The position numbers and the translations under genes are program-made. Source: Sinomonas sp. ASV322 (GTDB taxonomy: Bacteria; Actinomycetota; Actinomycetes; Actinomycetales; Micrococcaceae). From it: a stretch of DNA of 64,000 nucleotides. The stretch lies in the NCBI RefSeq assembly GCF_030908245.1, contig NZ_JAVFJJ010000005.1, positions 186,001 to 250,000 on the forward strand, written 5' to 3'. Numbering within the stretch: the stretch's first letter is position 1; each line of letters begins with the position of its first letter. Below the pieces are notes generated by a model, which saw only the letters and a list, made by a program, of their open reading frames with translations, had not been told where the DNA came from and ran no database searches. Below, one piece after another: positions 1 to 64,000 of the stretch.

Positions 1-569
1 CCGTCGAGCCGCTCGCCGTCGCGGTGTGGGCCGTGGAACGGGCTCAGGTCGAGCCGGGGCACCGCGTGCTCGTGACGGGGGCCGGGCCCATCGGGCTGCT
101 GGTCGTCCAGGTCCTCGCGGCGCGGGGCGTGCGCGAGATCGTCGTGACGGACGTCAACGACGCGCGGCTCGCCGTCGCCGCCGGGCTCGGGGCGACCGAC
201 GCCGTCAACACAGCGACTCAGCACCTCGCCGCCGCGGGCTTCGACTGCCTCATCGAATGCTCGGGCGTGACCCGCGCCCTTGCCGACGGCATCCTGGCCC
301 TCCGCCCGGCGGCGCGTGCCGTCGTCGTCGGCCAGGCGAAGGCCGCGGTGGACGGCATCCCGCTCGGGTTCCTGCAGCGCTACGAAATCGACCTCGTGAC
401 TGCGTTCCGGTACAACAATGCGTTCCCCACGGCCATCGAGCTCGCGGCCTCGGGGAAGGTCGATCTCCGGTCGATCATCACGAGCACGTATCCCCTGTCC
501 GATGTCGCGGCGGCGCTCGAGGCGCCCGTGAGCGACCCGAGCAATCTCAAAGTGCTGATCAGGTACTAA
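1..569 (+). CDS. Zinc-type (MDR) alcohol/polyol dehydrogenase, C-terminal part
   Basis: The frame is open from the left edge, so the gene starts outside the window; codons run from position 3. About 188 residues remain. The Rossmann glycine motif GAGPIG is visible, followed by VVTDVNDARL, typical of the NAD-binding half of medium-chain dehydrogenases such as sorbitol/L-iditol dehydrogenase; EPLAVAVWA just before it is the usual family signature. The zinc-binding N-terminal half is not in view. The substrate cannot be set from this half; the MHS symporter downstream suggests a polyol or sugar-acid pathway. Confidence 0.85.
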   Translation, partial: VEPLAVAVWAVERAQVEPGHRVLVTGAGPIGLLVVQVLAARGVREIVVTDVNDARLAVAAGLGATDAVNTATQHLAAAGFDCLIECSGVTRALADGILALRPAARAVVVGQAKAAVDGIPLGFLQRYEIDLVTAFRYNNAFPTAIELAASGKVDLRSIITSTYPLSDVAAALEAPVSDPSNLKVLIRY

Positions 570-582
570 CCCGCGCCTTTAC

Positions 583-664
583 ACCCACCCCGCCACCCAT
601 ACCCACCCCCGCCACCCATACCCACCCCCGCCACCCACACCCACCCCCGCCACCCACACCCACC
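583..664. repeat. 19-bp tandem repeat, about four copies
   Basis: Four slightly diverged copies of a 19-bp unit built on ACCCAYACCCACCCCCGCC lie between the dehydrogenase stop and the symporter start. The strand is almost free of G, so it is strongly C-rich on the plus strand. It is not part of a plausible gene. Confidence 0.85.
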
Positions 665-704
665 AAGAAGAAAACCCTGTCGTTCCATTCAAAGGAGTTT
701 GGAC

Positions 705-2102
705 ATGACCGCAGCACCCGCACCCCGAGGCCACACCGCCGTCGATCGGTCGATCGATCAGGCCAAGGTCCGCAAAGCCGCCTTCGCCGGGCTCGTCGGC
801 ACGACGCTCGAGCTGTATGACTTCGTCATCTACGGCGCGGCGTCCGCGCTCGTCTTCAGCAAGCTCTTCTTCCCCAACGTCTCCCCTGCGGCGGGGCTCC
901 TCGCGAGCTTCAGCACGTTCGCCGTCGGCTTCCTGTTCCGGCCGGTGGGCGGGATCTTCTTCTCGCATTTCGGCGACCGCCTCGGTCGCAAGTGGGTGCT
1001 CGTGACCACGCTGTTCCTCATGGGCGGCTCGACGCTGGCGATCGGCGTCCTGCCCACCTTTGACCAGGTCGGCCTCCTCGCGCCCGTTCTGCTCATTCTG
1101 TGCCGCGCGCTGCAGGGCTTCGGTGCGGGCGCTGAGCAGTCGGGCGGCGCGACGCTGCTCACTGAATCGGCGGCACCCGGGACCCGCGGGCGCCTCGCGT
1201 CGCTCATCATGGTCGGTGCCGCCGCGGGCACCGCGCTCGGCGCGCTCGTGTGGATCGCGGCGCAGTCGCTCGCGCCGAACGACATGATGTCGTGGGGCTG
1301 GCGGCTCGTGTTCCTCTCCAGCATCTTCGTGACCGTCGCGGCGATGATCATGCGGCGCAAGCTCGACGAATCGCCCGTGTTCGAGGAGATCAAGCAGGAT
1401 CGCACCGAGCCGCCCGCGCCGCTGCGCGAGGTGGTGAGGCACGGCAAAGCGAACGTCTTGCGGGTCATCCTCATGAACCTCGGGGTGAGCACGCAGTCGT
1501 ACACGATCCAGGTGTTCATGGCCTCGTACCTCATCACGGTCGTCAAGACCGACCCGAAGTACATCCCTGTCGTCCTGCTCATCGGCTCGCTGTGCGGCGG
1601 CGGCGCGGCGTTCGCGTTCGGCATCCTGTCGGACCGCATCGGCCGGCGCCGCGTTGTCTCCCTCATCACCGGCGCGCTCGTGCTGTTCCCGGCGCCCGCT
1701 TTCCTGCTCCTCACGACGGGCGATCCGGTTGCGATCCTGCTCGTGATCGTCATCGGCTTCATGCTCGCGTGCCAGGGCGTTGTGGGTGTTCACATGAGCT
1801 ACTTCCCGGAGGTCTTCGGGAGCCGGTACCGGTATGCCGGCGTGACGCTCGGGCGCGAATTCTCGGCGATCATCGGCGGCGGCATCGCGCCGATGGTGTG
1901 CGCGGGCCTGCTCGCGGCGTTCAACAACTCGTGGGTTCCCGTGGCCGTGTACATGGGCGCGACGATGCTGGTGAGCTTCATTGCGACGCGCATGACACCG
2001 GAGACCCTCAACCGGGACCTCACGGACCCGGAGGATGCCTCGTTCGGGCGCGCGCCCGCCGTCGTTCGTTCCTCCGCCGCCGTGGGTGACGGCGCCCGCT
2101 GA
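705..2102 (+). CDS. MFS transporter, metabolite:H+ symporter (MHS) family
   Basis: 465 residues, the usual size for this family, with about twelve hydrophobic segments. The N-terminal block GTTLELYDFVIYGAAS and the loop with SHFGDRLGRKWVL are the standard MHS/ShiA-ProP type signatures; a second GILSDRIGRRR loop starts the C-terminal half. It should import an organic acid or osmolyte with protons; the substrate is unknown. A strong AAAGGAG at 691-697 sits 7 nt before the ATG at 705, so this start is preferred over an upstream TTG. The tail after the last helix is Ala/Ser-rich and ends in AAVGDGAR. Confidence 0.9.
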   Translation: MTAAPAPRGHTAVDRSIDQAKVRKAAFAGLVGTTLELYDFVIYGAASALVFSKLFFPNVSPAAGLLASFSTFAVGFLFRPVGGIFFSHFGDRLGRKWVLVTTLFLMGGSTLAIGVLPTFDQVGLLAPVLLILCRALQGFGAGAEQSGGATLLTESAAPGTRGRLASLIMVGAAAGTALGALVWIAAQSLAPNDMMSWGWRLVFLSSIFVTVAAMIMRRKLDESPVFEEIKQDRTEPPAPLREVVRHGKANVLRVILMNLGVSTQSYTIQVFMASYLITVVKTDPKYIPVVLLIGSLCGGGAAFAFGILSDRIGRRRVVSLITGALVLFPAPAFLLLTTGDPVAILLVIVIGFMLACQGVVGVHMSYFPEVFGSRYRYAGVTLGREFSAIIGGGIAPMVCAGLLAAFNNSWVPVAVYMGATMLVSFIATRMTPETLNRDLTDPEDASFGRAPAVVRSSAAVGDGAR

Positions 2103-2127
2103 CCCGGCGCGGCGTCCTGAGCCCTCG

Positions 2128-2192
2128 CACACCCGTTGTGTCGTCAGATTGAGTGGGTCCCACCCGCTCGATCTGACGGCGCAACGAGTGTG
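2128..2192. repeat. Long imperfect palindrome, TTGCGCCGTCAGAT family
   Basis: Two arms of about 30 bp face each other around a short centre: the left arm contains GTTGTGTCGTCAGATTGAG and the right arm CGATCTGACGGCGCAAC. It follows the MHS gene (stop at 2102) and lies beyond the 3' end of the convergent small gene at 2243, so it may act as a two-way terminator. Its arm core recurs at 21061, 35872 and elsewhere in the window. Confidence 0.8.
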
Positions 2193-2242
2193 ATGGCGAC
2201 GGCGCGGCCTGCCGTCCGCCCTCCGCTAGGTGGACCGCCCCG

Positions 2243-2392
2243 TCAGACGATGTCGCTGAGAATGACGGCGATCTCGAGCTCCCGGCTGGTGAACTCCCGC
2301 CGCCGGGGGTTTGCATCCAGGTCATTCGTCGGCGAGCCGGGCGTCGCCGGGTCGAAGTGGACTCGCGCGGTGCGAGGCCGGCGCCGCTTCAC
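2243..2392 (-). CDS. Small hypothetical protein, 49 residues
   Basis: A short frame starting GTG AAG and ending ELEIAVILSDIV. The GTG overlaps the stop of the gene at 2389-2706 in a GTGA arrangement, which suggests translational coupling. Codon third positions are almost all G or C, as expected for a real gene here. The N-terminus is Arg-rich (KRRRPR). I do not recognise a family. Confidence 0.45.
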   Translation of the reverse strand: MKRRRPRTARVHFDPATPGSPTNDLDANPRRREFTSRELEIAVILSDIV

Positions 2393-2706
2393 CGCTGGCC
2401 TCCCGTCGGGGTTTCGCTGGCGGTCACGAGCGGGCCGAGTCCTTCACTCGCGAGGTCGCTGAGCAGCTGGCGATAGCTCGAGAGCGCAAGGGGCGGCAGC
2501 TGATGGAGGTCCGCCACGGTCGCGGCGGGACGGTCCACACGGTACATGGCGAGGATTGCGCGGTCTTCCCCGGCGTCGTCGAGCGCGTGGTACGGGCCGA
2601 CTGGCCCGTCGGCGGTCAGAGCCTGCGCGTAGAGGGAGAGTCGGACGTCCGGGGTGCTGTTGCCCGCCCGATGCCAGGCTTGGACGAGACCGTTCGTGTC
2701 CAACAT
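2389..2706 (-). CDS. Hypothetical protein, 105 residues
   Basis: Begins MLDTNGLVQAWHRAG and has GAGGAG 6 nt before the ATG, a good ribosome binding site. The protein is soluble, mixed-charge and cysteine-free. It forms a two-gene unit with the 49-residue frame that overlaps its stop codon. No family is recognised; the high GC third positions and the binding site argue that it is real. Confidence 0.55.
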   Translation of the reverse strand: MLDTNGLVQAWHRAGNSTPDVRLSLYAQALTADGPVGPYHALDDAGEDRAILAMYRVDRPAATVADLHQLPPLALSSYRQLLSDLASEGLGPLVTASETPTGGQR

Positions 2707-2862
2707 CGCCCGCTCCTCGACTCGCTGCCCGATCCGTCCGGGCCGATGTCACGATCGTCCCGCGCTCAACGAGCCCCGCGTGGGATCTTCACCGAATCCT
2801 GCGACTAGTTTCGGCACACCTTCGCCAATGGCGTCGTCGCTGAGGAAATGCGGCGGCTTTCC

Positions 2863-3684
2863 CTAGATCCCGAGCCCCTCGGCGACCCTCTCCCCTTCGC
2901 GTTCGAGCCACCCGATCCGTCGCTCGATCCGTTCCCCCACCCCGTCCTCCCACATGCGAAGCCAGCCCCCGCCGTCGTGCTCGGCGCGGTATTTCATGAG
3001 GTGCCAGCTCCGCTCGGTGCGGCGGATCGCCGTCGGGATCAAGCGGGCGCGGTCAGCCGCGGAGAGGCCATAGGCGTCTGCCACGAGGCGGGTGCGGACG
3101 ACGGCGTCGACGCCCTTGAGCGGTCCCGTTCTGTCCTCGTCAGGGGCCAGGGGCGCCCACCAGAGGCACAGGTTGAACACCTCATCGACGCGGGTGGCCG
3201 GCTTCGCGAGGTCGAAGTCGATGAGGGCGTGCGCGCGCCCATTGCGGAACACGACGTTCCCCGGCGTGATGTCCAGGTGGCCGATGAATTCGGGTTCTTC
3301 GTCCGGGGCCGGCGGCATCCCCGGGATGTCCGGCACTGCAACGCCTTCCAGAACGGCCGACGACGGCGCGAAGCCGGCCAGGGCGTCATCGAGGCGTCTA
3401 ACGAGGCGCGCCACCGAGACGAGGCGGTCCTCGTCGGCGAGCCACGCCGGATGCGGGCGTCCTGCTACCTCGCCCTTGACGTAGCTCAGGACCTCGCGGC
3501 CCTGCTCGTCGATGCCGAGGAACTGCGGGGCGCCGTCGAAGCCTTGCTGTTCGAGGTGCTGCAGGATGGCGTGAACGAGAGGCGAGTGCGGTCCTTGCGG
3601 GCGGCGGACGGTGTCACCCACGCGCACGACACCTTCGGTGACGTCCCCGCCGGGGAGGGGGAGCTCGGGTTCGGGATGGGCCAC
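2863..3684 (-). CDS. Aminoglycoside phosphotransferase (APH)-like kinase
   Basis: 273 residues with the protein-kinase-like APH fold. The catalytic loop HLDITPGNVVF gives D138 and N143, and IDFDLA gives the metal-binding D156, so all three key residues are present. The family phosphorylates aminoglycosides, but many members act on other small molecules, and nothing nearby fixes the substrate. The start is GTG at 3684, chosen because the frame ends there; the binding site before it is weak. Confidence 0.8.
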   Translation of the reverse strand: MAHPEPELPLPGGDVTEGVVRVGDTVRRPQGPHSPLVHAILQHLEQQGFDGAPQFLGIDEQGREVLSYVKGEVAGRPHPAWLADEDRLVSVARLVRRLDDALAGFAPSSAVLEGVAVPDIPGMPPAPDEEPEFIGHLDITPGNVVFRNGRAHALIDFDLAKPATRVDEVFNLCLWWAPLAPDEDRTGPLKGVDAVVRTRLVADAYGLSAADRARLIPTAIRRTERSWHLMKYRAEHDGGGWLRMWEDGVGERIERRIGWLEREGERVAEGLGI

Positions 3685-3746
3685 GCCACTATTTTGTCGG
3701 ACGGCCTTCGTAGCCTCGGCCTATTGGCTAACGCGGAGGGGGAACG

Positions 3747-4103
3747 ATGGCCGAGGAGACCAGCGGTGTGCGATACGACGGGAAGAGCGAGCTTGTCGCC
3801 TTGTTCTTGTCCATCCACCACCAACTCACCCAGGTAATCCACGCGATCTGCATCTCCAAGGGTCCCGACGCGTACAAGAACCACGCTGCCGACGCGTTGG
3901 AGTGCCTCATCAGCCAAGATCCGAGCGCCCTCGCTCCGCTCGACCATCTGCTGGCACTGCGGATCCAGGAGTACATCGGCCTCTTCGGGCCTATGACGTT
4001 CGTCCGGGCCGTCGCTGCCGAATACGGCCTGGACTACATCGTCGACGAGTACTGGAGTTGGAAGACCGGCTCCCGTGGACGGAATCGGGAGACGGCGACG
4101 TGA
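3747..4103 (+). CDS. Hypothetical protein, 118 residues
   Basis: Starts at an ATG with GGAGGGGG just upstream. The sequence is mainly helical and acidic, with a hydrophobic middle (LDHLLALRIQEYIGLFG). No known family is recognised. Base composition is lower in GC than neighbours on the left. It overlaps the next gene by four bases, so the two are probably made together. Confidence 0.65.
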   Translation: MAEETSGVRYDGKSELVALFLSIHHQLTQVIHAICISKGPDAYKNHAADALECLISQDPSALAPLDHLLALRIQEYIGLFGPMTFVRAVAAEYGLDYIVDEYWSWKTGSRGRNRETAT

Positions 4104-4357
4104 TCGGCGAGTGGGAGTTCGAATCCGACTATCGCCCCATTCCAACTGCGGAAGGCGACCTCGTGCGGCACATCGACCAGACGCGCGGCTACCCTATGAA
4201 CCGGGTCTGGTCGATCGTCGAACCGGGAGACAACAACCTTTATGCCATCCCCGGCTATCACCTCGTGAATCTCGTCGGGTACGTAGTAACCGAAACCCCT
4301 TGGCACGACGAAGAACTTGAAGCTGAATGGTTCATATCTCAAACCGAAGAGGAATGA
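4100..4357 (+). CDS. Hypothetical protein, 85 residues, coupled to the previous gene
   Basis: Starts with GTG at 4100 inside the GTGA overlap with the stop of the previous gene. It begins VIGEWEFESDYRPIP and ends in an acidic EAEWFISQTEEE tail. The middle, LYAIPGYHLVNLVGYVVTE, looks like a small folded domain. A longer in-frame reading upstream exists but would run through the previous gene, so the overlap start is preferred. Function unknown. Confidence 0.6.
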   Translation: MIGEWEFESDYRPIPTAEGDLVRHIDQTRGYPMNRVWSIVEPGDNNLYAIPGYHLVNLVGYVVTETPWHDEELEAEWFISQTEEE

Positions 4358-4360
4358 CCG

Positions 4361-5275
4361 TCAGCTGCCTTGAAAGCGCCCCCAGGCAATCTCGAGCAAG
4401 TCGCGTCGTGGCCTTCGCGATGTTTCCCTCGGCACTGCCACCTTCTTGCCGTCTATCTCTTGAAATGCATAACGAACCATCTGCCCGTCAAACTCTATGA
4501 GCAGATCTGGCTTTACCTGGACGACCAGATCCGGTCGGATTCCCAGTAGACGTGCGTCGAAGGCCGCGTGGTGAAGCTTGCAGAGCGCAATTCCGTTGAC
4601 GACCGACGGGATTCCATCGTCGTCTCGGTCCGGAACGATGTGTGCCGCGTCGAGAAGCTGCGGATGCCCTAGATTGCACACCGCACACCGGTTCCGATAG
4701 GCCCCAAGAACTTCCCTCCGGAAAGCAGCCTGGTGCAGGCGCTGGAGCACCTCTCGATTTCGGTACCGACGATCATATTCCGCAGCCGCAGGATCAACGG
4801 CGTCCTCAACGACCAGCAAGCTCACGATGAACTCCTGCTGTTGGTGATCCTCCCCGACAACATAGATGGGAAAGCACGGTTCAAATCGTCCCTTGGCAAT
4901 TCCGCGGAACCAGATGAGCGGCGCTCGATACTGCATCGCCGCCCGAAGCGACCTGTTTGTCGCAGCCTCTGGATCCGCGCCGTCCCATTTATATCGGAGC
5001 AGCATGTCTCCGCTGAGGTCGCCAGAAACGTCGTCTTCGTACGGCTTCTCCGCTCCCGGAGGACGGAACGTGGTCGTGATAGAAAGCGCGGCGCTAAACC
5101 CAGCGGGTTTCCAGATCCCCTTCACCCGGTCCTTCAGCGGAAGTCGTTCACCAGCGACAGCGAAATCGTGCAGCTCGCCATAGGTGAACGTATCCCTGCC
5201 TTCGCCCCGCGCCGCCAGCCATTCCATCGCCCTCTGGCGAAGGTCTGCCTCGGAGAGCCCGAACCGTTCGATCAC
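4361..5275 (-). CDS. HNH endonuclease domain protein
   Basis: 304 residues. The C-terminal part holds a zinc-type HNH motif: C197 and C200 in CAVC, AAH at 210-212, N227 in VVNGIALC, and H235/H236 after C232. The N-terminal ~160 residues (FRPPGAEKPYEDD, DMLLRYKWDG, APLIWFRGIAKGRFEP) resemble the DNA-reading module of lone restriction-type HNH proteins, including modification-dependent ones, but this is inference. It lies tail-to-tail with the small gene pair at 3747-4357, only three bases apart. No methyltransferase is nearby. Confidence 0.8.
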   Translation of the reverse strand: MIERFGLSEADLRQRAMEWLAARGEGRDTFTYGELHDFAVAGERLPLKDRVKGIWKPAGFSAALSITTTFRPPGAEKPYEDDVSGDLSGDMLLRYKWDGADPEAATNRSLRAAMQYRAPLIWFRGIAKGRFEPCFPIYVVGEDHQQQEFIVSLLVVEDAVDPAAAEYDRRYRNREVLQRLHQAAFRREVLGAYRNRCAVCNLGHPQLLDAAHIVPDRDDDGIPSVVNGIALCKLHHAAFDARLLGIRPDLVVQVKPDLLIEFDGQMVRYAFQEIDGKKVAVPRETSRRPRRDLLEIAWGRFQGS

Positions 5276-5335
5276 AGGGACAGGCTATGACACATTCCGT
5301 CCCGGTCAAGGGACGCGATTGTCCCGCTTGGGAAC

Positions 5336-5563
5336 TTACCCCTTCTGCTGGCGCTCCCGCTCCAGCCGCTCCCGCCGCTCGCGTTCCTCGCGATGCCGGC
5401 GGAGCTGCTCGTGGATGAGCTGCTCCTCTTCGGTGAAGCGGAGGGCGTTGGCTTCGTCGCCGGAGTCGCCCGGGCCGGAGGCTTCCTGCTCGGCCGGGTA
5501 TTCGACGCCGTCGTCAGTGGAATCGGGCTTGGATTCGGCGGCGTGCTCGCGCGGCTCTGTCAT
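5336..5563 (-). CDS. Small acidic protein with basic coiled-coil tail, 75 residues
   Basis: Starts MTEPREHAAESK. The first half is acidic and probably disordered; from about residue 42 the chain becomes a charged helix (FTEEEQLIHEQLRR, then repeats of RERRERLERE). Such Glu/Arg-rich tails are common in small actinobacterial proteins of unknown role. Longer upstream readings in the same frame lack support. Confidence 0.6.
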   Translation of the reverse strand: MTEPREHAAESKPDSTDDGVEYPAEQEASGPGDSGDEANALRFTEEEQLIHEQLRRHREERERRERLERERQQKG

Positions 5564-5639
5564 GCGCACACTGTAGACCCGCAGGTGAAAAGGGAAAATA
5601 GGCGAAAGAACCCAACATGTAGGGGCGTACGACCCACCC

Positions 5640-6463
5640 ATGACCACCTCCGCTCCCCCGCTCGCGATCACCGGAGTCACGGGCTTCGTGGGCGCCCAGG
5701 TCGCCGGCATCCTCGCCGAAGCAGGCCTCCCGCTCCGTCTCCTCGCACGCACGCCGGCGAAGGCACCCCAGCTGCCGGGCGCCGTCGTGCTTCCTTGCGA
5801 CTACGGGAACCGCGGCCTGTGCGAACAATCGCTCGAGGGCGTCGAGACCCTCTTCATGGTCTCGGGAAGAGAGAACGAGCACCGCGTCGCGGAGCACAAG
5901 GCATTCGTGGACGCCGCCAAAGCGGCGGGCGTTCGCAGCATCGTCTACACGTCGTTCATGGGCGCCGCGCCCAACGCCGTCTTCACCCTCGCGCGCGACC
6001 ACTTCGCGACCGAGGAGCACATCAAGGCAGCTGGCTTGAGTTACACGTTCCTCCGCGACTGCCTCTACATGGATTACCTCGAATACTTCGCGGGGGACGA
6101 CGGCGTCATCCGCGGTCCCGCTGGCGACGGCAGGGTCGCAGCAGTGGCCCAGGCCGACGTCGCCCGTTCAGCCGCCGCAGTGCTCCGCGCCGCGGACGAG
6201 CACACCAACGCGGTCTACACCCTCGCCGAAGCCGCGGCGATCCTCTCGAAGGCGCGCGGCAAGGCCTCACCTTCCACAACGAGACCATCCCCGAGGCCTA
6301 CGAATCCCGCAGGAAGTGGCCCGCACCGCAGTGGCAGTACGACGCCTGGGTCTCCACCTACACCGCGATTGAGGCGGGCGAACTGGCTGAGGTGACGGAC
6401 GACGTCGAACGCCTCACCGGCCGTCGCCCGTTGAGCCTCGCGGAGCTGCTCGCTGAGAGGTAG
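5640..6463 (+). pseudogene. NmrA-like NAD(P)-binding protein, frameshifted
   Basis: The gene reads well from ATG 5640 (ITGVTGFVGAQVAGIL, an NAD(P)-binding motif) to about 6263, then the homologous frame continues one base out of register as LTFHNETIPEAYESRRKW to the stop at 6461-6463. One base is missing near 6264-6265. Just before this, VYTLAEAAAIL lacks the TGPEALTLT-type stretch normally found there in relatives, suggesting a second small deletion. The unshifted product would be 251 residues with an unrelated Pro/Ser-rich tail. Either the gene is decaying or there is a base-call error. Confidence 0.75.
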
Positions 6464-6468
6464 CGACC

Positions 6469-7059
6469 TCAGTGCCGCGCGAGCCTCAGCTCGAGCCCGT
6501 TACGGACCATGGGCCACTCGGAGGCGATGATCGAGTACACGACCGTGTCCCGCAGCGAGCCGTCGCGCATGATCTGGTGGCTGCGGAGCACTCCGTCCTG
6601 CTTCGCGCCGAGCCGCTCGATCGCGGCGCGTGACTGGGCGTTCATCCAGTGCGTCCGAAATTCGACGGCGATGCACCCCATCGTCTCGAAGGCGTGCCGG
6701 AGCAGGAGGAGCTTCGACTCGGGATTCGTGCCCCTGCCGTGGACGCTCGCGGCGTTCCAGGTCGAGCCGATCTCGACCCGCCGGTTCGCGGCATCGACGT
6801 TCATATAAGTCGTCATCCCGATGAGGTGTCCGTCGGAGACTCGGCGCGTCGCGAACGGCAGCATGCTGCCCCGCCGTTGGAGCTCGAGCCGGCGCTCGAT
6901 CTCAACCGCCATGCCCTCGGGCCGGGGCACCGACGTGTACCAGAGATTCCACAGCTCGCCGTCGCGCGCCGCGTCTTCGAGACCCTCGCGGTGATCCATC
7001 GAAAGCGGCTCGAGGGTGACGAGCCGGCCGCGCAGGGTCACGGGGTCGAGAAAGGACAT
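6469..7059 (-). CDS. GNAT family N-acetyltransferase (RimJ/RimL-like)
   Basis: 196 residues from ATG 7059 (MSFLDPVTLRGRLVTLEPL). The acetyl-CoA loop is HGRGTNPESKLLLLRHAF, and NAQSRAAIERLGAKQDGVLR is the usual C-terminal block of this subgroup, which acetylates protein or small-molecule amines. A longer reading to 7146 would run into the hairpin at 7145-7174, so the internal ATG is chosen. Substrate unknown. Confidence 0.85.
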   Translation of the reverse strand: MSFLDPVTLRGRLVTLEPLSMDHREGLEDAARDGELWNLWYTSVPRPEGMAVEIERRLELQRRGSMLPFATRRVSDGHLIGMTTYMNVDAANRRVEIGSTWNAASVHGRGTNPESKLLLLRHAFETMGCIAVEFRTHWMNAQSRAAIERLGAKQDGVLRSHQIMRDGSLRDTVVYSIIASEWPMVRNGLELRLARH

Positions 7060-7144
7060 GCGATGAGTCTGCCACGCGAAGTGTTTGTCGGCGGCGCGTG
7101 CATGGGCCAACCCGATCCGCGGGAACCCACCGCCGGAAGCGAAC

Positions 7145-7174
7145 AAGCGGCGCGCCGATGCCGGCGCGCCGCTT
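7145..7174 (-). terminator. GC-rich hairpin between the YCII and GNAT genes
   Basis: Perfect 12-bp arms AAGCGGCGCGCC and GGCGCGCCGCTT around a 6-nt loop. It lies just after the stop of the YCII gene at 7206 and is most likely its terminator. The T run beyond it is short. Confidence 0.7.
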
Positions 7175-7205
7175 TCAGCTGAGCTGACTCAGTGAGACCG
7201 GAAGG

Positions 7206-7502
7206 TCACATGCCGGGCGCCGCGAGGAACTCGAGCACCTCGATAGTGCCAACCTGCCTGTGGGGGTGGTCTACGAGGAGTCCGTCGAGTGCATCCCGGG
7301 TCTCCGCTTGCAGGACGGAGTATCCGCCGATGGTCTGGTCGTCGCCGGACACCGGCGAGCCACCGTCAACGACGGCCTCGCCAGCCTTGCCGAACCATTC
7401 CATCCAGGCCTGCATCCCGGCCGCTGCCTCCTCAGGGGAGGCATTGCCCATCTGCTCGCTCGCTGGGACGTCCGAGCGGTAGAGGACGAGGAACTTAGTC
7501 AT
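7206..7502 (-). CDS. YCII-related domain protein
   Basis: 98 residues starting MTKFLVLYRSDVPASEQM, with AAGGAG six bases before the ATG at 7502; this start is preferred over a longer one at 7526. The pattern of a single small alpha/beta barrel domain with GGSPVSGDDQTIGGYSVLQAETRDA is typical of YCII-like proteins often co-encoded with sigma factors or stress proteins. Biochemical role unknown. Confidence 0.8.
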   Translation of the reverse strand: MTKFLVLYRSDVPASEQMGNASPEEAAAGMQAWMEWFGKAGEAVVDGGSPVSGDDQTIGGYSVLQAETRDALDGLLVDHPHRQVGTIEVLEFLAAPGM

Positions 7503-7559
7503 GTCATTCTCCTTCTTCGGCGACACAGCGGTCGCGGTTTCAGCGGCGCCCGGCGGACG

Positions 7560-7916
7560 TCACTTCTTCTTCGTGGCCTTGGGGGCTTTGGGTGGGAACG
7601 TGCCGACATACGTCACAGCCCGATCGATCCACGCATCGGCGTTCTGATCATCCGGGATGGTGATGTATCCGGGCATGGGGCGCTCTTCGGGTCCGAACGG
7701 TTCGCCGCCGATCGCCGCGAGCTCCTGCACGCCTGCCTCGTCGAGCTTTACGCCAACCGAAGAGCCGAACAGTCCGGCGAACATGTTCCCGTTCACGAAC
7801 GCCCCGAGCTGGCCGAACATTGGCTTGACCTCCACGGCCGGCGATTCCTCGGCGAGCGGGGCGATCAGGTCGCGGAAGCGCTGCTTGTCGTGATCGGTGG
7901 CCTTGGGCATCTGCAT
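7560..7916 (-). CDS. TfoX N-terminal domain protein
   Basis: 118 residues from ATG 7916. VEVKPMFGQLGAFVNGNMFAGLFGSSVGVKL is the TfoX N-terminal domain; in actinobacteria this stand-alone form is common and is not tied to competence. The C-terminus is Lys-rich. It follows a 27-codon frame whose stop is one base away, and lies downstream of an operator-bearing promoter at 8054-8082. Confidence 0.8.
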   Translation of the reverse strand: MQMPKATDHDKQRFRDLIAPLAEESPAVEVKPMFGQLGAFVNGNMFAGLFGSSVGVKLDEAGVQELAAIGGEPFGPEERPMPGYITIPDDQNADAWIDRAVTYVGTFPPKAPKATKKK

Positions 7917-7917
7917 G

Positions 7918-8001
7918 TCAGTCCGCCTTCTTGATCGTCGCCGGCTTGGCGAATGCCTCGTCTGGGCTAACCGACAGCGAAGCCGCCTCGGCAAAGCTCA
8001 T
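7918..8001 (-). CDS. Possible 27-codon leader or remnant frame before the TfoX-like gene
   Basis: ATG at 8001 has GAGGGA about six bases upstream; the frame reads MSFAEAASLSVSPDEAFAKP and ends TGA one base before the next ATG. The same frame stays open further upstream past the promoter, so it could be the end of a decayed gene instead. Close spacing suggests translational coupling with the TfoX-like gene. Confidence 0.3.
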   Translation of the reverse strand: MSFAEAASLSVSPDEAFAKPATIKKAD

Positions 8002-8053
8002 CGCTTGTCCCTCAATTCGTTGGCGGCGGTCGACGAGCCGCCCCTCAAGAAAA

Positions 8054-8082
8054 ACGTTAGTAGCCACTAACGCATTCGTCAA
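8054..8082 (-). promoter_or_regulatory. Promoter with palindromic operator for the TfoX-like gene
   Basis: On the minus strand TTGACG (8082-8077) and TAACGT (8059-8054) are 17 bp apart. The perfect palindrome GTTAGTnnnnACTAAC at 8056-8071 covers the spacer and -10, so a dimeric repressor bound there would block transcription. The regulator is not identified in the window. Confidence 0.6.
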
Positions 8083-8121
8083 ACGCGGTTTGCTGTCTGC
8101 CAGAGGTCCCCCGGGTGGACT

Positions 8122-8997
8122 TCACCCGGCGCTGCGCGAGCGCTTCTTGGGCGCGGCCTTCTCTTCGGCAGGCTCGGCCTCCCCGCTCGCGTTGCTCCCG
8201 GCAGCGGCCTTCCGCCGGTTCTCGACGCTGCGGCGCAGCGCCTCCATGAGGTCAAGCACCTCAGCTCCCTCGCCTTCCGCCGCGGCGACGACGCCGAACG
8301 TCGCCTCCGTGTCGATCGACTCCCCCTGCTCAAGCTTCGCCTCGACGAGCTGGCGCAGCTGCACTTGGTACTCGTCGGTAAACGACTCGGGCGAGAAATC
8401 GGTCGCGAGGCTCTCGACGAGCGACGACGACATCGTCAGCTCCTTGTCCGAGATCCTGACCTCCTCGTCGAGGATCGGGAACTCGGCCTCGCGCACCTCG
8501 TCCTGCCACAGGAGGGCCTGAAGGACCATGGTGTTCCCCCGCACGCGCAGCGCACCGAGCCGTGTCTTCTGCCGCAGCGCGAATTTCACGACGGCGGTCA
8601 GTTCGGTCTCCTCGAGCGTCTGCCGCAGAAGGTGGTACGGCTTGACTCCGACCTTCTCCGGCTCGAGGTAGTAGCTCTTCTCGAACAGCATGGGATCGAT
8701 CTGCGAATCCGGCACGAACTCGACCACTTCGATCTCGCGGCTCCGCTCGACGGGAAGCGACTCGAGGTCCTTGTCCGAGAGCACGACCGTCTGGCCGCCC
8801 TCCTCATACGCCTTGTCGATATCCGCATATTCAACGACCTCGCCGCACACCTCGCACCGGCGCTGGTACCGGATTCGGCCCTGATCGGCGTCGTGCACCT
8901 GGTGCAGCTTGAGGTCGTGGTCCTCCGTGGCGCTGTACACCTTCACGGGCACGCTGACCAGGCCAAAGCTGATGGCGCCCTTCCAGATAGACCGCAT
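8122..8997 (-). CDS. ku: Ku homodimeric DNA end-binding protein
   Basis: 291 residues starting MRSIWKGAISFGLVSVPVKVY, the invariant start of bacterial Ku. It forms a ring on broken DNA ends and recruits LigD for non-homologous end joining. The core ends near VLDLMEALRRSVE, followed by an Ala/Glu/Lys tail (PKKRSRSAG) that likely binds DNA. CEVCG is present in the early part. A longer in-frame start at 9021 is not needed. Its partner ligD is at 19490-22153, separated by the sugar operon and the AT-rich island. Confidence 0.95.
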   Translation of the reverse strand: MRSIWKGAISFGLVSVPVKVYSATEDHDLKLHQVHDADQGRIRYQRRCEVCGEVVEYADIDKAYEEGGQTVVLSDKDLESLPVERSREIEVVEFVPDSQIDPMLFEKSYYLEPEKVGVKPYHLLRQTLEETELTAVVKFALRQKTRLGALRVRGNTMVLQALLWQDEVREAEFPILDEEVRISDKELTMSSSLVESLATDFSPESFTDEYQVQLRQLVEAKLEQGESIDTEATFGVVAAAEGEGAEVLDLMEALRRSVENRRKAAAGSNASGEAEPAEEKAAPKKRSRSAG

Positions 8998-9057
8998 GTG
9001 TCCCAGTGAACACTGGAACACCGCGTTTGGCGAGCAACTTCCCGGCGAATTAGCGGC

Positions 9058-9136
9058 TCAACCGTCCCTGAGTGGCATAACCGTCCCTGAGTGGCATAAC
9101 CGTCCCTGAGGACGGTGTCCGAGGGACGGTCATGCC
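9058..9136. repeat. 19-bp tandem repeat with inverted copy
   Basis: Two full copies and one partial copy of ACCGTCCCTGAGTGGCATA run from 9061, followed by an inverted version, GAGGGACGGTCATGCC, at 9121-9136. The transcript could fold on itself. It lies between ku and the stop of the fructosidase gene; no gene is seen in this 200-base gap. Confidence 0.85.
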
Positions 9137-9200
9137 CACGACGGACGGTCATGAGCCCCAGGGGGTCATGCCGGCGACAAACGACGACGGCGCCGCGCGG

Positions 9201-10742
9201 TCAGTCGAAGAAGGCGACCTCGAGCTCGTCGACCGTCACGTCGGAGGACGCGAAGAATTCGATCGACGTCCGCTCGCCGTGCGGGAAGACGAGATCCGTG
9301 ATGGTCGAGAGGCCGCCTTGGGCGAAGACCTCGATCGAGCACGCGTCGATGTAGACGTCGAGCTGGATCCGGCCGTCGACCAGATCGAGCGGCGCGTGCT
9401 CGACGGACGGGAACAGCTCGTGGAAATCCACGACGCCGGAGGCCGTCCGGTCCAGCCGGATCTCCTGCGCCCTCGCGTCCACGGTCACGCACGCGCCCTC
9501 GCCGCCGCCTGCGCCGAAGCACAGCCCGAACGTGCCGCGGGCGGGAGCGGGCGCGGTCAGACGCACGCGGCACGCGGACCCCCTGGACATCGTGGTGAGC
9601 CACGTGCGACGCGCGGACAGGGGGCGGCCGACGGCGTCGCTCGCGTCAGTGGTTCGCGTCGCCTCGGGTGCGATGGGACTCTGCGCGAGCCGCACGCGCC
9701 CGTCGACCGTCCTGAGCGTGATCTCGCGGGGCAGGGCCATGGCGCTGCGCCAGCCCTCCGTCGGCGTCGAGTTCGCGTAGTCCCAATTGCTCATCCAGCC
9801 GATCATGACGCGGCGATACGGCAGCCCGCTGAACGAGACGGCGGCGTAGTAGTCGCGCCCCCAATCGAGCCACGAGCCCCGGAGCCCGCCACCCAGGCGA
9901 GTCGACCCGCCGGGCTGCCGCGCGCCGTCGTCCGCCGCTCCCGCATCGGGACCTGCCGACGGCGACTCGACGAAGCGCACGCCGTCGAACGTCCCGATGA
10001 AATAGCGCGTGCCGGAACCGCCCGCGACTCCGCCCGGGTTGACGCTCACGATGAGCACCCACGCTGTCCGCGTCAGGTCCCCGTCGATGGGCACCTCGAA
10101 CAGGTCGGGGCACTCCCAGAGGATGTCGCTGGGGCCGTCGGCCGTGAAGTCGCTCAGGTACTCCCAGTCGAGGAGATTGGTCGACTTGTGGAGGAGAACG
10201 CGCTGCTCGGTGGCTTCGACGGCGACCATGACCCAGTAGGGGCCGTCGGGGCCCTCGTAGCGGAAGACCTTGGGATCGCGGAAGTTCTCTGAGGCGCGGT
10301 CGAGGACTGGGTTGCCCGCGTGCTTCGTCCAGGTCTGGCCGCCGTCCAGGCTGTAGGCGAGGGACTGGGCCTGGATGCGCGGACGCGCGGCGGTCTCCGA
10401 GTAGGCGCTCGTGTAGATCGCGACGAGGGGCGAGGTGCCGGGAGCACCGAAGCCGGCCGTGTTGTCCTCGTCGAGGACGGCGCTGCCCGAGAAGATCTGC
10501 TCGTCCTCGTCGCACGGGATCGCGACTGGATGCTCAGTCCACGTGAGCAGATCGGTCGACGTCGCATGGCCCCACGACATGTTCCCCCAGCCCGTTCCGA
10601 ACGGGTTGTACTGGTAGAAGAGGTGGTACACCCCGTCGGCGTACACAAGCCCGTTCGGGTCGTTGAGCCAATTCTGCGCAGCGGAGTAATGCAACCGCGG
10701 TCGGTAGAGATCGTGCGTTGACGCGGGAACCGTCGAAGTCAT
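9201..10742 (-). CDS. Glycoside hydrolase family 32 beta-fructosidase
   Basis: 513 residues, no signal peptide, so an intracellular enzyme that splits sucrose or short fructans. The three GH32 carboxylates are visible: nucleophile D28 in WLNDPNG, D156 in FRDP, and acid/base E210 in WECPD. A C-terminal beta-sandwich follows from about residue 360. An inserted Gly/Asp/Ala-rich stretch (PSAGPDAGAADDGARQPGG) sits in the middle. It is the last gene of the sugar locus, separated from the permease gene by a hairpin, so it may also have its own promoter. Confidence 0.92.
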   Translation of the reverse strand: MTSTVPASTHDLYRPRLHYSAAQNWLNDPNGLVYADGVYHLFYQYNPFGTGWGNMSWGHATSTDLLTWTEHPVAIPCDEDEQIFSGSAVLDEDNTAGFGAPGTSPLVAIYTSAYSETAARPRIQAQSLAYSLDGGQTWTKHAGNPVLDRASENFRDPKVFRYEGPDGPYWVMVAVEATEQRVLLHKSTNLLDWEYLSDFTADGPSDILWECPDLFEVPIDGDLTRTAWVLIVSVNPGGVAGGSGTRYFIGTFDGVRFVESPSAGPDAGAADDGARQPGGSTRLGGGLRGSWLDWGRDYYAAVSFSGLPYRRVMIGWMSNWDYANSTPTEGWRSAMALPREITLRTVDGRVRLAQSPIAPEATRTTDASDAVGRPLSARRTWLTTMSRGSACRVRLTAPAPARGTFGLCFGAGGGEGACVTVDARAQEIRLDRTASGVVDFHELFPSVEHAPLDLVDGRIQLDVYIDACSIEVFAQGGLSTITDLVFPHGERTSIEFFASSDVTVDELEVAFFD

Positions 10743-10810
10743 GTGTCTGCTGTTCTCTCGGTTTCGAAAGGCGTAGAAGCGAAGGCCGGGGCCGCAATTC
10801 ACGGTGGAAC

Positions 10811-10843
10811 AGCGGGCCCGCCGACTTTTGTGGCGGGCCCGCT
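10811..10843 (-). terminator. Hairpin after the sugar permease genes
   Basis: Perfect 12-bp arms AGCGGGCCCGCC and GGCGGGCCCGCT with a 9-nt loop, 28 bp after the stop of the second permease. No long T run follows on the minus strand, so it may attenuate rather than stop transcription into the fructosidase gene. Confidence 0.7.
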
Positions 10844-10870
10844 GGCATAAAACCCCCAACACCCAATTCG

Positions 10871-11806
10871 TCAGCGGAAGGAGCCGGCGGTGATGCCTTC
10901 GACGAAATACTTCTGGGCGAGGAGGAAGATCGCGATGCTCGGGATGAGGGCGGTGACAACACCCGCGAGGACGATCGAGATGCTGCCGGTGCCGAAGTTG
11001 CCCTGGAGGGAAACGAGGCCGAGCGGAAGCGTGAAGTTGTTGGTGGACTGGAGGAAGATGAGCGGCCGGAAGAACTCGTTCCAGTAGCCCGAGAAGGTCA
11101 GCACCGCGAGCGTGGCCATAGGCGGCAGGGCGATCGGTACGTAGATCTTCGAGAAGATCTGGAAGTTCGAGGCGCCGTCCACACGGGCGGCCTCCGCGAG
11201 CTCGCCCGGCATCTGGAGGAAGTACTGGCGCATGAGGAACGTGCCGAACGCACCGCCGATCGCCGGGACGATGAGGGAGGACAGGTTGTCCGCCAGGCCC
11301 ATGTACCGGATGAGGATGAAGATCGGGATGATCGTGGTCTGGGCGGGCACCATCATGGTGGCCAGGACCATCGCGAACACGGCGCCCTTGCCGCGGAAGC
11401 GGACCAGGGCGAACGCGTAGCCGCTCATCGTCGAGGTGATGAGCTGGAGCACGACGATGGCGCCCGTGACGATGACGCTGTTGAGGAAGAAGGTCGCCAG
11501 CGGAACCTGCTCGAACACGGCCGAGTAGTTCGACCACACCGGGGCCAGAGGGATCCACTGGGGCGGGTTGCTGAAGGATTCCGAAGGCGTGCGCAGCGAG
11601 GTCGAGACGGTCCAGAGGATCGGCATGACGAAGCCGAGCGCGATGACCGCGAGCAGGGCCAGGCCGACGCCGCGCCACACCTTGCGAGTGGCGGCGTGCG
11701 GGATGAGGCGCGAACCGCGCCCGGGGCCGGGTGTCCCCGCGGAGCGGGTGCGGGCGCGGGCCGGATCAGCGGGCGCCGAGAGGGTGGGCGGGTTGACGGA
11801 GCTCAC
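10871..11806 (-). CDS. Carbohydrate ABC transporter permease (MalG type)
   Basis: 311 residues with six membrane segments. The EAA loop ELAEAARVDGASNFQIFSKIYVPIALP is the contact site for the ATPase and ends the standard binding-protein-dependent motif. It starts at GTG 11806, overlapping the stop of the upstream permease in a GTGA junction. No ATPase gene is in the operon; as usual in this family a shared MsiK-like ATPase encoded elsewhere probably energises it. Confidence 0.9.
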   Translation of the reverse strand: MSSVNPPTLSAPADPARARTRSAGTPGPGRGSRLIPHAATRKVWRGVGLALLAVIALGFVMPILWTVSTSLRTPSESFSNPPQWIPLAPVWSNYSAVFEQVPLATFFLNSVIVTGAIVVLQLITSTMSGYAFALVRFRGKGAVFAMVLATMMVPAQTTIIPIFILIRYMGLADNLSSLIVPAIGGAFGTFLMRQYFLQMPGELAEAARVDGASNFQIFSKIYVPIALPPMATLAVLTFSGYWNEFFRPLIFLQSTNNFTLPLGLVSLQGNFGTGSISIVLAGVVTALIPSIAIFLLAQKYFVEGITAGSFR

Positions 11807-12768
11807 GAGTAGAACACCCACTTCCGGGAGATGTAGAACTGCAGTCCCGTGATGGCCAGGAGCAGCACGAACAGGACCACCGAGATCGCCGAGCCGTAGC
11901 CGAACTGGATGTTCTGGAACGCGGTGCGGTAGATGAGCATGACGGTCGTGGTGGTCGCGTCGCCGGGGCCGCCCTTGGTCATGACGTATGGCTGGTCGAA
12001 GATCTGCATCGCGTTGATCAGGCCGATCACGGAGGCGAAGAAGATCGTCGGGCTGATGAGGGGCAGCTTGATCGCGAAGAAGGTCCGGATCGGGCCCGAG
12101 CCGTCGATCGAGACGGCCTCGAGGACGTCCTTGGGCAGCGAGCCCAGGGCCGCGGTGAAGAGGATGAACACGAAGCCGAGCTGCTGCCACACGGCCACGA
12201 TGACGATGGTCGCGGTCGCTCCGGCCGGGGAGGACAGCCAGGGAACCTGCGGCAGGTTCAGCAAGCCCAGGTAGTAGTTGATCACGCCGAAGTGGTCGTC
12301 GAAGAGATAGCTGAACACGATCGAGATCGACGCGGCCGAGACGAGCAGGGGCAGGAAGAACGCGGTGCGGAAGATCGACCGCGCCCACGTCGAGACCCGC
12401 TGCTGGACGAGGATCGCCATCGCGAGACCGATCACGATCTGCAGCACGACGACGAGGATCGCGAGCCAGGCGGTGACCCCAAAGGAGTGCACGACGGCGG
12501 TGTCCCCCGCGAGCTTGGCGAAGTTCTTGAAGCCGACGAACTCGGGCGGGGAAATGATGTCCCAGGAGAAGAAGGCCAAGACGAACGTGAACACGATCGG
12601 AGCCGCGGTGAACACGAGGATCGTCAGGGCCGAGAGCGAGATCATGGCCCAGCCGAAGGCGGCCTCGCGGCGATGGGCCTTGTTCGAGTTGCGGTTGCGG
12701 TTGAGGGGCCGGGGCCCCCCGGGGCGAGTGGCCCCGGGGAGCTCGGCGCGTGTAGCGGACGCGGACAT
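11803..12768 (-). CDS. Carbohydrate ABC transporter permease (MalF type)
   Basis: 321 residues, starting ATG 12768 two bases after the stop of the binding-protein gene. A basic Asn/Arg-rich N-terminus precedes the first helix (WAMISLSALTILVFTAAPIVF). The EAA loop is LPKDVLEAVSIDGSGPIRTF. It pairs with the MalG-type permease to form the membrane channel of the importer. Confidence 0.9.
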   Translation of the reverse strand: MSASATRAELPGATRPGGPRPLNRNRNSNKAHRREAAFGWAMISLSALTILVFTAAPIVFTFVLAFFSWDIISPPEFVGFKNFAKLAGDTAVVHSFGVTAWLAILVVVLQIVIGLAMAILVQQRVSTWARSIFRTAFFLPLLVSAASISIVFSYLFDDHFGVINYYLGLLNLPQVPWLSSPAGATATIVIVAVWQQLGFVFILFTAALGSLPKDVLEAVSIDGSGPIRTFFAIKLPLISPTIFFASVIGLINAMQIFDQPYVMTKGGPGDATTTTVMLIYRTAFQNIQFGYGSAISVVLFVLLLAITGLQFYISRKWVFYS

Positions 12769-12770
12769 GA

Positions 12771-14177
12771 CTAGCTTCCGATCGCAGCGGCTGCGGTCTC
12801 GAGGTCCTTCTGCAGCCCGGCAAGGGCGTTCTTGGCGCTGCCGGAAGACATCGCCTCGGTCGTGCGCTGGTTCAGCGCGTTGGCCATTGCGTTGTAGTAC
12901 GGCGGGGCCGCGATCGGGGCCGTGTTCGGGTACTTGTCGAGCGTGTCGTAGAACACCTTCCAATTCTTCGGCCCGGTCGGGGCGTACCGGTCGGCAGTCA
13001 TCATGGACCGGCGCGACGGAGTCGTCGAGTTGCCCTCGGTGAGGATGCCGATCGCGGCAGGGTCGACGAGGGACTTGAGGAACTCCCAGGCCAGGTCCTT
13101 GTTCTTCGAGGACTCGAAGATGCCGTAGCCGCCGGTGCCGAACAGGTGCCGCTGGACCTTCCACTTCGGGAAGAACTGGACATCGAACGTGTCCGGGCCC
13201 ATGCCGGCATTGTGCAGGCCGCCGGCCCAGAAGCCGCCGCCGATCGCCATGCCGATCTTGTTGTTCGAGAACAGACCCTGCAGGGTCGAGCCGCCGCCGA
13301 CGTCGGGCTTGGCCGAGAGGCCGGAGTTGGCGAGCTCGATCATGAGGTCGAGGGATTCGACGACCGCGTCCGAGGTGGCCGTCGGCGCGCCCCACTTCCA
13401 GCCGCCGCCCCGCCCCTGGGCCGCCGCGTCGCCAGCGTAGAACTGGCTCCAGAGCCAGTCGCCGCCGTCGTACTTGCCCTCGGTGACGAGGTTCCCGCCG
13501 TTGGCGTACATGAACGAGGTCCACGAGCCCCACAGGCGCACTACCCAGTCGAACGGAACTGCGTCGGGGGAAGCCTTCTTCATCGCCGTCGCGACGGTCT
13601 TGAAGTCGTCCATCGTCCAGTCGGCCTTGGGCAGCTCGAGCCCGGACTTCTTCAGCAGCGACGTGTTGAAGTACATGTTGCCCGCATTGAAGTCGGTGGG
13701 CAGCTCGTACAGGTGGCCGTCGTACATCATCGCCTCGACGAGCGACGGGTGGACGTCCTTGAAGTACGGCGCGAGCTGGTCCTTGTCCCGCTTCACAAAG
13801 TCATCGAGGGGATGCGCGAGCTTCTTCTGCGCGAACAGCTGCACGCCCTCGGTGGCCACCGAGACGATGTCCGGCGGGTTGCCCGCGGCGATCTGCGTGA
13901 GGACCTTCGTGAAGAAGTCATTCCAGTCAGTGCCATTGATGCCGTTGAACTTCACCGACGTGCCGGGGTTCGCCTTGATGAACGCATCCGCGACCTTGGC
14001 CGTCTTGTCGGCCTGCTGCTGCGTGCCGAAGTACGCCACATTCAGCGTCTTCGACCCGCCGGACCCCGAACCGCCCCCGCCCGGGGAGCACGCGGAGAGC
14101 CCAGCGGCCCCCACCAAAGCGGCGCCGCCAACCAGCACCGCGCGCCGCCCGACCGGCGCAGACAACAACGAACCCAT
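12771..14177 (-). CDS. Sugar-binding lipoprotein of the ABC importer
   Basis: About 468 residues from ATG 14177. The signal peptide (RRAVLVGGAALVGAAG) ends in the lipobox LSAC, so the protein is anchored outside the membrane by a lipid on Cys. A Gly/Ser spacer follows, then a family 1 solute-binding fold (FGTQQQADKTAKVADAFIKANPG). GAGAGG-type spacing supports 14177 over an upstream ATG at 14198, which would place residues before the charged n-region. It should bind sucrose, a fructo-oligosaccharide or a related sugar. Confidence 0.9.
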   Translation of the reverse strand: MGSLLSAPVGRRAVLVGGAALVGAAGLSACSPGGGGSGSGGSKTLNVAYFGTQQQADKTAKVADAFIKANPGTSVKFNGINGTDWNDFFTKVLTQIAAGNPPDIVSVATEGVQLFAQKKLAHPLDDFVKRDKDQLAPYFKDVHPSLVEAMMYDGHLYELPTDFNAGNMYFNTSLLKKSGLELPKADWTMDDFKTVATAMKKASPDAVPFDWVVRLWGSWTSFMYANGGNLVTEGKYDGGDWLWSQFYAGDAAAQGRGGGWKWGAPTATSDAVVESLDLMIELANSGLSAKPDVGGGSTLQGLFSNNKIGMAIGGGFWAGGLHNAGMGPDTFDVQFFPKWKVQRHLFGTGGYGIFESSKNKDLAWEFLKSLVDPAAIGILTEGNSTTPSRRSMMTADRYAPTGPKNWKVFYDTLDKYPNTAPIAAPPYYNAMANALNQRTTEAMSSGSAKNALAGLQKDLETAAAAIGS

Positions 14178-14193
14178 GAGAAGAACCTCTCTG

Positions 14194-14207
14194 TTCATAC
14201 GTATGAA
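14194..14207. promoter_or_regulatory. Palindromic operator TTCATACGTATGAA before the sugar-transport operon
   Basis: A perfect 14-bp palindrome with a central CG, the hallmark of LacI-family sites, 17 bp upstream of the binding-protein start. It differs from the CAAAACGTTTTG sites at the lacI gene, so either the repressor tolerates both or a second regulator is involved. Confidence 0.5.
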
Positions 14208-14543
14208 TTACTAGGGTGAAAGTAGTCTGGCGCACGGTGCGCGAGACTGTCAAGGAGAATTTTTGACCTAATGATTCGCTTGGAATCTTCGATTCCGAAG
14301 CCACCCGAATGAGGCATCAGGGGTCCCCTGGAATCCGGGCAAACCGCGGCCCTTGACGGACCGGCCCGTCGCCCTCACGGGCGACGGAGCACGTGCGATC
14401 GGCGCATGGCGCCAGCCGCAACAATTAACGCGCGTGAAGCCTTATGGGCATTCAACGGCATCAAAAACATTTTCAAAACCCATAAAACCGACGGGGCGGT
14501 TTCATTCAGCAATACCGCCTCAATGCGAGGCCTGAAATGTTCC
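14208..14543. other. Gap between the kinase and binding-protein genes
   Basis: About 330 bases with no convincing gene. It should hold the promoter of the transport operon. A small hairpin AAACCG-ACGGGG-CGGTTT at 14485-14502, followed on the minus strand by TTATG, is a likely terminator of the kinase gene. The section 14420-14500 is AT-rich for this genome. Confidence 0.55.
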
Positions 14544-15446
14544 TCAACCCGGCACCTCCTCGAGAGTTGGCGGTTCGGCGCCGGCACGCGAGACGGTCAC
14601 GGCCGCCGCACGCGCCGCAAAGGACCCGGCGGACGCGAGGTCGTCGCGTGTCCCCGGCACAAGTCGCGGGTGCCCCGCGGCGAGCAGCGCCCACAGGAGC
14701 GCGGACATGTAGCTGTCGCCAGCGCCCACCGTGTCGGCAACGCTCGTCACCACGGGGGAGATCTCGACGAGCTCTTGTCCGGCGACGAGAAGCGAGCCCT
14801 GCGCTCCCGCCGTGACCGCGACGACGCGGGCTCCGAGCGCGGAAATCGCGAGGGCTGCCTCGCGCACGCTCAGCGCCGGATAGAGATATGCCGCGTCCTC
14901 GTCGCTGAGCTTGACGACGTCGGCCCGTGCGGCGAGGCGCTCGAAGCGCGTCCGCGCGTCGTCCGGGTCGCCCACCAGCGCGGGGCGGATGTTCGGGTCG
15001 AAGCTCACGGTCGCGCTCGGAGCAAGTCCGGCGACGATCTCTTCAACCCGCTCCGCGCCGGGAGTCAGGAACGCGGCAATCGAGCCGACGTGAACGTGCC
15101 CGGCGGCAGGGAGGCCGACGTCGGCGGGCAGCGCCCAGGCGATGTCGAACGTGTAGTGGGCGGCACCGTCGTCCTGAATTGCGGCGGCCGCCGTCGACGT
15201 CGCCTCGAGCGACCAGGACTCGGGCAGCACCGCGACCCCCGACTGCGCGAGCCGGCCCGCGATCGCCGCGCCGCGCTCGTCGCGGCCGATCGCCGTGAGG
15301 AACGCCGTCGGGACGCCGAGCCGCGCGAGGCCGAGGGCCACGTTCGCCGGCGATCCGCCCGGGTGCTCCTTGCTTGCGCCCGCGGTCTGGATGATGTCCG
15401 TGAGCGCCTCGCCGATCACGAGGACCTGCTGGCCGGGCGCGGTCAC
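14544..15446 (-). CDS. PfkB-family carbohydrate kinase, probable fructokinase
   Basis: 300 residues starting GTG 15446 in a GTGA overlap with the end of lacI, with GAGGAG six bases before. GGSPANVALGLARLG is the N-terminal PfkB signature and DTVGAGDSYMSA holds the catalytic base D244. It would phosphorylate fructose released by the GH32 enzyme, using ATP. The assignment to fructose rests on context. Confidence 0.88.
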   Translation of the reverse strand: MTAPGQQVLVIGEALTDIIQTAGASKEHPGGSPANVALGLARLGVPTAFLTAIGRDERGAAIAGRLAQSGVAVLPESWSLEATSTAAAAIQDDGAAHYTFDIAWALPADVGLPAAGHVHVGSIAAFLTPGAERVEEIVAGLAPSATVSFDPNIRPALVGDPDDARTRFERLAARADVVKLSDEDAAYLYPALSVREAALAISALGARVVAVTAGAQGSLLVAGQELVEISPVVTSVADTVGAGDSYMSALLWALLAAGHPRLVPGTRDDLASAGSFAARAAAVTVSRAGAEPPTLEEVPG

Positions 15447-16543
15447 GCGAGCTCCTCGCTCGCCGGAGGGAGAGTGTTCATGCGCGAAGCATCCTTCTGC
15501 TCGGAATCGCTGGGAGAAAGAGAGCGGGGAGGGGCCACCGAGCCCCGCCGGACAATCGGGCATTCGAAGAGGAGTCGCTCGGGCGCCTTCGCCTTCTCGG
15601 GATCCTCGATCTCGTCGAGCAGGCGGCTCACGGCCCATCGGCCCATCTCGTAGTGTGGGAGGGCCACGGTGGTGAGGCCGGGCCAGAGGCCCTCGGAGAT
15701 GATCTGGAAGTCGTCGATGCTCGTGATCGAGAGGTCGTCCGGAATGCGGAGTCCCAGGCTGTGCGCCGCCTCGTAGGCGCCGAGAGCCTGCGGGTCGCGG
15801 AAGCAGAACAGCCCGGTCGGGGGCTCGGGGAGGCTCAGGAGCTTGAGCGCGCCGTCGCGGCCACCCGAGACATCCGGGACCTCGAAGGTGACGAGGTCGT
15901 CGTCGTACTCGATCCCCGCCTCGGCGAGCGCGGCATGGTAGCCCTGAAGACGGCCGTGGGTCGCGGGAATGTCCTCGTTCTGATTGACGAAGCCGATCCG
16001 CCGATGGCCCGCATCAATGAGTTCCTTGACCGCCGTCCGCGCGGCCGCGAGCTCATCCGGCGCGACCGAGGAAACCTTGCCGTCGAGGTCCTCGGCGTCG
16101 AGGAGGACGACGGGAACGCCCGTGATCTCGCGTGGGACGGTGAGCCGCTGGTGGTACATCTTCGCATAGACGATGCCATCGACCTGATGCTGGAGGAGCG
16201 TGCTCACCTGGCGCTCCTCGAGAGCGCGATTGCCTCCGCTGTCGACGAGCATGATGAGCCAGCCTCGCTCGTACGCCGCGTCCTGGGCGCCGAGGACCAT
16301 CTCGCCGGCGAACGGGGTGCTCGCGATCTCGTCGCTCACGAGGCCCAGGAGATACGAGCGCTGGTTCCGGAGGCCGCTCGCCAACCGGTTCGGCGCGTAG
16401 CCGAGGCGGGCCGCGACCTCCTGGACGTGGCGGCGCGTCTCGGGGTTGACGCGGGCCTGATGCACATCGCTCAGGGCGTGGGAGACCGTCGTGACGGAGA
16501 CGCCGGCCGCCTTGGAGACGTCTCGGATTCCGACCTTGGCCAT
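15443..16543 (-). CDS. LacI-family transcriptional repressor of the fructan locus
   Basis: 366 residues. The N-terminal helix-turn-helix is GIRDVSKAAGVSVTTVSHALS with the hinge NRLASGLRNQRSYLLGLV, then a periplasmic-binding-like sugar domain. GGAAAGG lies six bases from the second of two adjacent ATGs, so 16543 is chosen over 16546. Two CG-centred palindromes in its promoter point to autorepression. It is cotranscribed with the kinase through a 4-base overlap. Confidence 0.92.
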   Translation of the reverse strand: MAKVGIRDVSKAAGVSVTTVSHALSDVHQARVNPETRRHVQEVAARLGYAPNRLASGLRNQRSYLLGLVSDEIASTPFAGEMVLGAQDAAYERGWLIMLVDSGGNRALEERQVSTLLQHQVDGIVYAKMYHQRLTVPREITGVPVVLLDAEDLDGKVSSVAPDELAAARTAVKELIDAGHRRIGFVNQNEDIPATHGRLQGYHAALAEAGIEYDDDLVTFEVPDVSGGRDGALKLLSLPEPPTGLFCFRDPQALGAYEAAHSLGLRIPDDLSITSIDDFQIISEGLWPGLTTVALPHYEMGRWAVSRLLDEIEDPEKAKAPERLLFECPIVRRGSVAPPRSLSPSDSEQKDASRMNTLPPASEELA

Positions 16544-16558
16544 CATCGCCCTTTCCAA

Positions 16559-16616
16559 CAAAACGTTTTGCATGTCCTGGGTCACAAGTGTGGGGCAAAC
16601 CGTTTTGCACTGTCAA
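16559..16616 (-). promoter_or_regulatory. lacI promoter with two operators
   Basis: On the minus strand TTGACA (16616-16611) is the -35; a CACACT-like -10 follows at about 18 bp. One operator, GCAAAmCGkTTTGC (16595-16608), fills the spacer and a second, perfect CAAAACGTTTTG (16559-16570), lies downstream of the start point. Both have the CG centre used by LacI proteins. Confidence 0.65.
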
Positions 16617-16982
16617 GGGGGTCCTCGGCCTGGGCACTGGCAGCGCTCGAGGAGTGGGCTTCATCTCCGCGGGCTCCGCCGCGCCGCCAGCGTCGCCGGG
16701 CGCTCGGAGCAGACGTTATCAGACACTCGGCGCCACCACTTAGACCAGAAACTGGGCCTGAAGCGTACGTTATCCGTGGTCCACGGACCAAAAGTCTCCA
16801 ATCTCAGTGGTGCATCGTCAAAACTCAGTGTTCCAACAAAATCAAAGTTCAGTACCGGCGGCCATTGCAATACTGACCGACCTCGAACTATGCTTCAAGC
16901 ACCCGCGGACAAACGCGGACAAAGATGTGATCGCCGCGGCCCAGAGCGGTCGCTAATTCTCTGAACTCTCATGGGGGGAAAA
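16617..16982. other. Gap upstream of the secreted-protein gene
   Basis: About 365 bases without a convincing gene on either strand. GC content drops from left to right, marking the edge of the AT-richer island. A small palindrome TCCGTGGTCCACGGA lies near 16769, and GCGGACAAA occurs twice near 16911. The promoter of the downstream genes must be here but no clear boxes are seen. Confidence 0.5.
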
Positions 16983-17537
16983 ATGAGGGGTATAGTCAAA
17001 TCGGTCTCGGCAATCATTGTCTCGTTAGGCCTTCTGACGATTTCGGCACCAAGTACGTTTGCGTCCGAGACAGACTCCTACGGCGATTCGCTCCGCGACG
17101 CGAATCAACTGATCTCGGATCTCAACCGACCGCAGTCTGTCCACGAGAAGGCGGCATCTCAGTCCGGAAGAGGTTCCGCGACCAAGTCGGTCCAGACCGC
17201 TTCGATGTACGCAGTCGGTTATGGACGCGCGACTCTCATGACCGCCGGGACTGTCGACTGGGCGCTCTTCTCGGAAATGAACGTCGATTTCTCTTTCGAC
17301 TGGACAAGAGTTATTGATAGTTCAGGGTGGCAGCGAGTGGGAGCAGCCGGCTTCAACACTGTCCAGGCGCTGGGCATTAGTCGCACTTATACAGATGGCT
17401 GGAAGCACAGCTGGCGGGCCCAAACCGACATGGGCGTCGGGGTTCCCACTCCGTGGGGCTACTGGAATGTAGCCCACCAGACGCTGACCCAGTTCGCAGA
17501 CGTGTACGGTGACGGCGCCTGGAACGCGTGGCGATAA
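16983..17537 (+). CDS. Secreted Trp-rich protein of unknown family
   Basis: 184 residues from ATG 16983, which has GGGGGG four bases upstream. Residues 1-27 form a signal peptide (RGIVKSVSAIIVSLGLLTISA, cut after FA-S). The mature part starts acidic and Gln/Ser-rich, then from about residue 75 becomes an aromatic domain with nine tryptophans and no cysteine, ending GDGAWNAWR. The gene is AT-richer than its neighbours. An ABC ATPase, a membrane protein and a small membrane protein follow. This is the layout of bacteriocin or toxin loci with export/immunity genes, but the protein matches no bacteriocin family I know. Confidence 0.75.
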   Translation: MRGIVKSVSAIIVSLGLLTISAPSTFASETDSYGDSLRDANQLISDLNRPQSVHEKAASQSGRGSATKSVQTASMYAVGYGRATLMTAGTVDWALFSEMNVDFSFDWTRVIDSSGWQRVGAAGFNTVQALGISRTYTDGWKHSWRAQTDMGVGVPTPWGYWNVAHQTLTQFADVYGDGAWNAWR

Positions 17538-17611
17538 GAAGTCATTCTAGTTGCGCTGGAGGATCTGACCATTTGCGGGCCCTCCAGCGCCCCGACTCAC
17601 GAGGTTTGATC

Positions 17612-18286
17612 ATGCTCGAAGCAAAGGATATGACCATCGCGATTTCTGGGAAGCGCCTCATAGAAGACGCTTCCTTTTCGTTTCCAACTGTCGGCACGAG
17701 CTTGATCCTGGGGGCCAACGGGGCTGGCAAATCAACGCTCTTCAGGTGTCTTGCAGGCCTTCAGAGGTTTGATGGCCAGATATCCTGGAACGGTGAGCAG
17801 CCCGACGGACGGGTCTTCGTGGCGTTTGAAGACCCACCGTTACACAAGAATCTCACGGGCTATCAAAACCTTTGCGCCTCGCTCGACATGAGAATGCGCG
17901 ATGTTATCAGCAATCCCAGCACAACAATGTTTTCCTCGCACGAGGTCCTGAGCAAAAGGGCTCGAAAGCTCTCCTTCGGGCAGCAGAAGAGGGTCTCGCT
18001 CACTACCGCCTTCATGACGTCCGCGCCATGTCTCATCTTGGACGAACCTACGGTAGGACTCGACTATGCGAGCCTGAAGGGGCTTTCAAGGGCTATCGTC
18101 GAGGCGGCAAAGTCTCGCAGCGTCGTCATGAGTGGACATCAACTGGATTTCTTTGAAGGGCTGGCCGATCGAGTGTTCCTCATAAAGGATCGCCGCGTGA
18201 TCGATATGACCAGCGAATGGAATACTGAACACCGCGGAGGGTTGGATCACTTCTATGCGAAGCATCCTTCGTTCGGCCAGAACTGA
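17612..18286 (+). CDS. ABC transporter ATP-binding protein
   Basis: 224 residues from ATG 17612 with GAGG upstream. Walker A is GANGAGKST, the signature is LSFGQQKR, Walker B is LILDEP and the switch histidine is in VMSGHQLD. The helical domain is short, as in exporters of the ABC-2 type or in immunity ATPases. It overlaps the next gene by 32 bases. Its low GC content matches the rest of the island. Confidence 0.9.
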   Translation: MLEAKDMTIAISGKRLIEDASFSFPTVGTSLILGANGAGKSTLFRCLAGLQRFDGQISWNGEQPDGRVFVAFEDPPLHKNLTGYQNLCASLDMRMRDVISNPSTTMFSSHEVLSKRARKLSFGQQKRVSLTTAFMTSAPCLILDEPTVGLDYASLKGLSRAIVEAAKSRSVVMSGHQLDFFEGLADRVFLIKDRRVIDMTSEWNTEHRGGLDHFYAKHPSFGQN

Positions 18287-19208
18287 ACTCCGCTACCAAC
18301 TTTGGGGACGAGGCATGACGGCTCTATCGGTCGCCGTCTTCATTAGCGGCTGCCTAGGCCTTCTTGGCGCCACTGCCAACGTTTCCGCGCGAATTGAACG
18401 CTTCCTCGTCACAAGGGACCAGACAGAACGGGTCGGGCTAACACTCCAGGCAGCCATGTCAGCCCCTGTCAATATCGTCCGCGAGGGGCCGCAGAGCTTC
18501 ATCGACAATCCCCTGAGGTACGACTACGAGGCCGCCTTCAATGCCCTTCGCGCACTGGAGCCTCAGTTTGCCGTGGGGTCGAGTCTCGAGATGGCTACAT
18601 TTATCTTCTTCCCAATGATCTTCTTCATCTACGGATGTTCACTCGCTGTGGCCGACCTTAGACACGGACTATTGAAGCAGCGATTCGAACTCGAGAATCC
18701 CAGAGCAGTGTTTATAGGGAAGATGACGATATCAGTGGTGCTCCCCTCTGTGTCCATACTTTTGGCTACGGCAATCCTATCGGGACTGGCGATGCTGATT
18801 CGAGCATTCGTTGAGTCTGGCGGCCCGGAAACCTTCCCATACGCCGTTACATATTCACCAACGGCATCGAATCCTGTCATGCAAGTCGCATTCTCGGCGT
18901 TGGTGGCCGTCTTCTTTTGCCTGATTGGGCTCTTCGTCGGGGCCGCATCCCGAATGCTGCTAGTTCCGTCTTTGGCGTGCATCCTCGTTCTCATGATGGT
19001 TCCCTTTGCGGGCGGGGGCGATCCAAGGAATCTTATGGCGACAATTGGGAGAGGTGTTTTCAACTACTGGTCAGGTTTCAATCCGAACCTTCCCCTTCCA
19101 GCCGATTCGTGGCTGCTATGGACGCCCACTGTAGTGATGATGTCGGCGCTTGGAGCGGGTTCGTTCATGGTCTGGCTCCTCCGGTCAAAGTCTGTGAAGG
19201 TCGGATAA
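18255..19208 (+). CDS. ABC-2 type membrane subunit
   Basis: 317 residues. One hydrophobic segment (MTALSVAVFISGCLGLLG) is followed by a loop of about 70 residues outside the membrane, then about five more segments, ending KSVKVG. This is the layout of single-protein ABC-2 permeases. With the ATPase it should form an exporter or an immunity pump for the secreted protein upstream. Sequence family not recognised further. Confidence 0.75.
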   Translation: MRSILRSARTELRYQLWGRGMTALSVAVFISGCLGLLGATANVSARIERFLVTRDQTERVGLTLQAAMSAPVNIVREGPQSFIDNPLRYDYEAAFNALRALEPQFAVGSSLEMATFIFFPMIFFIYGCSLAVADLRHGLLKQRFELENPRAVFIGKMTISVVLPSVSILLATAILSGLAMLIRAFVESGGPETFPYAVTYSPTASNPVMQVAFSALVAVFFCLIGLFVGAASRMLLVPSLACILVLMMVPFAGGGDPRNLMATIGRGVFNYWSGFNPNLPLPADSWLLWTPTVVMMSALGAGSFMVWLLRSKSVKVG

Positions 19209-19442
19209 ATGAGCCTGCGCGATGCGAAGACTCCGACTACGTGGGGCGGACGCACTATTCTGTACTTTGCCCACGTAGCCGTCCTCTGGGGTGTGCTGTG
19301 GATTCTCTGGGGCGTCGGTTTCGCAATATATGCCCCCTGGAGCGGGGTAGGGCTGCTTGGGTGCGCTGTGACGCCGCTATACGTGTTCTGGTTCCCGCGG
19401 TGCTATTGGTTCCGCCTCGGCGAACTACCGGCCGACCGGTAG
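19209..19442 (+). CDS. Small membrane protein, 77 residues
   Basis: Starts directly after the stop of the ABC membrane gene (TAAATG). It holds two hydrophobic segments rich in Trp and Gly (FAHVAVLWGVLWILWGVGFAI and LLGCAVTPLYVFWF). Tight spacing makes it part of the same operon; a partner or immunity role is possible. No family recognised. Confidence 0.65.
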   Translation: MSLRDAKTPTTWGGRTILYFAHVAVLWGVLWILWGVGFAIYAPWSGVGLLGCAVTPLYVFWFPRCYWFRLGELPADR

Positions 19443-19489
19443 TCTCCCCGCCCCTTCACTCCCGCCCCGCACCATGGCAGGGTGGCGCC

Positions 19490-22153
19490 ATGGCAGCGAA
19501 ACGCGAGCGCGTGACCGTTGAGGGCCGCCAGCTGAGCCTCTCCAATTTGGACAAGGTGCTCTATCCGGAGGCGGGGGTCACGAAGGCGGACGTCCTCGAC
19601 TACCTCCGCACGGTAGGCCCCGCGATGATCCCGGCGATCCGCGACCGCCCCGCGACCCGCAAGCGGTGGGTCCACGGCGTCGGCACGAAGGACGAGCCGG
19701 GCGAGGTGTTCTTCCAGAAGAACCTCGACGTCGCGACCCCGAAATGGGTCAAGCGCGTCACCCTCGAACACCGGCACTCCACGAACACGTACCCGATCGT
19801 CAACGACCTCGCGACCCTCGTATGGCTCGGCCAGATCGCATCACTCGAGGTCCACGTGCCGCAATGGCGCGTCGATGAGAAAGGCCGCATGCTCCATCCG
19901 GACCGTCTGGTCCTCGACCTCGACCCAGGACCGGGCGCGGGTCTGCCCGAATGCGTCGAGGTGGCCCACCTCGTCAAACCGATCCTCGACCACATGGGCC
20001 TGGTCTCCGTACCCGTCACGAGCGGGAGCAAAGGCATCCACCTCTACGCGAAGCTCGACATGAGGCAGTCCTGGGAGCAGGTTTCCTCCGTGGCCCACGA
20101 GCTCGCGCGCTCGCTCGCCGCCGACCATCCCGACCTCGTCGTGAGCGACCAGAAGAAGACGCTCCGTGAGGGCCGGGTGCTCGTGGACTGGAGCCAGAAC
20201 AGTGGGCAGAAGACCACGATCGCGCCGTATTCGCTCCGCGGACGGCTCCAGCCCATGGTGGCCGCGCCGCGGACGTGGGAGGAGATCGGCTCCCCCGATC
20301 TAGCACACGTGCGCTATGACGAAATGCCGGCCCGGCTCGAGAGATACGGCAACCTGTTCGCGCCCGTGCTGCCCGAAGGCGTCGCTCTCGCCTTCGGAGC
20401 CGAGGACGCAGGAGACGACGACGGGAGGCCCCCGCCGTCGTCGTCCGCTCCCGGCGGCCGCGCCCACGGCGAGCCGGACCGCCTCACCGTCTACCGATCC
20501 AAGCGCGACGCCGCCGCGACGCCCGAGCCCGTTCCCGCAGAAGCACCTGTGCCAGGCGAAGGGAACGCATTCGTCATCCACGAGCACCACGCGCGCCGCC
20601 TGCACTGGGACCTGCGGCTCGAGCACGAGGGCGTGCTCGCCTCGTTCGCGCTGCCCAGGGGCGTGCCGACCGATCCGGGACGCAACCACCTCGCCGTGCA
20701 CACGGAAGACCACCCCATCGAGTACCTCACGTTCTCCGGCACGATTCCCAAGGGCGAATACGGCGCCGGCGAGATGTTCGTGTGGGACACGGGCACGTAC
20801 GAACTCGAAAAGTGGCGCGAGGACAAGGAGATCATCGTCATCCTCACGGGGAAGCCGGGCGGCGGGCTTGCGAGCATCGAAAGCGGCAAGCCAATGCGCC
20901 TCGCGCTTATCCGGACCGAGGGCGGGCTCGGTGGCGACAAGGACAACTGGCTCATCCACCTCATGAAGGACCAGGCCAAGGGACACTGGCGGCGGGGCGC
21001 GCGCCGAGACGGCGACGCCGCGGAAGCCGCAACAAACGACGGCGGCGTCACGCCTTCCGATGCGCCGTCACCTCCGCAGGGTGCCGGCGATGCGACGCCA
21101 CCCGCACGCGGTGGAGGTGACGGCGCAACAGGAGGGAACAGCGCGACGGGTCGCGGGGCGTCGGGAGGCGGGGCGTCGGGAGGCGGGGCGTCGGGAGGCG
21201 GCGCCCCGCCGTCGGCCATGCTCGCCCAGATCGGCACGCCGGGCCTCATCCGCGGGGACAAGTGGGCCCTTGAGATGAAGTGGGATGGCGTGCGCGCGAT
21301 CGTCGACGCGCGCGGGCCGCTCAAGCTTATCAGCCGGCGCGGTCTCGACACGACCGCGACGTACCCCGAGCTCGCCGAACTCGCCGAGCTCGGACCCGCC
21401 ATCCTCGACGGCGAGATCATCGCGACGGATTCCAGCGGGCGGCCGTCTTTCGCGCGACTCCAGCAGCGCATGGGCCTGACGGACCCGACCGACGTCGCAG
21501 CGGCGCGCCGGGAAGTGCCCGTGCGGATCGTCCTGTTCGACCTCCTCGAATTCGAAGGCCACGACCTTACCTCCCGCCCATTCAGCGAGCGCCGCAGGGC
21601 GCTCGAGCTCCTGGCCGAGGGCGGCCTCCCCCAGAACGTCCAGCTCTCCCCCGTGTTCGACGACGACGTGGAACACGTCCTCGCTGCGTCCGCCGAGCAC
21701 GGCATGGAGGGGATCATGGCGAAGCGGCTGTCGTCCCGGTACGAGCCCGGGAGGCGATCGGGCGCATGGCTCAAGATCAAGCACGAGCGCACGCAGGAAG
21801 TCGTCGTGGGCGGCTGGCGCACCGGGAAGGGCGGGCGCGAGGGCACGATCGGCTCGCTCCTCGTGGGCATCCCGGACGACGACGGCGGGCTCCGTTACGC
21901 GGGCCGCGTCGGCAGCGGATTCTCGGACCGCGACCTCAAGGACATCGTCGCGAGGCTCGGCCCGCTTGCGAGAGAGGCGTCGCCGTTCGCCGACGTCCCC
22001 CGCGAGGACACCGTCGACGCGCATTGGGTCGCGCCCGAGCTCGTCGGCGAGGTGCGCTACGGCGAGTGGACCCCGGACCACCGGCTGCGGCACCCGGTGT
22101 GGAAGGGGTGGCGGCCCGACAAGGGACCGGGAGACGTGGTCTTCGAGGGCTGA
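19490..22153 (+). CDS. ligD: ATP-dependent DNA ligase D (POL-PE-LIG)
   Basis: 887 residues with the actinobacterial domain order. The polymerase/primase domain (about 10-300) has catalytic D143 and D145 in LDLDPG; the 3'-phosphoesterase (about 358-500) has the HEHHARRLHWDLRLEH metal cluster; the ligase domain has nucleophile K597 in EMKWDG. The enzyme fills and seals broken ends held by Ku. The linker between phosphoesterase and ligase (about 503-577) is long, Gly/Ala/Pro-rich and built from a DNA palindrome and a 15-bp tandem repeat. A nearer ATG at 19474 is out of frame. Confidence 0.95.
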   Translation: MAAKRERVTVEGRQLSLSNLDKVLYPEAGVTKADVLDYLRTVGPAMIPAIRDRPATRKRWVHGVGTKDEPGEVFFQKNLDVATPKWVKRVTLEHRHSTNTYPIVNDLATLVWLGQIASLEVHVPQWRVDEKGRMLHPDRLVLDLDPGPGAGLPECVEVAHLVKPILDHMGLVSVPVTSGSKGIHLYAKLDMRQSWEQVSSVAHELARSLAADHPDLVVSDQKKTLREGRVLVDWSQNSGQKTTIAPYSLRGRLQPMVAAPRTWEEIGSPDLAHVRYDEMPARLERYGNLFAPVLPEGVALAFGAEDAGDDDGRPPPSSSAPGGRAHGEPDRLTVYRSKRDAAATPEPVPAEAPVPGEGNAFVIHEHHARRLHWDLRLEHEGVLASFALPRGVPTDPGRNHLAVHTEDHPIEYLTFSGTIPKGEYGAGEMFVWDTGTYELEKWREDKEIIVILTGKPGGGLASIESGKPMRLALIRTEGGLGGDKDNWLIHLMKDQAKGHWRRGARRDGDAAEAATNDGGVTPSDAPSPPQGAGDATPPARGGGDGATGGNSATGRGASGGGASGGGASGGGAPPSAMLAQIGTPGLIRGDKWALEMKWDGVRAIVDARGPLKLISRRGLDTTATYPELAELAELGPAILDGEIIATDSSGRPSFARLQQRMGLTDPTDVAAARREVPVRIVLFDLLEFEGHDLTSRPFSERRRALELLAEGGLPQNVQLSPVFDDDVEHVLAASAEHGMEGIMAKRLSSRYEPGRRSGAWLKIKHERTQEVVVGGWRTGKGGREGTIGSLLVGIPDDDGGLRYAGRVGSGFSDRDLKDIVARLGPLAREASPFADVPREDTVDAHWVAPELVGEVRYGEWTPDHRLRHPVWKGWRPDKGPGDVVFEG
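21061..21128. repeat. Palindromic element inside the ligD linker
   Basis: Arms TGCGCCGTCACCTCCGC (21061-21077) and its near complement GCGGTGGAGGTGACGGCGCA (21109-21128) face each other across about 31 bp, all in frame. The arm core matches the TTGCGCCGTCA palindromes in gene gaps at 2128 and 35842, so a mobile or spreading palindrome seems to have been accepted as linker. Confidence 0.8.
21156..21200. repeat. 15-bp tandem repeat in ligD, three copies
   Basis: Three exact copies of GGGCGTCGGGAGGCG, giving a repeated GGASG-type linker just before the ligase domain. Copy number may vary between strains without changing the frame. Confidence 0.9.
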
Positions 22154-22157
22154 TGCG

Positions 22158-22436
22158 CCGTCCAGGGGTCACCACCCGCGGGTCCCCAACAGTCCAGGGG
22201 TCACCTCACGCGGGTCCCCCACCATCCAGGGGTCACCACCCGCGGGTCCCCCACCATCCAGGGGTCACCACCCGCGGGTCCCCCACCATCCAGGGGTCAC
22301 CACCCGCGGGTCCCCCACCGTCCAGGGGTCACCTCCCGCGGGTCCCCCACCCACCGGACGTGACCCCCAAACCACCCCCCACCCACCGGAGGTGACCCCC
22401 AAACCACCCCACACCCACCGGAGGTGACCCCCAAAC
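22158..22436. repeat. Hairpin array A: six forward and three inverted 32-bp units
   Basis: Directly after the ligD stop, six copies of a 32-bp unit (core GGGGTCACCACCCGCGGGT, preceded by CCA or GTCCA) are followed by three inverted copies (ACCCACCGGAGGTGACCCCC) at the same period. Any forward copy can pair with any inverted copy. The array ends just before the pxpA promoter. It is not CRISPR: there are no unique spacers. Confidence 0.95.
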
Positions 22437-22442
22437 GGGGAA

Positions 22443-22476
22443 GATTGTTGAACAATCCTCCAACTTGAGGCATGCT
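22443..22476 (+). promoter_or_regulatory. pxpA promoter with palindromic operator
   Basis: The palindrome GATTGTTGAACAATC (22443-22457) overlaps a TTGAAC -35 (22448-22453); CATGCT 17 bp on (22471-22476) serves as -10. The same half-sites recur before the DUF969 gene at 28022-28056, pointing to one regulator, most simply the GntR protein at 26891. Confidence 0.65.
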
Positions 22477-22511
22477 GGATGCATCACAGCATCCTGAGAC
22501 GGAGGTCACTC

Positions 22512-23297
22512 GTGGCAAGCATCGACCGCCTAGGCATCGACCGCTTAGGAATCGACCTAAACAGCGACGTCGGCGAGTCGTTCGGCAACTGGACGTTCGG
22601 CGACGACGCGGCGATCTTCGCGAGCGTCTCGAGCGCGAACGTCGCGTGCGGTTTCCACGCGGGCGATCCGAGCGGCATCCGTGCGACGTGCCGTGCCGCG
22701 GCCGCGGCGGGCGTCACCGTCGGCGCGCATCCTGGCTACCGCGACCTCGCGGGATTCGGGCGCCGCTTCATGGACGTCGCCCCGAACGAGCTGACCGACG
22801 ACGTCGTCTACCAGATCGGCGCGCTCCGCGGCCTCGCGCAGGCGGCAGGCACCGAGGTCCGCTACGTCAAGCCGCACGGCGCCCTCTACAACACGATCGT
22901 GCACCACGCCGAGCAGGCCAAGGCCGTTGCCCGCGCCGTCGCGGAGGTCGACCCCGCGCTCCCGATCCTCGTGCTGCCCAACTCCGAGATCGAGCGCGCT
23001 GCCCGCGCCGCCGGCCTCCGCACGGTCGCGGAGGCGTTCGCGGACCGCGCCTACAGCCCCGACGGGACGCTTGTCTCCCGACGCGAGCCCGGCTCGGTGC
23101 TCCACGACCTCGACGCGATCGTCGAGCACGTGCTTCGCCTGCTCGACGGGGAGGTCCGCGCGATCGACGGGAGCGTCGTCCCGATCGCGGCGGAGAGCAT
23201 CTGCGTCCACGGCGACACCGCGGGAGCTGTCGCGATGGCGGCGCGCATCCGCGAGGCCATCACGGCCGCGGGCGTCCCGATCGCGAGCTTCGTATGA
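22512..23297 (+). CDS. pxpA: 5-oxoprolinase subunit PxpA (LamB/YcsF family)
   Basis: 261 residues from GTG 22512, which has GGAGG six bases before it; an upstream ATG at 22479 would lie on the promoter. [39 protein letters not shown] and [10 protein letters not shown] are all LamB/YcsF signatures. PxpA works with PxpB and PxpC to open 5-oxoproline to glutamate using ATP. A 15-bp duplication makes IDRLG appear twice at the N-terminus. It overlaps the next gene in an ATGA junction. Confidence 0.93.
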
Positions 23298-25021
23298 GGA
23301 CGGCACCGAACCGGGACGCCACCGCGGAAGGCCGCGAGGCGGTCGTCGGCATCCGCCCGTCCGGCGAGCGCGCGATCCTCATCGAGCTCGCCTCCCCGGG
23401 CGCCGTCCTGAGCCTCGCCCGCGAGCTCGACGCCGCTCCGCCGCCCGGCGTCGTCGACGTCGTCGCCGCGGCCACCACCGTCCTTGTGGCCGCGGACTCC
23501 CCGGCTTCGCTGCCCGGGATCGTCCGCCGCGTGCGCGAGCTGGGCGGGGCATCCGCGGCGCCCCGAGCCGGCAAGCTCGTCGTCATCGAGACGGTGTACG
23601 ACGGCGCTGACCTCGACGAGGTCGCGCGGCTCGCGGGGCTGAGCCGCGAGGGTGTCGTCGCCGCGCATGCGGGGCAGGTCTGGAGCGCGGCGTTCATCGG
23701 CTTCGCGCCGGGCTTCGCGTATCTCACGGGCGACGGCGCGCTCGACGTCCCGCGGCGCACCTCGCCACGGACGGCGGTTCCAGCGGGCTCAGTGGGCCTC
23801 GCGGGGACGTACTCGGCCGTGTACCCAAGCCAATCGCCCGGCGGCTGGCAGCTCATCGGCCGCACCTCGGCGCCCATGTGGGACCTCGGACGGGACGACC
23901 CCGCGCTCATCCACCCGGGCGACGAGGTGCGCTTCGAGCCGGTTCGCGCACGCGCCGAGCTCACCCAGCCCGGGCCCGCGGCGCGGACGCACGCGGAGGG
24001 GGCCGCGCCGTCGTCGTCCGATGTTTCCACGGCGGGCCTCGTCATCGAGCCGGGGCTCCGCGCAGGGGGCCTCGTCGTCGTCGCGCCGGGCCTCCAGACC
24101 ACGGTCCAGGACCTCGGCCGCCCCGGCCTCGCCGCGCTCGGGGTGAGCGCCGCGGGGGCCATGGACCGCGACTCGCTCCGGAGCGCGAACCGCGCCGTGG
24201 GCAACTCCCCCGACGCGGCGGGCCTCGAGGTCCTGTTCGGCGGCCTCGCCCTGCGCGCGGCGGGGGATCAGGTGCTCGCGGTCACCGGCGCGCGGGCCGT
24301 CCTGAGTGTCACGACCGACGACGGCGCCGCCCCCTCGCGCTCCGAGCGGCACCCCGCGCTCGGCGAGCCGTTCGCGCTCCTCGGGGGCGAGACGCTCCGG
24401 CTCGGCACGCCGTCCGCCGGGCTTCGCAGCTATGTCGCGGTGCGGGGCGGACTGGATGTTCCGCCGGTGCTTGGGAGTCGCTCGACGGACACGCTCGCCG
24501 GGATCGGGCCTGAGCCGCTCACAGCCGGGGACCTGCTCGAGGTGCTGCGGCCCCGGGGCGCCCACGTCGTCGGTCTGCCCGAGACTCCCCCGCCTCTGCC
24601 CGAGGGCGTGACCGCGCTGCGCGTCGTGCCGGGGCCGCGCCAGGACTGGTTCACCGAGGACGCCGCGCGCGGCTTCTTCGACGCCGAGTGGACCGTGACC
24701 CCGCAGTCCAACCGCGTGGGACTGCGCCTGGCCGGATCGGCCCTCGCGTGGAACCGCTCGGACGAGCTCAAGAGCGAGGGGACCGTGCGCGGCTCGATCC
24801 AGGTCCCGCCCAACGGCCAGCCGGTTCTTTTCCTCGCCGACCACCCCGTGACGGGCGGCTATCCCGTGATCGGCGTCGTCGTCGAGGCCGACCTCGACCT
24901 CGCGGGCCAGCTCCCGCCCGGCGCGCGCGTCCGGTTCGCCGCCGTCGCCCCCATCCATGCCCCCCTCCGCCCAACCCACGCTCTCCCGCCCCACCCACCC
25001 TTAGGAACCCCCCGTGCGTAA
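23294..25021 (+). CDS. pxpBC: Fused 5-oxoprolinase subunits PxpB and PxpC
   Basis: 575 residues. Residues 1 to about 230 are PxpB (KipI-like: [38 protein letters not shown]) and about 255-560 are PxpC (KipA-like: [58 protein letters not shown]). The halves are homologous to the carboxyltransferase part of urea carboxylase. The joining linker holds a PSSSD-type insert and PxpC contains a TTDDGAAPS insert. The stop overlaps the next start by 8 bases. Confidence 0.93.
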
Positions 25022-26774
25022 AGTCCTCATCGCCAACCGCGGCGAGATCGCCGTCCGCGTGGCCCGAGCCTGCGACGACGCGGGCCTCGCGAGCGTCGCC
25101 GTCTACGCGGACCAGGACGCCGACGCCGTCCACGTCGCCGCGTGCACCGAGGCGTACGCGCTCGGCGGGACGTCCCCCGCGGAGACCTACCTCAACGTGG
25201 CCAAGATCCTCGAGGCCGCGGCCCGCTCGGGCGCGGACGCCGTCCATCCCGGCTACGGCTTCCTGTCCGAGAACGCGGACTTCGCCCAGGCCGTCCTCGA
25301 CGCGGGGCTCGCGTGGATCGGGCCCTCGCCCGAGACCATCCGCATGCTCGGGGACAAGGTGAGCGCCCGGGCCGTCGCCGTGCGCGCCGGCGCCCCGCTC
25401 GCGCCCGGCAGCGACGGGCCGGTCGCGAGCGCCGAAGAGGTCCGGGAGTTCGCGCGAGCGCACGGACTGCCGGTGGCCATCAAGGCCGCGTTCGGCGGCG
25501 GCGGGCGCGGGCTCAAGGTCGCCCGCACGATGGGCGAGATCGAGGAGAGCTTCGATTCCGCCGTGCGCGAGTCGCGCGCAGCGTTCGGGCGCGAAGAGTG
25601 CTTCGTCGAGAAGTTCCTCGATAAGCCGCGGCACGTCGAGGCCCAGGTCCTCGCGGACACGCACGGGAACGTCATCGTCGTCGGAACGCGCGACTGCTCC
25701 CTCCAGCGCCGCCACCAGAAGCTCGTCGAGGAGGCGCCCGCGCCGTTCCTCACCGACGGGCAGCGGGCCCGCATCCACGAATCCGCCAGGGCGATCTGCC
25801 GCGAGGCCGGCTACGTGGGCGCCGGCACGGTCGAGTACCTCCTCGACCGCACCGGGACACTGAGCTTCCTCGAGGTCAACACTCGCCTCCAGGTCGAGCA
25901 CCCCATCACCGAGGAGACCTCGGGCATCGACCTCGTCGCCGCGCAGCTCGCGATCGCGGCCGGCGCCCCCGTGCCCGTGCTCGAGGACCCCGAGCCGCGC
26001 GGGCACGCGATCGAGTTCCGCATCAACGCCGAGGATCCCGGCCGCGGCTTCCTGCCCTCACCCGGAACCGTGACGCGCTTTGCCGCGCCCACGGGGCCGG
26101 GGATCCGCGTGGACTCGGGGGTCCGCGACGGCTCTACCGTGCCGGGGCAGTTCGACTCGCTCCTCGCCAAGCTCGTCGTGTGGGGCGCCGACCGCCAGCA
26201 GGCCCTCCGCCGCGCTCGCCGGGCCCTGCGCGAGTTCGAGATCCACGGCCTCGCGACCGTCCTGCCGTTCCACCGCGCCGTCGTCGAGAGCCCCGCCTTC
26301 ACCGCCGAGGGCGAGCTCAGCGTCTACACGACGTGGATCGAGTCCGAGTTCGCGTCCGAGCTCGCCGCGAACCCGGAGTTCAGCCCCGCCGCGGCCGACA
26401 GCGGCAGGCGCACGTTCGCCGTCGACATCGACGGCAAGCGCGTCACGCTGGGCGTCCCGGAAGCGCTGTTCGCGGGCCTCGCGCTCGTCACGCCCGGCTC
26501 GCCCCGCGTGGCCCGAGCGGACGACGACGGCGCCTCCGTGAGTGCCACGGCTGCCGCGCCGGCGGCGGCGCTCACGGCGGACATGGGCGGGACGATCGTC
26601 AAATGGCTCGCCGACCCGGGCGACGCCGTCGAGGCGGGCGACGCCGTCGTCGTCCTCGAAGCCATGAAGATGGAGACGACCGTCCGGGCCCACCGCGCAG
26701 GACGCCTCGGCGAGCATGCCGCGGCGGCGGGCAACGCCGTCGCCCCCGGTGCCGTGCTCACGACCATCTCGTAA
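25014..26774 (+). CDS. Biotin carboxylase with C-terminal biotin carrier domain
   Basis: 586 residues from GTG 25014. The ATP-grasp biotin carboxylase part starts [17 protein letters not shown], with [26 protein letters not shown] and [15 protein letters not shown] intact. A BCCP domain at the end carries LEAMKMETT with biotinyl-lysine K552. A linker with [16 protein letters not shown] joins them. No classical carboxyltransferase gene is nearby; its likely partner is the PxpB-PxpC fusion encoded immediately upstream and overlapping it. Confidence 0.93.
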
Positions 26775-26784
26775 CCGTCCCATC

Positions 26785-26838
26785 GACTGCTCCGTAACTG
26801 TCGTTATGAGGCCCCAAAACGGCGGTTACGGAGCAGTC
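26785..26838. terminator. Hairpin after the biotin carboxylase gene
   Basis: Perfect 14-bp arms GACTGCTCCGTAAC and GTTACGGAGCAGTC enclose 26 bases that contain further short pairing. It lies 10 bp after the stop codon and before the GntR gene, so it probably ends or weakens the pxp transcript. Confidence 0.7.
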
Positions 26839-26890
26839 GTTGCGGTGGTCGCGCGAGAGGGACCGCTGCACGCGCCGCTAGGGTGGTTCC

Positions 26891-27568
26891 ATGACGTCAG
26901 AGGAGGTCCTGGCCAGCCTGCGCTCCGAGGCGGGCAGCACGAAGCATGCCGAAACGAGCTCGTGGGTCGCGGCGCAGCTGCGGCAGCGCATCGCGGACGG
27001 CCTGCTCGCGCCCGGCGCGAAGCTCGCGGAGGAGGCCCTCCGGGAAGCCCTTGGCGTCTCGCGGAACACGCTGCGCGAGGCGTTCGCGACGCTCCACGCC
27101 GAGCGGGTCGTGACGCGCATCCCGAACCGCGGGGTGTTCGTCTCCCACCCGACGGCCGAGGACATCCAGGAGATCTACAGGGTGCGGCGGCTCGTCGAGC
27201 CCGCGTCGCTCCTGTGGTCCCCCGCCGGGCCGACGGCGCCGCTCGCCGAGATCGTGCGGGCGGCACAGAAGGCCGCGAAGGCCGGCGACGTGCCCGCGAT
27301 GGCCAGTGCGAACCAGGAGTTCCACCGCGCGCTCGTCGCCCGCGCAGGGAGCGAGCGCCTCGACAGCCTCATGGAGCAGATCCTCGCCGAGATGCGGCTC
27401 GTGTTCGCGTCGATGGCCGCGGATCCGCGCTTCCACGCGCCCTACGTCGAGGACAACGCGGCGATCCTCGGGCTCCTCGAGGCCGGGCGCCATGCCGAGG
27501 CCGCGGACTTCATGGTCGACTACCTCGGCCGGGCCGAGCAGCAGCTCCTGGCCGCCGTCGCCCGCTAA
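26891..27568 (+). CDS. GntR-family regulator, FadR/FCD subgroup
   Basis: 225 residues. The winged helix (VAAQLRQRIADGLLAPGAKLAEEALREALGVSRNTLREAF) is followed by an all-helical FCD ligand domain (IYRVRRLVEPASL, NQEFHRALVARAGSERL). It lies between the pxp operon and the DUF969-DUF979 operon; both are preceded by the same GATTGTTnAACAA palindromes, its likely binding sites. The ligand may be 5-oxoproline or glutamate. Its 3' end is duplicated in the following gap. Confidence 0.9.
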   Translation: MTSEEVLASLRSEAGSTKHAETSSWVAAQLRQRIADGLLAPGAKLAEEALREALGVSRNTLREAFATLHAERVVTRIPNRGVFVSHPTAEDIQEIYRVRRLVEPASLLWSPAGPTAPLAEIVRAAQKAAKAGDVPAMASANQEFHRALVARAGSERLDSLMEQILAEMRLVFASMAADPRFHAPYVEDNAAILGLLEAGRHAEAADFMVDYLGRAEQQLLAAVAR

Positions 27569-27637
27569 CCCGCGCTGACCGGTGGCGGGCCGAGCAGCAG
27601 CTCCTGGCCGCCGTCGCCCGCTAACCCGCGCTGACCG
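27530..27637. repeat. 52-bp tandem duplication of the gntR 3' end
   Basis: The 52 bases that end the GntR gene and its stop (27530-27581) are repeated exactly at 27586-27637 after a 4-base join. The second copy is outside the gene. This looks like a recent slip or unequal exchange. Confidence 0.95.
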
Positions 27638-28021
27638 TCGTCGCGCCCGCCCGCCGCCCGTCCCTCGTCGGGCCCGCCCGCCGCCCGTCCCTTCCAGTAC
27701 GCGTACACGAAGGAACGAGCCAATCTCCGTTCCTTCGTGTACGCGTTTCGCTCATCGGCGAAACGAAGACCCCCGGAATTCCCGGGTTCGGGACGCCAAC
27801 CGAGAGCGTTTTCCCGCGAAACGCGTACATCTCGGAACGCGGGCCGTCGTGTACGCGTACAGGATCGGACGCGGGACGGGACGGGAGGGGGAGGTCGGCG
27901 CGCGGTCAGTCCCGGGCCGCCGCGAGGCAGGACTTGATGCTGTCCAAGGTGCGCATGATCCCACCGATTCGGCGACCGGCAGGAGCGGTGACTCCAGCCG
28001 CCCGACGGGAAAACCCCTAAG
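27638..28021. repeat. Gap with direct repeats and hairpins built on GTACGCGTAC
   Basis: No gene is supported in this gap. It holds two copies of GCCCGCCCGCCGCCCGTCCCT (near 27645 and 27674), a perfect 19-bp stem ACGCGTACACGAAGGAACG (27699-27717) with its complement at 27728-27746, a small TTTCGC hairpin near 27746-27762, and two more GTACGCGTAC-like sites near 27821 and 27850. Confidence 0.75.
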
Positions 28022-28067
28022 GATTGTTCAACAAGCCTTGCCTGATTGTTCAACAAAAGGCTATGCT
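28022..28067 (+). promoter_or_regulatory. Promoter of the DUF969 operon with two operators
   Basis: Two copies of GATTGTTCAACAA begin 22 bp apart (28022 and 28044). The second fills the spacer between a TTGCCT -35 (28038-28043) and a TATGCT -10 (28062-28067). The half-sites match the pxpA operator at 22443. Confidence 0.7.
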
Positions 28068-28135
28068 GTGGGTCACAACCGTCCCCGCGCCACTCCCCCC
28101 TTTGCGCAGGACCCGCACCTCCGGAACGGACAATC

Positions 28136-28852
28136 ATGCTCGTACTCATCGGGGTACTTCTGGTGATCGTTGGCTTTGCCATCCGCCTGAACCCACTCGT
28201 CGTCGTCACCGTGGCCGGCATCGTCACGGCGCTCCTCGGTGGACTCAATCCCCTCCAAATCCTCGAAGCCTTCGGAAGCGGCTTCGCGAGCAGCCGCTCG
28301 GTCACGATCTTCGCAGTCGTCCTCCCGGTCATCGGCATCATCGAGTACTTCGGCCTTCAGGAGCAGGCCAAGAACCTCATCGCCAAGCTCGCACGCCTCA
28401 CGGCGGGCCGCGTCCTCCTCGCTTACCTCGCGATCCGCCAGATCACCGCCGCAGTCGGCCTCACGAGCATCGGCGGCCACGCCCAGGCCGTCCGCCCGCT
28501 CGTGTTCCCGATGGCCGAGGGCGCGGCCCTGCGCCGCTACGGCCACGTCCCCGAGCACATCAAGGAGCGCATCAAGGGCCACTCGGCCGCGGCGGACAAC
28601 GTCGGCGTGTTCTTCGGCGAGGACGTCTTCGTGGCGGTCGGCTCGATCCTGCTCATCACGACGTTCGTCGACACGACGTACCACCTTCACCTTGAGCCGC
28701 TCCAGCTCGCCCTGTGGGCGATCCCCACGGCCATCGCGGCCTTCCTCATCCACGGCTTCCGGCTCCTGCGCCTTGACCGTGCCCTGGACAGGGAGTTCGC
28801 CAACACCACCACAGCTGACGAGGCCGCTGCAACGGCAGGAGACACCAAGTGA
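28136..28852 (+). CDS. DUF969 membrane protein
   Basis: 238 residues with about six hydrophobic segments, beginning MLVLIGVLLVIVGFAIRLNP. The RQITAAVGLTSIGGHAQAVRPLVFPMAEGAA block is characteristic of DUF969. This family is regularly paired with DUF979 next to pxpABC and is thought to form the 5-oxoproline transporter. A GGAACGGA precedes the ATG at 28136. It overlaps DUF979 by four bases. Confidence 0.9.
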   Translation: MLVLIGVLLVIVGFAIRLNPLVVVTVAGIVTALLGGLNPLQILEAFGSGFASSRSVTIFAVVLPVIGIIEYFGLQEQAKNLIAKLARLTAGRVLLAYLAIRQITAAVGLTSIGGHAQAVRPLVFPMAEGAALRRYGHVPEHIKERIKGHSAAADNVGVFFGEDVFVAVGSILLITTFVDTTYHLHLEPLQLALWAIPTAIAAFLIHGFRLLRLDRALDREFANTTTADEAAATAGDTK

Positions 28853-29817
28853 TCAACGTCGAAGCCGTCTACTGGCTCATCGGAGCGCTCTTCATCGCGT
28901 GGGCCTCGCTCATCGCGCGCGACGCGAACCATCCGCATCGTCTTGGAGCGTCGTCCTTCTGGGGCCTCCTCGGCCTGTGCTTCTTCTATGGCACGTGGGT
29001 CCAAGCAGGAACCGCGCCCGCATGGATCCTCGGCGTCGCCGTTCTCGGCCTCGTGGCCCTCGCCGCAACGGGCCGCATCAAGCACGGCCAGACCAAGACC
29101 TCGACGCCTGCCGAGCGCGAGGCGTCGGCGGCCCGATTCGGGAACCGGCTTTTCATCCCGGCCCTTACGATCCCGCTCGTCACGGTCGTCCTCGTGCTCG
29201 CAGCGCCGGTCCTCAAGATCGGCAGCACCCCGATTCTCGATCCGAAGAACACGACCCTCGTGGCCCTTGCGCTCGGCGCCGTCGTGGCGACCATCGTCGC
29301 CGTCGTGCTCCTGAAGCCCAAGAACAAGCTCGGGCCTGTCATCGAGAGCCGCCGCATCCTCGAGTCGATCGGCTGGGCGGCCCTCCTCCCGCAGATGCTC
29401 TCGACGCTCGGCATCCTCTTCACGAAGGCCGGGGTGGGCACCGCGGTCAGCACGCTCGTGACCGGCCTCATGCCCAAGGGCTCCCTCCTTGCGGCCGTCA
29501 TCGTGTACTGCGTGGGCCTGTTCGTGTTCACGGTCCTCATGGGCAACGGCTTCGCCGCGTTCCCGATCATGACGGCGGCGATCGGCTGGCCCGTGCTCGT
29601 TCAGCAGTTTCACGGCAACCCCGCGATCGTGTTCGCGATCGGCATGCTTGCCGGCTTCTGCGGCACGCTCTGCACCCCGATGGCTGCGAACTTCAACCTC
29701 GTTCCGGCGGCGCTGCTCGAGATGAAGAACAAATACGGCGTCATCACGGCCCAGCTCGGCACGGCGTTCCCGCTGCTCGTCGTCAACACCGCCCTCATGT
29801 ACTTCCTCGCGTTCTAG
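28849..29817 (+). CDS. DUF979 membrane protein
   Basis: 322 residues from GTG 28849 in a GTGA overlap. About eight hydrophobic segments are seen; VLMGNGFAAFPIMTAAIGWP and GFCGTLCTPMAANFNLVPAALLEMK are the conserved DUF979 blocks. Together with DUF969 it should move 5-oxoproline or a similar acid across the membrane. Confidence 0.9.
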   Translation: MINVEAVYWLIGALFIAWASLIARDANHPHRLGASSFWGLLGLCFFYGTWVQAGTAPAWILGVAVLGLVALAATGRIKHGQTKTSTPAEREASAARFGNRLFIPALTIPLVTVVLVLAAPVLKIGSTPILDPKNTTLVALALGAVVATIVAVVLLKPKNKLGPVIESRRILESIGWAALLPQMLSTLGILFTKAGVGTAVSTLVTGLMPKGSLLAAVIVYCVGLFVFTVLMGNGFAAFPIMTAAIGWPVLVQQFHGNPAIVFAIGMLAGFCGTLCTPMAANFNLVPAALLEMKNKYGVITAQLGTAFPLLVVNTALMYFLAF

Positions 29818-29827
29818 GAGCCGCCCC

Positions 29828-30961
29828 GTGCCGCACGATCCCTTCCCCGCAGCCGCGGAGCATTGCGCCGCCGTCGTCCTCGACAACCTGTCCCGCACGT
29901 ACCCGTACGCGGCGCACCACATCCAGGTGTCCGACGACGACCGGCCCACGCCGTCCGAGCTTCACCCCGCGTTCGACACGTCGTTCGACTGGCACTCATG
30001 CGTGCACATGCATTGGCTGGGCGTGAGCGTCCTGAACGCAGCGCACAACACAGCGGCTCGCATCTCAGCGGACGACGGCGGCGCCCACCTCGAGCCGCCG
30101 ACGGCGGCACGGCTGCGGGCGGCCTTGGCGGACAACCTCACGGCCGAGAAGCTGGCCGTCGAGGCGGAGTACCTCGCGGCCAACCCGTCGTGGGAGCGCC
30201 CGTACGGCTGGGCGTGGCTCGTTCGCCTCGCGGCGGCGTGCGCCGCGTCGGGCGACGACGAGATCCGCGGCTGGGGGCGGAACCTCGAAGGGTGCGTCGA
30301 CGTCGTCGCCCGCCTCGTCCGCGCGTGGCTCGCCAAGGCCGAGTACCCCGTGCGGCACGGTCTGCACACCAACTCGGCGTTCGGCGTCGCGCTCTTGCTC
30401 GACGCATTCCGCGCGCTCGGCCGGACGGATGCCGCCGAGGCCTGCGAGGCCGCGGCCCGCGCATGGTTCGGCGCCGACGCCCGCTGGGCCTCGGAGTGGG
30501 AGCTCAGCGGGCAGGACTTCCTCTCGGCTGGCCTGAGCGAGGCCGACCTCATGCAGCGCGTCCTCGGCGCCGACGAGTTCGCGGCGTGGTTCGGGCGCTT
30601 CCTTCCCGGGCTCCGCGCGGACTCGCGCATGCTCGCGGTCGTGGGCGTGACCGATGAGTCCGACGGATACATGGTTCACCTGCACGGCCTCAACCTGAGC
30701 CGCGCGGGCCAGCTCGCGCGGGTGGTGCGGGCCCTGCGGGCGGCGGCAGCGCCGTCGACCACTCCTGCGGCGGAGCCGCTGCTCGCGGCGGCAGCGCCGT
30801 CGTCGGTTTCCTCAGCCGAGCCCGTCCTCGCCGCCGCGCTCGAGCCGCTTCTCAAGGCGGGGCTTGCAGCCCTCGACAGCGAGGACTTCATGTCGACGCA
30901 CTGGCTCGCGAGCTTCGCGTGGGACGCGCTCGAATCGCGGCGCGCTCTGCAGCCCGCGTAA
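29828..30961 (+). CDS. DUF2891 family protein
   Basis: 377 residues from GTG 29828 with TAGGAG upstream, only 10 bp after DUF979. LHPAFDTSFDWHSCVHMHW near the start and DFMSTHWLASFAWDAL at the end are DUF2891 signatures; the fold is all-helical, like glycoside-processing barrels. An Ala/Pro/Ser insert with an internal repeat (AAAPSTTPAAEPLL, then AAAPSSVSSAEPVL) lies near residues 305-345 and is probably not in most relatives. Its place in the operon suggests a role in 5-oxoproline or peptide use, but the reaction is unknown. Confidence 0.85.
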   Translation: MPHDPFPAAAEHCAAVVLDNLSRTYPYAAHHIQVSDDDRPTPSELHPAFDTSFDWHSCVHMHWLGVSVLNAAHNTAARISADDGGAHLEPPTAARLRAALADNLTAEKLAVEAEYLAANPSWERPYGWAWLVRLAAACAASGDDEIRGWGRNLEGCVDVVARLVRAWLAKAEYPVRHGLHTNSAFGVALLLDAFRALGRTDAAEACEAAARAWFGADARWASEWELSGQDFLSAGLSEADLMQRVLGADEFAAWFGRFLPGLRADSRMLAVVGVTDESDGYMVHLHGLNLSRAGQLARVVRALRAAAAPSTTPAAEPLLAAAAPSSVSSAEPVLAAALEPLLKAGLAALDSEDFMSTHWLASFAWDALESRRALQPA

Positions 30962-30967
30962 GACGCC

Positions 30968-31146
30968 GTCCAGGGGTCACCTCCCGCGGGTGCGCGGCCA
31001 TCCAAGGGTCACCTCCCGCGGGTGCGCGCCATCCAAGGGTCACCTCCCGCGGGTGCGCGCCATCCAAGGGTCACCTCCCGCGGGTGCGCGCCATCCAAGG
31101 GTCAGCTCCCGCGGGTTACGACCCACGGTAGCTGACCCCTGAACGG
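30968..31146. repeat. Hairpin array B: five forward and one inverted unit
   Basis: Five forward copies of a 31-33-bp unit (core AGGGTCACCTCCCGCGGGT) are followed by one inverted copy, ACCCACGGTAGCTGACCCCT. The last forward copy has CAGCT in place of CACCT and the inverted copy has the matching AGCTG, so the innermost pair is kept complementary. It separates the DUF2891 gene from the convergent gamma-glutamyltransferase gene. Confidence 0.95.
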
Positions 31147-31189
31147 TCATGGCACCTCGGCAAGCTGACGGCGCAACCCAAGGCGACGG

Positions 31190-33016
31190 CTAAGGCGACG
31201 GCGTCACGACCATCGCCGACCCGCCGCCCCTACGCACGGGCTCCGCCGCCGCGAGCATCCTCCCGTCGGGCAGGAACTCGATCGCAGTCTCGGCGCCGAT
31301 CTCGGCCGCCGAGGTGAAGGAATCCCCGGACGGCTGGAGGACGTGCCCGAACGGCGTCAGCTGGCTCCCGTATTTCGTGATGAAGTCCGGCTCAGCAATG
31401 ACCTTCGGCGTATTGCGCTGGGTCGCGCGCGGCGCAGCGATAGCCTGCGGCGTCGTCATCCCCCGGTCGATCCGGTTGAAGATCGTCTGCAGGACGGTCG
31501 TGATGATCGTCGAGCCGCCGGGCGAGCCGAGGGCGAGGAACGGCTTGCCGTCCCGGAGCATGATCGTCGGCGACATCGACGAGCGCGGGCGCTTGCCGGG
31601 GTCGATGCGGTTCGGATCGTTGGGGTTGAAGACGGTCGAGAAATCCGTCAGCTCGTTGTTCAGGATGAAGCCGCGCCCGGGCACGACCATCCCGGAGCCG
31701 CCGGTCTGCTCGATCGTGAGCGTGTACTCGACCACATTGCCCCACTTGTCCGCGACCGTGAGGTTCGTCGTCGAGATGTTCTCGGTGTCGGCGTCGCCCG
31801 CGCTGGCAGCCGCAGCGGCCGGGCAGGCGCCGTCGATCGTCTCGACGTCGCCCGGAGGCACGGGCTTCGTGGCCGCCGTTGTCGGGCTGATCGAGCACGC
31901 GCGCTCCTTGCCGAATTGCGGGTCGAGCAGCTCGTCTGTCGGGACGTCGACGAAGTCCGGGTCGCCCGCGTACTTGCCGCGGTCGGCGAAGGCGAGGGCG
32001 CTCGCCTCGAGGTAGTGGTGCAGAGCGTTGGCGTCGTTCATCTCGGCGAGGTTGAACTGGTCGAGGATATTGAGCGACTCCCCCACCGTCGTGCCGCCGC
32101 TGCTCGATGGCGCCATGCCGAAGACGTCGTAGCCGCGGTAATTCACGTGGGTGGGGTCGCGGTCGACGGTCTTGTACGCCGCGAGGTCCGCCGCCGTCAT
32201 GTGGCCGACGGGAACGGGGAGCGTCGTCGTCGCAGTCTTCGGCGGGTTCTGGACTGTATTCGTGATCTCGCCCGCAAGCGGCCCGCCATAGAAGGCCCCG
32301 ATGCCGTTCGCCGCGATGAGCCTGTACGTGGCGGCAAGGTCGGGGTTCGTGAAAATCGAGCCGACGGCGGGAGCGTCTCCCCCGGGAAGGTACAGGCTGC
32401 TCGTCGTCGTGAAGGCGGCGAAGCGAGCCTTGTTATCGAGCGTCTGCTGGCGGAACGTCGGATCGACGACGAAGCCGCGGTCAGCGACCGTGATTGCCGG
32501 CTGGAGTGCCTGGCCGAGGCCGATCGTCCCCCACCGGTCGAGGGCCCGCTGCCACGTCGCAAGGGTCCCCGGGACGCCGACGGAGATCCCGCTCGTCACG
32601 AGCTCGGGCGTGAACCGGTAGGGCTTGCCGGTGGCCGGGTCGATGAACGCATCGTGCGGCATGACCGCGGGCGCGGTCTCGCGTCCGTCGATCGTGCCGA
32701 TCGTCCCGTCCTGGGCGTTGTAGAAGACGAAGTATCCACCGCCGCCGATGCCAGCGCTGTAGGGCTGAGTGACGCCGAGCGTCGCAGCCGCGGCGACGGC
32801 GGCGTCCGCGGCGTTGCCGCCATTGCGGAGCACTCCGAGGGCCGCGGCGGAGGCCTCCGCGTCGACGCTGCTGACGGCGCCGCCGAAGCCGACGGCGGTG
32901 GGCTGCTTCTGCGTGACCTGGCCGTCGGCGACGGCGGGACCGACGACGGCGCCGCCCGTCACCGTGAGCGCGAGGGCCGCGCCAAGGGCTGCCAGTCGAT
33001 ATCGAAGAGTGGTCAT
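31190..33016 (-). CDS. ggt: Secreted gamma-glutamyltransferase
   Basis: 608 residues with a signal peptide (RLAALGAALALTVTGGAVVG). AVSSVDAEASAAALGVLRNGGNAADAAVAAAATLG is the family start, and the self-cleavage site STTNLTVADKWGNVV supplies the nucleophilic threonine of the small subunit; the GSPGGSTIITTV loop is intact. GGGAGG precedes the ATG. The enzyme cleaves gamma-glutamyl bonds outside the cell. Products of this chemistry include 5-oxoproline and glutamate, which fits the neighbouring pxp and DUF969-DUF979 genes. Confidence 0.93.
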   Translation of the reverse strand: MTTLRYRLAALGAALALTVTGGAVVGPAVADGQVTQKQPTAVGFGGAVSSVDAEASAAALGVLRNGGNAADAAVAAAATLGVTQPYSAGIGGGGYFVFYNAQDGTIGTIDGRETAPAVMPHDAFIDPATGKPYRFTPELVTSGISVGVPGTLATWQRALDRWGTIGLGQALQPAITVADRGFVVDPTFRQQTLDNKARFAAFTTTSSLYLPGGDAPAVGSIFTNPDLAATYRLIAANGIGAFYGGPLAGEITNTVQNPPKTATTTLPVPVGHMTAADLAAYKTVDRDPTHVNYRGYDVFGMAPSSSGGTTVGESLNILDQFNLAEMNDANALHHYLEASALAFADRGKYAGDPDFVDVPTDELLDPQFGKERACSISPTTAATKPVPPGDVETIDGACPAAAAASAGDADTENISTTNLTVADKWGNVVEYTLTIEQTGGSGMVVPGRGFILNNELTDFSTVFNPNDPNRIDPGKRPRSSMSPTIMLRDGKPFLALGSPGGSTIITTVLQTIFNRIDRGMTTPQAIAAPRATQRNTPKVIAEPDFITKYGSQLTPFGHVLQPSGDSFTSAAEIGAETAIEFLPDGRMLAAAEPVRRGGGSAMVVTPSP

Positions 33017-33179
33017 GATGCCTCCCGGTTCATGGGGAATGAAGACAGGGCGTGACCCAACCTAGTTCGCACCCGAGGCAACGTCAGCCCGCGGAGCAAT
33101 CGAGTTTCTGCTGCCCGGTGGGGTGAACTAGGGGTTGTTGCTGTTCGTTTGATGTATCGGGGAGGACGACGGGAGCACG

Positions 33180-33680
33180 ATGGCTGACCTTGACGGCATC
33201 GCTGTCACAACGCTCGCCGGGCAGACGACGGCGTTCGGCGAGTGGGCGGACAAGGTCCGGCTCGTCGTGAACGTCGCGAGCCGCTGCGGCCTCGCGCCGC
33301 AGTATGAACAGCTCGAGGAGCTCCAGAAGCGCTACGGGTCCCGTGGCTTCACGGTGCTCGCGTTCCCGAGCAACCAGTTCCTCCAGGAGTACGCGGACTC
33401 GGAGAAGATCGCGGAGTACTGCACGACGACGTGGGGCGTCACGTTCCCCGTCATGGCGAAGGTGCGCGTCAACGGCCGCGCGGCGCATCCCCTCTACCGC
33501 GAGCTCACGAGGACGCCCGACGGCGAGGGCAAGGCCGGGCGCATCACGTGGAACTTCGAGAAGTTCCTCGTGCTGCCGGACGGCACCGTTCACCGATTCC
33601 GGCCGCGCGTCCCCCCGGACCATCCCGCGATCATCGCCCTCATCGAGGCCGCCCTCGCGGGAGACCCCGCCGAGGACTGA
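33180..33680 (+). CDS. Glutathione peroxidase family protein
   Basis: 166 residues. The peroxidatic cysteine is C36 in NVASRCGLAPQYEQL, FPSNQF and WNFEKFLV (W124, N125) complete the active site, and C81 may serve as the resolving cysteine. Bacterial members of this type usually take electrons from thioredoxin, or mycothiol-linked systems in actinobacteria, rather than glutathione. It is convergent with the HTH-MurA gene, seven bases apart. Confidence 0.92.
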   Translation: MADLDGIAVTTLAGQTTAFGEWADKVRLVVNVASRCGLAPQYEQLEELQKRYGSRGFTVLAFPSNQFLQEYADSEKIAEYCTTTWGVTFPVMAKVRVNGRAAHPLYRELTRTPDGEGKAGRITWNFEKFLVLPDGTVHRFRPRVPPDHPAIIALIEAALAGDPAED

Positions 33681-33687
33681 GAAGACC

Positions 33688-35229
33688 TCAGTCCTGGAAG
33701 TACTCGATCCGTGCGCCGATCGAGTTCAGGCGCTGGGCGAGGTCCTGGTAGCCGCGCTCGATCACGTAGATGTTGCGCAGCTCGCTCGTGCCGCGCGCCG
33801 CGAGCATCGCGAGGAGGATGCACGCTGCAGGGCGCAGCGCCGGCGGGCAGCCGACCTCGGCGGCGCGCCATTTCGTGGGCCCGTTGACGTAGATGCGGTG
33901 CGGGTCGAGGAGCTGGATCTGGGCGCCGAGCCGGTTGAGCTCCGTGAGGTAGATGGCCCGGTTCTCGTAGACCCAGTCGTGAATGAGGGTCTGGCCCGTC
34001 GCGTTCGCGGCGATGACGGCGAAGAACGGGAGGTTGTCGATGTTGAGGCCCGGGAACGGCATGGGGTGGATCTTGTCGGCCGGCGCCTCGAGCTCGGACG
34101 GGAGCGTCGTGACGTCGACGAGCCGCGTCCGGCCGTTGCGGGCCATGTATTCGCCCGAGATCTCGAGCTGCTGGCCCATCTGCATGAGCGTCGCGAGCTC
34201 GATCTCCATGAACTCGATCGGCACGCGCCGCACGGTCACCTGCGAGTTGGTCACGACGGCCGCGGTGATGAGGCTCATGGCCTCGATCGGGTCTTCAGAC
34301 GGCCAGTAGTCGATGTCCTGCTCGATGCGCGAACGGCCCCGGATCTGCAGCGTCGTGGTCCCGACGCCCTCGATCTCGACGCCGAGGCCCTGGAGGTAGA
34401 AGCACAGGTCCTGGACCATGTAGTTCGGCGAGGCATTGCGGATCACGGTGAGGCCCTCGCGGTGCGCGGCGGCCATGATCGCGTTCTCGGTGACGGTGTC
34501 GCCGCGCTCGGTGAGGACGAACGTGCGGTCGTGGCGGTCGGCCTCGGGCGCGCGCACCGAGTAGAAGCCATTCGTGGCCTCGACCGCGAGCCCGAACGTG
34601 CGGAGGGCCTGCATGTGCGGCTCAACCGTGCGGGTCCCGAGGTCGCAGCCGCCCGCATACGGGAGCTTGTATTCGCTGCGCTCGTCGAGGAGCGGTCCGA
34701 GCAGCATGATGACGCTGCGCGTGCGGCGCGCGGCCTCGACATCCATGGCCTCGAGGTCGAGCACGGCGGGGCGGCGGACCTGCAGATCGCGCGGCTGTTC
34801 GCCCGGCGCGGCGGGCAGCCACGTGCATTCGACGCCGATCGAGGTCAGGACCTCGACGATCCGGTTGACCTCTTCGATGCGCGCGAGGTTGCGCAGCGTC
34901 GTGGTGCCGCGGTTGATGAGGCTCGCGCACAGGAGCGCGACGCCGGCGTTCTTGGACGTGTTGACGTCGACGGCACCGGACAGCCGGCGCCCGCCCTCGA
35001 CCCGCAGGTGGGTCATCTTGGACGGGCCGATGTTGAGGATGCGCTGGCCGAGGATGTCCTCGATGCGCTGGAGCATCTTGAGGCTCAGGTTCTGCTTGCC
35101 CTGCTCCATGCGCGCAACGGCGCTTTGGCTTGTGCCAAGCTCCGCGGCGAGTTGGCCTTGCGTCCAGCCCTTGTCGCTGCGCACTTCGCGCAGAATCGCC
35201 CCGACGGTTTCAGCAGTCTGTTGCGCCAT
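33688..35229 (-). CDS. MurA-family enolpyruvyl transferase with N-terminal XRE helix-turn-helix
   Basis: 513 residues. Residues about 8-65 are an XRE-type DNA-binding domain (GWTQGQLAAELGTSQSAVARMEQG). From about 72 the chain is a MurA fold: SKNA at 92-95 and the active-site loop YAGGCDLGTRTVEPH with catalytic C195. It would transfer enolpyruvate to UDP-GlcNAc in peptidoglycan synthesis, or act as a sensor that ties this to gene control. Such fusions exist in several actinobacteria beside a normal MurA, which would be elsewhere in the genome. Confidence 0.9.
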   Translation of the reverse strand: MAQQTAETVGAILREVRSDKGWTQGQLAAELGTSQSAVARMEQGKQNLSLKMLQRIEDILGQRILNIGPSKMTHLRVEGGRRLSGAVDVNTSKNAGVALLCASLINRGTTTLRNLARIEEVNRIVEVLTSIGVECTWLPAAPGEQPRDLQVRRPAVLDLEAMDVEAARRTRSVIMLLGPLLDERSEYKLPYAGGCDLGTRTVEPHMQALRTFGLAVEATNGFYSVRAPEADRHDRTFVLTERGDTVTENAIMAAAHREGLTVIRNASPNYMVQDLCFYLQGLGVEIEGVGTTTLQIRGRSRIEQDIDYWPSEDPIEAMSLITAAVVTNSQVTVRRVPIEFMEIELATLMQMGQQLEISGEYMARNGRTRLVDVTTLPSELEAPADKIHPMPFPGLNIDNLPFFAVIAANATGQTLIHDWVYENRAIYLTELNRLGAQIQLLDPHRIYVNGPTKWRAAEVGCPPALRPAACILLAMLAARGTSELRNIYVIERGYQDLAQRLNSIGARIEYFQD

Positions 35230-35271
35230 GTCGCCAAAATATCACAGATGCGATAGTTGACCTGAAATCGA

Positions 35272-35323
35272 CACGAAATGGAGACACAGGGCGGTCTAGA
35301 CCGCCCTGTGTCTCCATTTCGTG
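35272..35323. repeat. Perfect 52-bp palindrome
   Basis: Two exact 26-bp arms (left arm starts CACGAAATGGAGACACAGGG, centre GGTCTAGACC) with no loop. It sits 7 bp after the VOC stop and 42 bp before the HTH-MurA start, so it may end VOC transcription on the minus strand. A perfect palindrome this long is unusual because it can extrude as a cruciform. Confidence 0.97.
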
Positions 35324-35330
35324 AGATAAA

Positions 35331-35735
35331 TCAAGCGTCTTGGGGGCCCGTGACCACCGAAATGACGTTGCCCGCGGGGTCCTTGAACCACGCCATGCCG
35401 AAGCCTGCCGGGGCCGCCGGATCGCGGAAGATCCCGTTTTCGTCGAGCGGCATTTCCTCAGTGCTCGGGTAGTAATCGGTGCGGATGCCGGCGTCGTGGA
35501 GCGAGGCCACGGCCGCACCGATATCCGGGACGACAAGGTTCAGCACCGTGTGCGTCGCCGGAACATGGTCCGACTTCGGGTACGCGTAGACTCGCCCTCC
35601 GCCGGGAAGCGTGATGTCGAGCCCGCCTCCCATTGCCTCCGCCACGCCGATTCCGAGGGTTCCTGCATAGAAGTCGCGCGCCTTCTCGACGTCGTCGACA
35701 CTGAAGCTCGAGAACGATCCAACGATTTCAACCAT
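35331..35735 (-). CDS. VOC/glyoxalase-like protein
   Basis: 134 residues beginning MVEIVGSFSSFSVDDVEKARDFYAGTLG, the classic VOC start. AAAGGAG lies six bases before the second of two adjacent ATGs, chosen here; longer readings to 35798 lack a site. GFGMAWFKDPAGNVISVV is the usual second half. Metal ligands are not complete enough to name a reaction. Confidence 0.85.
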   Translation of the reverse strand: MVEIVGSFSSFSVDDVEKARDFYAGTLGIGVAEAMGGGLDITLPGGGRVYAYPKSDHVPATHTVLNLVVPDIGAAVASLHDAGIRTDYYPSTEEMPLDENGIFRDPAAPAGFGMAWFKDPAGNVISVVTGPQDA

Positions 35736-35841
35736 CATGGGCTCCTTTGGCTGGGTCATAGCGTGGGTCCCCCGGGGCAACGATTGCATCCCCGGCACGC
35801 GGAGCGCCAGAGACGAGCATGCCCATTGCGGGCGGCCCCGG

Positions 35842-35990
35842 CTGTGCCGTCACCTCTGCCGGACGCGCGACTTGCGCCGTCAGATCCGCGGGGTGCGGAC
35901 CTCCCCACCGACTTCCAGCCCTCGCAGGCTCGGGCCGGGTCCCTCGTCGGTGTGGGCCCAGCAAATCTGACGGCGCAACAAGGGGTCACC
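35842..35990. repeat. Palindromic element of the TTGCGCCGTCA family
   Basis: A left arm TTGCGCCGTCAGATC (35872-35886) faces ATCTGACGGCGCAA (35965-35978) across about 78 bp. A further TGCCGTCACCT motif lies at 35844 and a GGGGTCACC at 35982, which contains the stop codon of ykoC. The gap 35736-35985 holds no gene. Confidence 0.75.
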
Positions 35991-36801
35991 CCCACACGAC
36001 GTTCCACGCTCCGAGGACGACGGCGGCGCCCACCGCGAGCGCGGCGATTCCCACCCCGGCCGCGACCACCCACGCGTCGAGCCGCGAAAAGCTCGACTCA
36101 CGCGCCCACGTGCGCGGTGCCGGACGCCCGTCCACGACGCCGCCGAATCCACGCGCCTCCATCGCGACGGCGAGGCGTGTGGCCCGACGAATCGCGAGGA
36201 CGAGGAGCGCGAACGCCTGGCCGAGAAACGCGCGGAACCGGGCAACGGGGCTGTGGCCTGTTCCGACCCCGCGGGCGCGGCGGGCGAGGCCGAGCGTGCG
36301 CCACTCGTCCACGAGCAGACCCACGAGCCGCATGCCGGCGAGGGCGCCGAGCACAAAGCGGCTCGGGAGGTGGAGTTTTTGGGCGAGGCCGTCGGCGAGG
36401 TCGGTCGGATCCGTGGAAAGGAGAAGAAACACGCCCGGCAGGGCGATCGCGAGGCCGCGGAGCCCGATCGCCACGCCCGTGAGCACGGAGTGCTCGGTGA
36501 AGACTGCGGGCCCGAGCTGGAACCAGACCGGCCCCGCCTTGACCCCGAGCAGGGCGGTCGAGTACGCCGCGATGGCGGCGGCCACGACGAGCGGCCACGT
36601 GCGCTTCGCGAGGCTGGCCGGACGCACGCCCAGCAAGGGGACGAGGCACAGCTCGCACGCGAGGGCCACCGACGCCGAGACCCAATCGACGCTGAACAGG
36701 AGGGTCAGCGTGATGCAGAGGGCCGCGGCGAGCTTCGCGACGGGGTTGGCCCGCGCGAGGACGGAGTTGGCCACGTCGGGGGTGAGAATGTCAACGCTCA
36801 C
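35986..36801 (-). CDS. ykoC: ECF transporter transmembrane (T) component, thiamine/HMP type
   Basis: 271 residues from GTG 36801, with about six membrane segments. Two Ala-Arg-Gly coupling motifs, LARRARG and AMEARGF, are the ATPase-contact helices of EcfT proteins. It follows the double ATPase gene by 51 bp and belongs to the ykoEDC operon under the TPP riboswitch. Its stop codon overlaps a GGGGTCACC repeat motif. Confidence 0.88.
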   Translation of the reverse strand: MSVDILTPDVANSVLARANPVAKLAAALCITLTLLFSVDWVSASVALACELCLVPLLGVRPASLAKRTWPLVVAAAIAAYSTALLGVKAGPVWFQLGPAVFTEHSVLTGVAIGLRGLAIALPGVFLLLSTDPTDLADGLAQKLHLPSRFVLGALAGMRLVGLLVDEWRTLGLARRARGVGTGHSPVARFRAFLGQAFALLVLAIRRATRLAVAMEARGFGGVVDGRPAPRTWARESSFSRLDAWVVAAGVGIAALAVGAAVVLGAWNVVWG

Positions 36802-36852
36802 TTGAGGGCCCCCGCCCAGCCGGTCCGCGCAGGGTTGCGGATAGCGCCGCGC

Positions 36853-38415
36853 TCACAGTGCAGCCTCCAAGCGCGCGGCGCGCCCGCCGTCGATGCGGTA
36901 GACAGTGTCGGAGAGGGCCGCCGTGAAGTCCTCGTCGTGGGTTACGGCGAGCAGGGACGTGCCCTGCCCGAGCAGTTCCGCGAGGAGCCGCACGAGCTCG
37001 GCCCAGGTGAGGGCATCTTGGCCGAACGTCGGTTCGTCGAGGACGAGGATCCGCGGGCTCGTCGCGAGCATGGTCGCGACCGAGAGGCGCCGCTTCTCGC
37101 CACCGGAGAGCGTGAACGGGTTCGCCCCGGCGAGGCGATCTAGGCGCAGTCGGTCGAGGAGTCCGTCGACGACGCGCCGCACCTCTTTCTCGGACAGCTT
37201 CGCGACGCGACGGGGCCCGAACTCGAGCTCGTCGAGGACGCGCGGCGTGAGGAACTGGTGCTCGGGCTCTTGGAACACCGTGCCGATCCGGCTCACAAGC
37301 TCGCTCGACCGCCATCGGTGCGGGCTCGTCGCAGCCCCGCGGGCAAGCGGCGGGAGCGCATCGAGTCGACCGCCGACGGCGGGGAGGAGCCCCGCGAGCG
37401 TGAGCGCAAGGGTGGACTTGCCGGCGCCGTTCGGGCCCGTCACGCTCGCGGCGTGGCCCTCGCGGAGCGTGAGGTCGATCCCGTCGACCACGGGCGGAGC
37501 TTTCGATGAACGCCCGACGGCGAGGCCGTCCGCCAAAAGCAGAGGAACAGCGAGCAGCTCGCCCTGGCTATCCGGCGCCTCCGGGCGCAGCACCCGGCCG
37601 GCGTCGTTCCCAACCTCATCCCCGGTGAGCGGATGCCAGCCCGGAATCCACACGCCCGCGGCGGCCAGCCGCCGTCGTACGCCCGCGTCGGCGAGCACTC
37701 GCTCGGGCGGACCATCCGCGAGCAGGCCGCCGCCCGCGCCGAGCACGACGACGCGATCCACAAGCTCGGACCACACCGAGACCCGGTGTTCGACGACGAC
37801 GAGCGTCGCCCCCGTGCGGTCGAGGCTCCGACGCACGGCCTCGCGAACCTCTTGGACGCCCTCGGGGTCGAGGTTCGCGGTCGGCTCGTCGAGGAGTACC
37901 AGGCCGGGTTCCATCGCGAGGATCCCGGCAAGCGCAAGGCGCTGCTTCTGGCCGCCTGAGAGGGCTGCGGTGGGGCGGTCGAGCGGGAGGTCGAGGCCCA
38001 CGTCCGCGAGGGCCCGGTGCACGCGCGGCCAGATCTGCTCGCGCGGGACGGCGAGGTTCTCGCAGCCGAACGCGACCTCGTCGCCCACGCGGGCCATCGC
38101 GATCTGGCTCTCAGGGTCCTGGAGTACGAGCCCCGCGCGGCCGCGCGCCCTCGGCGCGGGAACGCCGTCGACCGTCAGCTCGCCCTGCTCCTCGCCCTCC
38201 TCGGCCGCGCCGAGGACGCCCGCGAGCGCGTGGAGCAGCGTCGACTTGCCCGCGCCGGACGCGCCGAGCAGGAGGACCCGCTCGCCCGGGGCAATGTCGA
38301 GGTCTAGGCCGCTCACGGCGAACGCCTTGCGGCCCGCGTGCCGCCAGCCCCAGCCGCGAGCCCTCACGCCGGCCGGCGCGCCCCCGGATGCGGCCCAAGG
38401 CATGGCGGGGGACAT
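36853..38415 (-). CDS. ykoD: ECF transporter double ATPase, thiamine/HMP type
   Basis: 520 residues with two complete ABC domains. The first has GASGAGKST, LSGGQKQR and LVLLDEP; the second has GPNGAGKST, LSGGEKRR and ILVLDEP. Fused pairs of this kind are typical of YkoD. It powers the YkoE-YkoC membrane pair. The ATG at 38415 is one base after the ykoE stop; a second ATG at 38403 is possible. Confidence 0.92.
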   Translation of the reverse strand: MSPAMPWAASGGAPAGVRARGWGWRHAGRKAFAVSGLDLDIAPGERVLLLGASGAGKSTLLHALAGVLGAAEEGEEQGELTVDGVPAPRARGRAGLVLQDPESQIAMARVGDEVAFGCENLAVPREQIWPRVHRALADVGLDLPLDRPTAALSGGQKQRLALAGILAMEPGLVLLDEPTANLDPEGVQEVREAVRRSLDRTGATLVVVEHRVSVWSELVDRVVVLGAGGGLLADGPPERVLADAGVRRRLAAAGVWIPGWHPLTGDEVGNDAGRVLRPEAPDSQGELLAVPLLLADGLAVGRSSKAPPVVDGIDLTLREGHAASVTGPNGAGKSTLALTLAGLLPAVGGRLDALPPLARGAATSPHRWRSSELVSRIGTVFQEPEHQFLTPRVLDELEFGPRRVAKLSEKEVRRVVDGLLDRLRLDRLAGANPFTLSGGEKRRLSVATMLATSPRILVLDEPTFGQDALTWAELVRLLAELLGQGTSLLAVTHDEDFTAALSDTVYRIDGGRAARLEAAL

Positions 38416-38416
38416 C

Positions 38417-39007
38417 TCAGACGTCCGCGGCGCGTCCCGCGGCGAAGGCGGACAGCGCACCGGTCTTCGCGAGCGCCTTGACCGCGAGCCAGCTCAGCAG
38501 GCCCGCGATGACGATGCCCGAGATCACGGCGAAGACCGTGTACGCGACCTTCCAGCCGAACTCCCATTCGACGAAGAACTGGATGACCTCGCTCACGCCC
38601 AGCGCGAGGCCTGAGAGAGCGCCCGCGAGGAGCGCGACGGCGACGTTCCAGCGGCGGTACGCGAAAATCGCGAAGCCGAGCTCGGCGCCAAGGCCCTGAA
38701 CGAGACCTGAGAGCAGGACCGTGACACCGAACTGCGAGCCGAGCAGTGCCTCGACGACCGCGGCGAGGATCTCGCAGAAGAGGGCCGCGCCCGGCTTGCG
38801 GATGATGAACCCGCCGAGGACCCCGGCGAGCAGCCAGCCGCCGGAATAGAGGCCGCTGAGCGGGGCGAACGCAGCCGTGACCGCCAGGACACCGGTATAC
38901 GCCTGGTCCCACAGCCAGAAGATGACGCCGCAGGCCACGGACACAACCGCGGCGACCACGATGTCGACAACTCGCCACGTGTAAACGGGCTTGGTGGTGG
39001 TGCTCAT
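38417..39007 (-). CDS. ykoE: ECF transporter substrate-binding (S) component YkoE
   Basis: 196 residues from ATG 39007, five or six membrane segments. YTWRVVDIVVAAVVSVACGVIFWLWDQAY and GLVQGLGAELGFAIFAYRRW are YkoE signatures; the family binds thiamine or its pyrimidine precursor. GGGAGG lies ten bases upstream, inside a hairpin of the riboswitch expression platform. Longer readings run through the riboswitch and are rejected. Confidence 0.92.
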   Translation of the reverse strand: MSTTTKPVYTWRVVDIVVAAVVSVACGVIFWLWDQAYTGVLAVTAAFAPLSGLYSGGWLLAGVLGGFIIRKPGAALFCEILAAVVEALLGSQFGVTVLLSGLVQGLGAELGFAIFAYRRWNVAVALLAGALSGLALGVSEVIQFFVEWEFGWKVAYTVFAVISGIVIAGLLSWLAVKALAKTGALSAFAAGRAADV

Positions 39008-39060
39008 CGTCTTTCTACCTCCCACTGGAGCAGGAGGGGCGGCAGCTGGTCTGCCTGAGA

Positions 39061-39172
39061 ACTCGACTTCCTTCGCCGGTATTAGCCGGAGCAGGTTCGA
39101 GGGTCTGCGGTGGTCCGCACTCTCAGCGCCCTGGTGCGCGACGGACACGTCCGACGGCGGCGCTCCCCTGTC
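39061..39172 (-). ncRNA. TPP riboswitch (THI element)
   Basis: On the minus strand the conserved pieces appear in order: GGGGAGC, GGCGCTGAGAGTGCGGACC, ACCCTCGAACCTG, and TAATACCGGCGAAGGAAG. It precedes ykoE. Downstream, CTCC-AGTG-GGAG can pair and hide the ykoE GGGAGG, so control is probably at translation: high TPP closes the site. Confidence 0.95.
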
Positions 39173-39239
39173 GTATGAAGTGCAGCTAGTCTACCGCTAC
39201 GCTGGGCGGAGAACTGTGCCGACTGCGAAGGAGACGGAC

Positions 39240-39500
39240 GTGACCATCCTCATCAAGCTGCTCGGAACCGCCATCAGCGTCGGCGCCGGATTCGTGGCCA
39301 CGAAGGCGGTCGACGCGGTGTGGGAGAAGAGCACCGGCAACAAGCCGCCCAAGGACGCGACGAACATCGAGCAGAGCCTTCGCGACACGCTCGTGTTCGC
39401 CCTCGTGTCCGCGTCCGTCGGGGCTGTGATCCAGGTTCTCACGCAGCGCTTCACGCAGAAGGCGATCGCGCGCTTCAACAGCACGCCGGACGTCGTGTAG
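39240..39500 (+). CDS. DUF4235 membrane protein
   Basis: 86 residues from GTG 39240 with AAGGAG six bases before it. Two hydrophobic stretches (LIKLLGTAISVGAGFVATK and LVFALVSASVGAVIQVL) flank a Lys/Asp-rich loop. DUF4235 proteins are small actinobacterial membrane proteins of unknown role. Confidence 0.8.
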   Translation: MTILIKLLGTAISVGAGFVATKAVDAVWEKSTGNKPPKDATNIEQSLRDTLVFALVSASVGAVIQVLTQRFTQKAIARFNSTPDVV

Positions 39501-39511
39501 CGGCCGTCTTC

Positions 39512-39574
39512 CCCAACTTCTCCGCCGGCCACCCCAACTTCGCGTCCGGCCACCCCAACTTCTCCGCCGGCCTC
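39512..39574. repeat. 21-bp tandem repeat, three copies
   Basis: Three copies of a 21-bp unit (CCCCAACTTCTCCGCCGGCC plus one base), the middle one slightly changed, follow the DUF4235 stop. The length is a multiple of three but no gene is supported. Confidence 0.9.
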
Positions 39575-39589
39575 CCGAGCATCACCTGA

Positions 39590-39646
39590 AGACGCCTTGT
39601 GGTCGAAAAGACCCACTGAGGACGTCTTATCGACCACAAGCCGTCT
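39590..39646. terminator. Two-way hairpin between DUF4235 and mrpG
   Basis: Arms AGACGCCTTGTGGTCGA and TCGACCACAAGCCGTCT (17 bp, one mismatch) enclose 23 bases. It lies between convergent genes and probably ends both transcripts. Confidence 0.75.
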
Positions 39647-39690
39647 CGTGAACACGCGGCCGTCGTGACGAGGCGGAATTCCCGGCCGGC

Positions 39691-40050
39691 TCAGCCCGCG
39701 TCGTCGGTCCGCTCGACGCGGGCCACGACCTCGTCGAGCTCATCGACCGTGAAGCGCCCCTTGTCGGCGTGCTTCGTCCGGTACCCGGCCCGGCCAACCA
39801 TGTGCGCGGACACGGGAACGGTCAGGAGCTGGAAGATCCATGCGACGACAAGCAGCGGCACGAGCGCCCACGAGCGCAGCTCGAGCCCCAGAGCCGTCAG
39901 CAGGAGCAGCGAACCGAGCACCTGCGGCTTCGTCGCGGCGTGCATGCGCGTGAGCAGGTCGGGGAAGCGGAGCAGCCCGATCGCGGCCCCGAGCGACATG
40001 AGCGCGCCGAGCACCATGAGCACGCCCGCCACCATGTCCACCAAACTCAT
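39691..40050 (-). CDS. mrpG: Mrp Na+/H+ antiporter subunit G
   Basis: 119 residues with three membrane segments (MVAGVLMVLGALMSLGAAIG; FPDLLTRMHAATKPQVLG is the MrpG signature). ATG 40050 overlaps the mrpF stop by one base; a GTG three bases upstream is an alternative. Last gene of the operon; the tail VDELDEVVARVERTDDAG is acidic. Confidence 0.92.
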   Translation of the reverse strand: MSLVDMVAGVLMVLGALMSLGAAIGLLRFPDLLTRMHAATKPQVLGSLLLLTALGLELRSWALVPLLVVAWIFQLLTVPVSAHMVGRAGYRTKHADKGRFTVDELDEVVARVERTDDAG

Positions 40051-40322
40051 CACGGCCGCCTCCGGTCCTGCACGAAGCGTGCGACGGTCACGGATCCCAC
40101 GAAGCCGATGAGCGTGATCGCGACGACGAGCGCGAGATTGTCCGTGTGCCGGTGCGCAGCCATGTCCACGATGAGTGCGGACGCGAGCACCACGAGGAGG
40201 ACGTCGGCCGCGAGCACCCGATCGAGCAGCGCGGGCCCCTTGATCATGCGGACCACGGCGCCGAGCGCGGCCAGCGCGAGAAGGACGCTGCACACTGCGA
40301 GGACTCCGTCCATGAACGTCAT
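40050..40322 (-). CDS. mrpF: Mrp antiporter subunit F
   Basis: 90 residues, three membrane segments. GPALLDRVLAADVLLVVLAS is the conserved MrpF helix. Its ATG at 40322 overlaps the mrpE stop (ATGA). It is a small accessory subunit of the seven-part antiporter. Confidence 0.92.
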   Translation of the reverse strand: MTFMDGVLAVCSVLLALAALGAVVRMIKGPALLDRVLAADVLLVVLASALIVDMAAHRHTDNLALVVAITLIGFVGSVTVARFVQDRRRP

Positions 40323-40897
40323 CGCGCTCCCCCCGACTCGGCCTGCCGCAGCTGTTCCTCGTCCCGTACGAGGGCCAGCTCGTCCTTCGTTCCCATGATC
40401 CGGATGAGCTCGGCCTCGGTCGCCAGCACGGAGCGACGCACGCGCTCGGCGGCCGCGGCGTCCGGCACGTCGATGCCGTGGACGTAGAGCGTCGCGTTCG
40501 CGCGGTCGACCTCCACGATCAGGGAGCCCGGGATGAGCGAGATGACGTGGCCTGTCGCCGTCACCATGAGGTCCGCGTGGCTCCGCAGGGGGACGGCGAC
40601 GACGGCGCTCGTCACCCGCGGCCCGGCGGTCACCGCGAGCCGCAGCAGGTTCGCGCTCGCGGCGACGAGCTGCCCCACGAACTTGAACGCAAAGCGAACG
40701 GCGTGGAAGACGTTGAAGCGCCCGCTCAGCTCGACGGGCGGGAGGGCCAGGAACCGGGTCACGAGGAGCGCAAGCACGAGCCCGAACACGAGGTTGCCGG
40801 GGCTGAAGTCCCGCCACAGGGCGCCCCACACGATGACGAGCCACGCGAGGAGCGGGAGCTCCTTGCGCAACGACGTACGACGGCGAACGGGGCTCAC
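40319..40897 (-). CDS. mrpE: Mrp antiporter subunit E
   Basis: 192 residues. After a short basic start come two membrane segments (LLAWLVIVWGALWRDF, NLVFGLVLALLVTRFLAL) and then a cytoplasmic domain with SLIPGSLIVEVDRANATLYVHGIDV, the MrpE hallmark. It overlaps mrpD by four bases (GTGA). Confidence 0.92.
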   Translation of the reverse strand: MSPVRRRTSLRKELPLLAWLVIVWGALWRDFSPGNLVFGLVLALLVTRFLALPPVELSGRFNVFHAVRFAFKFVGQLVAASANLLRLAVTAGPRVTSAVVAVPLRSHADLMVTATGHVISLIPGSLIVEVDRANATLYVHGIDVPDAAAAERVRRSVLATEAELIRIMGTKDELALVRDEEQLRQAESGGAR

Positions 40898-42534
40898 GGC
40901 CGCACCGTCCCTTGGGGGCCGGGAGGCTGCGAGGCGGGCGACTGCGAGAAAGGCTGCGAGGCGGGCGACTGAGCGGCAGGCTGCTGCGCTCCGAGCAGCG
41001 CCGCACCCTGAGGCCCAAGAACAGCCGTGACGTACGGCGTACGATCGAGCATCTCCTTCGCGGCCTCCTGGCTGACTTGGAACAGCGGCCCGGCGAATAC
41101 CGAGAGGGCGAGGCCGAGCCCCACGAGTCCGGCCGTCGCGCCCACCATCGCGCGGGGCATCGAGCTAGCCCGCGCGGGGGCGAGGAGCGCTGGGTCGGGG
41201 TTCTCGGCGTCGTCCGTCGACCGCCAGAACGCGCGCCCCCACACACGGGCCATCGCGAGGAGCGTCAGGAGGCTCACCACGACTCCGGCGACGACGACGG
41301 CGAGCGCCATGGGCGTGCCGAGCGCGACGCCGGCCTGCACGAGGCCGAGCTTGCCGAGGAAGCCCGAGAGAGGCGGGATGCCTGCGAGGTTCATCGCCGG
41401 GATGAAGTAGAGGAGCGCAAGGAGGGGCGAAAGCTTTGCAAGGCCGCCGAGGCGATCGATCGACGCCGATCCGGCCCGCCGCTCGATGAGTCCCGCAACG
41501 AGGAAGAGCGAGGTCTGCACCGTGATGTGGTGCATGACGTAGAAGACCGTCGCCGCAAGCCCGATCACCGAGCTCATCGCGAGCCCGAACACCATGTATC
41601 CGATGTGACTGACCAAGGTGAACGACAGGAGTCGCTTGAGGTCGGTCTGGGCGAGCGCGCCGAGGATCCCGACTACCATCGTCAGGAGCGCGACGACCAT
41701 GAGCGGGACGTTGAGCAGTTCGCCCGGGAAGAGAAGCGTCTCGGTGCGGACGAACGCGTACACGCCCACCTTCGTGAGGAGCCCCGCGAACACCGCCGTC
41801 ACGGGGGCCGGCGCGGTCGGGTACGAGTCCGGGAGCCAGAACGAGAGCGGGAACACCGCGGCCTTGATGCCGAAGCCGATGAGCAGCATGACGTGCAGGA
41901 GCACCTGGGTGTCGGGGGCGAGCTGGCCGAGTTTCACAGCGAGGTCGGCCATGTTCACGGTGCCCGTCGCGGCGTAGACCATCGCGATTGCCACAAGGAA
42001 AAGCAGCGAGGAGACCACGCTCACGACGACGTACGTCACCCCCGCACGGATCCTCGCCGTCGTGCCGCCGAGCGTGAGGAGGACGTAGCTCGCGGTGAGC
42101 AGCATCTCGAAGCCGACGTACAGGTTGAAGAGGTCACCCGCGAGGAACGCGTCCGAGACGCCCGCGACGAGGATGAGGAAGCTCGGGTGGAACACCGAGA
42201 TCGGCCCGTCCTTGTCCCCGTCCGCGATGCCCTGTGCCGCCGCGTACACGAGGACCGCGAGGCTCACGGCGCTCGAGACCACGAGCATGAGCGACGAGAA
42301 CTGGTCGACGACGAGCGTGATCCCCCAGGGCGGCATCCACCCGCCGATCGGCACGGCCACCGTCCCGCCGCCCCACACCGAGGCGAGCAGCGCTGACTCG
42401 AGCGCGAGGGTCAGCGCGAGCACGCCCACGCTCACGATGCGCTGGGCGCGCTCCTGCCGCAGGAGCAAGAACGTCACCGCTGCGCCGAGGATCGGGAGGA
42501 CGACGGCCAAGGGTGCCAGGCTGGCCAAGCTCAT
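40894..42534 (-). CDS. mrpD: Mrp antiporter subunit D (NuoN/M-like)
   Basis: 546 residues with about fourteen membrane segments, homologous to proton-pumping subunits of complex I. FPLSFWLPDSYPTAPAPVTAVFAGLLTKVGVYA carries the conserved channel lysine and LKRLLSFTLVSHIGYM the second one. The C-terminal tail is an internal Gln/Ser/Pro repeat (AAQSPASQPFSQSPASQPP). The ATG at 42534 overlaps the mrpC stop. Confidence 0.93.
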   Translation of the reverse strand: MSLASLAPLAVVLPILGAAVTFLLLRQERAQRIVSVGVLALTLALESALLASVWGGGTVAVPIGGWMPPWGITLVVDQFSSLMLVVSSAVSLAVLVYAAAQGIADGDKDGPISVFHPSFLILVAGVSDAFLAGDLFNLYVGFEMLLTASYVLLTLGGTTARIRAGVTYVVVSVVSSLLFLVAIAMVYAATGTVNMADLAVKLGQLAPDTQVLLHVMLLIGFGIKAAVFPLSFWLPDSYPTAPAPVTAVFAGLLTKVGVYAFVRTETLLFPGELLNVPLMVVALLTMVVGILGALAQTDLKRLLSFTLVSHIGYMVFGLAMSSVIGLAATVFYVMHHITVQTSLFLVAGLIERRAGSASIDRLGGLAKLSPLLALLYFIPAMNLAGIPPLSGFLGKLGLVQAGVALGTPMALAVVVAGVVVSLLTLLAMARVWGRAFWRSTDDAENPDPALLAPARASSMPRAMVGATAGLVGLGLALSVFAGPLFQVSQEAAKEMLDRTPYVTAVLGPQGAALLGAQQPAAQSPASQPFSQSPASQPPGPQGTVRP

Positions 42535-43052
42535 TCGGGGTCCCCTTCCTCTGCCGTCTCGTCCGCATCGCGCGCGTATGCCTTCTCCCGCGGACCCGAG
42601 TGCAGCGCCTCCCAGTCCGCCGCAGCGGCCTCCTCGACGCTCGGGAACTCGCTCAGATCGGCAGGCACGTCGGCGTCGTCCTCCGCGACCCACCCGGACT
42701 GGGCCGCGACGCGGCGGTCCTCGAGGTCATCGGCGACCTCGTCGGCGCGGCCGAGCTGCCATGTGCGGTAGATGAGGGCGAGCATGAACGCGGTCACGGC
42801 GAAGCTGATGACGATCGACGTGAGCACGAACGCCTGCGGGAGCGGATCGCTGTACGCGCCGGCGTCCGTGCCCTTTGCGAAGAAGGGTGCGAGGCCCGAA
42901 TAGCCGCCGGTCGTGAGCAGGAGGAGGTTCGCCCCGTTCGTGAGCATGAGCAGCCCGAGGAGCACGCGCGTGAGGCTCCGCTCAAGGAGCAGGTAGATCC
43001 CGCACGCGAACAGCACGCCGGAGATGATGAGGAGAGTCGCGTTGGGGCTCAT
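42531..43052 (-). CDS. mrpC: Mrp antiporter subunit C (NuoK-like)
   Basis: 173 residues: three membrane segments at the N-terminus (LLIISGVLFACGIYLLLERS; GLLMLTNGANLLLL; VLTSIVISFAVTAFMLAL) as in NuoK, then a 70-residue acidic cytoplasmic tail longer than usual for MrpC. ATGA overlap with mrpA. Confidence 0.92.
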   Translation of the reverse strand: MSPNATLLIISGVLFACGIYLLLERSLTRVLLGLLMLTNGANLLLLTTGGYSGLAPFFAKGTDAGAYSDPLPQAFVLTSIVISFAVTAFMLALIYRTWQLGRADEVADDLEDRRVAAQSGWVAEDDADVPADLSEFPSVEEAAAADWEALHSGPREKAYARDADETAEEGDPE

Positions 43053-46048
43053 GCGCGCTCCCTTTCCCGGGGCCGCGCACGCATCGCCTCGGTCTGGGCG
43101 CCTTCCTCGATCTGCTCGTCGATCCGCGAGCCGAGGCTGCGCAGTACGTCGATGACGAGCGCGACGACGATGAGGTAGACGCCGACGTCGAAAATCGTCG
43201 AGGTCACGAACTTGACGTCTCCGAAGACAGGCAGCCAGAGCGTGATGATCGCGCTCTCGAACACCCGGCCGCCCGAAAGGAGCGGGACCGCGGCCGCGAG
43301 CGCGGCCGTCGCGAGGCCGGCCCCGAGGAGCCGGCCCGGGTTGATCGGGGCCGCCTCATAGAGCTCGAATCGCCCGCCCGCGAGGTAGCGGATCGTGAGC
43401 GCAAGGCCGGCCACAAGCCCGCCCGCGAATCCCCCGCCGGGCGCGTTGTGCCCCGCGAGGAGGAGGTAGATCGAGAACAGGACCATGCTGTGGAAGACGA
43501 GCCGGGTGATGACCTCGAAGATGATCGAGCGGCGCTCGGGGGCGAGCGTCCGGCCCGCGACGAGCCACGGGTCCCGCTCGACGCTCGCGAACGTGCGGGC
43601 GACGGCGAGCTCAGCGCCGCCGCGCGTCGAGGGGTCGACGCCGCGCACGCGCCCGACGCTGCCTGTCTCGACGTCGCGCGTCGGCCCGAGCCCGCGGCCA
43701 CGGTGCCTGATGAAGATGAGGCTCGCGATCCCCGTGGCTGCGAGGACGAGCACGGAGATCTCGCCGAACGTGTCCCACGCACGGAGGTCCACGAGCGCGA
43801 CGTTGACGATGTTCGCCCCTCCGCCCTGCGTGTAGGCGAGCTCGGGGAAGCGGAGCGAGATGGGCTCGGCCGTGCGGGCGCCCATCGCGAACATGCCCGC
43901 GAACACGACGACGGCGCCGAACAGGACAGCGATGATCACCCGCACGACCCGATACGCGCCGCCTGTACGGTCGCGGAGCTGGGCGGGGAGTCGGCGCATG
44001 CCGAGCACGAAAGCGACGAGCACGATCGTCTCGACGAGGAGCTGGGTCATCGCGAGATCCGGGGCGCCCTGGAGCGCGAAGATGAGCGCGATCCCGTAAC
44101 CCGTGACCGAGACCATGAGGACGGCGAGGAAGCGCTTGTTCGCGCGGACGGCGGCGAGCGCCCCAATCACGATTCCCACGCCGATGACGGCTTGCAGCGG
44201 CGAACCCGGGTCCACGAAGAACGTCCCCCCGGGAATCGAGGGGCGCGTCACGAGCATGACGACGAGCGGCACCGCTGTCGCGACGGAGAGGATGACCGCG
44301 AGGTAGAAGAAGAGCGAGCCTCGCTGTGTCCGCCCGGTCACCCAGATGGCGAGATCGTCGATGGCGCCGACCGTCGCGCGATAGACCCGCTCGGCGTCGG
44401 GGAGCCCCGAAACCGCGACCTGGAGCCGATAGACGATGCCGCGCGCCCAGAAGAGGATGCCGCCGATCGCCCAGGCGGTCGCCGAGAGCGCGAACGGGAG
44501 GTCGAACCCGTGCCACGCGGCGAGATGCTCCGAGACCTGCCCTGCGGTGTCGGCGTGCGGGGACGCCCACGCCTCGACGGGCGCGGGCCACAGCCCGTAC
44601 ACGAGCCCGAGGGCGGCCAGGACCGCGGGCGGGGCGACGAAGAGGGGCGTGATGGGCTTGAAAGGCGTATCCGGGAGGCCAGGCTTGCGCGCGAACGCGC
44701 CCCACACGAAGCGCGCGCTGTACGCGACGGTGAGCGCGGAACCGAGCACGAAGCCGGCGAGGACGACGGCGGCCCACACCCCCGCGAGGACGTCGCCCCG
44801 CGCGCCGCCCGCCCCGGCCGCATTGCCCGCCCCGGCGAACGCCGCGAACACGGTCTCCTTCGCGACGAATCCGCCCAGGAGCGGGAGCCCGGCCATGGAC
44901 GCGGCCGCGAGGATCGCGACGACGCCCAGCGCGCGCGACTGCCGGAACAGGCCCGAGAGGCGGCGGACGTCGCGCGTCCCTGTCTGGTGGTCCACAATCC
45001 CGACGACGAGGAAGAGCGTCGCCTTGAAGAGCGCGTGGGCCACGACGAGCGCGAGTCCCGCGAGCGCCGCATCCGGCGTGCCGAGGCCGACGACGGCGAC
45101 CATGAACCCGAGCTGGCTCACGGTTCCGTAGGCGAGGAGGAGCTTGATGTCCGTCTGCCGCAGCGCCCGGTATCCGCCGACGAGGAGCGTCGCAACGCCG
45201 AAGCCCAAGACCACCGGGCGCCAGTACGGCGTGTCTGCGAAGCCGGGCGCGAGGCGCGCGACGAGGTAGACCCCCGCCTTGACCATCGCGGCGGCGTGCA
45301 GATACGCCGAGACGGGCGCCGGGGCCGCCATGGCGCCCGGGAGCCAGAAGTGGAACGGGACGAGGGCCGACTTGCTGAGGGCCCCCACGAGGACCAGGAG
45401 CGCGCCGACGGCTACGGCACCCGAGGTGGAGGTCGCCGCAGGCGAAGAACTCAGCAATTCGCCCGCCCGCGCGAGGATCGCCGAGATCCGGTAGGTGCCG
45501 GCCGCGTTGCCGATGAGCACGAGGCCCACGAACATCGCGAGGCCGCCCGCAGTCGTCACGATGAGCGCCTGGATCGCGGAGCGGCGCGCCGCGAGGCGGG
45601 TCCGCGCGAAGCCGATCAGGAGGAAGGAGAGGACGCTCGTGAGCTCCCAGAAGACGAATAGCGCGATGAGGTCGTCGGCGACGACGAGGCCGAGCATTGC
45701 GCCCGCGAACGCGAGGAGCTGCCCGCCGAAGCCGCCCAGCCCGTCGTCGTCCTCCTTGAAGTAGCGCGCGCAATAGGCGAGGACCAGTGCGCCGATGCCC
45801 AGAATCAGGACGCCCATGACCCATGCGAGCGGGTCGAGTCGGAACGCGAAGTCGAGCCGCAGGGCGGGGATATAGGAGTAGGTCTCCTCGAGCCCCCCGG
45901 TGTACGCGGCGTCGTGCTGGAGCGCGAGCCACGCGAGCGAGAGCGCGGGCACCGCCGCGAGAAGGAGGAACGACGCGCGGCCCCAGCGCCGGAAGATCCA
46001 GGGCGCACCAGCCGCCACTGCGAAGTGCAGGGCGAGAACTGGTACCAC
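43049..46048 (-). CDS. mrpA: Mrp antiporter subunits A and B fused
   Basis: 999 residues from GTG 46048, with GGAGG five bases before. The NuoL-like part covers about 1-780 (FVFWELTSVLSFLLIG; FHFWLPGAMAAPAPVSAYLHAAAMVKAGVYL), then an MbhD/MbhE-like section, and the end (about 860-960, FHSMVLFSIYLLLAGHNAPG) is the MrpB domain, so no separate mrpB is needed. The complex exchanges Na+ for H+ and supports pH and salt balance. Confidence 0.93.
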   Translation of the reverse strand: MVPVLALHFAVAAGAPWIFRRWGRASFLLLAAVPALSLAWLALQHDAAYTGGLEETYSYIPALRLDFAFRLDPLAWVMGVLILGIGALVLAYCARYFKEDDDGLGGFGGQLLAFAGAMLGLVVADDLIALFVFWELTSVLSFLLIGFARTRLAARRSAIQALIVTTAGGLAMFVGLVLIGNAAGTYRISAILARAGELLSSSPAATSTSGAVAVGALLVLVGALSKSALVPFHFWLPGAMAAPAPVSAYLHAAAMVKAGVYLVARLAPGFADTPYWRPVVLGFGVATLLVGGYRALRQTDIKLLLAYGTVSQLGFMVAVVGLGTPDAALAGLALVVAHALFKATLFLVVGIVDHQTGTRDVRRLSGLFRQSRALGVVAILAAASMAGLPLLGGFVAKETVFAAFAGAGNAAGAGGARGDVLAGVWAAVVLAGFVLGSALTVAYSARFVWGAFARKPGLPDTPFKPITPLFVAPPAVLAALGLVYGLWPAPVEAWASPHADTAGQVSEHLAAWHGFDLPFALSATAWAIGGILFWARGIVYRLQVAVSGLPDAERVYRATVGAIDDLAIWVTGRTQRGSLFFYLAVILSVATAVPLVVMLVTRPSIPGGTFFVDPGSPLQAVIGVGIVIGALAAVRANKRFLAVLMVSVTGYGIALIFALQGAPDLAMTQLLVETIVLVAFVLGMRRLPAQLRDRTGGAYRVVRVIIAVLFGAVVVFAGMFAMGARTAEPISLRFPELAYTQGGGANIVNVALVDLRAWDTFGEISVLVLAATGIASLIFIRHRGRGLGPTRDVETGSVGRVRGVDPSTRGGAELAVARTFASVERDPWLVAGRTLAPERRSIIFEVITRLVFHSMVLFSIYLLLAGHNAPGGGFAGGLVAGLALTIRYLAGGRFELYEAAPINPGRLLGAGLATAALAAAVPLLSGGRVFESAIITLWLPVFGDVKFVTSTIFDVGVYLIVVALVIDVLRSLGSRIDEQIEEGAQTEAMRARPRERERA

Positions 46049-46179
46049 GGGGTGCCTCCGCTATGTCAGGTGTAGGAATCGCAGAAAGTTGGGGTCGGCG
46101 GATGTCAGTTGGGTTCACAGAAAGAGGTGACGCCGGTGCGAGCGTCCCCGCCAGCTTATCAAGCGCTAGCATGCGAGCT

Positions 46180-47565
46180 ATGACGACTGCCACGCCGCAG
46201 CCATCGGAGCTCGAGCTCCACACCGCCCCGGTCAAGAAGGGCCAAGTGCTCGCATGGGCCACTTGGGACTGGGGAACAGCCGCCTTCAACGCCGTCATGA
46301 CGACGTTCGTCTTCACGGTGTACCTGACATCCTCGGCCTTCGGCGGTGCCGATTATGCGTCGTCGGTGCTCGGCGCGGCGCTCGGCATCGCGGGACTGCT
46401 CATCGCCGTCTTCGCGCCCGTCTCGGGGCAGCGCTCGGACGCAGGCGGCCGCCGCAAGCTCTGGCTCGGGATCCACACGGGCGCCGTCGCGCTCCTCACG
46501 GGCCTGTGCTTCTTCGCGTACCCCCGGCCCGAGCTCCTCTGGTACGGGGCGAGCCTCATCGCCGCGGGCCACGTGTTCTCCGAGCTCGCGTTCGTCAACT
46601 ACAACGCGATGCTCGAACAGATCGCGACGCCCAAGACGATCGGCCGGATCTCCGGCTTCGGCTGGTCCGCGGCGTATTTCGGCGGCATCGTCGCGCTCCT
46701 GCTCGTCCTCGCGCTCTTCGTCCAGCCGGCGTTCCATTGGTTCGGGGCGTCGACCGTGGAGAGCCTCAACATCCGCCTCGTGGCCGTGTTCTCGATGCTG
46801 TGGATCATCGTGTTCTCCCTTCCCGTCCTGTTCGCGGTGCCCGAAGTACGACGGCGACCGGCGGCGCGGCTGGGCATCCTCGCCTCCTACGGGCTCCTGT
46901 TCCGGCGGATCGGGGCCATGTGGCGCACGAGCCCCCACACGCTCTACTTCCTCGTGGCCAGCGCCGTGTTCCGAGACGGCCTCGCCGCCGTGTTCACGTT
47001 CGGGGGCGTCATCGCTGCCGGCACGTTCGGGTTCTCCCTCAGCCAGGTGATCTTCTTCGCGATCTTCGGCAACATCGTCGCGGCCGCCGGCGCTATCGCG
47101 GGCGGCTTCCTCGACGACCGCTTAGGCCCCAAACGTGTCATCGTCGGCTCCCTCGTGGGGCTCATCGTCGCGAGCGGCGCGATCCTCGTGCTCGGGAACG
47201 CGAGCCATCCGATCGGGGGCTTCACGTGGACGGGGAGCCTGACGTTCTGGGTGTTCGGCCTCTTCCTGACGCTGTTCGTCGGTCCCGCGCAGGCCTCCGC
47301 GCGGGCCTACCTCGCGCGGCTCGCGCCGGACGGCGAATCCGGCGAGCTCTTCGGCCTCTACGCGACGACCGGCCGCGCTGTGAGCTTCCTCGCGCCGTCG
47401 CTCTTCAGCCTGAGCATCGCGATCGCGACTCCGTTCGTCGCGGAGGGCCAGGCGCAGCGTTGGGGCATCCTGGGGATCATGCTCGTCCTCTTCGCGGGGC
47501 TTGTCGTGCTGCTCCCGGTGCGGCCGCCGTCGAAGGTCGCGACCGCCGTCGTCCCCGAGCGGTGA
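46180..47565 (+). CDS. MFS transporter, UMF1/Atg22-like
   Basis: 461 residues, about twelve membrane segments. LAWATWDWGTAAFNAVMTTFVFTVYLTSS near the N-terminus is the UMF1-type signature, and FLDDRLGPKRVIVG marks the second half. Related proteins export amino acids or other small molecules. It is divergent from mrpA across a 130-bp gap. An ATG nine bases upstream is an alternative start. Confidence 0.88.
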   Translation: MTTATPQPSELELHTAPVKKGQVLAWATWDWGTAAFNAVMTTFVFTVYLTSSAFGGADYASSVLGAALGIAGLLIAVFAPVSGQRSDAGGRRKLWLGIHTGAVALLTGLCFFAYPRPELLWYGASLIAAGHVFSELAFVNYNAMLEQIATPKTIGRISGFGWSAAYFGGIVALLLVLALFVQPAFHWFGASTVESLNIRLVAVFSMLWIIVFSLPVLFAVPEVRRRPAARLGILASYGLLFRRIGAMWRTSPHTLYFLVASAVFRDGLAAVFTFGGVIAAGTFGFSLSQVIFFAIFGNIVAAAGAIAGGFLDDRLGPKRVIVGSLVGLIVASGAILVLGNASHPIGGFTWTGSLTFWVFGLFLTLFVGPAQASARAYLARLAPDGESGELFGLYATTGRAVSFLAPSLFSLSIAIATPFVAEGQAQRWGILGIMLVLFAGLVVLLPVRPPSKVATAVVPER

Positions 47566-47587
47566 GCGGTGCGGCCGTCGCCTCGCG

Positions 47588-48793
47588 CTAGCCTGCGGCG
47601 GGATAGTCGGGCAGGACGACCGATTCGTGGACTCGCACGCCCCTGAGGCCCAGCGCAGTGAACGCCCTCGCGAGCGGCGGCGGCATCCGACTGACCAGCC
47701 GCACCCCGGTGACAACTGCCCACACCTGAAGCCCGGTGGCTGGGACCACCGTCCGCGCCGCCCGGAGGGCGAACGCCCGACTCGCCCGAACGTATTCGCC
47801 GATCGCCCGCTCATAGGCCGCGAAGGCGCGCACATGATCGCCGTCGGCCCGCGCAAGTTCCTCGGCCAGGGTGTAAGCACTCACGACCGCGAGGCTCGTG
47901 CTGCCGCCCACCACCGGGCCTGGGCAGAACCCGGCGTCGCCGACGAGCGTGACTCTGCCACGTGACCAGGTATCCATCGTCAACTGGGTGATCGAGTCGA
48001 AGTAGAAGGCCGGCGTGGTGTCCAGCTCGCCGAGCCAAGCGTCCGCCTCGGGGGCCAGGCCGGCGAGCGCAGCCCGTAGCAGTTCCTTCTGTCTCCCGGT
48101 ATCCCGGTGGTCGTATTCGAGCGGCATGTTCGCGCGAAACAGGAACAGCGCTCGTGCGTCGGCGAGATGCTGTGCGCTGTACAGCGCGGCCGTGCGGCCC
48201 GCTCCCGCGTGGACGAGCATGCGGCGGTCGACGCTGAGGGCTTTCGGCAGCGAGGCAACAGCCAGGTACGCGCCCAAGAACCTCGAGTAATCGGATTCTT
48301 CGCCGAAGACCAGCCGGCGCACGTTCGAGTGCAGCCCATCGGCCCCCACGACGACATCGAACCGGCGAGGCTCGCCGTGCTCAAAGGAAACGTCGCCGTC
48401 AGAGGAAATGGACGTGATCGAGTCGCCGAAGACGTATTCGACGTCGCCGGCGGTCGCGGCGTAGAGCGTCTCGCTTAGGTCGTCCCGCATGATCTCGACG
48501 TGCCGGTCTGAAACCGCCGGCAAGGCTTTCGTGAGATCGATGTGGACCGCCCGCGCGGCCCCCTCGCGCGTGAGCATCACGTAATCCGTACCCGTGGCGA
48601 GGGCCTCGACCTGCTTGGCGACGCCCATCCGATCCATGATGTCCATCGCAGGCCGGAACAAGTCGACGGCGTGGCCTCCCGCTCTGCGGAACACCGACGC
48701 GCGCTCGACCACCGTGACGGCATGTCCCCGCCGCGCCAGCCAATAGGCCACCACCGGGCCAGCCACGCTCGCACCCGACACCAAAACCCGCAT
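47588..48793 (-). CDS. FAD-dependent monooxygenase (PHBH fold)
   Basis: 401 residues. The FAD dinucleotide motif is GASVAGPVVAYWLARRGHAVTVVE, the DG motif is VVGADGLHSNVRR, and the GD motif is RVTLVGDAGFCPGPVVGGST. Class A flavoprotein hydroxylases of this type modify aromatic or drug-like compounds; TetX-like proteins are relatives. The substrate is not evident. Confidence 0.88.
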   Translation of the reverse strand: MRVLVSGASVAGPVVAYWLARRGHAVTVVERASVFRRAGGHAVDLFRPAMDIMDRMGVAKQVEALATGTDYVMLTREGAARAVHIDLTKALPAVSDRHVEIMRDDLSETLYAATAGDVEYVFGDSITSISSDGDVSFEHGEPRRFDVVVGADGLHSNVRRLVFGEESDYSRFLGAYLAVASLPKALSVDRRMLVHAGAGRTAALYSAQHLADARALFLFRANMPLEYDHRDTGRQKELLRAALAGLAPEADAWLGELDTTPAFYFDSITQLTMDTWSRGRVTLVGDAGFCPGPVVGGSTSLAVVSAYTLAEELARADGDHVRAFAAYERAIGEYVRASRAFALRAARTVVPATGLQVWAVVTGVRLVSRMPPPLARAFTALGLRGVRVHESVVLPDYPAAG

Positions 48794-48957
48794 GCCAACA
48801 CCCCGGTTCAGGAGACCAATTCAGCATATTTCCGCACATGCCGCCTGAGTCAACGGATTGCCGCCTCCCAAGAGCGAGAAGGAGGGCTCCGGATCTGGTG
48901 CACGGATCACGTCGGCATCATGATGGCCGAATGTGGCTGTTTGGGACGACCATTCGC

Positions 48958-50595
48958 ATGACGAAGAATTTCCTCGTGACCGTCTGGGACGACACACCAG
49001 AGAACAGGGCGGCTGCAGAGGCTATCGGGTCGACGTGCGAGGCGGATCTCGCAGCTCTCGAGGATTGGTTCAACTACCGTTGGGCCGATTTTCCGTACGG
49101 GATCTTGGTGACGGTAGGGCAAGACGGAAACCCGAACCCGCACGCTGTCACCCTGTGGTCCGGCACGGCGAACTCGCCGCAGATCAGCGTCTACGGCGCG
49201 ACCGTCGGCAACGCCGCCGGCTCAGCCGCCGTGCGGGACGAGCTCGCCCGCATGCTCTTCTCCGCCGAATTGGCCGAGGTTCTCATGCACGCCTCTCCCA
49301 ACGGGTGGAACCCGGGAAACAACGCAGGAGAGGGACTCTCCCGGATCGCAGGCGCGGAACTGCACCCGCTCGGCTACTACCGCCCGGCCGGAGCCTCGAA
49401 CAACGGTCCGTACTCCACGGCGTGGCTCCAGCTCGGCTACCGTACCCGGGACCGGCAGGACGCCGGAGCCGCAGGCCCCAGATATGACTTCATCACGGTG
49501 TCCGAGAACAGCGACACGAACGTCCTTTCCTACGGCTGCGCCATACAGTTCCTGTACTACTTGCACACCCAGCTGCACTACACCTGGCGGCAGATCGCCA
49601 CGTCATGGGGCGCTCACCTCTGCGAGACCTTCGCCCAGCTCACCAATCGGCCGTCGACGACGGCGTTCACCGAGTTCAGCGACGTCCTGAACGCGCACCT
49701 GCCGCCAGGCACCTCGCTCTCGCCGACCACCGACAATGTCTTTCCGCTCAGCGCCGCGCCGCCTGTCGTGCTCGTGGCTTCCTACGGGAAGGCGATCGGG
49801 CACGCGAACCCGGCACAGTCATTGGCGACGCTGAAACCGGGCGTCTTCTGCGAGGAGTCGACCTACTCGTATCGCGTCGTGGACATCACCGCGCCCGTCT
49901 CGATCGTCGCACGCGCCCCCGGCGCATTCGCCCCGCGGTTCCGCTGGAGCGTCAACGGCGTGCCCGTGTCGGGGTCGGGAGTGACCCGACAGGCCACCGT
50001 GCCGGTCCGTGTCGTGAACACCGCGCCGGGCGGGTCCGAACCCGCCAAGGACGGTGTTCCGCTCACGATCAGCTACCTGATCACCGACCTGCCCGACCGG
50101 AGCCAGGTGACCATCACAAACCTCAGCTTCCCCGGAAACATCGACGGTCTCGACGTCACGGCCGTGATGACCGAAGCTGGCGCGGCCAATCTTGGGTCGA
50201 CGAGCGGGACAACGTCTGTTGCGCCCCGATACCGCGACTACGACATGGAAGCCCGCTGGTACCTCGACGTCGCCGCGTGCAACCCCAAGTCGCTCGGGGA
50301 AGCCGTCGTCCACCGGGACGCGATGCTGGGCAAGCTGTTCGCGCTGAAGAATCTCCCGGACCCTTCACCCGAGCAGCTCGTGGATTTGGCCCATGAGGCC
50401 GTCCGCTTCCTCGAATCGTCCCGCGATCTGGTCTCGGCGGCCGCGAATGACCAGAGCGTCGTCGCAGCCCTGCTCCCACCTCTCAGCGCCGCCCTCACGC
50501 GAAGGGACCTGGATACCGTCGTCGGCCTCGAAGGGCGCGTGTTCAGGGTCCCGGAGCCCGCCCATGCACCCGAACCGCGAGGTGCGCCGGACTAG
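48958..50595 (+). CDS. Unrecognised 545-residue protein
   Basis: Starts MTKNFLVTVWDDTPENRAAAE; ATGs at 48931 and 48919 are possible alternatives because no clear binding site decides. No signal peptide. Residues about 20-250 form a region with EDWFNYRWADFPYGILVTV, LFSAELAEVLMHAS, NAGEGLSRIAGAEL and LHYTWRQIATSWGAHLCETF, which looks enzyme-like but lacks a known motif. The middle (about 320-430) is beta-rich, the end helical (ESSRDLVSAAANDQSVVAALL). Function not assigned. Confidence 0.75.
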   Translation: MTKNFLVTVWDDTPENRAAAEAIGSTCEADLAALEDWFNYRWADFPYGILVTVGQDGNPNPHAVTLWSGTANSPQISVYGATVGNAAGSAAVRDELARMLFSAELAEVLMHASPNGWNPGNNAGEGLSRIAGAELHPLGYYRPAGASNNGPYSTAWLQLGYRTRDRQDAGAAGPRYDFITVSENSDTNVLSYGCAIQFLYYLHTQLHYTWRQIATSWGAHLCETFAQLTNRPSTTAFTEFSDVLNAHLPPGTSLSPTTDNVFPLSAAPPVVLVASYGKAIGHANPAQSLATLKPGVFCEESTYSYRVVDITAPVSIVARAPGAFAPRFRWSVNGVPVSGSGVTRQATVPVRVVNTAPGGSEPAKDGVPLTISYLITDLPDRSQVTITNLSFPGNIDGLDVTAVMTEAGAANLGSTSGTTSVAPRYRDYDMEARWYLDVAACNPKSLGEAVVHRDAMLGKLFALKNLPDPSPEQLVDLAHEAVRFLESSRDLVSAAANDQSVVAALLPPLSAALTRRDLDTVVGLEGRVFRVPEPAHAPEPRGAPD

Positions 50596-50604
50596 AGTTG
50601 TTCC

Positions 50605-51087
50605 ATGAACGTGGACGAGACCGAGCTCCCTGGGATCGGGGTTCGCAAGGATTTCATGACGCAATCGGGCCGCCGCCTCGGCGTCGTGACGCATCGCGAC
50701 GGTCACACTGAACTCATCGTGTCGACGTGGGATGATCCGGACACGTGCCAGGCGTCCATCCCCCTCACCGGCGATGAGGCCTCGGCGCTCGGCAACCTCC
50801 TCGGCAGCCAGCGGATCGTCATGCAGCTCACCGAGGAGCACAAGGAAGTCCCGGGCATTGTGACCCGCCAGTTCTCCATCGTCGCCGACTCTCCGTACCG
50901 CGAACAGCCCATGGGCAAGGCCGCGATCCGGACGCGGACGGGCGTCTCGATCGTCGCGATCATGCGCGAAGGCGAGGTGCTGCCCTCCCCCGGGCCAGAC
51001 GCGATCCTGCACATCGGCGACCTGCTCGTCGCCGTCGGCACCCAGGAGGGCCTCGACGCCGCAGCGGCCGTGCTGCGCAACGGCTGA
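50605..51087 (+). CDS. Cation:proton antiporter regulatory subunit (KhtT-like, TrkA-C domain)
   Basis: 160 residues. An N-terminal segment (ELPGIGVRKDFMTQSGRRLGVVTHRDG) is the KhtT start, and residues 90-155 form a TrkA-C domain ending HIGDLLVAVGTQEGLDAA. It should sense a nucleotide or ion and gate the antiporter encoded seven bases downstream. Confidence 0.88.
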   Translation: MNVDETELPGIGVRKDFMTQSGRRLGVVTHRDGHTELIVSTWDDPDTCQASIPLTGDEASALGNLLGSQRIVMQLTEEHKEVPGIVTRQFSIVADSPYREQPMGKAAIRTRTGVSIVAIMREGEVLPSPGPDAILHIGDLLVAVGTQEGLDAAAAVLRNG

Positions 51088-51094
51088 GAAGCGC

Positions 51095-52309
51095 ATGGAC
51101 TCGATCGCACTGACGCTCATCGAACTCGGGGCGGTCATCTTCGCCCTCGGATTCCTCGCGCGGCTTGCCGGTCGGATCAGCATGTCGCCGATCCCGCTCT
51201 ACCTCCTCGGAGGGCTCTTGTTCGGCGCGGGCAGCTTCGTCGATCTCCACGGCGTGCGCGACTTCGCCCACCTCGCGGGCGAGATCGGCGTCATTCTCCT
51301 CCTGCTCCTGCTCGGCCTCGAGTACACGGCCAAGGAGCTCTTCACGGGCCTGCGCCGCTCGTGGCAGGCCGGGGTGGTGGACGCCGTCCTGAACATCATC
51401 CCCGGAGCGGGCGTTGCTCTCCTGCTCGGCTGGGGGCCGCTCGGCGCCCTCGTCATGGGCGGCGTCACCTACATCTCGTCGTCGGGCATCGCGGCGAAGG
51501 TGATCACCGACCTCGGCCGCGTGGGCAACCGCGAGACACCCACGATCCTCTCGATCCTCGTGTTCGAGGACCTCGCGATGGCCGTCTACCTTCCGATCCT
51601 CACCGCGATGCTCGCGGGGGTGAGCTGGCTCGGCGGGCTTCAGACGGTCGGCATCTCCCTCGCCGTCATCACAATCGTGCTCGTCGTCGCCCTCCGCCAT
51701 GGGCAGCGGGTCTCACAGGCAGTGCACAGCGAGAATTCCGAGGTCTTCCTCCTCAACGTCATGGGACTCGCGCTGCTCGTGGCCGGCATCGCATCCGCTA
51801 TGCAGGTCTCCGCGGCCGTTGGTGCATTCATGCTCGGCATCGCGATTTCGGGAACGACGGCGGATCTCGCCTCCCGCCTGCTCGAGCCCCTGCGCGATCT
51901 CTTCGCCGCGATCTTCTTCGTGGCGTTCGGCCTCAACACGGATCCGAGGTCCATTCCGCCCGTGCTCGGCTGGGCGCTCCTGCTCGCGATCGTCACGTCC
52001 CTCACGAAGCTGGCCACCGGATGGTGGGCCGCGTCCCGCGCCGGCGTCGCGGTGCCCGGCCGGGCTCGTGCCGGGGCTTCGCTCATCGCACGCGGCGAGT
52101 TCTCGATCGTCATCGCGGGCCTCGCCGTGACGTCCGGCGCCGTGACGGGCGAGCTCGCAGCGCTCGCGACGGCCTATGTGCTGCTGATGGCCGTCATCGG
52201 GCCGCTCGCGGCGCGCTTCATCGAGCCGGCGGTCAAAGCGCTCCGGCGGCCGCGTCAGGCGAAGCAGAGGGCTCGCGCGACCGTCGGCGACCGTCCAGAA
52301 GTCACCTAA
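51095..52309 (+). CDS. Cation:proton antiporter, CPA2/KefB-KhtU-like
   Basis: 404 residues, about twelve membrane segments, starting MDSIALTLIELGAVIFALGFL. SSSGIAAKVITDLGR and GRARAGASLIARGEFSIVIAGLA are conserved blocks of monovalent cation:proton antiporters. The last residues (GDRPEVT) and the stop codon are supplied by the first unit of hairpin array C. It likely effluxes K+ in exchange for H+. Confidence 0.9.
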   Translation: MDSIALTLIELGAVIFALGFLARLAGRISMSPIPLYLLGGLLFGAGSFVDLHGVRDFAHLAGEIGVILLLLLLGLEYTAKELFTGLRRSWQAGVVDAVLNIIPGAGVALLLGWGPLGALVMGGVTYISSSGIAAKVITDLGRVGNRETPTILSILVFEDLAMAVYLPILTAMLAGVSWLGGLQTVGISLAVITIVLVVALRHGQRVSQAVHSENSEVFLLNVMGLALLVAGIASAMQVSAAVGAFMLGIAISGTTADLASRLLEPLRDLFAAIFFVAFGLNTDPRSIPPVLGWALLLAIVTSLTKLATGWWAASRAGVAVPGRARAGASLIARGEFSIVIAGLAVTSGAVTGELAALATAYVLLMAVIGPLAARFIEPAVKALRRPRQAKQRARATVGDRPEVT

Positions 52310-52408
52310 CGCGGGTTGTGGCCCATCCAGAAGTCACGTAACGCGGGTCCAACCCACGGGACGTGACCCCCAAACGACCGCGCACCCACGGAACGTGACC
52401 CCCAAACG
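52292..52408. repeat. Hairpin array C: two forward and two inverted units
   Basis: Forward units contain AGAAGTCACCTAACGCGGGT and AGAAGTCACGTAACGCGGGT; inverted units are ACCCACGGGACGTGACCCCC and ACCCACGGAACGTGACCCCC. The change CACCT to CACGT in the inner forward unit is matched in the inverted units. The first unit is inside the antiporter gene and gives its stop codon (TAA). Confidence 0.93.
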
Positions 52409-52458
52409 TTAAACAGCCGCGCAACCCCCGCGAAACGCGCCTCCGAGAGTATGGAGGC

Positions 52459-53286
52459 ATGGACACCCAGCGCACGACCCCCACCGTCGCGCACCCCGAC
52501 CTTGCGTGCGAGGTCTGCGGCCGCTATCCCGAGCCTCCCAAGGCCAGGCTCACGCTCGCCAACGTGGCCGCAATGCTGCCCATCGAGCTCGCGGTGCACG
52601 TCGCCGTCGTCGGCACTGAATGGCCGGTTCCGCTCAAGGTGGTGCTCCTCGCGGCGCTGACCACGACGCTCGTGATCTGGGTGGCGGAGCCGAGCGTCCG
52701 ACGGCTTCTGCGCTCGTGGCTCCACGCGCCCGCGCTCAGGCGGCGCCGCGAGCTCGAGGTTGCCCCGTCCCTGTGGCGGGGCCGCGTCACGCTCCCGGAC
52801 ATGCCCGGCGCGCTCGAGAAGGTCACGCGATCCCTCGCGAAGCTGGGCGTCAACGTGCTCTCGATCCAATCGCAGCCCGTGACGGGCGGCGTCGTGGACG
52901 CACTCGTGCTCTCGGCCCCGGGAGGGCTCACCGAGGACGATCTCCTCGACGCCATGGCGATCGGCGGCGGCGCCGCGCCGCGCGTCTGGCCGACGACGCC
53001 CCTCGCGCTCGTGGACGGACCCACGCAGGCGCTGAGCCTCGCGACGCGCGTCGCCGCGAATCCTTCAGAGCTTCCGTACGCCGCGGCGGAGCTCCTCGGC
53101 GCCGAACGCGTGCCGGCGAACAGCTCGCTCGACGCCGCCGCCGTCGCCCGAGGCACCGTGCTCAAGGTTCCCGCGACCCCCGAGCCGCTTGTCCTCGTGC
53201 GCCCGGGCGAGCCGTTCACGCCGGCGGAGGCCGCGCGGGCGAGCCGCCTCGCCGAGCTCGCGGAAGCCGCCGCGCTCCGCGCCTAA
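52459..53286 (+). CDS. ACT domain protein with N-terminal membrane segments
   Basis: 275 residues. Residues about 35-75 include one or two hydrophobic stretches (AAMLPIELAVHVAVVG; VVLLAALTTTLVIWVAE), then an ACT-type regulatory domain starts at about 115 (GRVTLPDMPGALEKVTRSLAKLGVNVLSIQSQPV). The C-terminal part is Ala/Pro-rich. ACT domains bind amino acids; the partner is unknown. It overlaps the convergent lutC by four bases. Confidence 0.75.
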   Translation: MDTQRTTPTVAHPDLACEVCGRYPEPPKARLTLANVAAMLPIELAVHVAVVGTEWPVPLKVVLLAALTTTLVIWVAEPSVRRLLRSWLHAPALRRRRELEVAPSLWRGRVTLPDMPGALEKVTRSLAKLGVNVLSIQSQPVTGGVVDALVLSAPGGLTEDDLLDAMAIGGGAAPRVWPTTPLALVDGPTQALSLATRVAANPSELPYAAAELLGAERVPANSSLDAAAVARGTVLKVPATPEPLVLVRPGEPFTPAEAARASRLAELAEAAALRA

Positions 53287-53993
53287 CGGGCGATGATGAC
53301 GTCGAGCATGCGCGGTCCGTGGACGCCCTCGACGCGCTCGAGCTCGATGTCGCTCGTCGCGGACGGGCCCGAGATGAGCGTGAGCGGCCGAGTGACGTCG
53401 AGTCGTGCGAAGCCCTCCGGGACGATCCCCGCGATCGTCTCGACCGGGACGACGCACACGTGGTGGTCCGGGACGAGCGAGATCGCCCGCCGTCCCTGGT
53501 CCGGCGACCCGTCGAGGACGATCGTTCCGGTCTCGGCGATGCTCACGGCGGAGGACGTGACGACGGCGTCGAGCGCGTCGAGGCGTTCGACGGCGATGGG
53601 CGCCTCGCGCGAGTCCGTCACCGCGCGGTCGGCGAGGGCCGGGTGCAGCCACTCGGTCGGGAAGCCGTGCGGCACCACGAACCGCTTGCCGTCGAGTCGC
53701 TTCCTGATCGCCCCGGCGAGTTCGCCGCGGGCGACGACCTCGACGCGAGCCTTATAGTCCTCGAGTCGGTCGACGAGGAGTTCCACGAGGCCGTCCTCGT
53801 CCATCTCGGACTCGGTGCGATACGGCGTGCGGTACGCCGACGGCTCCGGGGCCCGTTCAGGGGTCACCTCCTGTCGGTCCGAACCCACGGAAGGTGACCC
53901 CTGAACGAGAGCACCCACGGGACGTGACCCCTGAACGGAGCCGGCCCCAAGGGCCTCGCGGACGCGGGCCAGGATCTCGTCGCGCGCGCTCAC
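53283..53993 (-). CDS. lutC: Lactate utilisation protein LutC
   Basis: 236 residues of the LutC/YkgG family: RFVVPHGFPTEWL, AVSIAETGTIVLDGSPDQGRRAISLVPDHHVCVV and LISGPSATSDIELERVEGVHGP are typical. Residues about 19-46 are encoded by hairpin array D (VQGSRPVGALVQGSPSVGS), a likely flexible insert. With LutA and LutB it oxidises L-lactate to pyruvate. It overlaps lutB by four bases. Confidence 0.92.
   Translation of the reverse strand: MSARDEILARVREALGAGSVQGSRPVGALVQGSPSVGSDRQEVTPERAPEPSAYRTPYRTESEMDEDGLVELLVDRLEDYKARVEVVARGELAGAIRKRLDGKRFVVPHGFPTEWLHPALADRAVTDSREAPIAVERLDALDAVVTSSAVSIAETGTIVLDGSPDQGRRAISLVPDHHVCVVPVETIAGIVPEGFARLDVTRPLTLISGPSATSDIELERVEGVHGPRMLDVIIAR
53855..53938. repeat. 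Hairpin array D: one forward and two inverted units, inside lutC
   Basis: A forward unit (GTTCAGGGGTCACCTCCTGT) and two inverted units (ACCCACGGAAGGTGACCCCT, ACCCACGGGACGTGACCCCT) lie in frame near the start of lutC. This is the same family as arrays A-C in gene gaps. Confidence 0.93.
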
Positions 53994-55621
53994 TGAGCCT
54001 CCCCTTCGGTTGCGCCGTCACCTTTCGCGCGTCCCCCCGCTGCGCCGTCCGTTGCGCCGTCACCTTTCGCGCGTCCCCCCGCTGCGCCGTCCGTCGTGCC
54101 GTCACCTTTCGCGGGTCCTGCGGCCTTCTCCCGCTTCTTCCACCAGCTCCGGAACGACTCGCTCGGCGGGGCGGGGGCATCCCGGCTCTGGGTCCAGCCG
54201 GCGGCGAGACCGGGGAGCCGCGTGAACTTCCCGTCACGCCCCGCGAGCGCCCGCGCCACGGGGAGCCCCTTCTCGAGCAGCCCAAGACGGTCACCCGACG
54301 AGAGCGCCCACGACGCCGCGCCCAAGGCGACGTCCATCTGGGTGGGGAGGCCCCGCCGTCGCCCGCCCGAACCCGAGCGAGGCGCGTGTTTCGCCTCCAC
54401 GTCCTCGCCGCGCAGATGCACGAGGATCTCGGGGATATTGATCTTCACGGGACACGCGTCGAAGCATGCGCCGCACAGCGACGACGCATACGGGAGCGAC
54501 GAGTTCTCCTCCGCCTCGACGCCCGTGAGGAGCGGCGAGAGGATCGCGCCGATGGGACCGGGATACGTCGAGCCGTAGGCGTGGCCGCCGGTGCGCTCGT
54601 ACACCGGGCACACGTTCATGCACGCCGAACAGCGGATGCAGTGCAGGGCGCTGCGCCCGTGCCGGTCGGCGAGCGCACGCGTGCGCCCGTTGTCGAGCAG
54701 GATCACGTGGACGTTCTGCGGGCCGTCGCCGGGAGTGACACCTGTCCAGAGCGAGGTGTACGGGTTCATGCGCTCGCCCGTCGACGACCGCGGCAGCAGC
54801 TGCATGAAGACCTCGAGGTCCTGAGCCCGCGGGAGCACCTTCTCGATGCCCATGACCGTGATGAGCGTCTCGGGGAGCGTAAGGCACATGCGCCCGTTGC
54901 CCTCCGACTCGACCACGCCGAGCGTGCCGGTCTCGGCGATGCCGAAGTTCGCGCCCGAGATCGCGACCTTCGCGGACAGGAACTTCCGACGCAGGTGGGC
55001 GCGGGCCGCCATGGCGAGGCGGCGCGGCTCGTCCGTGAGGGAGGGGGCGACGTCGGGCATCTCGGCCAGGAAGATGTCGCGGATCTCGGTCCGGTTCTTG
55101 TGAATCGCGGGGACCAGGATGTGGCTCGGCTTGTCGTGCCCGAGCTGCACAATGAGCTCGGCGAGATCCGTCTCGAGCGCCGCGATGCCGCGCTCCTCGA
55201 GATACTCGTTGAGCCCGATCTCCTGAGTGGCCATCGACTTGACCTTGACGACCTCGCTCGCGCCCGTCTGCCGGATCAAGCCCTCGACGATCCGGTTCGC
55301 CTCAGCCGCGTCCCGCGCCCAGTGGACCGTGCCGCCGCGCGCCGTGAACTGCTCCTCGAACTGCGTCAGGAGCTCGGGCAGCCGCGACATCGCCTCGGTC
55401 TTGATGGCCGAGCCCGCGTCGCGCAAAGCCTCCCAATCAGGCAGCTCCGAGACGACGCGCAATCGCTTGTCGCGGATCGTGTGCGTCGCGTGACCGAGAT
55501 TGGCGCGGAGCTGGGCGTTGCCGAGCTCGCGGTGGGCGGCGCGTGGGAAAGGCTCGACGGCGGAGATGTTGCCGAAGCCGCGGGGTGGCACGGAAGGGAT
55601 TCCCAGCGAAACCGTCGTCAC
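53990..55621 (-). CDS. lutB: Iron-sulfur lactate utilisation protein LutB
   Basis: 543 residues. The LUD domain covers about 60-320 (GANFGIAETGTLGVVESEGNGRM) and two 4Fe-4S clusters are bound by CIRCSACMNVCPVY and CGACFDACPVKI. The last ~40 residues are a repeat tail (GGRAKGDGATDGAA) made from a 42-bp DNA repeat and are not part of the family core. It passes electrons from lactate in the LutABC complex. Confidence 0.93.
   Translation of the reverse strand: MTTVSLGIPSVPPRGFGNISAVEPFPRAAHRELGNAQLRANLGHATHTIRDKRLRVVSELPDWEALRDAGSAIKTEAMSRLPELLTQFEEQFTARGGTVHWARDAAEANRIVEGLIRQTGASEVVKVKSMATQEIGLNEYLEERGIAALETDLAELIVQLGHDKPSHILVPAIHKNRTEIRDIFLAEMPDVAPSLTDEPRRLAMAARAHLRRKFLSAKVAISGANFGIAETGTLGVVESEGNGRMCLTLPETLITVMGIEKVLPRAQDLEVFMQLLPRSSTGERMNPYTSLWTGVTPGDGPQNVHVILLDNGRTRALADRHGRSALHCIRCSACMNVCPVYERTGGHAYGSTYPGPIGAILSPLLTGVEAEENSSLPYASSLCGACFDACPVKINIPEILVHLRGEDVEAKHAPRSGSGGRRRGLPTQMDVALGAASWALSSGDRLGLLEKGLPVARALAGRDGKFTRLPGLAAGWTQSRDAPAPPSESFRSWWKKREKAAGPAKGDGTTDGAAGGRAKGDGATDGAAGGRAKGDGATEGEAQ
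54010..54117. repeat. 42-bp tandem repeat in the lutB 3' end
   Basis: Two full copies (54010-54051, 54052-54093) and one partial copy of a unit starting TTGCGCCGTCACCTTTCGCG. Each adds 14 residues to the LutB tail. The unit start matches the TTGCGCCGTCA palindrome family. Confidence 0.93.
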
Positions 55622-56466
55622 CGGGCACCTCCTGTCAGCGAAAGCTCCCCCTCAAAGCGAAGCGGATTCTCCCTCGTCGAGGCGAGCACCTCGGCGAGGT
55701 GGACGGTGCGCACGGGGGCGCCGCCCGCCGTCGTCCGCTGTTCGCGGGAGAGGCCGCCGCCGATGTGCATGAGGCACGAGGCGTCGCCGCCCGCGCACGC
55801 CGAAGCGCCCGTCCCGCAGATGTTCGCCACCTTGTCCGCGAGCATCGCGGAGGAGACGTCCGCGTTCTTGACGGCGAACGTCCCGCCGAAGCCGCAGCAC
55901 TGGTCCGCGTCGGGGAGGTCGACGACGTCGAGCGCCTCGACGCTGCGCAGCAGCTCGCGCTGGCGGTCGCCCAGGCGGAGGAGGCGCATGCCGTGGCACG
56001 AGGGGTGGTACGTGATCGTGGCGGGGAGGTACGAGCCGAGCTGCGCGGCAGCGTCCGTGACTCCGAGGACGTCCGTGAGGAGCTGCGCGAGCTCGTAGGT
56101 GCGCTGGCCGACGGCGGTCGCGCGCGCCGCGAGCGTCGGATCCGCCCGCCGGTCCCCTTTCTCAACAGCCCACCGCGCGACCATCGCGTGCTGATGCTTC
56201 ACCGAGGCGACGCATGCGCCGGACGGCGCGACGGCGACGTCGTACTCCCCCGCGTCGAAGCCCGCCTCGAACGCGCGCACGTGGTTCTCGACCACGGGCA
56301 GGGCCTCGCGGAAGTAGCCCGAGTTCACATGCATCTGGCCGCAGCAGGCCTGACCGGCTGGGAACACGACCTCGTGCCCGAGCCGCTCGAGGATCTGCAC
56401 CGTGGCCTGCGCGACGCGTGGGTACATCGCGTCGACGATGCACGTCGCGAAGAGCGCGATCTTCAT
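55618..56466 (-). CDS. lutA: Lactate utilisation protein LutA (CCG domain)
   Basis: 282 residues from ATG 56466, GAGAGG upstream. Two cysteine-rich CCG modules are visible: CIVDAMYPRVA with GQACCGQMHVNSGY, and YHPSCHGMRLL with DQCCGFGGTFAVKN; these bind iron-sulfur clusters. First gene of lutABC; it overlaps lutB by four bases. A GntR operator lies 39 bp upstream. Confidence 0.93.
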   Translation of the reverse strand: MKIALFATCIVDAMYPRVAQATVQILERLGHEVVFPAGQACCGQMHVNSGYFREALPVVENHVRAFEAGFDAGEYDVAVAPSGACVASVKHQHAMVARWAVEKGDRRADPTLAARATAVGQRTYELAQLLTDVLGVTDAAAQLGSYLPATITYHPSCHGMRLLRLGDRQRELLRSVEALDVVDLPDADQCCGFGGTFAVKNADVSSAMLADKVANICGTGASACAGGDASCLMHIGGGLSREQRTTAGGAPVRTVHLAEVLASTRENPLRFEGELSLTGGAR

Positions 56467-56504
56467 GGATTCCTCTCCGGCCCTGCGGAAATCGCGAAGC
56501 CATG

Positions 56505-56591
56505 TGGTCTGACCATACTCCCGATGTGCTCCTTGCCACAACCGAGGGAGTGTGTGCTAGCTTACGTGGTCGGACCACAATGGTCCGACCA
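56505..56591. promoter_or_regulatory. Three TGGTCnGACCA operators between lutA and the lactate permease
   Basis: TGGTCTGACCA (56505-56515) lies near the lutA side; TGGTCGGACCA (56567-56577) and TGGTCCGACCA (56581-56591) are 14 bp apart on the permease side, just past an extended -10 TGCTAGCTT (TAGCTT 56558-56563) with TTGCCA at 56533. The pattern matches the TnGTnnnACnA sites of LldR-type regulators, encoded at 58444. Confidence 0.75.
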
Positions 56592-56636
56592 CGCCGTGGC
56601 GAGGTTGCCGCGGTTTCCCTCCCTCCAGGAGCCCCC

Positions 56637-58331
56637 ATGACCTTCACCCCCGCGACCGATCCCGTGGCCGGCAGCGTCGCCGTATCCGCCCTCATCGGCC
56701 TCATCCCGCTCGTCACCTTCTTCGTGCTGCTCGCCGTCGTGCGGACTGCCGCCCACGTCGCGGGGGCGTTCGCGCTGCTCGCCGCCCTCGCCGTCGCCGT
56801 CGTCGCCTACCGCATGCCCGTAGGCCTCGCGGGGCTCGCCGCCTCGGAGGGCGCCGTGTTCGGTGCCTTTCCCGTGTTCTGGATCGTCCTCACCGCAGTC
56901 TGGCTGTACCAGATCACGGTCCGGAGCGGACGCTTCGAGGACCTGCGCCGTATCTTCGACCGCTTGGGCGCGGGCGACCTCCGGATCCAGGCGATCCTCA
57001 TCGCGTTCTGCTTCGGCGGGCTCATGGAGGCGCTCGCCGGCTTCGGCGCCCCGGTGGCCATCACCGCGACCATGCTCATGGCGATCGGCCTCAAGCCCCT
57101 CCGCGCAGCCGCGACGGTCCTCGTGGCCAACACCGCCCCGGTCGCGTTCGGCGCGATCGCCATCCCCATCACGACGGCGGGCGCGCTCACCGGGATCCGT
57201 GCCGATCACATCGGCGCGATCGTCGGCCGCCAGACCCCGCTCCTCGCATTCGTCGTGCCGCTCCTGCTCCTGCTCATCGTCGATGGCGTGCGCGGCCTCC
57301 GCGACGCATGGCTGCCCGCGCTCGTGACAGGCGTCGTCTTCGGCGCGGCCCAGTTCCTGTGCTCCAACTACTTCTCCTACGAGCTCACGGACGTCGTCGC
57401 GTCGCTCGCCGGTCTCGGCGTCGCCGTCCTGTTCCTTCGCGTCTGGAAGCCCCGCGGCGCCGACGCCGCGCGCGAGCGCCTGGGGGTCCCTGCGCGCACA
57501 GCCTCCGAAGCCGCCGTCGGCCCCGGTGCGGAGGCCGCCTCCCTGACCGGCTCGCGGGTGTGGCTCGCCCTCTTCCCGTACATCCTCGTGATCCTCGTGT
57601 TCGCTGTGTCGAAGCTGTGGCGCCTCGGCATCGACCTGCCCAAGGCCCTGCTCGCGACGGACGTCAAGATCCCGTGGCCCCTCCTGCACGATTCCCTCCT
57701 CGGAGCCGACGGCAAGCCGGTCGCCTCGACGATTTACTCCTTCCAGTGGCTCTCGAGCCCCGGCACGCTCCTGCTCCTCTCGGGTGTGATTATCGCGGTC
57801 GTGTATTCGCTCAACGACGGCGGCGGCCGATTCCGGCTGCGCATCGGCGATGCGGTCGCCGAGCTGTGGCGCACCTTCGTCAAGATGCGCCTCGCGGCGC
57901 TCACGATCGTGCTCGTCCTCGCCATCGCATACGTCATGAACCTCTCCGGGCAGACCGTTGCGATCGGCACGTGGCTTGCAGGCACGGGCGCCGCGTTCGC
58001 CTTTCTCTCGCCCATCCTGGGCTGGATCGGCACGGCGGTGACCGGCTCGGACACGTCCGCGAACGCGCTCTTCGCGAAGCTCCAGCAGACCGCGGGCCAG
58101 CACGCGGGGATCGACCCTTCGCTGCTCGTCGCGGCGAATACGTCCGGCGGAGTGGTCGGCAAGCTCATCAGCCCGCAGAACCTCGCGATCGCCGCGACCT
58201 CGGTCGGGATGGACGGCCAGGAGTCGACGATCCTGCGCAAGGTCGTCCCGTGGAGCTTCGGCCTGCTGCTCGCCCTGTGCGTCCTGGTGTTCTTGCAGTC
58301 CACGTCCGCTCTGGGCTGGATGCTCCCCTAG
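56637..58331 (+). CDS. lctP: L-lactate permease, LctP family
   Basis: 564 residues from ATG 56637 with AGGAG five bases before. About fourteen membrane segments; FCFGGLMEALAGFGAPVAITATML and GSDTSANALFAKLQQTAG, SGGVVGKLISPQNLAIA are LctP hallmarks. It imports lactate with protons for the LutABC pathway encoded divergently. Confidence 0.94.
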   Translation: MTFTPATDPVAGSVAVSALIGLIPLVTFFVLLAVVRTAAHVAGAFALLAALAVAVVAYRMPVGLAGLAASEGAVFGAFPVFWIVLTAVWLYQITVRSGRFEDLRRIFDRLGAGDLRIQAILIAFCFGGLMEALAGFGAPVAITATMLMAIGLKPLRAAATVLVANTAPVAFGAIAIPITTAGALTGIRADHIGAIVGRQTPLLAFVVPLLLLLIVDGVRGLRDAWLPALVTGVVFGAAQFLCSNYFSYELTDVVASLAGLGVAVLFLRVWKPRGADAARERLGVPARTASEAAVGPGAEAASLTGSRVWLALFPYILVILVFAVSKLWRLGIDLPKALLATDVKIPWPLLHDSLLGADGKPVASTIYSFQWLSSPGTLLLLSGVIIAVVYSLNDGGGRFRLRIGDAVAELWRTFVKMRLAALTIVLVLAIAYVMNLSGQTVAIGTWLAGTGAAFAFLSPILGWIGTAVTGSDTSANALFAKLQQTAGQHAGIDPSLLVAANTSGGVVGKLISPQNLAIAATSVGMDGQESTILRKVVPWSFGLLLALCVLVFLQSTSALGWMLP

Positions 58332-58443
58332 GAGCGCCGTGACGTCGCCCACCCGCGCCGCCCTGCGCACGCGGCGCCCTGAATGCCCCGGCGCGGGGCG
58401 CCGTCGTGCCTCTTCGCCCCGCGGCGTGCGGCAAGATGGAGCC

Positions 58444-59148
58444 ATGCCTGAATCCACCACCGGCCGAGCGCACGACGCCGTGCTGCGCCACATCGAGGAC
58501 AGCCTCCGCTCGGGCGCGCTCAAGCTGGGCGACAGGCTCCCCGGCGAACGGGCCCTCGCCGAGCAGTTCGGGATCTCGCGCGCGTCGGTGCGGGACGCGA
58601 TCCGCTCGCTTGAGGTCATGGGCGTGGTCCGCTCGGCCACCGGCTCGGGGCCCAACTCAGGCACGATCGTGGTGTCGGACCCCTCTTCGGCCCTCGGAGT
58701 GGCGCTGCGCCTGCACGTCGCGAGCCAGCAGCTTCCCGTCAAGGACGTCGTCGACGCGCGGATCATGATGGAAACGTGGGCGCTCGAACGCGCCGCGACC
58801 GCCTCGTGGGCGCAGGAGCAGCTCGACGACGCCCGGCGGCTCCTCGACGCCATGGACGACGACGCACTTCCCTCCGAGGTCTTCACGCTCCTCGACTCCC
58901 AGTTCCACATCGCGCTCAGCACCCTCGCCGGCAACGTCGTCGTGAGCACGATGATGGAGTCGATGCGCGAGGCAATCCGCAGCTACATCGACGACGCGGT
59001 GACCCGCCGCGGGGCATGGGGCGATGTCGTGCACGTCCTGAGGAATCATCACCACGGGATCTTCGAGGCCGTCGAGGCGCGCGACGGCGAACGAGCCGCC
59101 CAGCTCGTGCGCGAGCACATCGACTGGTTCTACCGCCAGTCCCTCTGA
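58444..59148 (+). CDS. GntR/FCD regulator, LldR-like
   Basis: 234 residues. The winged helix includes LRSGALKLGDRLPGERALAEQFGISRASVRDAIRSLEVMG; the FCD domain follows (VDARIMMETWALERAA, DSQFHIALSTLAGN, NHHHGIFEAVEARDGERA). Position next to lctP-lutABC and the TGGTCnGACCA sites make it the lactate-responsive repressor. An upstream GTG (58339) is possible but less likely. Confidence 0.9.
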   Translation: MPESTTGRAHDAVLRHIEDSLRSGALKLGDRLPGERALAEQFGISRASVRDAIRSLEVMGVVRSATGSGPNSGTIVVSDPSSALGVALRLHVASQQLPVKDVVDARIMMETWALERAATASWAQEQLDDARRLLDAMDDDALPSEVFTLLDSQFHIALSTLAGNVVVSTMMESMREAIRSYIDDAVTRRGAWGDVVHVLRNHHHGIFEAVEARDGERAAQLVREHIDWFYRQSL

Positions 59149-59153
59149 CCCTA

Positions 59154-59215
59154 GCGAATTGTTGGCCTACGCAGGGTGACGTGCCTACGGACGCTGCTCA
59201 ACCCAACAATCGGGC
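59154..59215. repeat. Imperfect hairpin before the DUF559-like gene
   Basis: GAATTGTTGG on the left and CCCAACAATCG on the right with CAGGGTGACG between. It is related in sequence and order to the hairpin at 60213-60277, so the gene between them is flanked by similar elements. Confidence 0.65.
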
Positions 59216-59280
59216 CACTGGACGCATCGAACCCTGTGGACAACCGCCCAGCTCGCGTCCGAGCATCCGAGGATGGGGCA

Positions 59281-60231
59281 ATGAACGTTCGAAAGCCGCT
59301 GCCACCCCAGCTCGCCACGAGGTCCTTCTCAGTGCCCGAAGCCCGGTTCCTCGGAGTCAGCCGCGGCCGCCTCAGCGCCTCCGACCTTGTGAGTCCGACC
59401 CGCGGCGTCCGAGTCCCGTGGGGCTCCAACGCGACGCCGACGACGCTCGTGCGGCCACTGCTCGATCTCATGCCGGACGCCGTCGCGAGCTTCATGTCCG
59501 CCGCCCAGATCTGGGGTCTCCCCCTCCCCCTGGTGCATGAGAGGGATCCAACGATTCATGTGACGCGCCCTCCCGGGACTCCGCGCAGCGCTCGGCCGGG
59601 CGTCGCGTGCCACCGTATGCATCTGGCCGATCACGACGTCGTCATGCTCGACGGCGTGCGCGTCACCTCCCGAGAGCGAACCTGGCTCGATCTCGCGGGC
59701 GTCCTGCCGCTCAGCCACCTCGTGGCAATCGGCGACTACCTCGTGTGCGAACATCCGGCGGACTTCCCGGTACCCCAGATTCCCTTCGTAAACATCGAAG
59801 ACATGCGTCGTTACATCGACACCAAAGGGCGGGTGCGTGGTCTGCCGGCAGCCCGTCACGCCCTGGCCCGGGTTCGCGTCGGCGCGGACTCTGTCCCAGA
59901 AACCCTCCTGCGGCTCGCGGAGGTCGAGGCTGGCCTCCCCGAACCGACGCTCAATTACGTCATCCGCGATCCACTCGGGAGAGCAGTCGCGTGGCCTGAC
60001 CAGGCCTTCGTCGATCTCCGGCTGGCGGTCCAGTACGACGGCGAACATCATCGCAGCGCGCAACAACAGGCAAGCGACAACTGGCGAAACCGGATGGTCG
60101 CAGACCTCGGCTGGGATCAGCTCATAGTCTCAGCCGCTGATGTTCGACGGCGTGAGTGGAGTGGTGTGGCCCGTCTCGTCGAGGCGCGCCTCAAGCGGTT
60201 GGCGACCTCTCGCCGCGAATTGTCGGCTTGA
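59281..60231 (+). CDS. DUF559/Vsr-like nuclease-fold protein
   Basis: 316 residues from ATG 59281. The N-terminus (about 15-60) resembles the small winged-helix found in AbiEi-type antitoxins and related actinobacterial proteins (FSVPEARFLGVSRGRL). The C-terminal 110 residues carry WPDQAFVDLRLAVQYDGEHHRS, an Asp/Glu arrangement of the PD-(D/E)XK nuclease fold. Such proteins are abundant in Micrococcaceae; function unknown. Its last codons form one arm of the following hairpin. Confidence 0.75.
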   Translation: MNVRKPLPPQLATRSFSVPEARFLGVSRGRLSASDLVSPTRGVRVPWGSNATPTTLVRPLLDLMPDAVASFMSAAQIWGLPLPLVHERDPTIHVTRPPGTPRSARPGVACHRMHLADHDVVMLDGVRVTSRERTWLDLAGVLPLSHLVAIGDYLVCEHPADFPVPQIPFVNIEDMRRYIDTKGRVRGLPAARHALARVRVGADSVPETLLRLAEVEAGLPEPTLNYVIRDPLGRAVAWPDQAFVDLRLAVQYDGEHHRSAQQQASDNWRNRMVADLGWDQLIVSAADVRRREWSGVARLVEARLKRLATSRRELSA

Positions 60232-60277
60232 ACAGGGTCAAGGCGCGTCGCACCCTGCACAGCCCAACAATTCGCGG
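60213..60277. terminator. Hairpin between the DUF559-like gene and dcd
   Basis: CCGCGAATTGTCGGCTT (60213-60229) pairs with AGCCCAACAATTCGCGG (60261-60277), and inside it CAGGGT pairs with ACCCTG. It spans the stop of the plus-strand gene and ends near the dcd stop, so it may stop both. Confidence 0.7.
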
Positions 60278-60281
60278 GGAC

Positions 60282-60857
60282 TCAGACGCTCGTGCGGTGG
60301 AAGTTGAGGTAGCTGCGCGAGGCGGTCGGGCCGCGCTGGCCCTGGTACCGATTCCCGTACGCGCCCGAGCCGTACGGGTGCTCGGCGGCCGAGGAAAGGC
60401 GGAAGAAGCACAGCTGGCCGATTTTCATCCCCGGCCAGAGCTTGATCGGGAGCGTCGCGACGTTCGAGAGTTCGAGCGTCACGTGGCCCGAGAAGCCGGG
60501 GTCGATGAAGCCCGCGGTCGAGTGGGTGAGGAGCCCGAGCCGCCCGAGCGATGACTTCCCTTCGAGGCGAGCGGCGATGTCCTCCGGGAGCGAGACCGTC
60601 TCGAACGTGGAGCCGAGCACGAACTCGCCCGGGTGCAGGATGAAGGGCTCGTCGTCATCGACCTCGACGAGACGCGTGAGCTCGGGCTGTTCCTGCGAGG
60701 GGTCGATGTGCGCGTACTTGTGGTTGTCGAAAAGCCGGAAGAACCGGTCGATCCGCACGTCGACGCTGGACGGCTGGACCATGGCCGGATCGAACGGGGC
60801 GAGCGCGATTCGCTCAGCGTCGATCTCGGCTCGGATGTCGCGATCAGAGAGCAGCAC
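60282..60857 (-). CDS. dcd: dCTP deaminase
   Basis: 191 residues. [10 protein letters not shown] start, [11 protein letters not shown] substrate loop and [18 protein letters not shown] with catalytic E129 are all present. In actinobacteria this enzyme usually converts dCTP directly to dUMP (deaminase plus diphosphatase); the sequence is compatible with that form. It is usually single-copy and essential for thymidylate supply. Confidence 0.95.
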
Positions 60858-60911
60858 CTCCCCAAAATACCGCAGCGCGCGGGCGCGCCGCCCACAAAGG
60901 GGCGACCGTGA

Positions 60912-61346
60912 CTACTGCTCGAGCACGGACTTGAGCGTATCGAGCTGCTTGACCTCGGAGTCCATGGTCTTCTGGATCATGCCGCCCATGAGCTTCATGA
61001 AGCCCTTGGGCTCATAGGCGAGGCCGAAGCTCAGGGCCGTCCCGCCGTCGTCCGTCGGCCGCAGCGTGAAGGTTCCGCTCGGCCGCGCGGGCCCCGCGAC
61101 GACCTCGAAGCGCAGCGACGCGCTCGGCGTCGCCTCGACGATGCGGTAGTCGCCGTCGATCTCGCGGCCGCCCGGCCCGGCGAGACGCTGGGCATACACC
61201 GCGCCGACCTCCCCCGCAGTTCCGGAGGCGAGCGAGACGGCCTTCACGGAGGGTCGCCACAGCTTGTTGTTGAGCCCGTCGGCGAGGAACGCGTACACGT
61301 CTTCGGGGGTGCGTCGGATGGTCACTGAATTCTCGGCCGCTGGCAT
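60912..61346 (-). CDS. SRPBCC (START-like) domain protein
   Basis: 144 residues: ENSVTIRRTPEDVYAFLADGLNNKLWRPSV at the start, a middle beta region with YRIVEATPSASLRFEVVAGP, and a final helix (KLMGGMIQKTMDSEVKQLDTLKSVLE). This is a ligand-binding cavity fold. It follows the membrane protein gene by 10 bp and is probably cotranscribed. Confidence 0.85.
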   Translation of the reverse strand: MPAAENSVTIRRTPEDVYAFLADGLNNKLWRPSVKAVSLASGTAGEVGAVYAQRLAGPGGREIDGDYRIVEATPSASLRFEVVAGPARPSGTFTLRPTDDGGTALSFGLAYEPKGFMKLMGGMIQKTMDSEVKQLDTLKSVLEQ

Positions 61347-61356
61347 GTGACCAAGA

Positions 61357-61926
61357 CTATTGGAATCGACTGGAATTCCCCTGTGAATCGCCCGGGCGCG
61401 GCGCGAGAGCCTCGCCGAGTTCGGCCCGGCGGCGCGGCGACCTGAAGGCGACGCGCATGTGGTCGCTCGTCAGGACGTCGGCGACGCCGATCATCAGCAC
61501 CGCGAACACGATCTGCTCGACGACCATCCAATACGGATACAGGCCCGGGATGGTCGCGACGATGAGCGATACGACGGGGAAGATCTGGCTGAAGAGCCGC
61601 AGCCGCTGATAGCCCCAGTAGAAGCCGTGCCGGGCCCGCCACGCGAAGAAGAAGAGCGTGAGCGTCATGGCAAGGACGACGACGCCGCGGAACCAGGCCG
61701 CGAATCCCACCTCCGCGCCGCGCACCTGAAGCACGACGGCGATGATCACCGCCCCGAATCCGACGGCCGCCTCGGCGGTGAGGATCCAGTACACCCAGCG
61801 GAACGCGCGCTGGGTTTTGGGGTGCGCGAGTTCGTGGGCATCGACGACGAAATGCCCTTGGCGACCGCCGAACGTACGGTCGATGTCGACGCCGAGGAGC
61901 GTGAAGGGCTGAGGTCGGTGGGCCAT
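61357..61926 (-). CDS. Four-segment membrane protein
   Basis: 189 residues beginning MAHRPQPFTLLGVDIDRTF. Four hydrophobic segments are seen: WVYWILTAEAAVGFGAVIIA, GVVVLAMTLTLFFFAW, FSQIFPVVSLIVATIPGLY and VVEQIVFAVLMIGVADVL. The C-terminus is Arg/Pro-rich. No named family recognised. Confidence 0.75.
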   Translation of the reverse strand: MAHRPQPFTLLGVDIDRTFGGRQGHFVVDAHELAHPKTQRAFRWVYWILTAEAAVGFGAVIIAVVLQVRGAEVGFAAWFRGVVVLAMTLTLFFFAWRARHGFYWGYQRLRLFSQIFPVVSLIVATIPGLYPYWMVVEQIVFAVLMIGVADVLTSDHMRVAFRSPRRRAELGEALAPRPGDSQGNSSRFQ

Positions 61927-62082
61927 GACGCTACGTTATCGCCCGCGTCTGACAGCGAACCGAGCGGCTCGGTGCGTGGAGCGGCCGCCGCGTGGGCGTC
62001 CGCTCCGCACGGAGGCCAAGTCCTAGGAAGGGCCGAGGCACCCCAAGGCGTGCTGTAAGCTGGATGGAGCCCTTCGGGGCCT

Positions 62083-62156
62083 GCGGCCGTAGCTCAATGG
62101 CAGAGCGCACGCTTCCCAAGCCTGATACGCGGGTTCGATTCCCGTCGGCCGCTCCA
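62083..62156 (+). tRNA. tRNA-Gly (anticodon CCC), CCA encoded
   Basis: Acceptor arms GCGGCCG and CGGCCGC pair fully; D stem GCTC/GAGC; anticodon loop TTCCCAA; T arm GCGGG-TTCGATT-CCCGT; discriminator T and CCA follow. The anticodon stem CACGC/GCCTG has one C-C mismatch at its third pair, which is unusual (GCGTG would pair fully). Confidence 0.93.
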
Positions 62157-62166
62157 GCGTGATCGC

Positions 62167-62201
62167 AGAACGCCCCCGGACTTCGCATCCGGGGGCGTTC
62201 T
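62167..62201 (+). terminator. Terminator hairpin after tRNA-Gly
   Basis: Perfect 14-bp arms AGAACGCCCCCGGA and TCCGGGGGCGTTCT with a 7-nt loop. The insertion sequence begins immediately after, and part of the right arm is its target duplication. Confidence 0.9.
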
Positions 62202-62202
62202 G

Positions 62203-63492
62203 GGGTTATCGGTCAAAACGTGGGGATGGCCCGGGCGTGTCATCGGCTTCTGCCGGCCCGTCCGGTGCGTGCCCAGAGGCCTTCCTCGGCGGTCGTGGCG
62301 GTGTCGTAGAGGGCCGGTCCGATCCGCTCTTCCTCGGTCGTTGTCGGTGTTCGTTTCGGCGGTTCGCTGTGCTCTGGGCGGATGAGCCTCTGGGCCGGGG
62401 CGGGGTTTTCGGAGTGGGTGTAGAGCCACCATTCGACGGCGCGTTTCATGTGGTTCTCGCTCATGCCGCGGTGGTGCTTCAGGAGCAGGCGCAGCTGGGC
62501 GTTGACCCCTCCTTCGATCCGGTTTGTGGTCGAGGCGATCCGGAGGTCCTCGTGCTCGGGGGCGAGGTGGGTGAACAGGGTCCCGGCCTTCACGAGCCGC
62601 TCGAGCAGGTAGTACGCGGCGCGCAGCCGCTTGTGGGTGTACCACCACTGCTGGGAGGGCTTGACCCATGACGGCGCGGCCCCGGCCTCGCCGCGGTGGG
62701 TGCGCTGTTTGAGCATCGGGCCCCAGCGGGTGTGCCAGTCGTTCAGCGCGGTCGCCCAGGCGGCGGCCTCTTCGGCGGTCTTCAGGCGCATGAGCGCCTT
62801 GGAGAGGCGAAGGAGAGCTCTGCCGGCTTCGAGGCGGGGCCGGTGGGTCAGGTGGGTGCGGACGTTGCGGTGAACGTGCACCAGGCAGCGCTGGACCCGG
62901 GTCTCCGGCCAGACCTTCCGCAGGGCCGAGGCCAGGCCGGCACCGCCGTCGCAGACCACCACGCGCGGGGCGGGGAAGCGCTCGAGCAGGGCCGCCCACG
63001 CGGCGGACTTCTCGGTGTCGCACCACTGCCAGCCGATCACGTGCTCCCCGGCCGTGGCGATCAGGGCGCACCAGCCGCCGAGGTAGATCCCGTCCAGCTG
63101 GACCTCGTCGTGGACCTCCCCGGTGGCCGGGATCTCCGGGGCGATGTTCCAGCACCACGCCGTGACGCGCCGGAACGAGCGGTCGGGGCCCAGGCCGGCC
63201 TCGGCCTGCGTGTCCTTTCCCAGCAGCCAGCCGAGGAAGGCCTCGAGCTCGTGCCTGCGGGACAGGTCGAGGCGCCGACGAGTGGTCCCGGCCCGGCATG
63301 AGACGCACCTCCACCGCTGCGTCCCCGCGGCGGTCCGCCCGTTCTTTACCAGGACGGACCCGCATACCCGGCAGGACGTCGAATTGGAAGCAACCCTCAC
63401 GCCTAAGGGTCACAGAGTAAGACGACCCCGAATTTCCCGCGCCAACACTGGGATCCAGGCCAATCCCATCCCCACGTTTTGTCCTATAACCC
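62203..63492 (-). mobile_element. Intact IS1249-type insertion sequence (IS256 family), 1290 bp
   Basis: The ends are near-perfect inverted repeats: the left end GGGTTATCGGTCAAAACGTG matches the right end GGGTTATAGGACAAAACGTG on the other strand, continuing for 27 bp with two mismatches. The 8-bp target GCGTTCTG is duplicated at 62195-62202 and 63493-63500. It carries one transposase gene and inserted just behind the tRNA-Gly terminator hairpin. Confidence 0.95.
62240..63400 (-). CDS. IS1249-family transposase
   Basis: 386 residues from GTG 63400, full length for the family. An N-terminal zinc ribbon (CRVCG and CVSCRAG) precedes the DDE catalytic domain: VQLDGIYLGGW, VVCDGGAGLA and TTNRIEGGVNAQLR provide the three acidic residues. 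It cuts and joins the element ends. With intact ends and target duplication the element is probably active or recently active. Confidence 0.95.
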   Translation of the reverse strand: MRVASNSTSCRVCGSVLVKNGRTAAGTQRWRCVSCRAGTTRRRLDLSRRHELEAFLGWLLGKDTQAEAGLGPDRSFRRVTAWCWNIAPEIPATGEVHDEVQLDGIYLGGWCALIATAGEHVIGWQWCDTEKSAAWAALLERFPAPRVVVCDGGAGLASALRKVWPETRVQRCLVHVHRNVRTHLTHRPRLEAGRALLRLSKALMRLKTAEEAAAWATALNDWHTRWGPMLKQRTHRGEAGAAPSWVKPSQQWWYTHKRLRAAYYLLERLVKAGTLFTHLAPEHEDLRIASTTNRIEGGVNAQLRLLLKHHRGMSENHMKRAVEWWLYTHSENPAPAQRLIRPEHSEPPKRTPTTTEEERIGPALYDTATTAEEGLWARTGRAGRSR

Positions 63493-63570
63493 GCGTTCTG
63501 CATTTCCGGACCTTCGACGAGCGTCGAGGCAGTGGCCGACGACGACGTCGGAAGTCCGTACTGGCACACG

Positions 63571-63633
63571 GCAGTCCCCTTATCGCTCGCGAAGTCCTCC
63601 TCAAGGTACCTTCCCGGGCGATAAGGGGACTGC
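63571..63633. terminator. Hairpin after the MFS gene
   Basis: Perfect 16-bp arms GCAGTCCCCTTATCGC and GCGATAAGGGGACTGC around a 31-bp loop. It lies 31 bp after the stop of the minus-strand MFS gene. Confidence 0.8.
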
Positions 63634-63664
63634 GATCCAGAGGGCGCGTCACCGAGCCGGCCGT

Positions 63665-64000
63665 CTACGCGCGGCGCCCCCGGCGCAGCCACACTGCAAG
63701 AACTCCAGCGGCCACGGCCGGCAGCACGCCGCCGAGGAACAGGGCCCACTGGGCGCCCCAGGTCTCGGCGAGGCCGCCCAGCATCGGCCCGCCGAGCGCT
63801 TGCCCACCCATGAGCACCATCGTGTAGAGGCTCATGACGCGCCCGCGGATGCCCATGTTGGCACTCGTCTGCACGAGCTGGTTCGCGGAGGTCAGGAACG
63901 TGAGGGCCCCGAACCCCGCGAGCGCCATGAGCGCGCCGAACACGGGGAGCGAGGGCACGAACGCCGCGGCCGCAAGCAGCGCCCCGTAGGCTCCGGCCCC
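63665..64000 (-). CDS. MFS transporter, C-terminal part
   Basis: The frame is open to the right edge, so the start is outside the window. Visible residues include NMGIRGRVMSLYTMVLMGGQALGGPMLGGLAETWGAQWALFLGG, the pattern of the DHA3/EntS type of exporter. It ends AVWLRRGRRA. Substrate unknown. Confidence 0.85.
   Translation of the reverse strand, partial: GAGAYGALLAAAAFVPSLPVFGALMALAGFGALTFLTSANQLVQTSANMGIRGRVMSLYTMVLMGGQALGGPMLGGLAETWGAQWALFLGGVLPAVAAGVLAVWLRRGRRA

Follow-up and report, generated by a model that had tools for sequence, protein, structure and literature searches.

What kind of element builds hairpins with multiplied arms, and how do such hairpins come to lie at several places in one genome? 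Four arrays raise this question in a 64,000-nucleotide stretch (hereafter the window) of the genome of Sinomonas sp. ASV322 (G000; 4.34 Mb in 33 contigs, of which the window is C29:186001-250000). In each of them forward copies of a short core are followed by inverted copies. Array 1 (22158..22438), with six forward and three inverted units at a 32-bp period, lies between the LigD stop codon (22153) and a YcsF/LamB gene (22479; both Pfam names), and Array 2 (30966..31146), with five forward units and one inverted unit, lies between two convergent genes, those for a DUF2891 protein (stop at 30961) and a gamma-glutamyltranspeptidase (31190-33016, minus strand). Array 3 (52291..52409) has two units in each orientation and overlaps the stop codon of a gene called at 51095-52309, and Array 4 (53853..53938), with one forward and two inverted units, is located in frame within an ORF on the minus strand (53283-53993). 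The core (F1) matches the window 20 times when at most three mismatches are allowed, against a mean of 0.07 and a largest value of 2 in 100 dinucleotide shuffles; all four loci are present with the copy numbers given in a preliminary description of this DNA. The second forward copy of Array 3 has diverged below detection by the core scan, yet it is a 92% repeat. The period is 32 bp in the window, but mostly 31 bp in Array 2. In this genome the unit is about 26 nt long (CCGTYCAGGGGTCACCTCCCGCGGGT and variants), and the linker varies between loci while the period stays at 32 bp.

Searching the whole genome in both orientations under the same mismatch threshold, we found 304 matches of the core, 134 and 170 on the two strands, against 4 for the backwards control. 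In the window, 25 further stretches and a contiguous 400-kb sample we read 38 arrays of at least two units, 231 units altogether. Thirty-one of these arrays run forward then inverted, none runs inverted then forward, six contain a single orientation and one is mixed; the order is thus as fixed as had been claimed from the window, and the description of each locus as one hairpin with multiplied arms is supported. Of the six with a single orientation, two form the opposite sides of one gene-bearing element (L068, see below), and another (L054) runs off a contig end. The starts of contigs C4, C10 and C14 fall inside arrays or no more than about 70 bp away from one. Units of the same orientation are spaced by 32 bp in 142 of 158 steps, and tandem units and linkers are near-identical within one arm. 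This agrees with the earlier suggestion that the arrays grow by slippage, which however explains neither their dispersal nor their link to a gene. The arrays also differ from CRISPRs, since the units flip to the inverted orientation and the linkers repeat within an arm.

The position of the arrays relative to genes was tabulated with gene ends from a simple GC-based gene caller made for this analysis. Among the 35 arrays that could be placed (the other three are at contig ends), 19 occupy convergent, 15 tandem and one divergent gaps, compared with 55, 155 and 57 of the 267 gaps in the 400-kb sample. A stop codon lies within 15 bp of 27 of the 35 arrays versus 48% under random placement in the same gaps, a background high enough to make the stop-codon effect itself moderate, and a start codon lies within 15 bp of only one. 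The arrays are therefore found mostly at gene 3' ends. Moreover, the two arms tend to differ in such a way that G-T/G-U pairs are retained on one strand: of 115 transitions, 103 follow the majority in their array, against a mean of 80 and a maximum of 92 in 20000 simulated runs, although the transitions are not independent tests because arrays share unit types. The excess in convergent gaps, the proximity to stop codons and the one-sided pairing would all be expected if the arrays were selected terminators or 3'-end stabilisers of mRNA, and the DUF559-like gene described below a passenger in one of them. However, the pairing polarity does not track gene direction in tandem gene pairs, one array lies in frame within a coding region, and ordinary-looking terminator hairpins adjoin arrays in another species (G297, by eye). 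Neither the possession of its own unit by each gene paralogue nor the absence of one unit, unit B, wherever its gene is absent (both described below) is explained by such a function, and we regard this reading as unlikely. No T run was noticed after the window arrays on reading the sequence. We also considered an RNA element as the main reading and rejected it, as no Rfam family matches at the arrays, in keeping with the earlier remark that no named repeat class of this build was known to its author, and as the G-U polarity, strong within arrays, ignores transcription in tandem pairs. An anti-Shine-Dalgarno reading of TCACCTCC, which we take to resemble the 3' end of 16S rRNA, was likewise discarded, because its frequent variants CGT and CCA break it.

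The gene linked to the arrays was found at L068 in the same genome, where a single gene stands between a block of four forward units and a block of seven inverted ones. The same layout, but with a 22-bp unit, occurs at L074 in another species (G296). In each of three genomes, a gene of this kind stands between forward and inverted arrays that have the unit and the period of that genome's own dispersed arrays, namely, 32 bp in G000 (L068/L183), 22 bp in G296 (L074/L195) and 14 bp in G297 (L185, where one side was read directly and both sides by shared 10-mers). At L068 and L074 the arrays enclose no further large gene, and both proteins are 307 aa long. Their N-terminal halves match the PADLOC AbiEi models with E-values of 1.7e-11 (L068) and 2e-12 (L074). 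The C-terminal half gives weak matches to DUF559 (E 1.8e-4 to 6e-4, none for L074) or to REase_MTES_1575, a profile whose score in the L068-type subfamily is below its cut-off. A structure-sequence search returned PvuRts1I at an E-value of 0.38 as its sole result, and a single-sequence structure prediction was unsuccessful (pLDDT 34). Residues E207, Y251, G253, H255 and H256 are conserved in all 27 proteins compared and D239 in 26 of them, and we take E207, D239 and the motif Y-[ED]-G-x-H-H to fit a PD-(D/E)XK nuclease fold. The product therefore appears to be a fusion of an AbiEi-like (DNA-binding, antitoxin-type) N-terminal half with a half of restriction-type nuclease fold related to DUF559/REase_MTES_1575.

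The AbiEi-like half suggests another reading, in which the units are operators through which this half represses its own gene, and the dispersed copies serve as additional regulatory sites or as decoys in a defence or toxin-antitoxin-like system made up of one gene. The profile matches given above point in this direction, and AbiEi is reported in PMC7319586 to bind inverted repeats and to autoregulate through them. However, the role of an operator does not call for sites 3' of the gene or behind many genes unrelated to it, and only one array is close to a start codon, as seen above. Furthermore, unlike the type IV AbiE systems, which the protein resembles in its N-terminal half, the element at L068 and L074 has one large gene inside it, a C-terminal half of nuclease type and repeats spread genome-wide. 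We consider the operator reading quite improbable.

The pairing of gene and unit extends beyond these loci. Reading the flanks of further homologues, we found many paralogues with forward units on the 5' side and inverted units on the 3' side, the unit differing from paralogue to paralogue, while a complete hairpin on either side of the gene is the layout of the unit-B family and of some genomes of other families. The layout is ambiguous in, among others, L187, L205, L206, L211, L212 and L258. To express the pairing as a statistic, we reverse-complemented the 3' flank and counted the 10-mers that it has in common with the 5' flank of 300 bp. Five or more are shared by 26 of 49 genes of the genus and by 13 of 27 genes of other genera of the class, compared with 8 of 533 control genes, and at least eight by 15 of 49, 11 of 27 and none of 533, respectively. 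The controls, 533 in number, are other genes from three Sinomonas samples with a length of 450 bp or more, and the 27 genes are those scored among 29 loci that are the best among the matches listed, after L213 and L233 were dropped for want of an open frame; L221 has one stop inside, and its strand may have been misread. L211 and L212 are included in this count of 49 genes but absent from a 45-gene count of DnaA boxes, which is also without the window gene (see below) and one G297 gene. Counting against the pairing, 23 of the 49 genus genes share fewer than five 10-mers, among them the L068 gene with two and the window gene with three. The low score of the former is due to its two arms being diverged variants.

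If unit and gene belong together, they should be present and absent together, and for the units tested the copies do track their cognate gene across species. Relatives of the L068 protein with at least 46% identity are found in 13 of 15 Sinomonas genomes, and the two without one, G302 and G308, have 4 core matches each, which is the background. When up to three mismatches are allowed, the core occurs 51-80 times in G296, G297, G299, G300, G301 and G303, 13-41 times in G298, G304, G306, G307 and G309, and 4-7 times in G302, G305 and G308, the backwards controls in the genomes other than G000 giving 2-12. The array period also varies by species, being 22 bp in G296 and 14 bp in G297 and G299. 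The assignment of these genomes to Sinomonas agrees with G297, a member of the same genus, whose second contig is, over its first 15 kb, 100% identical to the S. atrocyanea plasmid NZ_CP014519.1. Unit B has 33 copies in G000, 11 in G301 and 27 in G302, and none in the other 12 genomes, and the cluster of B-type proteins has one member each in exactly these three genomes (in G000 at C31:82751, L208). This cluster comes from 47 genus proteins grouped at 60% identity, which are the stronger matches of the L068 search rather than all of them, with a broken G300 copy left out; by our own arithmetic, the same three genomes would be hit by chance once in 455. A forward copy of unit B is followed by an inverted one exactly 31 bp on in 13 of 13 cases in G302 and 15 of 16 in G000, and in neither genome is a forward copy preceded by an inverted one within 200 bp. 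A third unit, C, is absent from 6 of the 15 genomes and has 10-86 copies in the other nine, and unit-C genes were read in G298, G299, G301 and G305. In addition, distances between proteins correlate with distances between their units, which were picked by eye (r = 0.76, n = 27; r = 0.64, n = 20; 0 of 5000 permutations each), and part of this correlation reflects shared descent, since several of the genes occupy corresponding chromosomal positions in different species.

Some genomes depart from this pattern. G305 has a homologue but background counts of the core, and the unit of its homologue is of type C rather than the core. G309 has homologues and just 13 core matches, and in two repeats of related type, one in G296 (L076) and one in G297, the inverted units come first. 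Presence and absence can also be followed at the junction of LigD and YcsF, the site of Array 1, bearing in mind that the genomes compared are different species and not strains. Of the 11 loci inspected there, six hold the marker upstream of YcsF and five are without it. The gap contains the nine-unit array in G000 versus about 20 bp in G301; G299 and G306 are without an array, and G307 and G300 each have a pair of short inverted units that belong to another type. The flanks in G000 and G301 are too diverged to align a target duplication.

Beyond the genus, there was no sign of a spread of the core: among 296 genomes of the class, of which two others belong to the family and none to the genus, no genome but G000 has more than four matches with at most two mismatches. 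A wider scan of contigs, in which near relatives may be missing, gave two single matches in unrelated organisms. On the other hand, homologues of the L068 protein occur in 191 of the 296 genomes sampled, while our search for viral homologues of the window protein found none. In another family of the class, a different unit, GTTGATCATGGAGAAG, has 125, 114 and 109 copies in the three richest of 26 genomes, against 0-2 in other genera of that family and 0 for the backwards control in the 125-copy genome. Hairpins of this unit stand on both sides of an AbiEi-like/DUF559-like gene at L269. At L268, they flank an unrelated gene, presumably cobU-like.

The recurrence of this pairing in several families bears on a further alternative, namely, that the arrays are ordinary MITEs or REPs, that a transposase of classical or Y1 type encoded at another locus moves them, and that the nuclease-like gene has nothing to do with them. 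MITEs lack a gene but retain the ends of an element that has one, and the arrays do resemble the gene-bearing element without its gene. They are also high in copy number, palindromic, extragenic and present or absent between species, but their ends are tandemly multiplied, and no transposase was seen paired with them. The Y1_Tnp profile (PF01797) matches in none of the 15 Sinomonas genomes, against 5 of 14 for the positive control, and we consider this alternative highly improbable. The preliminary description had suggested, as one of two possibilities, a REP-like element served by a transposase-like enzyme encoded elsewhere, with a RAYT-like protein as the thing to look for; the form of the element stood, whereas the enzyme did not, an AbiEi-like/DUF559-like protein being the candidate instead. 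RAYT genes encode a chromosomal enzyme, are flanked by their own repeat, and diverge together with it (compare PMC3733652), and REP units, in the same paper, have a GTAG or CGTC tetranucleotide at one end. Like REPs, the Sinomonas units are short extragenic palindromes in high copy (in the range of 20-40 bp), paired as inverted hairpins, and an enzyme gene is flanked by its own repeats. However, that gene is not a Y1 HUH transposase, the arms are multiplied n+m, several gene-unit pairs occur per genome, and neither GTAG nor CGTC was noticed by eye at the ends of the G000 units.

The gene-unit pairing, its common geometry and the spread of a species-specific unit to gene 3' ends point to a system of repeats that spreads itself with the help of an enzyme family without such a known role. 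The arrays are probably gene-less copies of a two-part system of dispersed repeats, similar to REP/RAYT but with an unrelated nuclease. The full element would consist of forward units, the gene and inverted units, or in some families of the gene between two complete hairpins. The fixed order of the arrays would then follow, because forward units precede and inverted units follow the bracketed gene. The protein may recognise its own unit, as AbiEi recognises inverted repeats, and cut there; cutting would spread copies of the hairpin, often to sites just after stop codons, and each arm would subsequently grow or shrink by tandem duplication. Recognition may target the single-stranded hairpin, as hinted by the arm differences that keep G-T/G-U pairs on one strand. 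More tentatively, and perhaps wrongly, these elements may form an unnamed, class-wide actinobacterial genome parasite or genome-shaping system that is independent of REP/RAYT, in which a nuclease of restriction fold, fused to an AbiEi-like domain, places further copies of its own recognition hairpin at the 3' ends of genes; a DnaA-box-like site preceding the gene might tie the timing of this copying to replication. To judge from titles and the beginnings of abstracts, none of the open PMC papers listed by our searches describes this pairing of repeat and gene, and no paper with both DUF559 and AbiEi was found there. If our reading is true, it gives partner DNA and a testable role to a common, unexplained group of AbiEi-like/DUF559-like proteins, means that the dispersal of palindromic repeats can use enzymes unrelated to Y1 transposases, and accounts for part of the repeats between genes, and of the breaks between contigs, in GC-rich genomes of this kind. 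The coexistence of many gene-unit pairs also makes it possible to compare one pair with another in tests of recognition and movement.

The window itself contains further components of such pairs. A solo unit-B hairpin (26783..26839), consisting of CTGCTCCGTAACTGTCGTT and its inverse 31 bp on, lies just past the stop codon of a gene ending at 26774. An AbiEi-like/DUF559-like gene with a weak REase_MTES_1575 match, a paralogue of the array-paired gene, is located at 59281..60231 on the plus strand. Its flanks, read by eye, hold a unit with GCGAATTGTTGGCC and a diverged inverted partner upstream (59154..59245, the end being approximate), and an inverted unit ending in CCCAACAATTCGC downstream (60229..60275), which overlaps the stop codon. 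Finally, Array 4 encodes an N-terminal linker of the protein of ORF 53283-53993, which we take to be LutC-like. In palindromic elements of Rickettsia, a palindromic repeat is likewise kept in frame within a protein gene, but their sequence, their host and the gene linked to them are not those of Array 4. In the 14 other species, the orthologues carry a different sequence in place of this linker, and many of them repeat a short motif there in frame, for example (G)AEVTPGG in G301, G306 and G307, while those of G296 and G308 are short at this place. Since the orthologues vary or repeat at this point, the linker appears to be a place where such sequences repeatedly land or are retained.

The motif TGTGGATAA lies upstream of AbiEi/DUF559-like genes, many of them lone genes bracketed by repeat units, for example at the ASV322 locus with the 32-bp unit (L183), at a locus with the 22-bp unit in another genome (G296, L195) and at a gene of another family of the class (L269). 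Of 45 Sinomonas genes, 36 have it in the 250 bp before the gene, as do 7 of 27 relatives from other genera of the class, compared with 4 of 533 control genes (other Sinomonas genes of at least 450 bp). The site is DnaA-box-like, and it may couple expression of these genes to replication. Gene copies at G300:C1:2603369-2604138 and L206 match in pieces only, which suggests gene turnover. By eye, more distant DUF559 genes, among the loci listed (L153-L182), seem to be bracketed by other units, namely AAGCTGGGGAGG, GATTCCGACCGGG and GACACAACTC.

The N-terminal linker of the LutC-like protein (53283-53993 in the window, minus strand; L270-L284) varies among 15 species, and in many of them is made of in-frame repeat units. 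Another direct repeat, GCGCCGTCACCTTTCGCG, distinct from the array unit, lies at 54010-54117 and resembles the unit adjoining a gene of another Sinomonas genome (G309, L186); a scan of 464 kb of the ASV322 genome with the latter unit gave 7 matches, against 1 for the control.

In the sample of a further Sinomonas genome (G297, L133-L144), forward and inverted GTTTCGGGTACGCATCTCG units enclose an ordinary-looking terminator hairpin at offsets 186051 and 231125. On ASV322 contig C12, at offsets 108406-108614 and 338337-338570 of L113-L132, convergent genes are separated by long runs of C and of G, which may be degenerate arrays or errors of the assembly.
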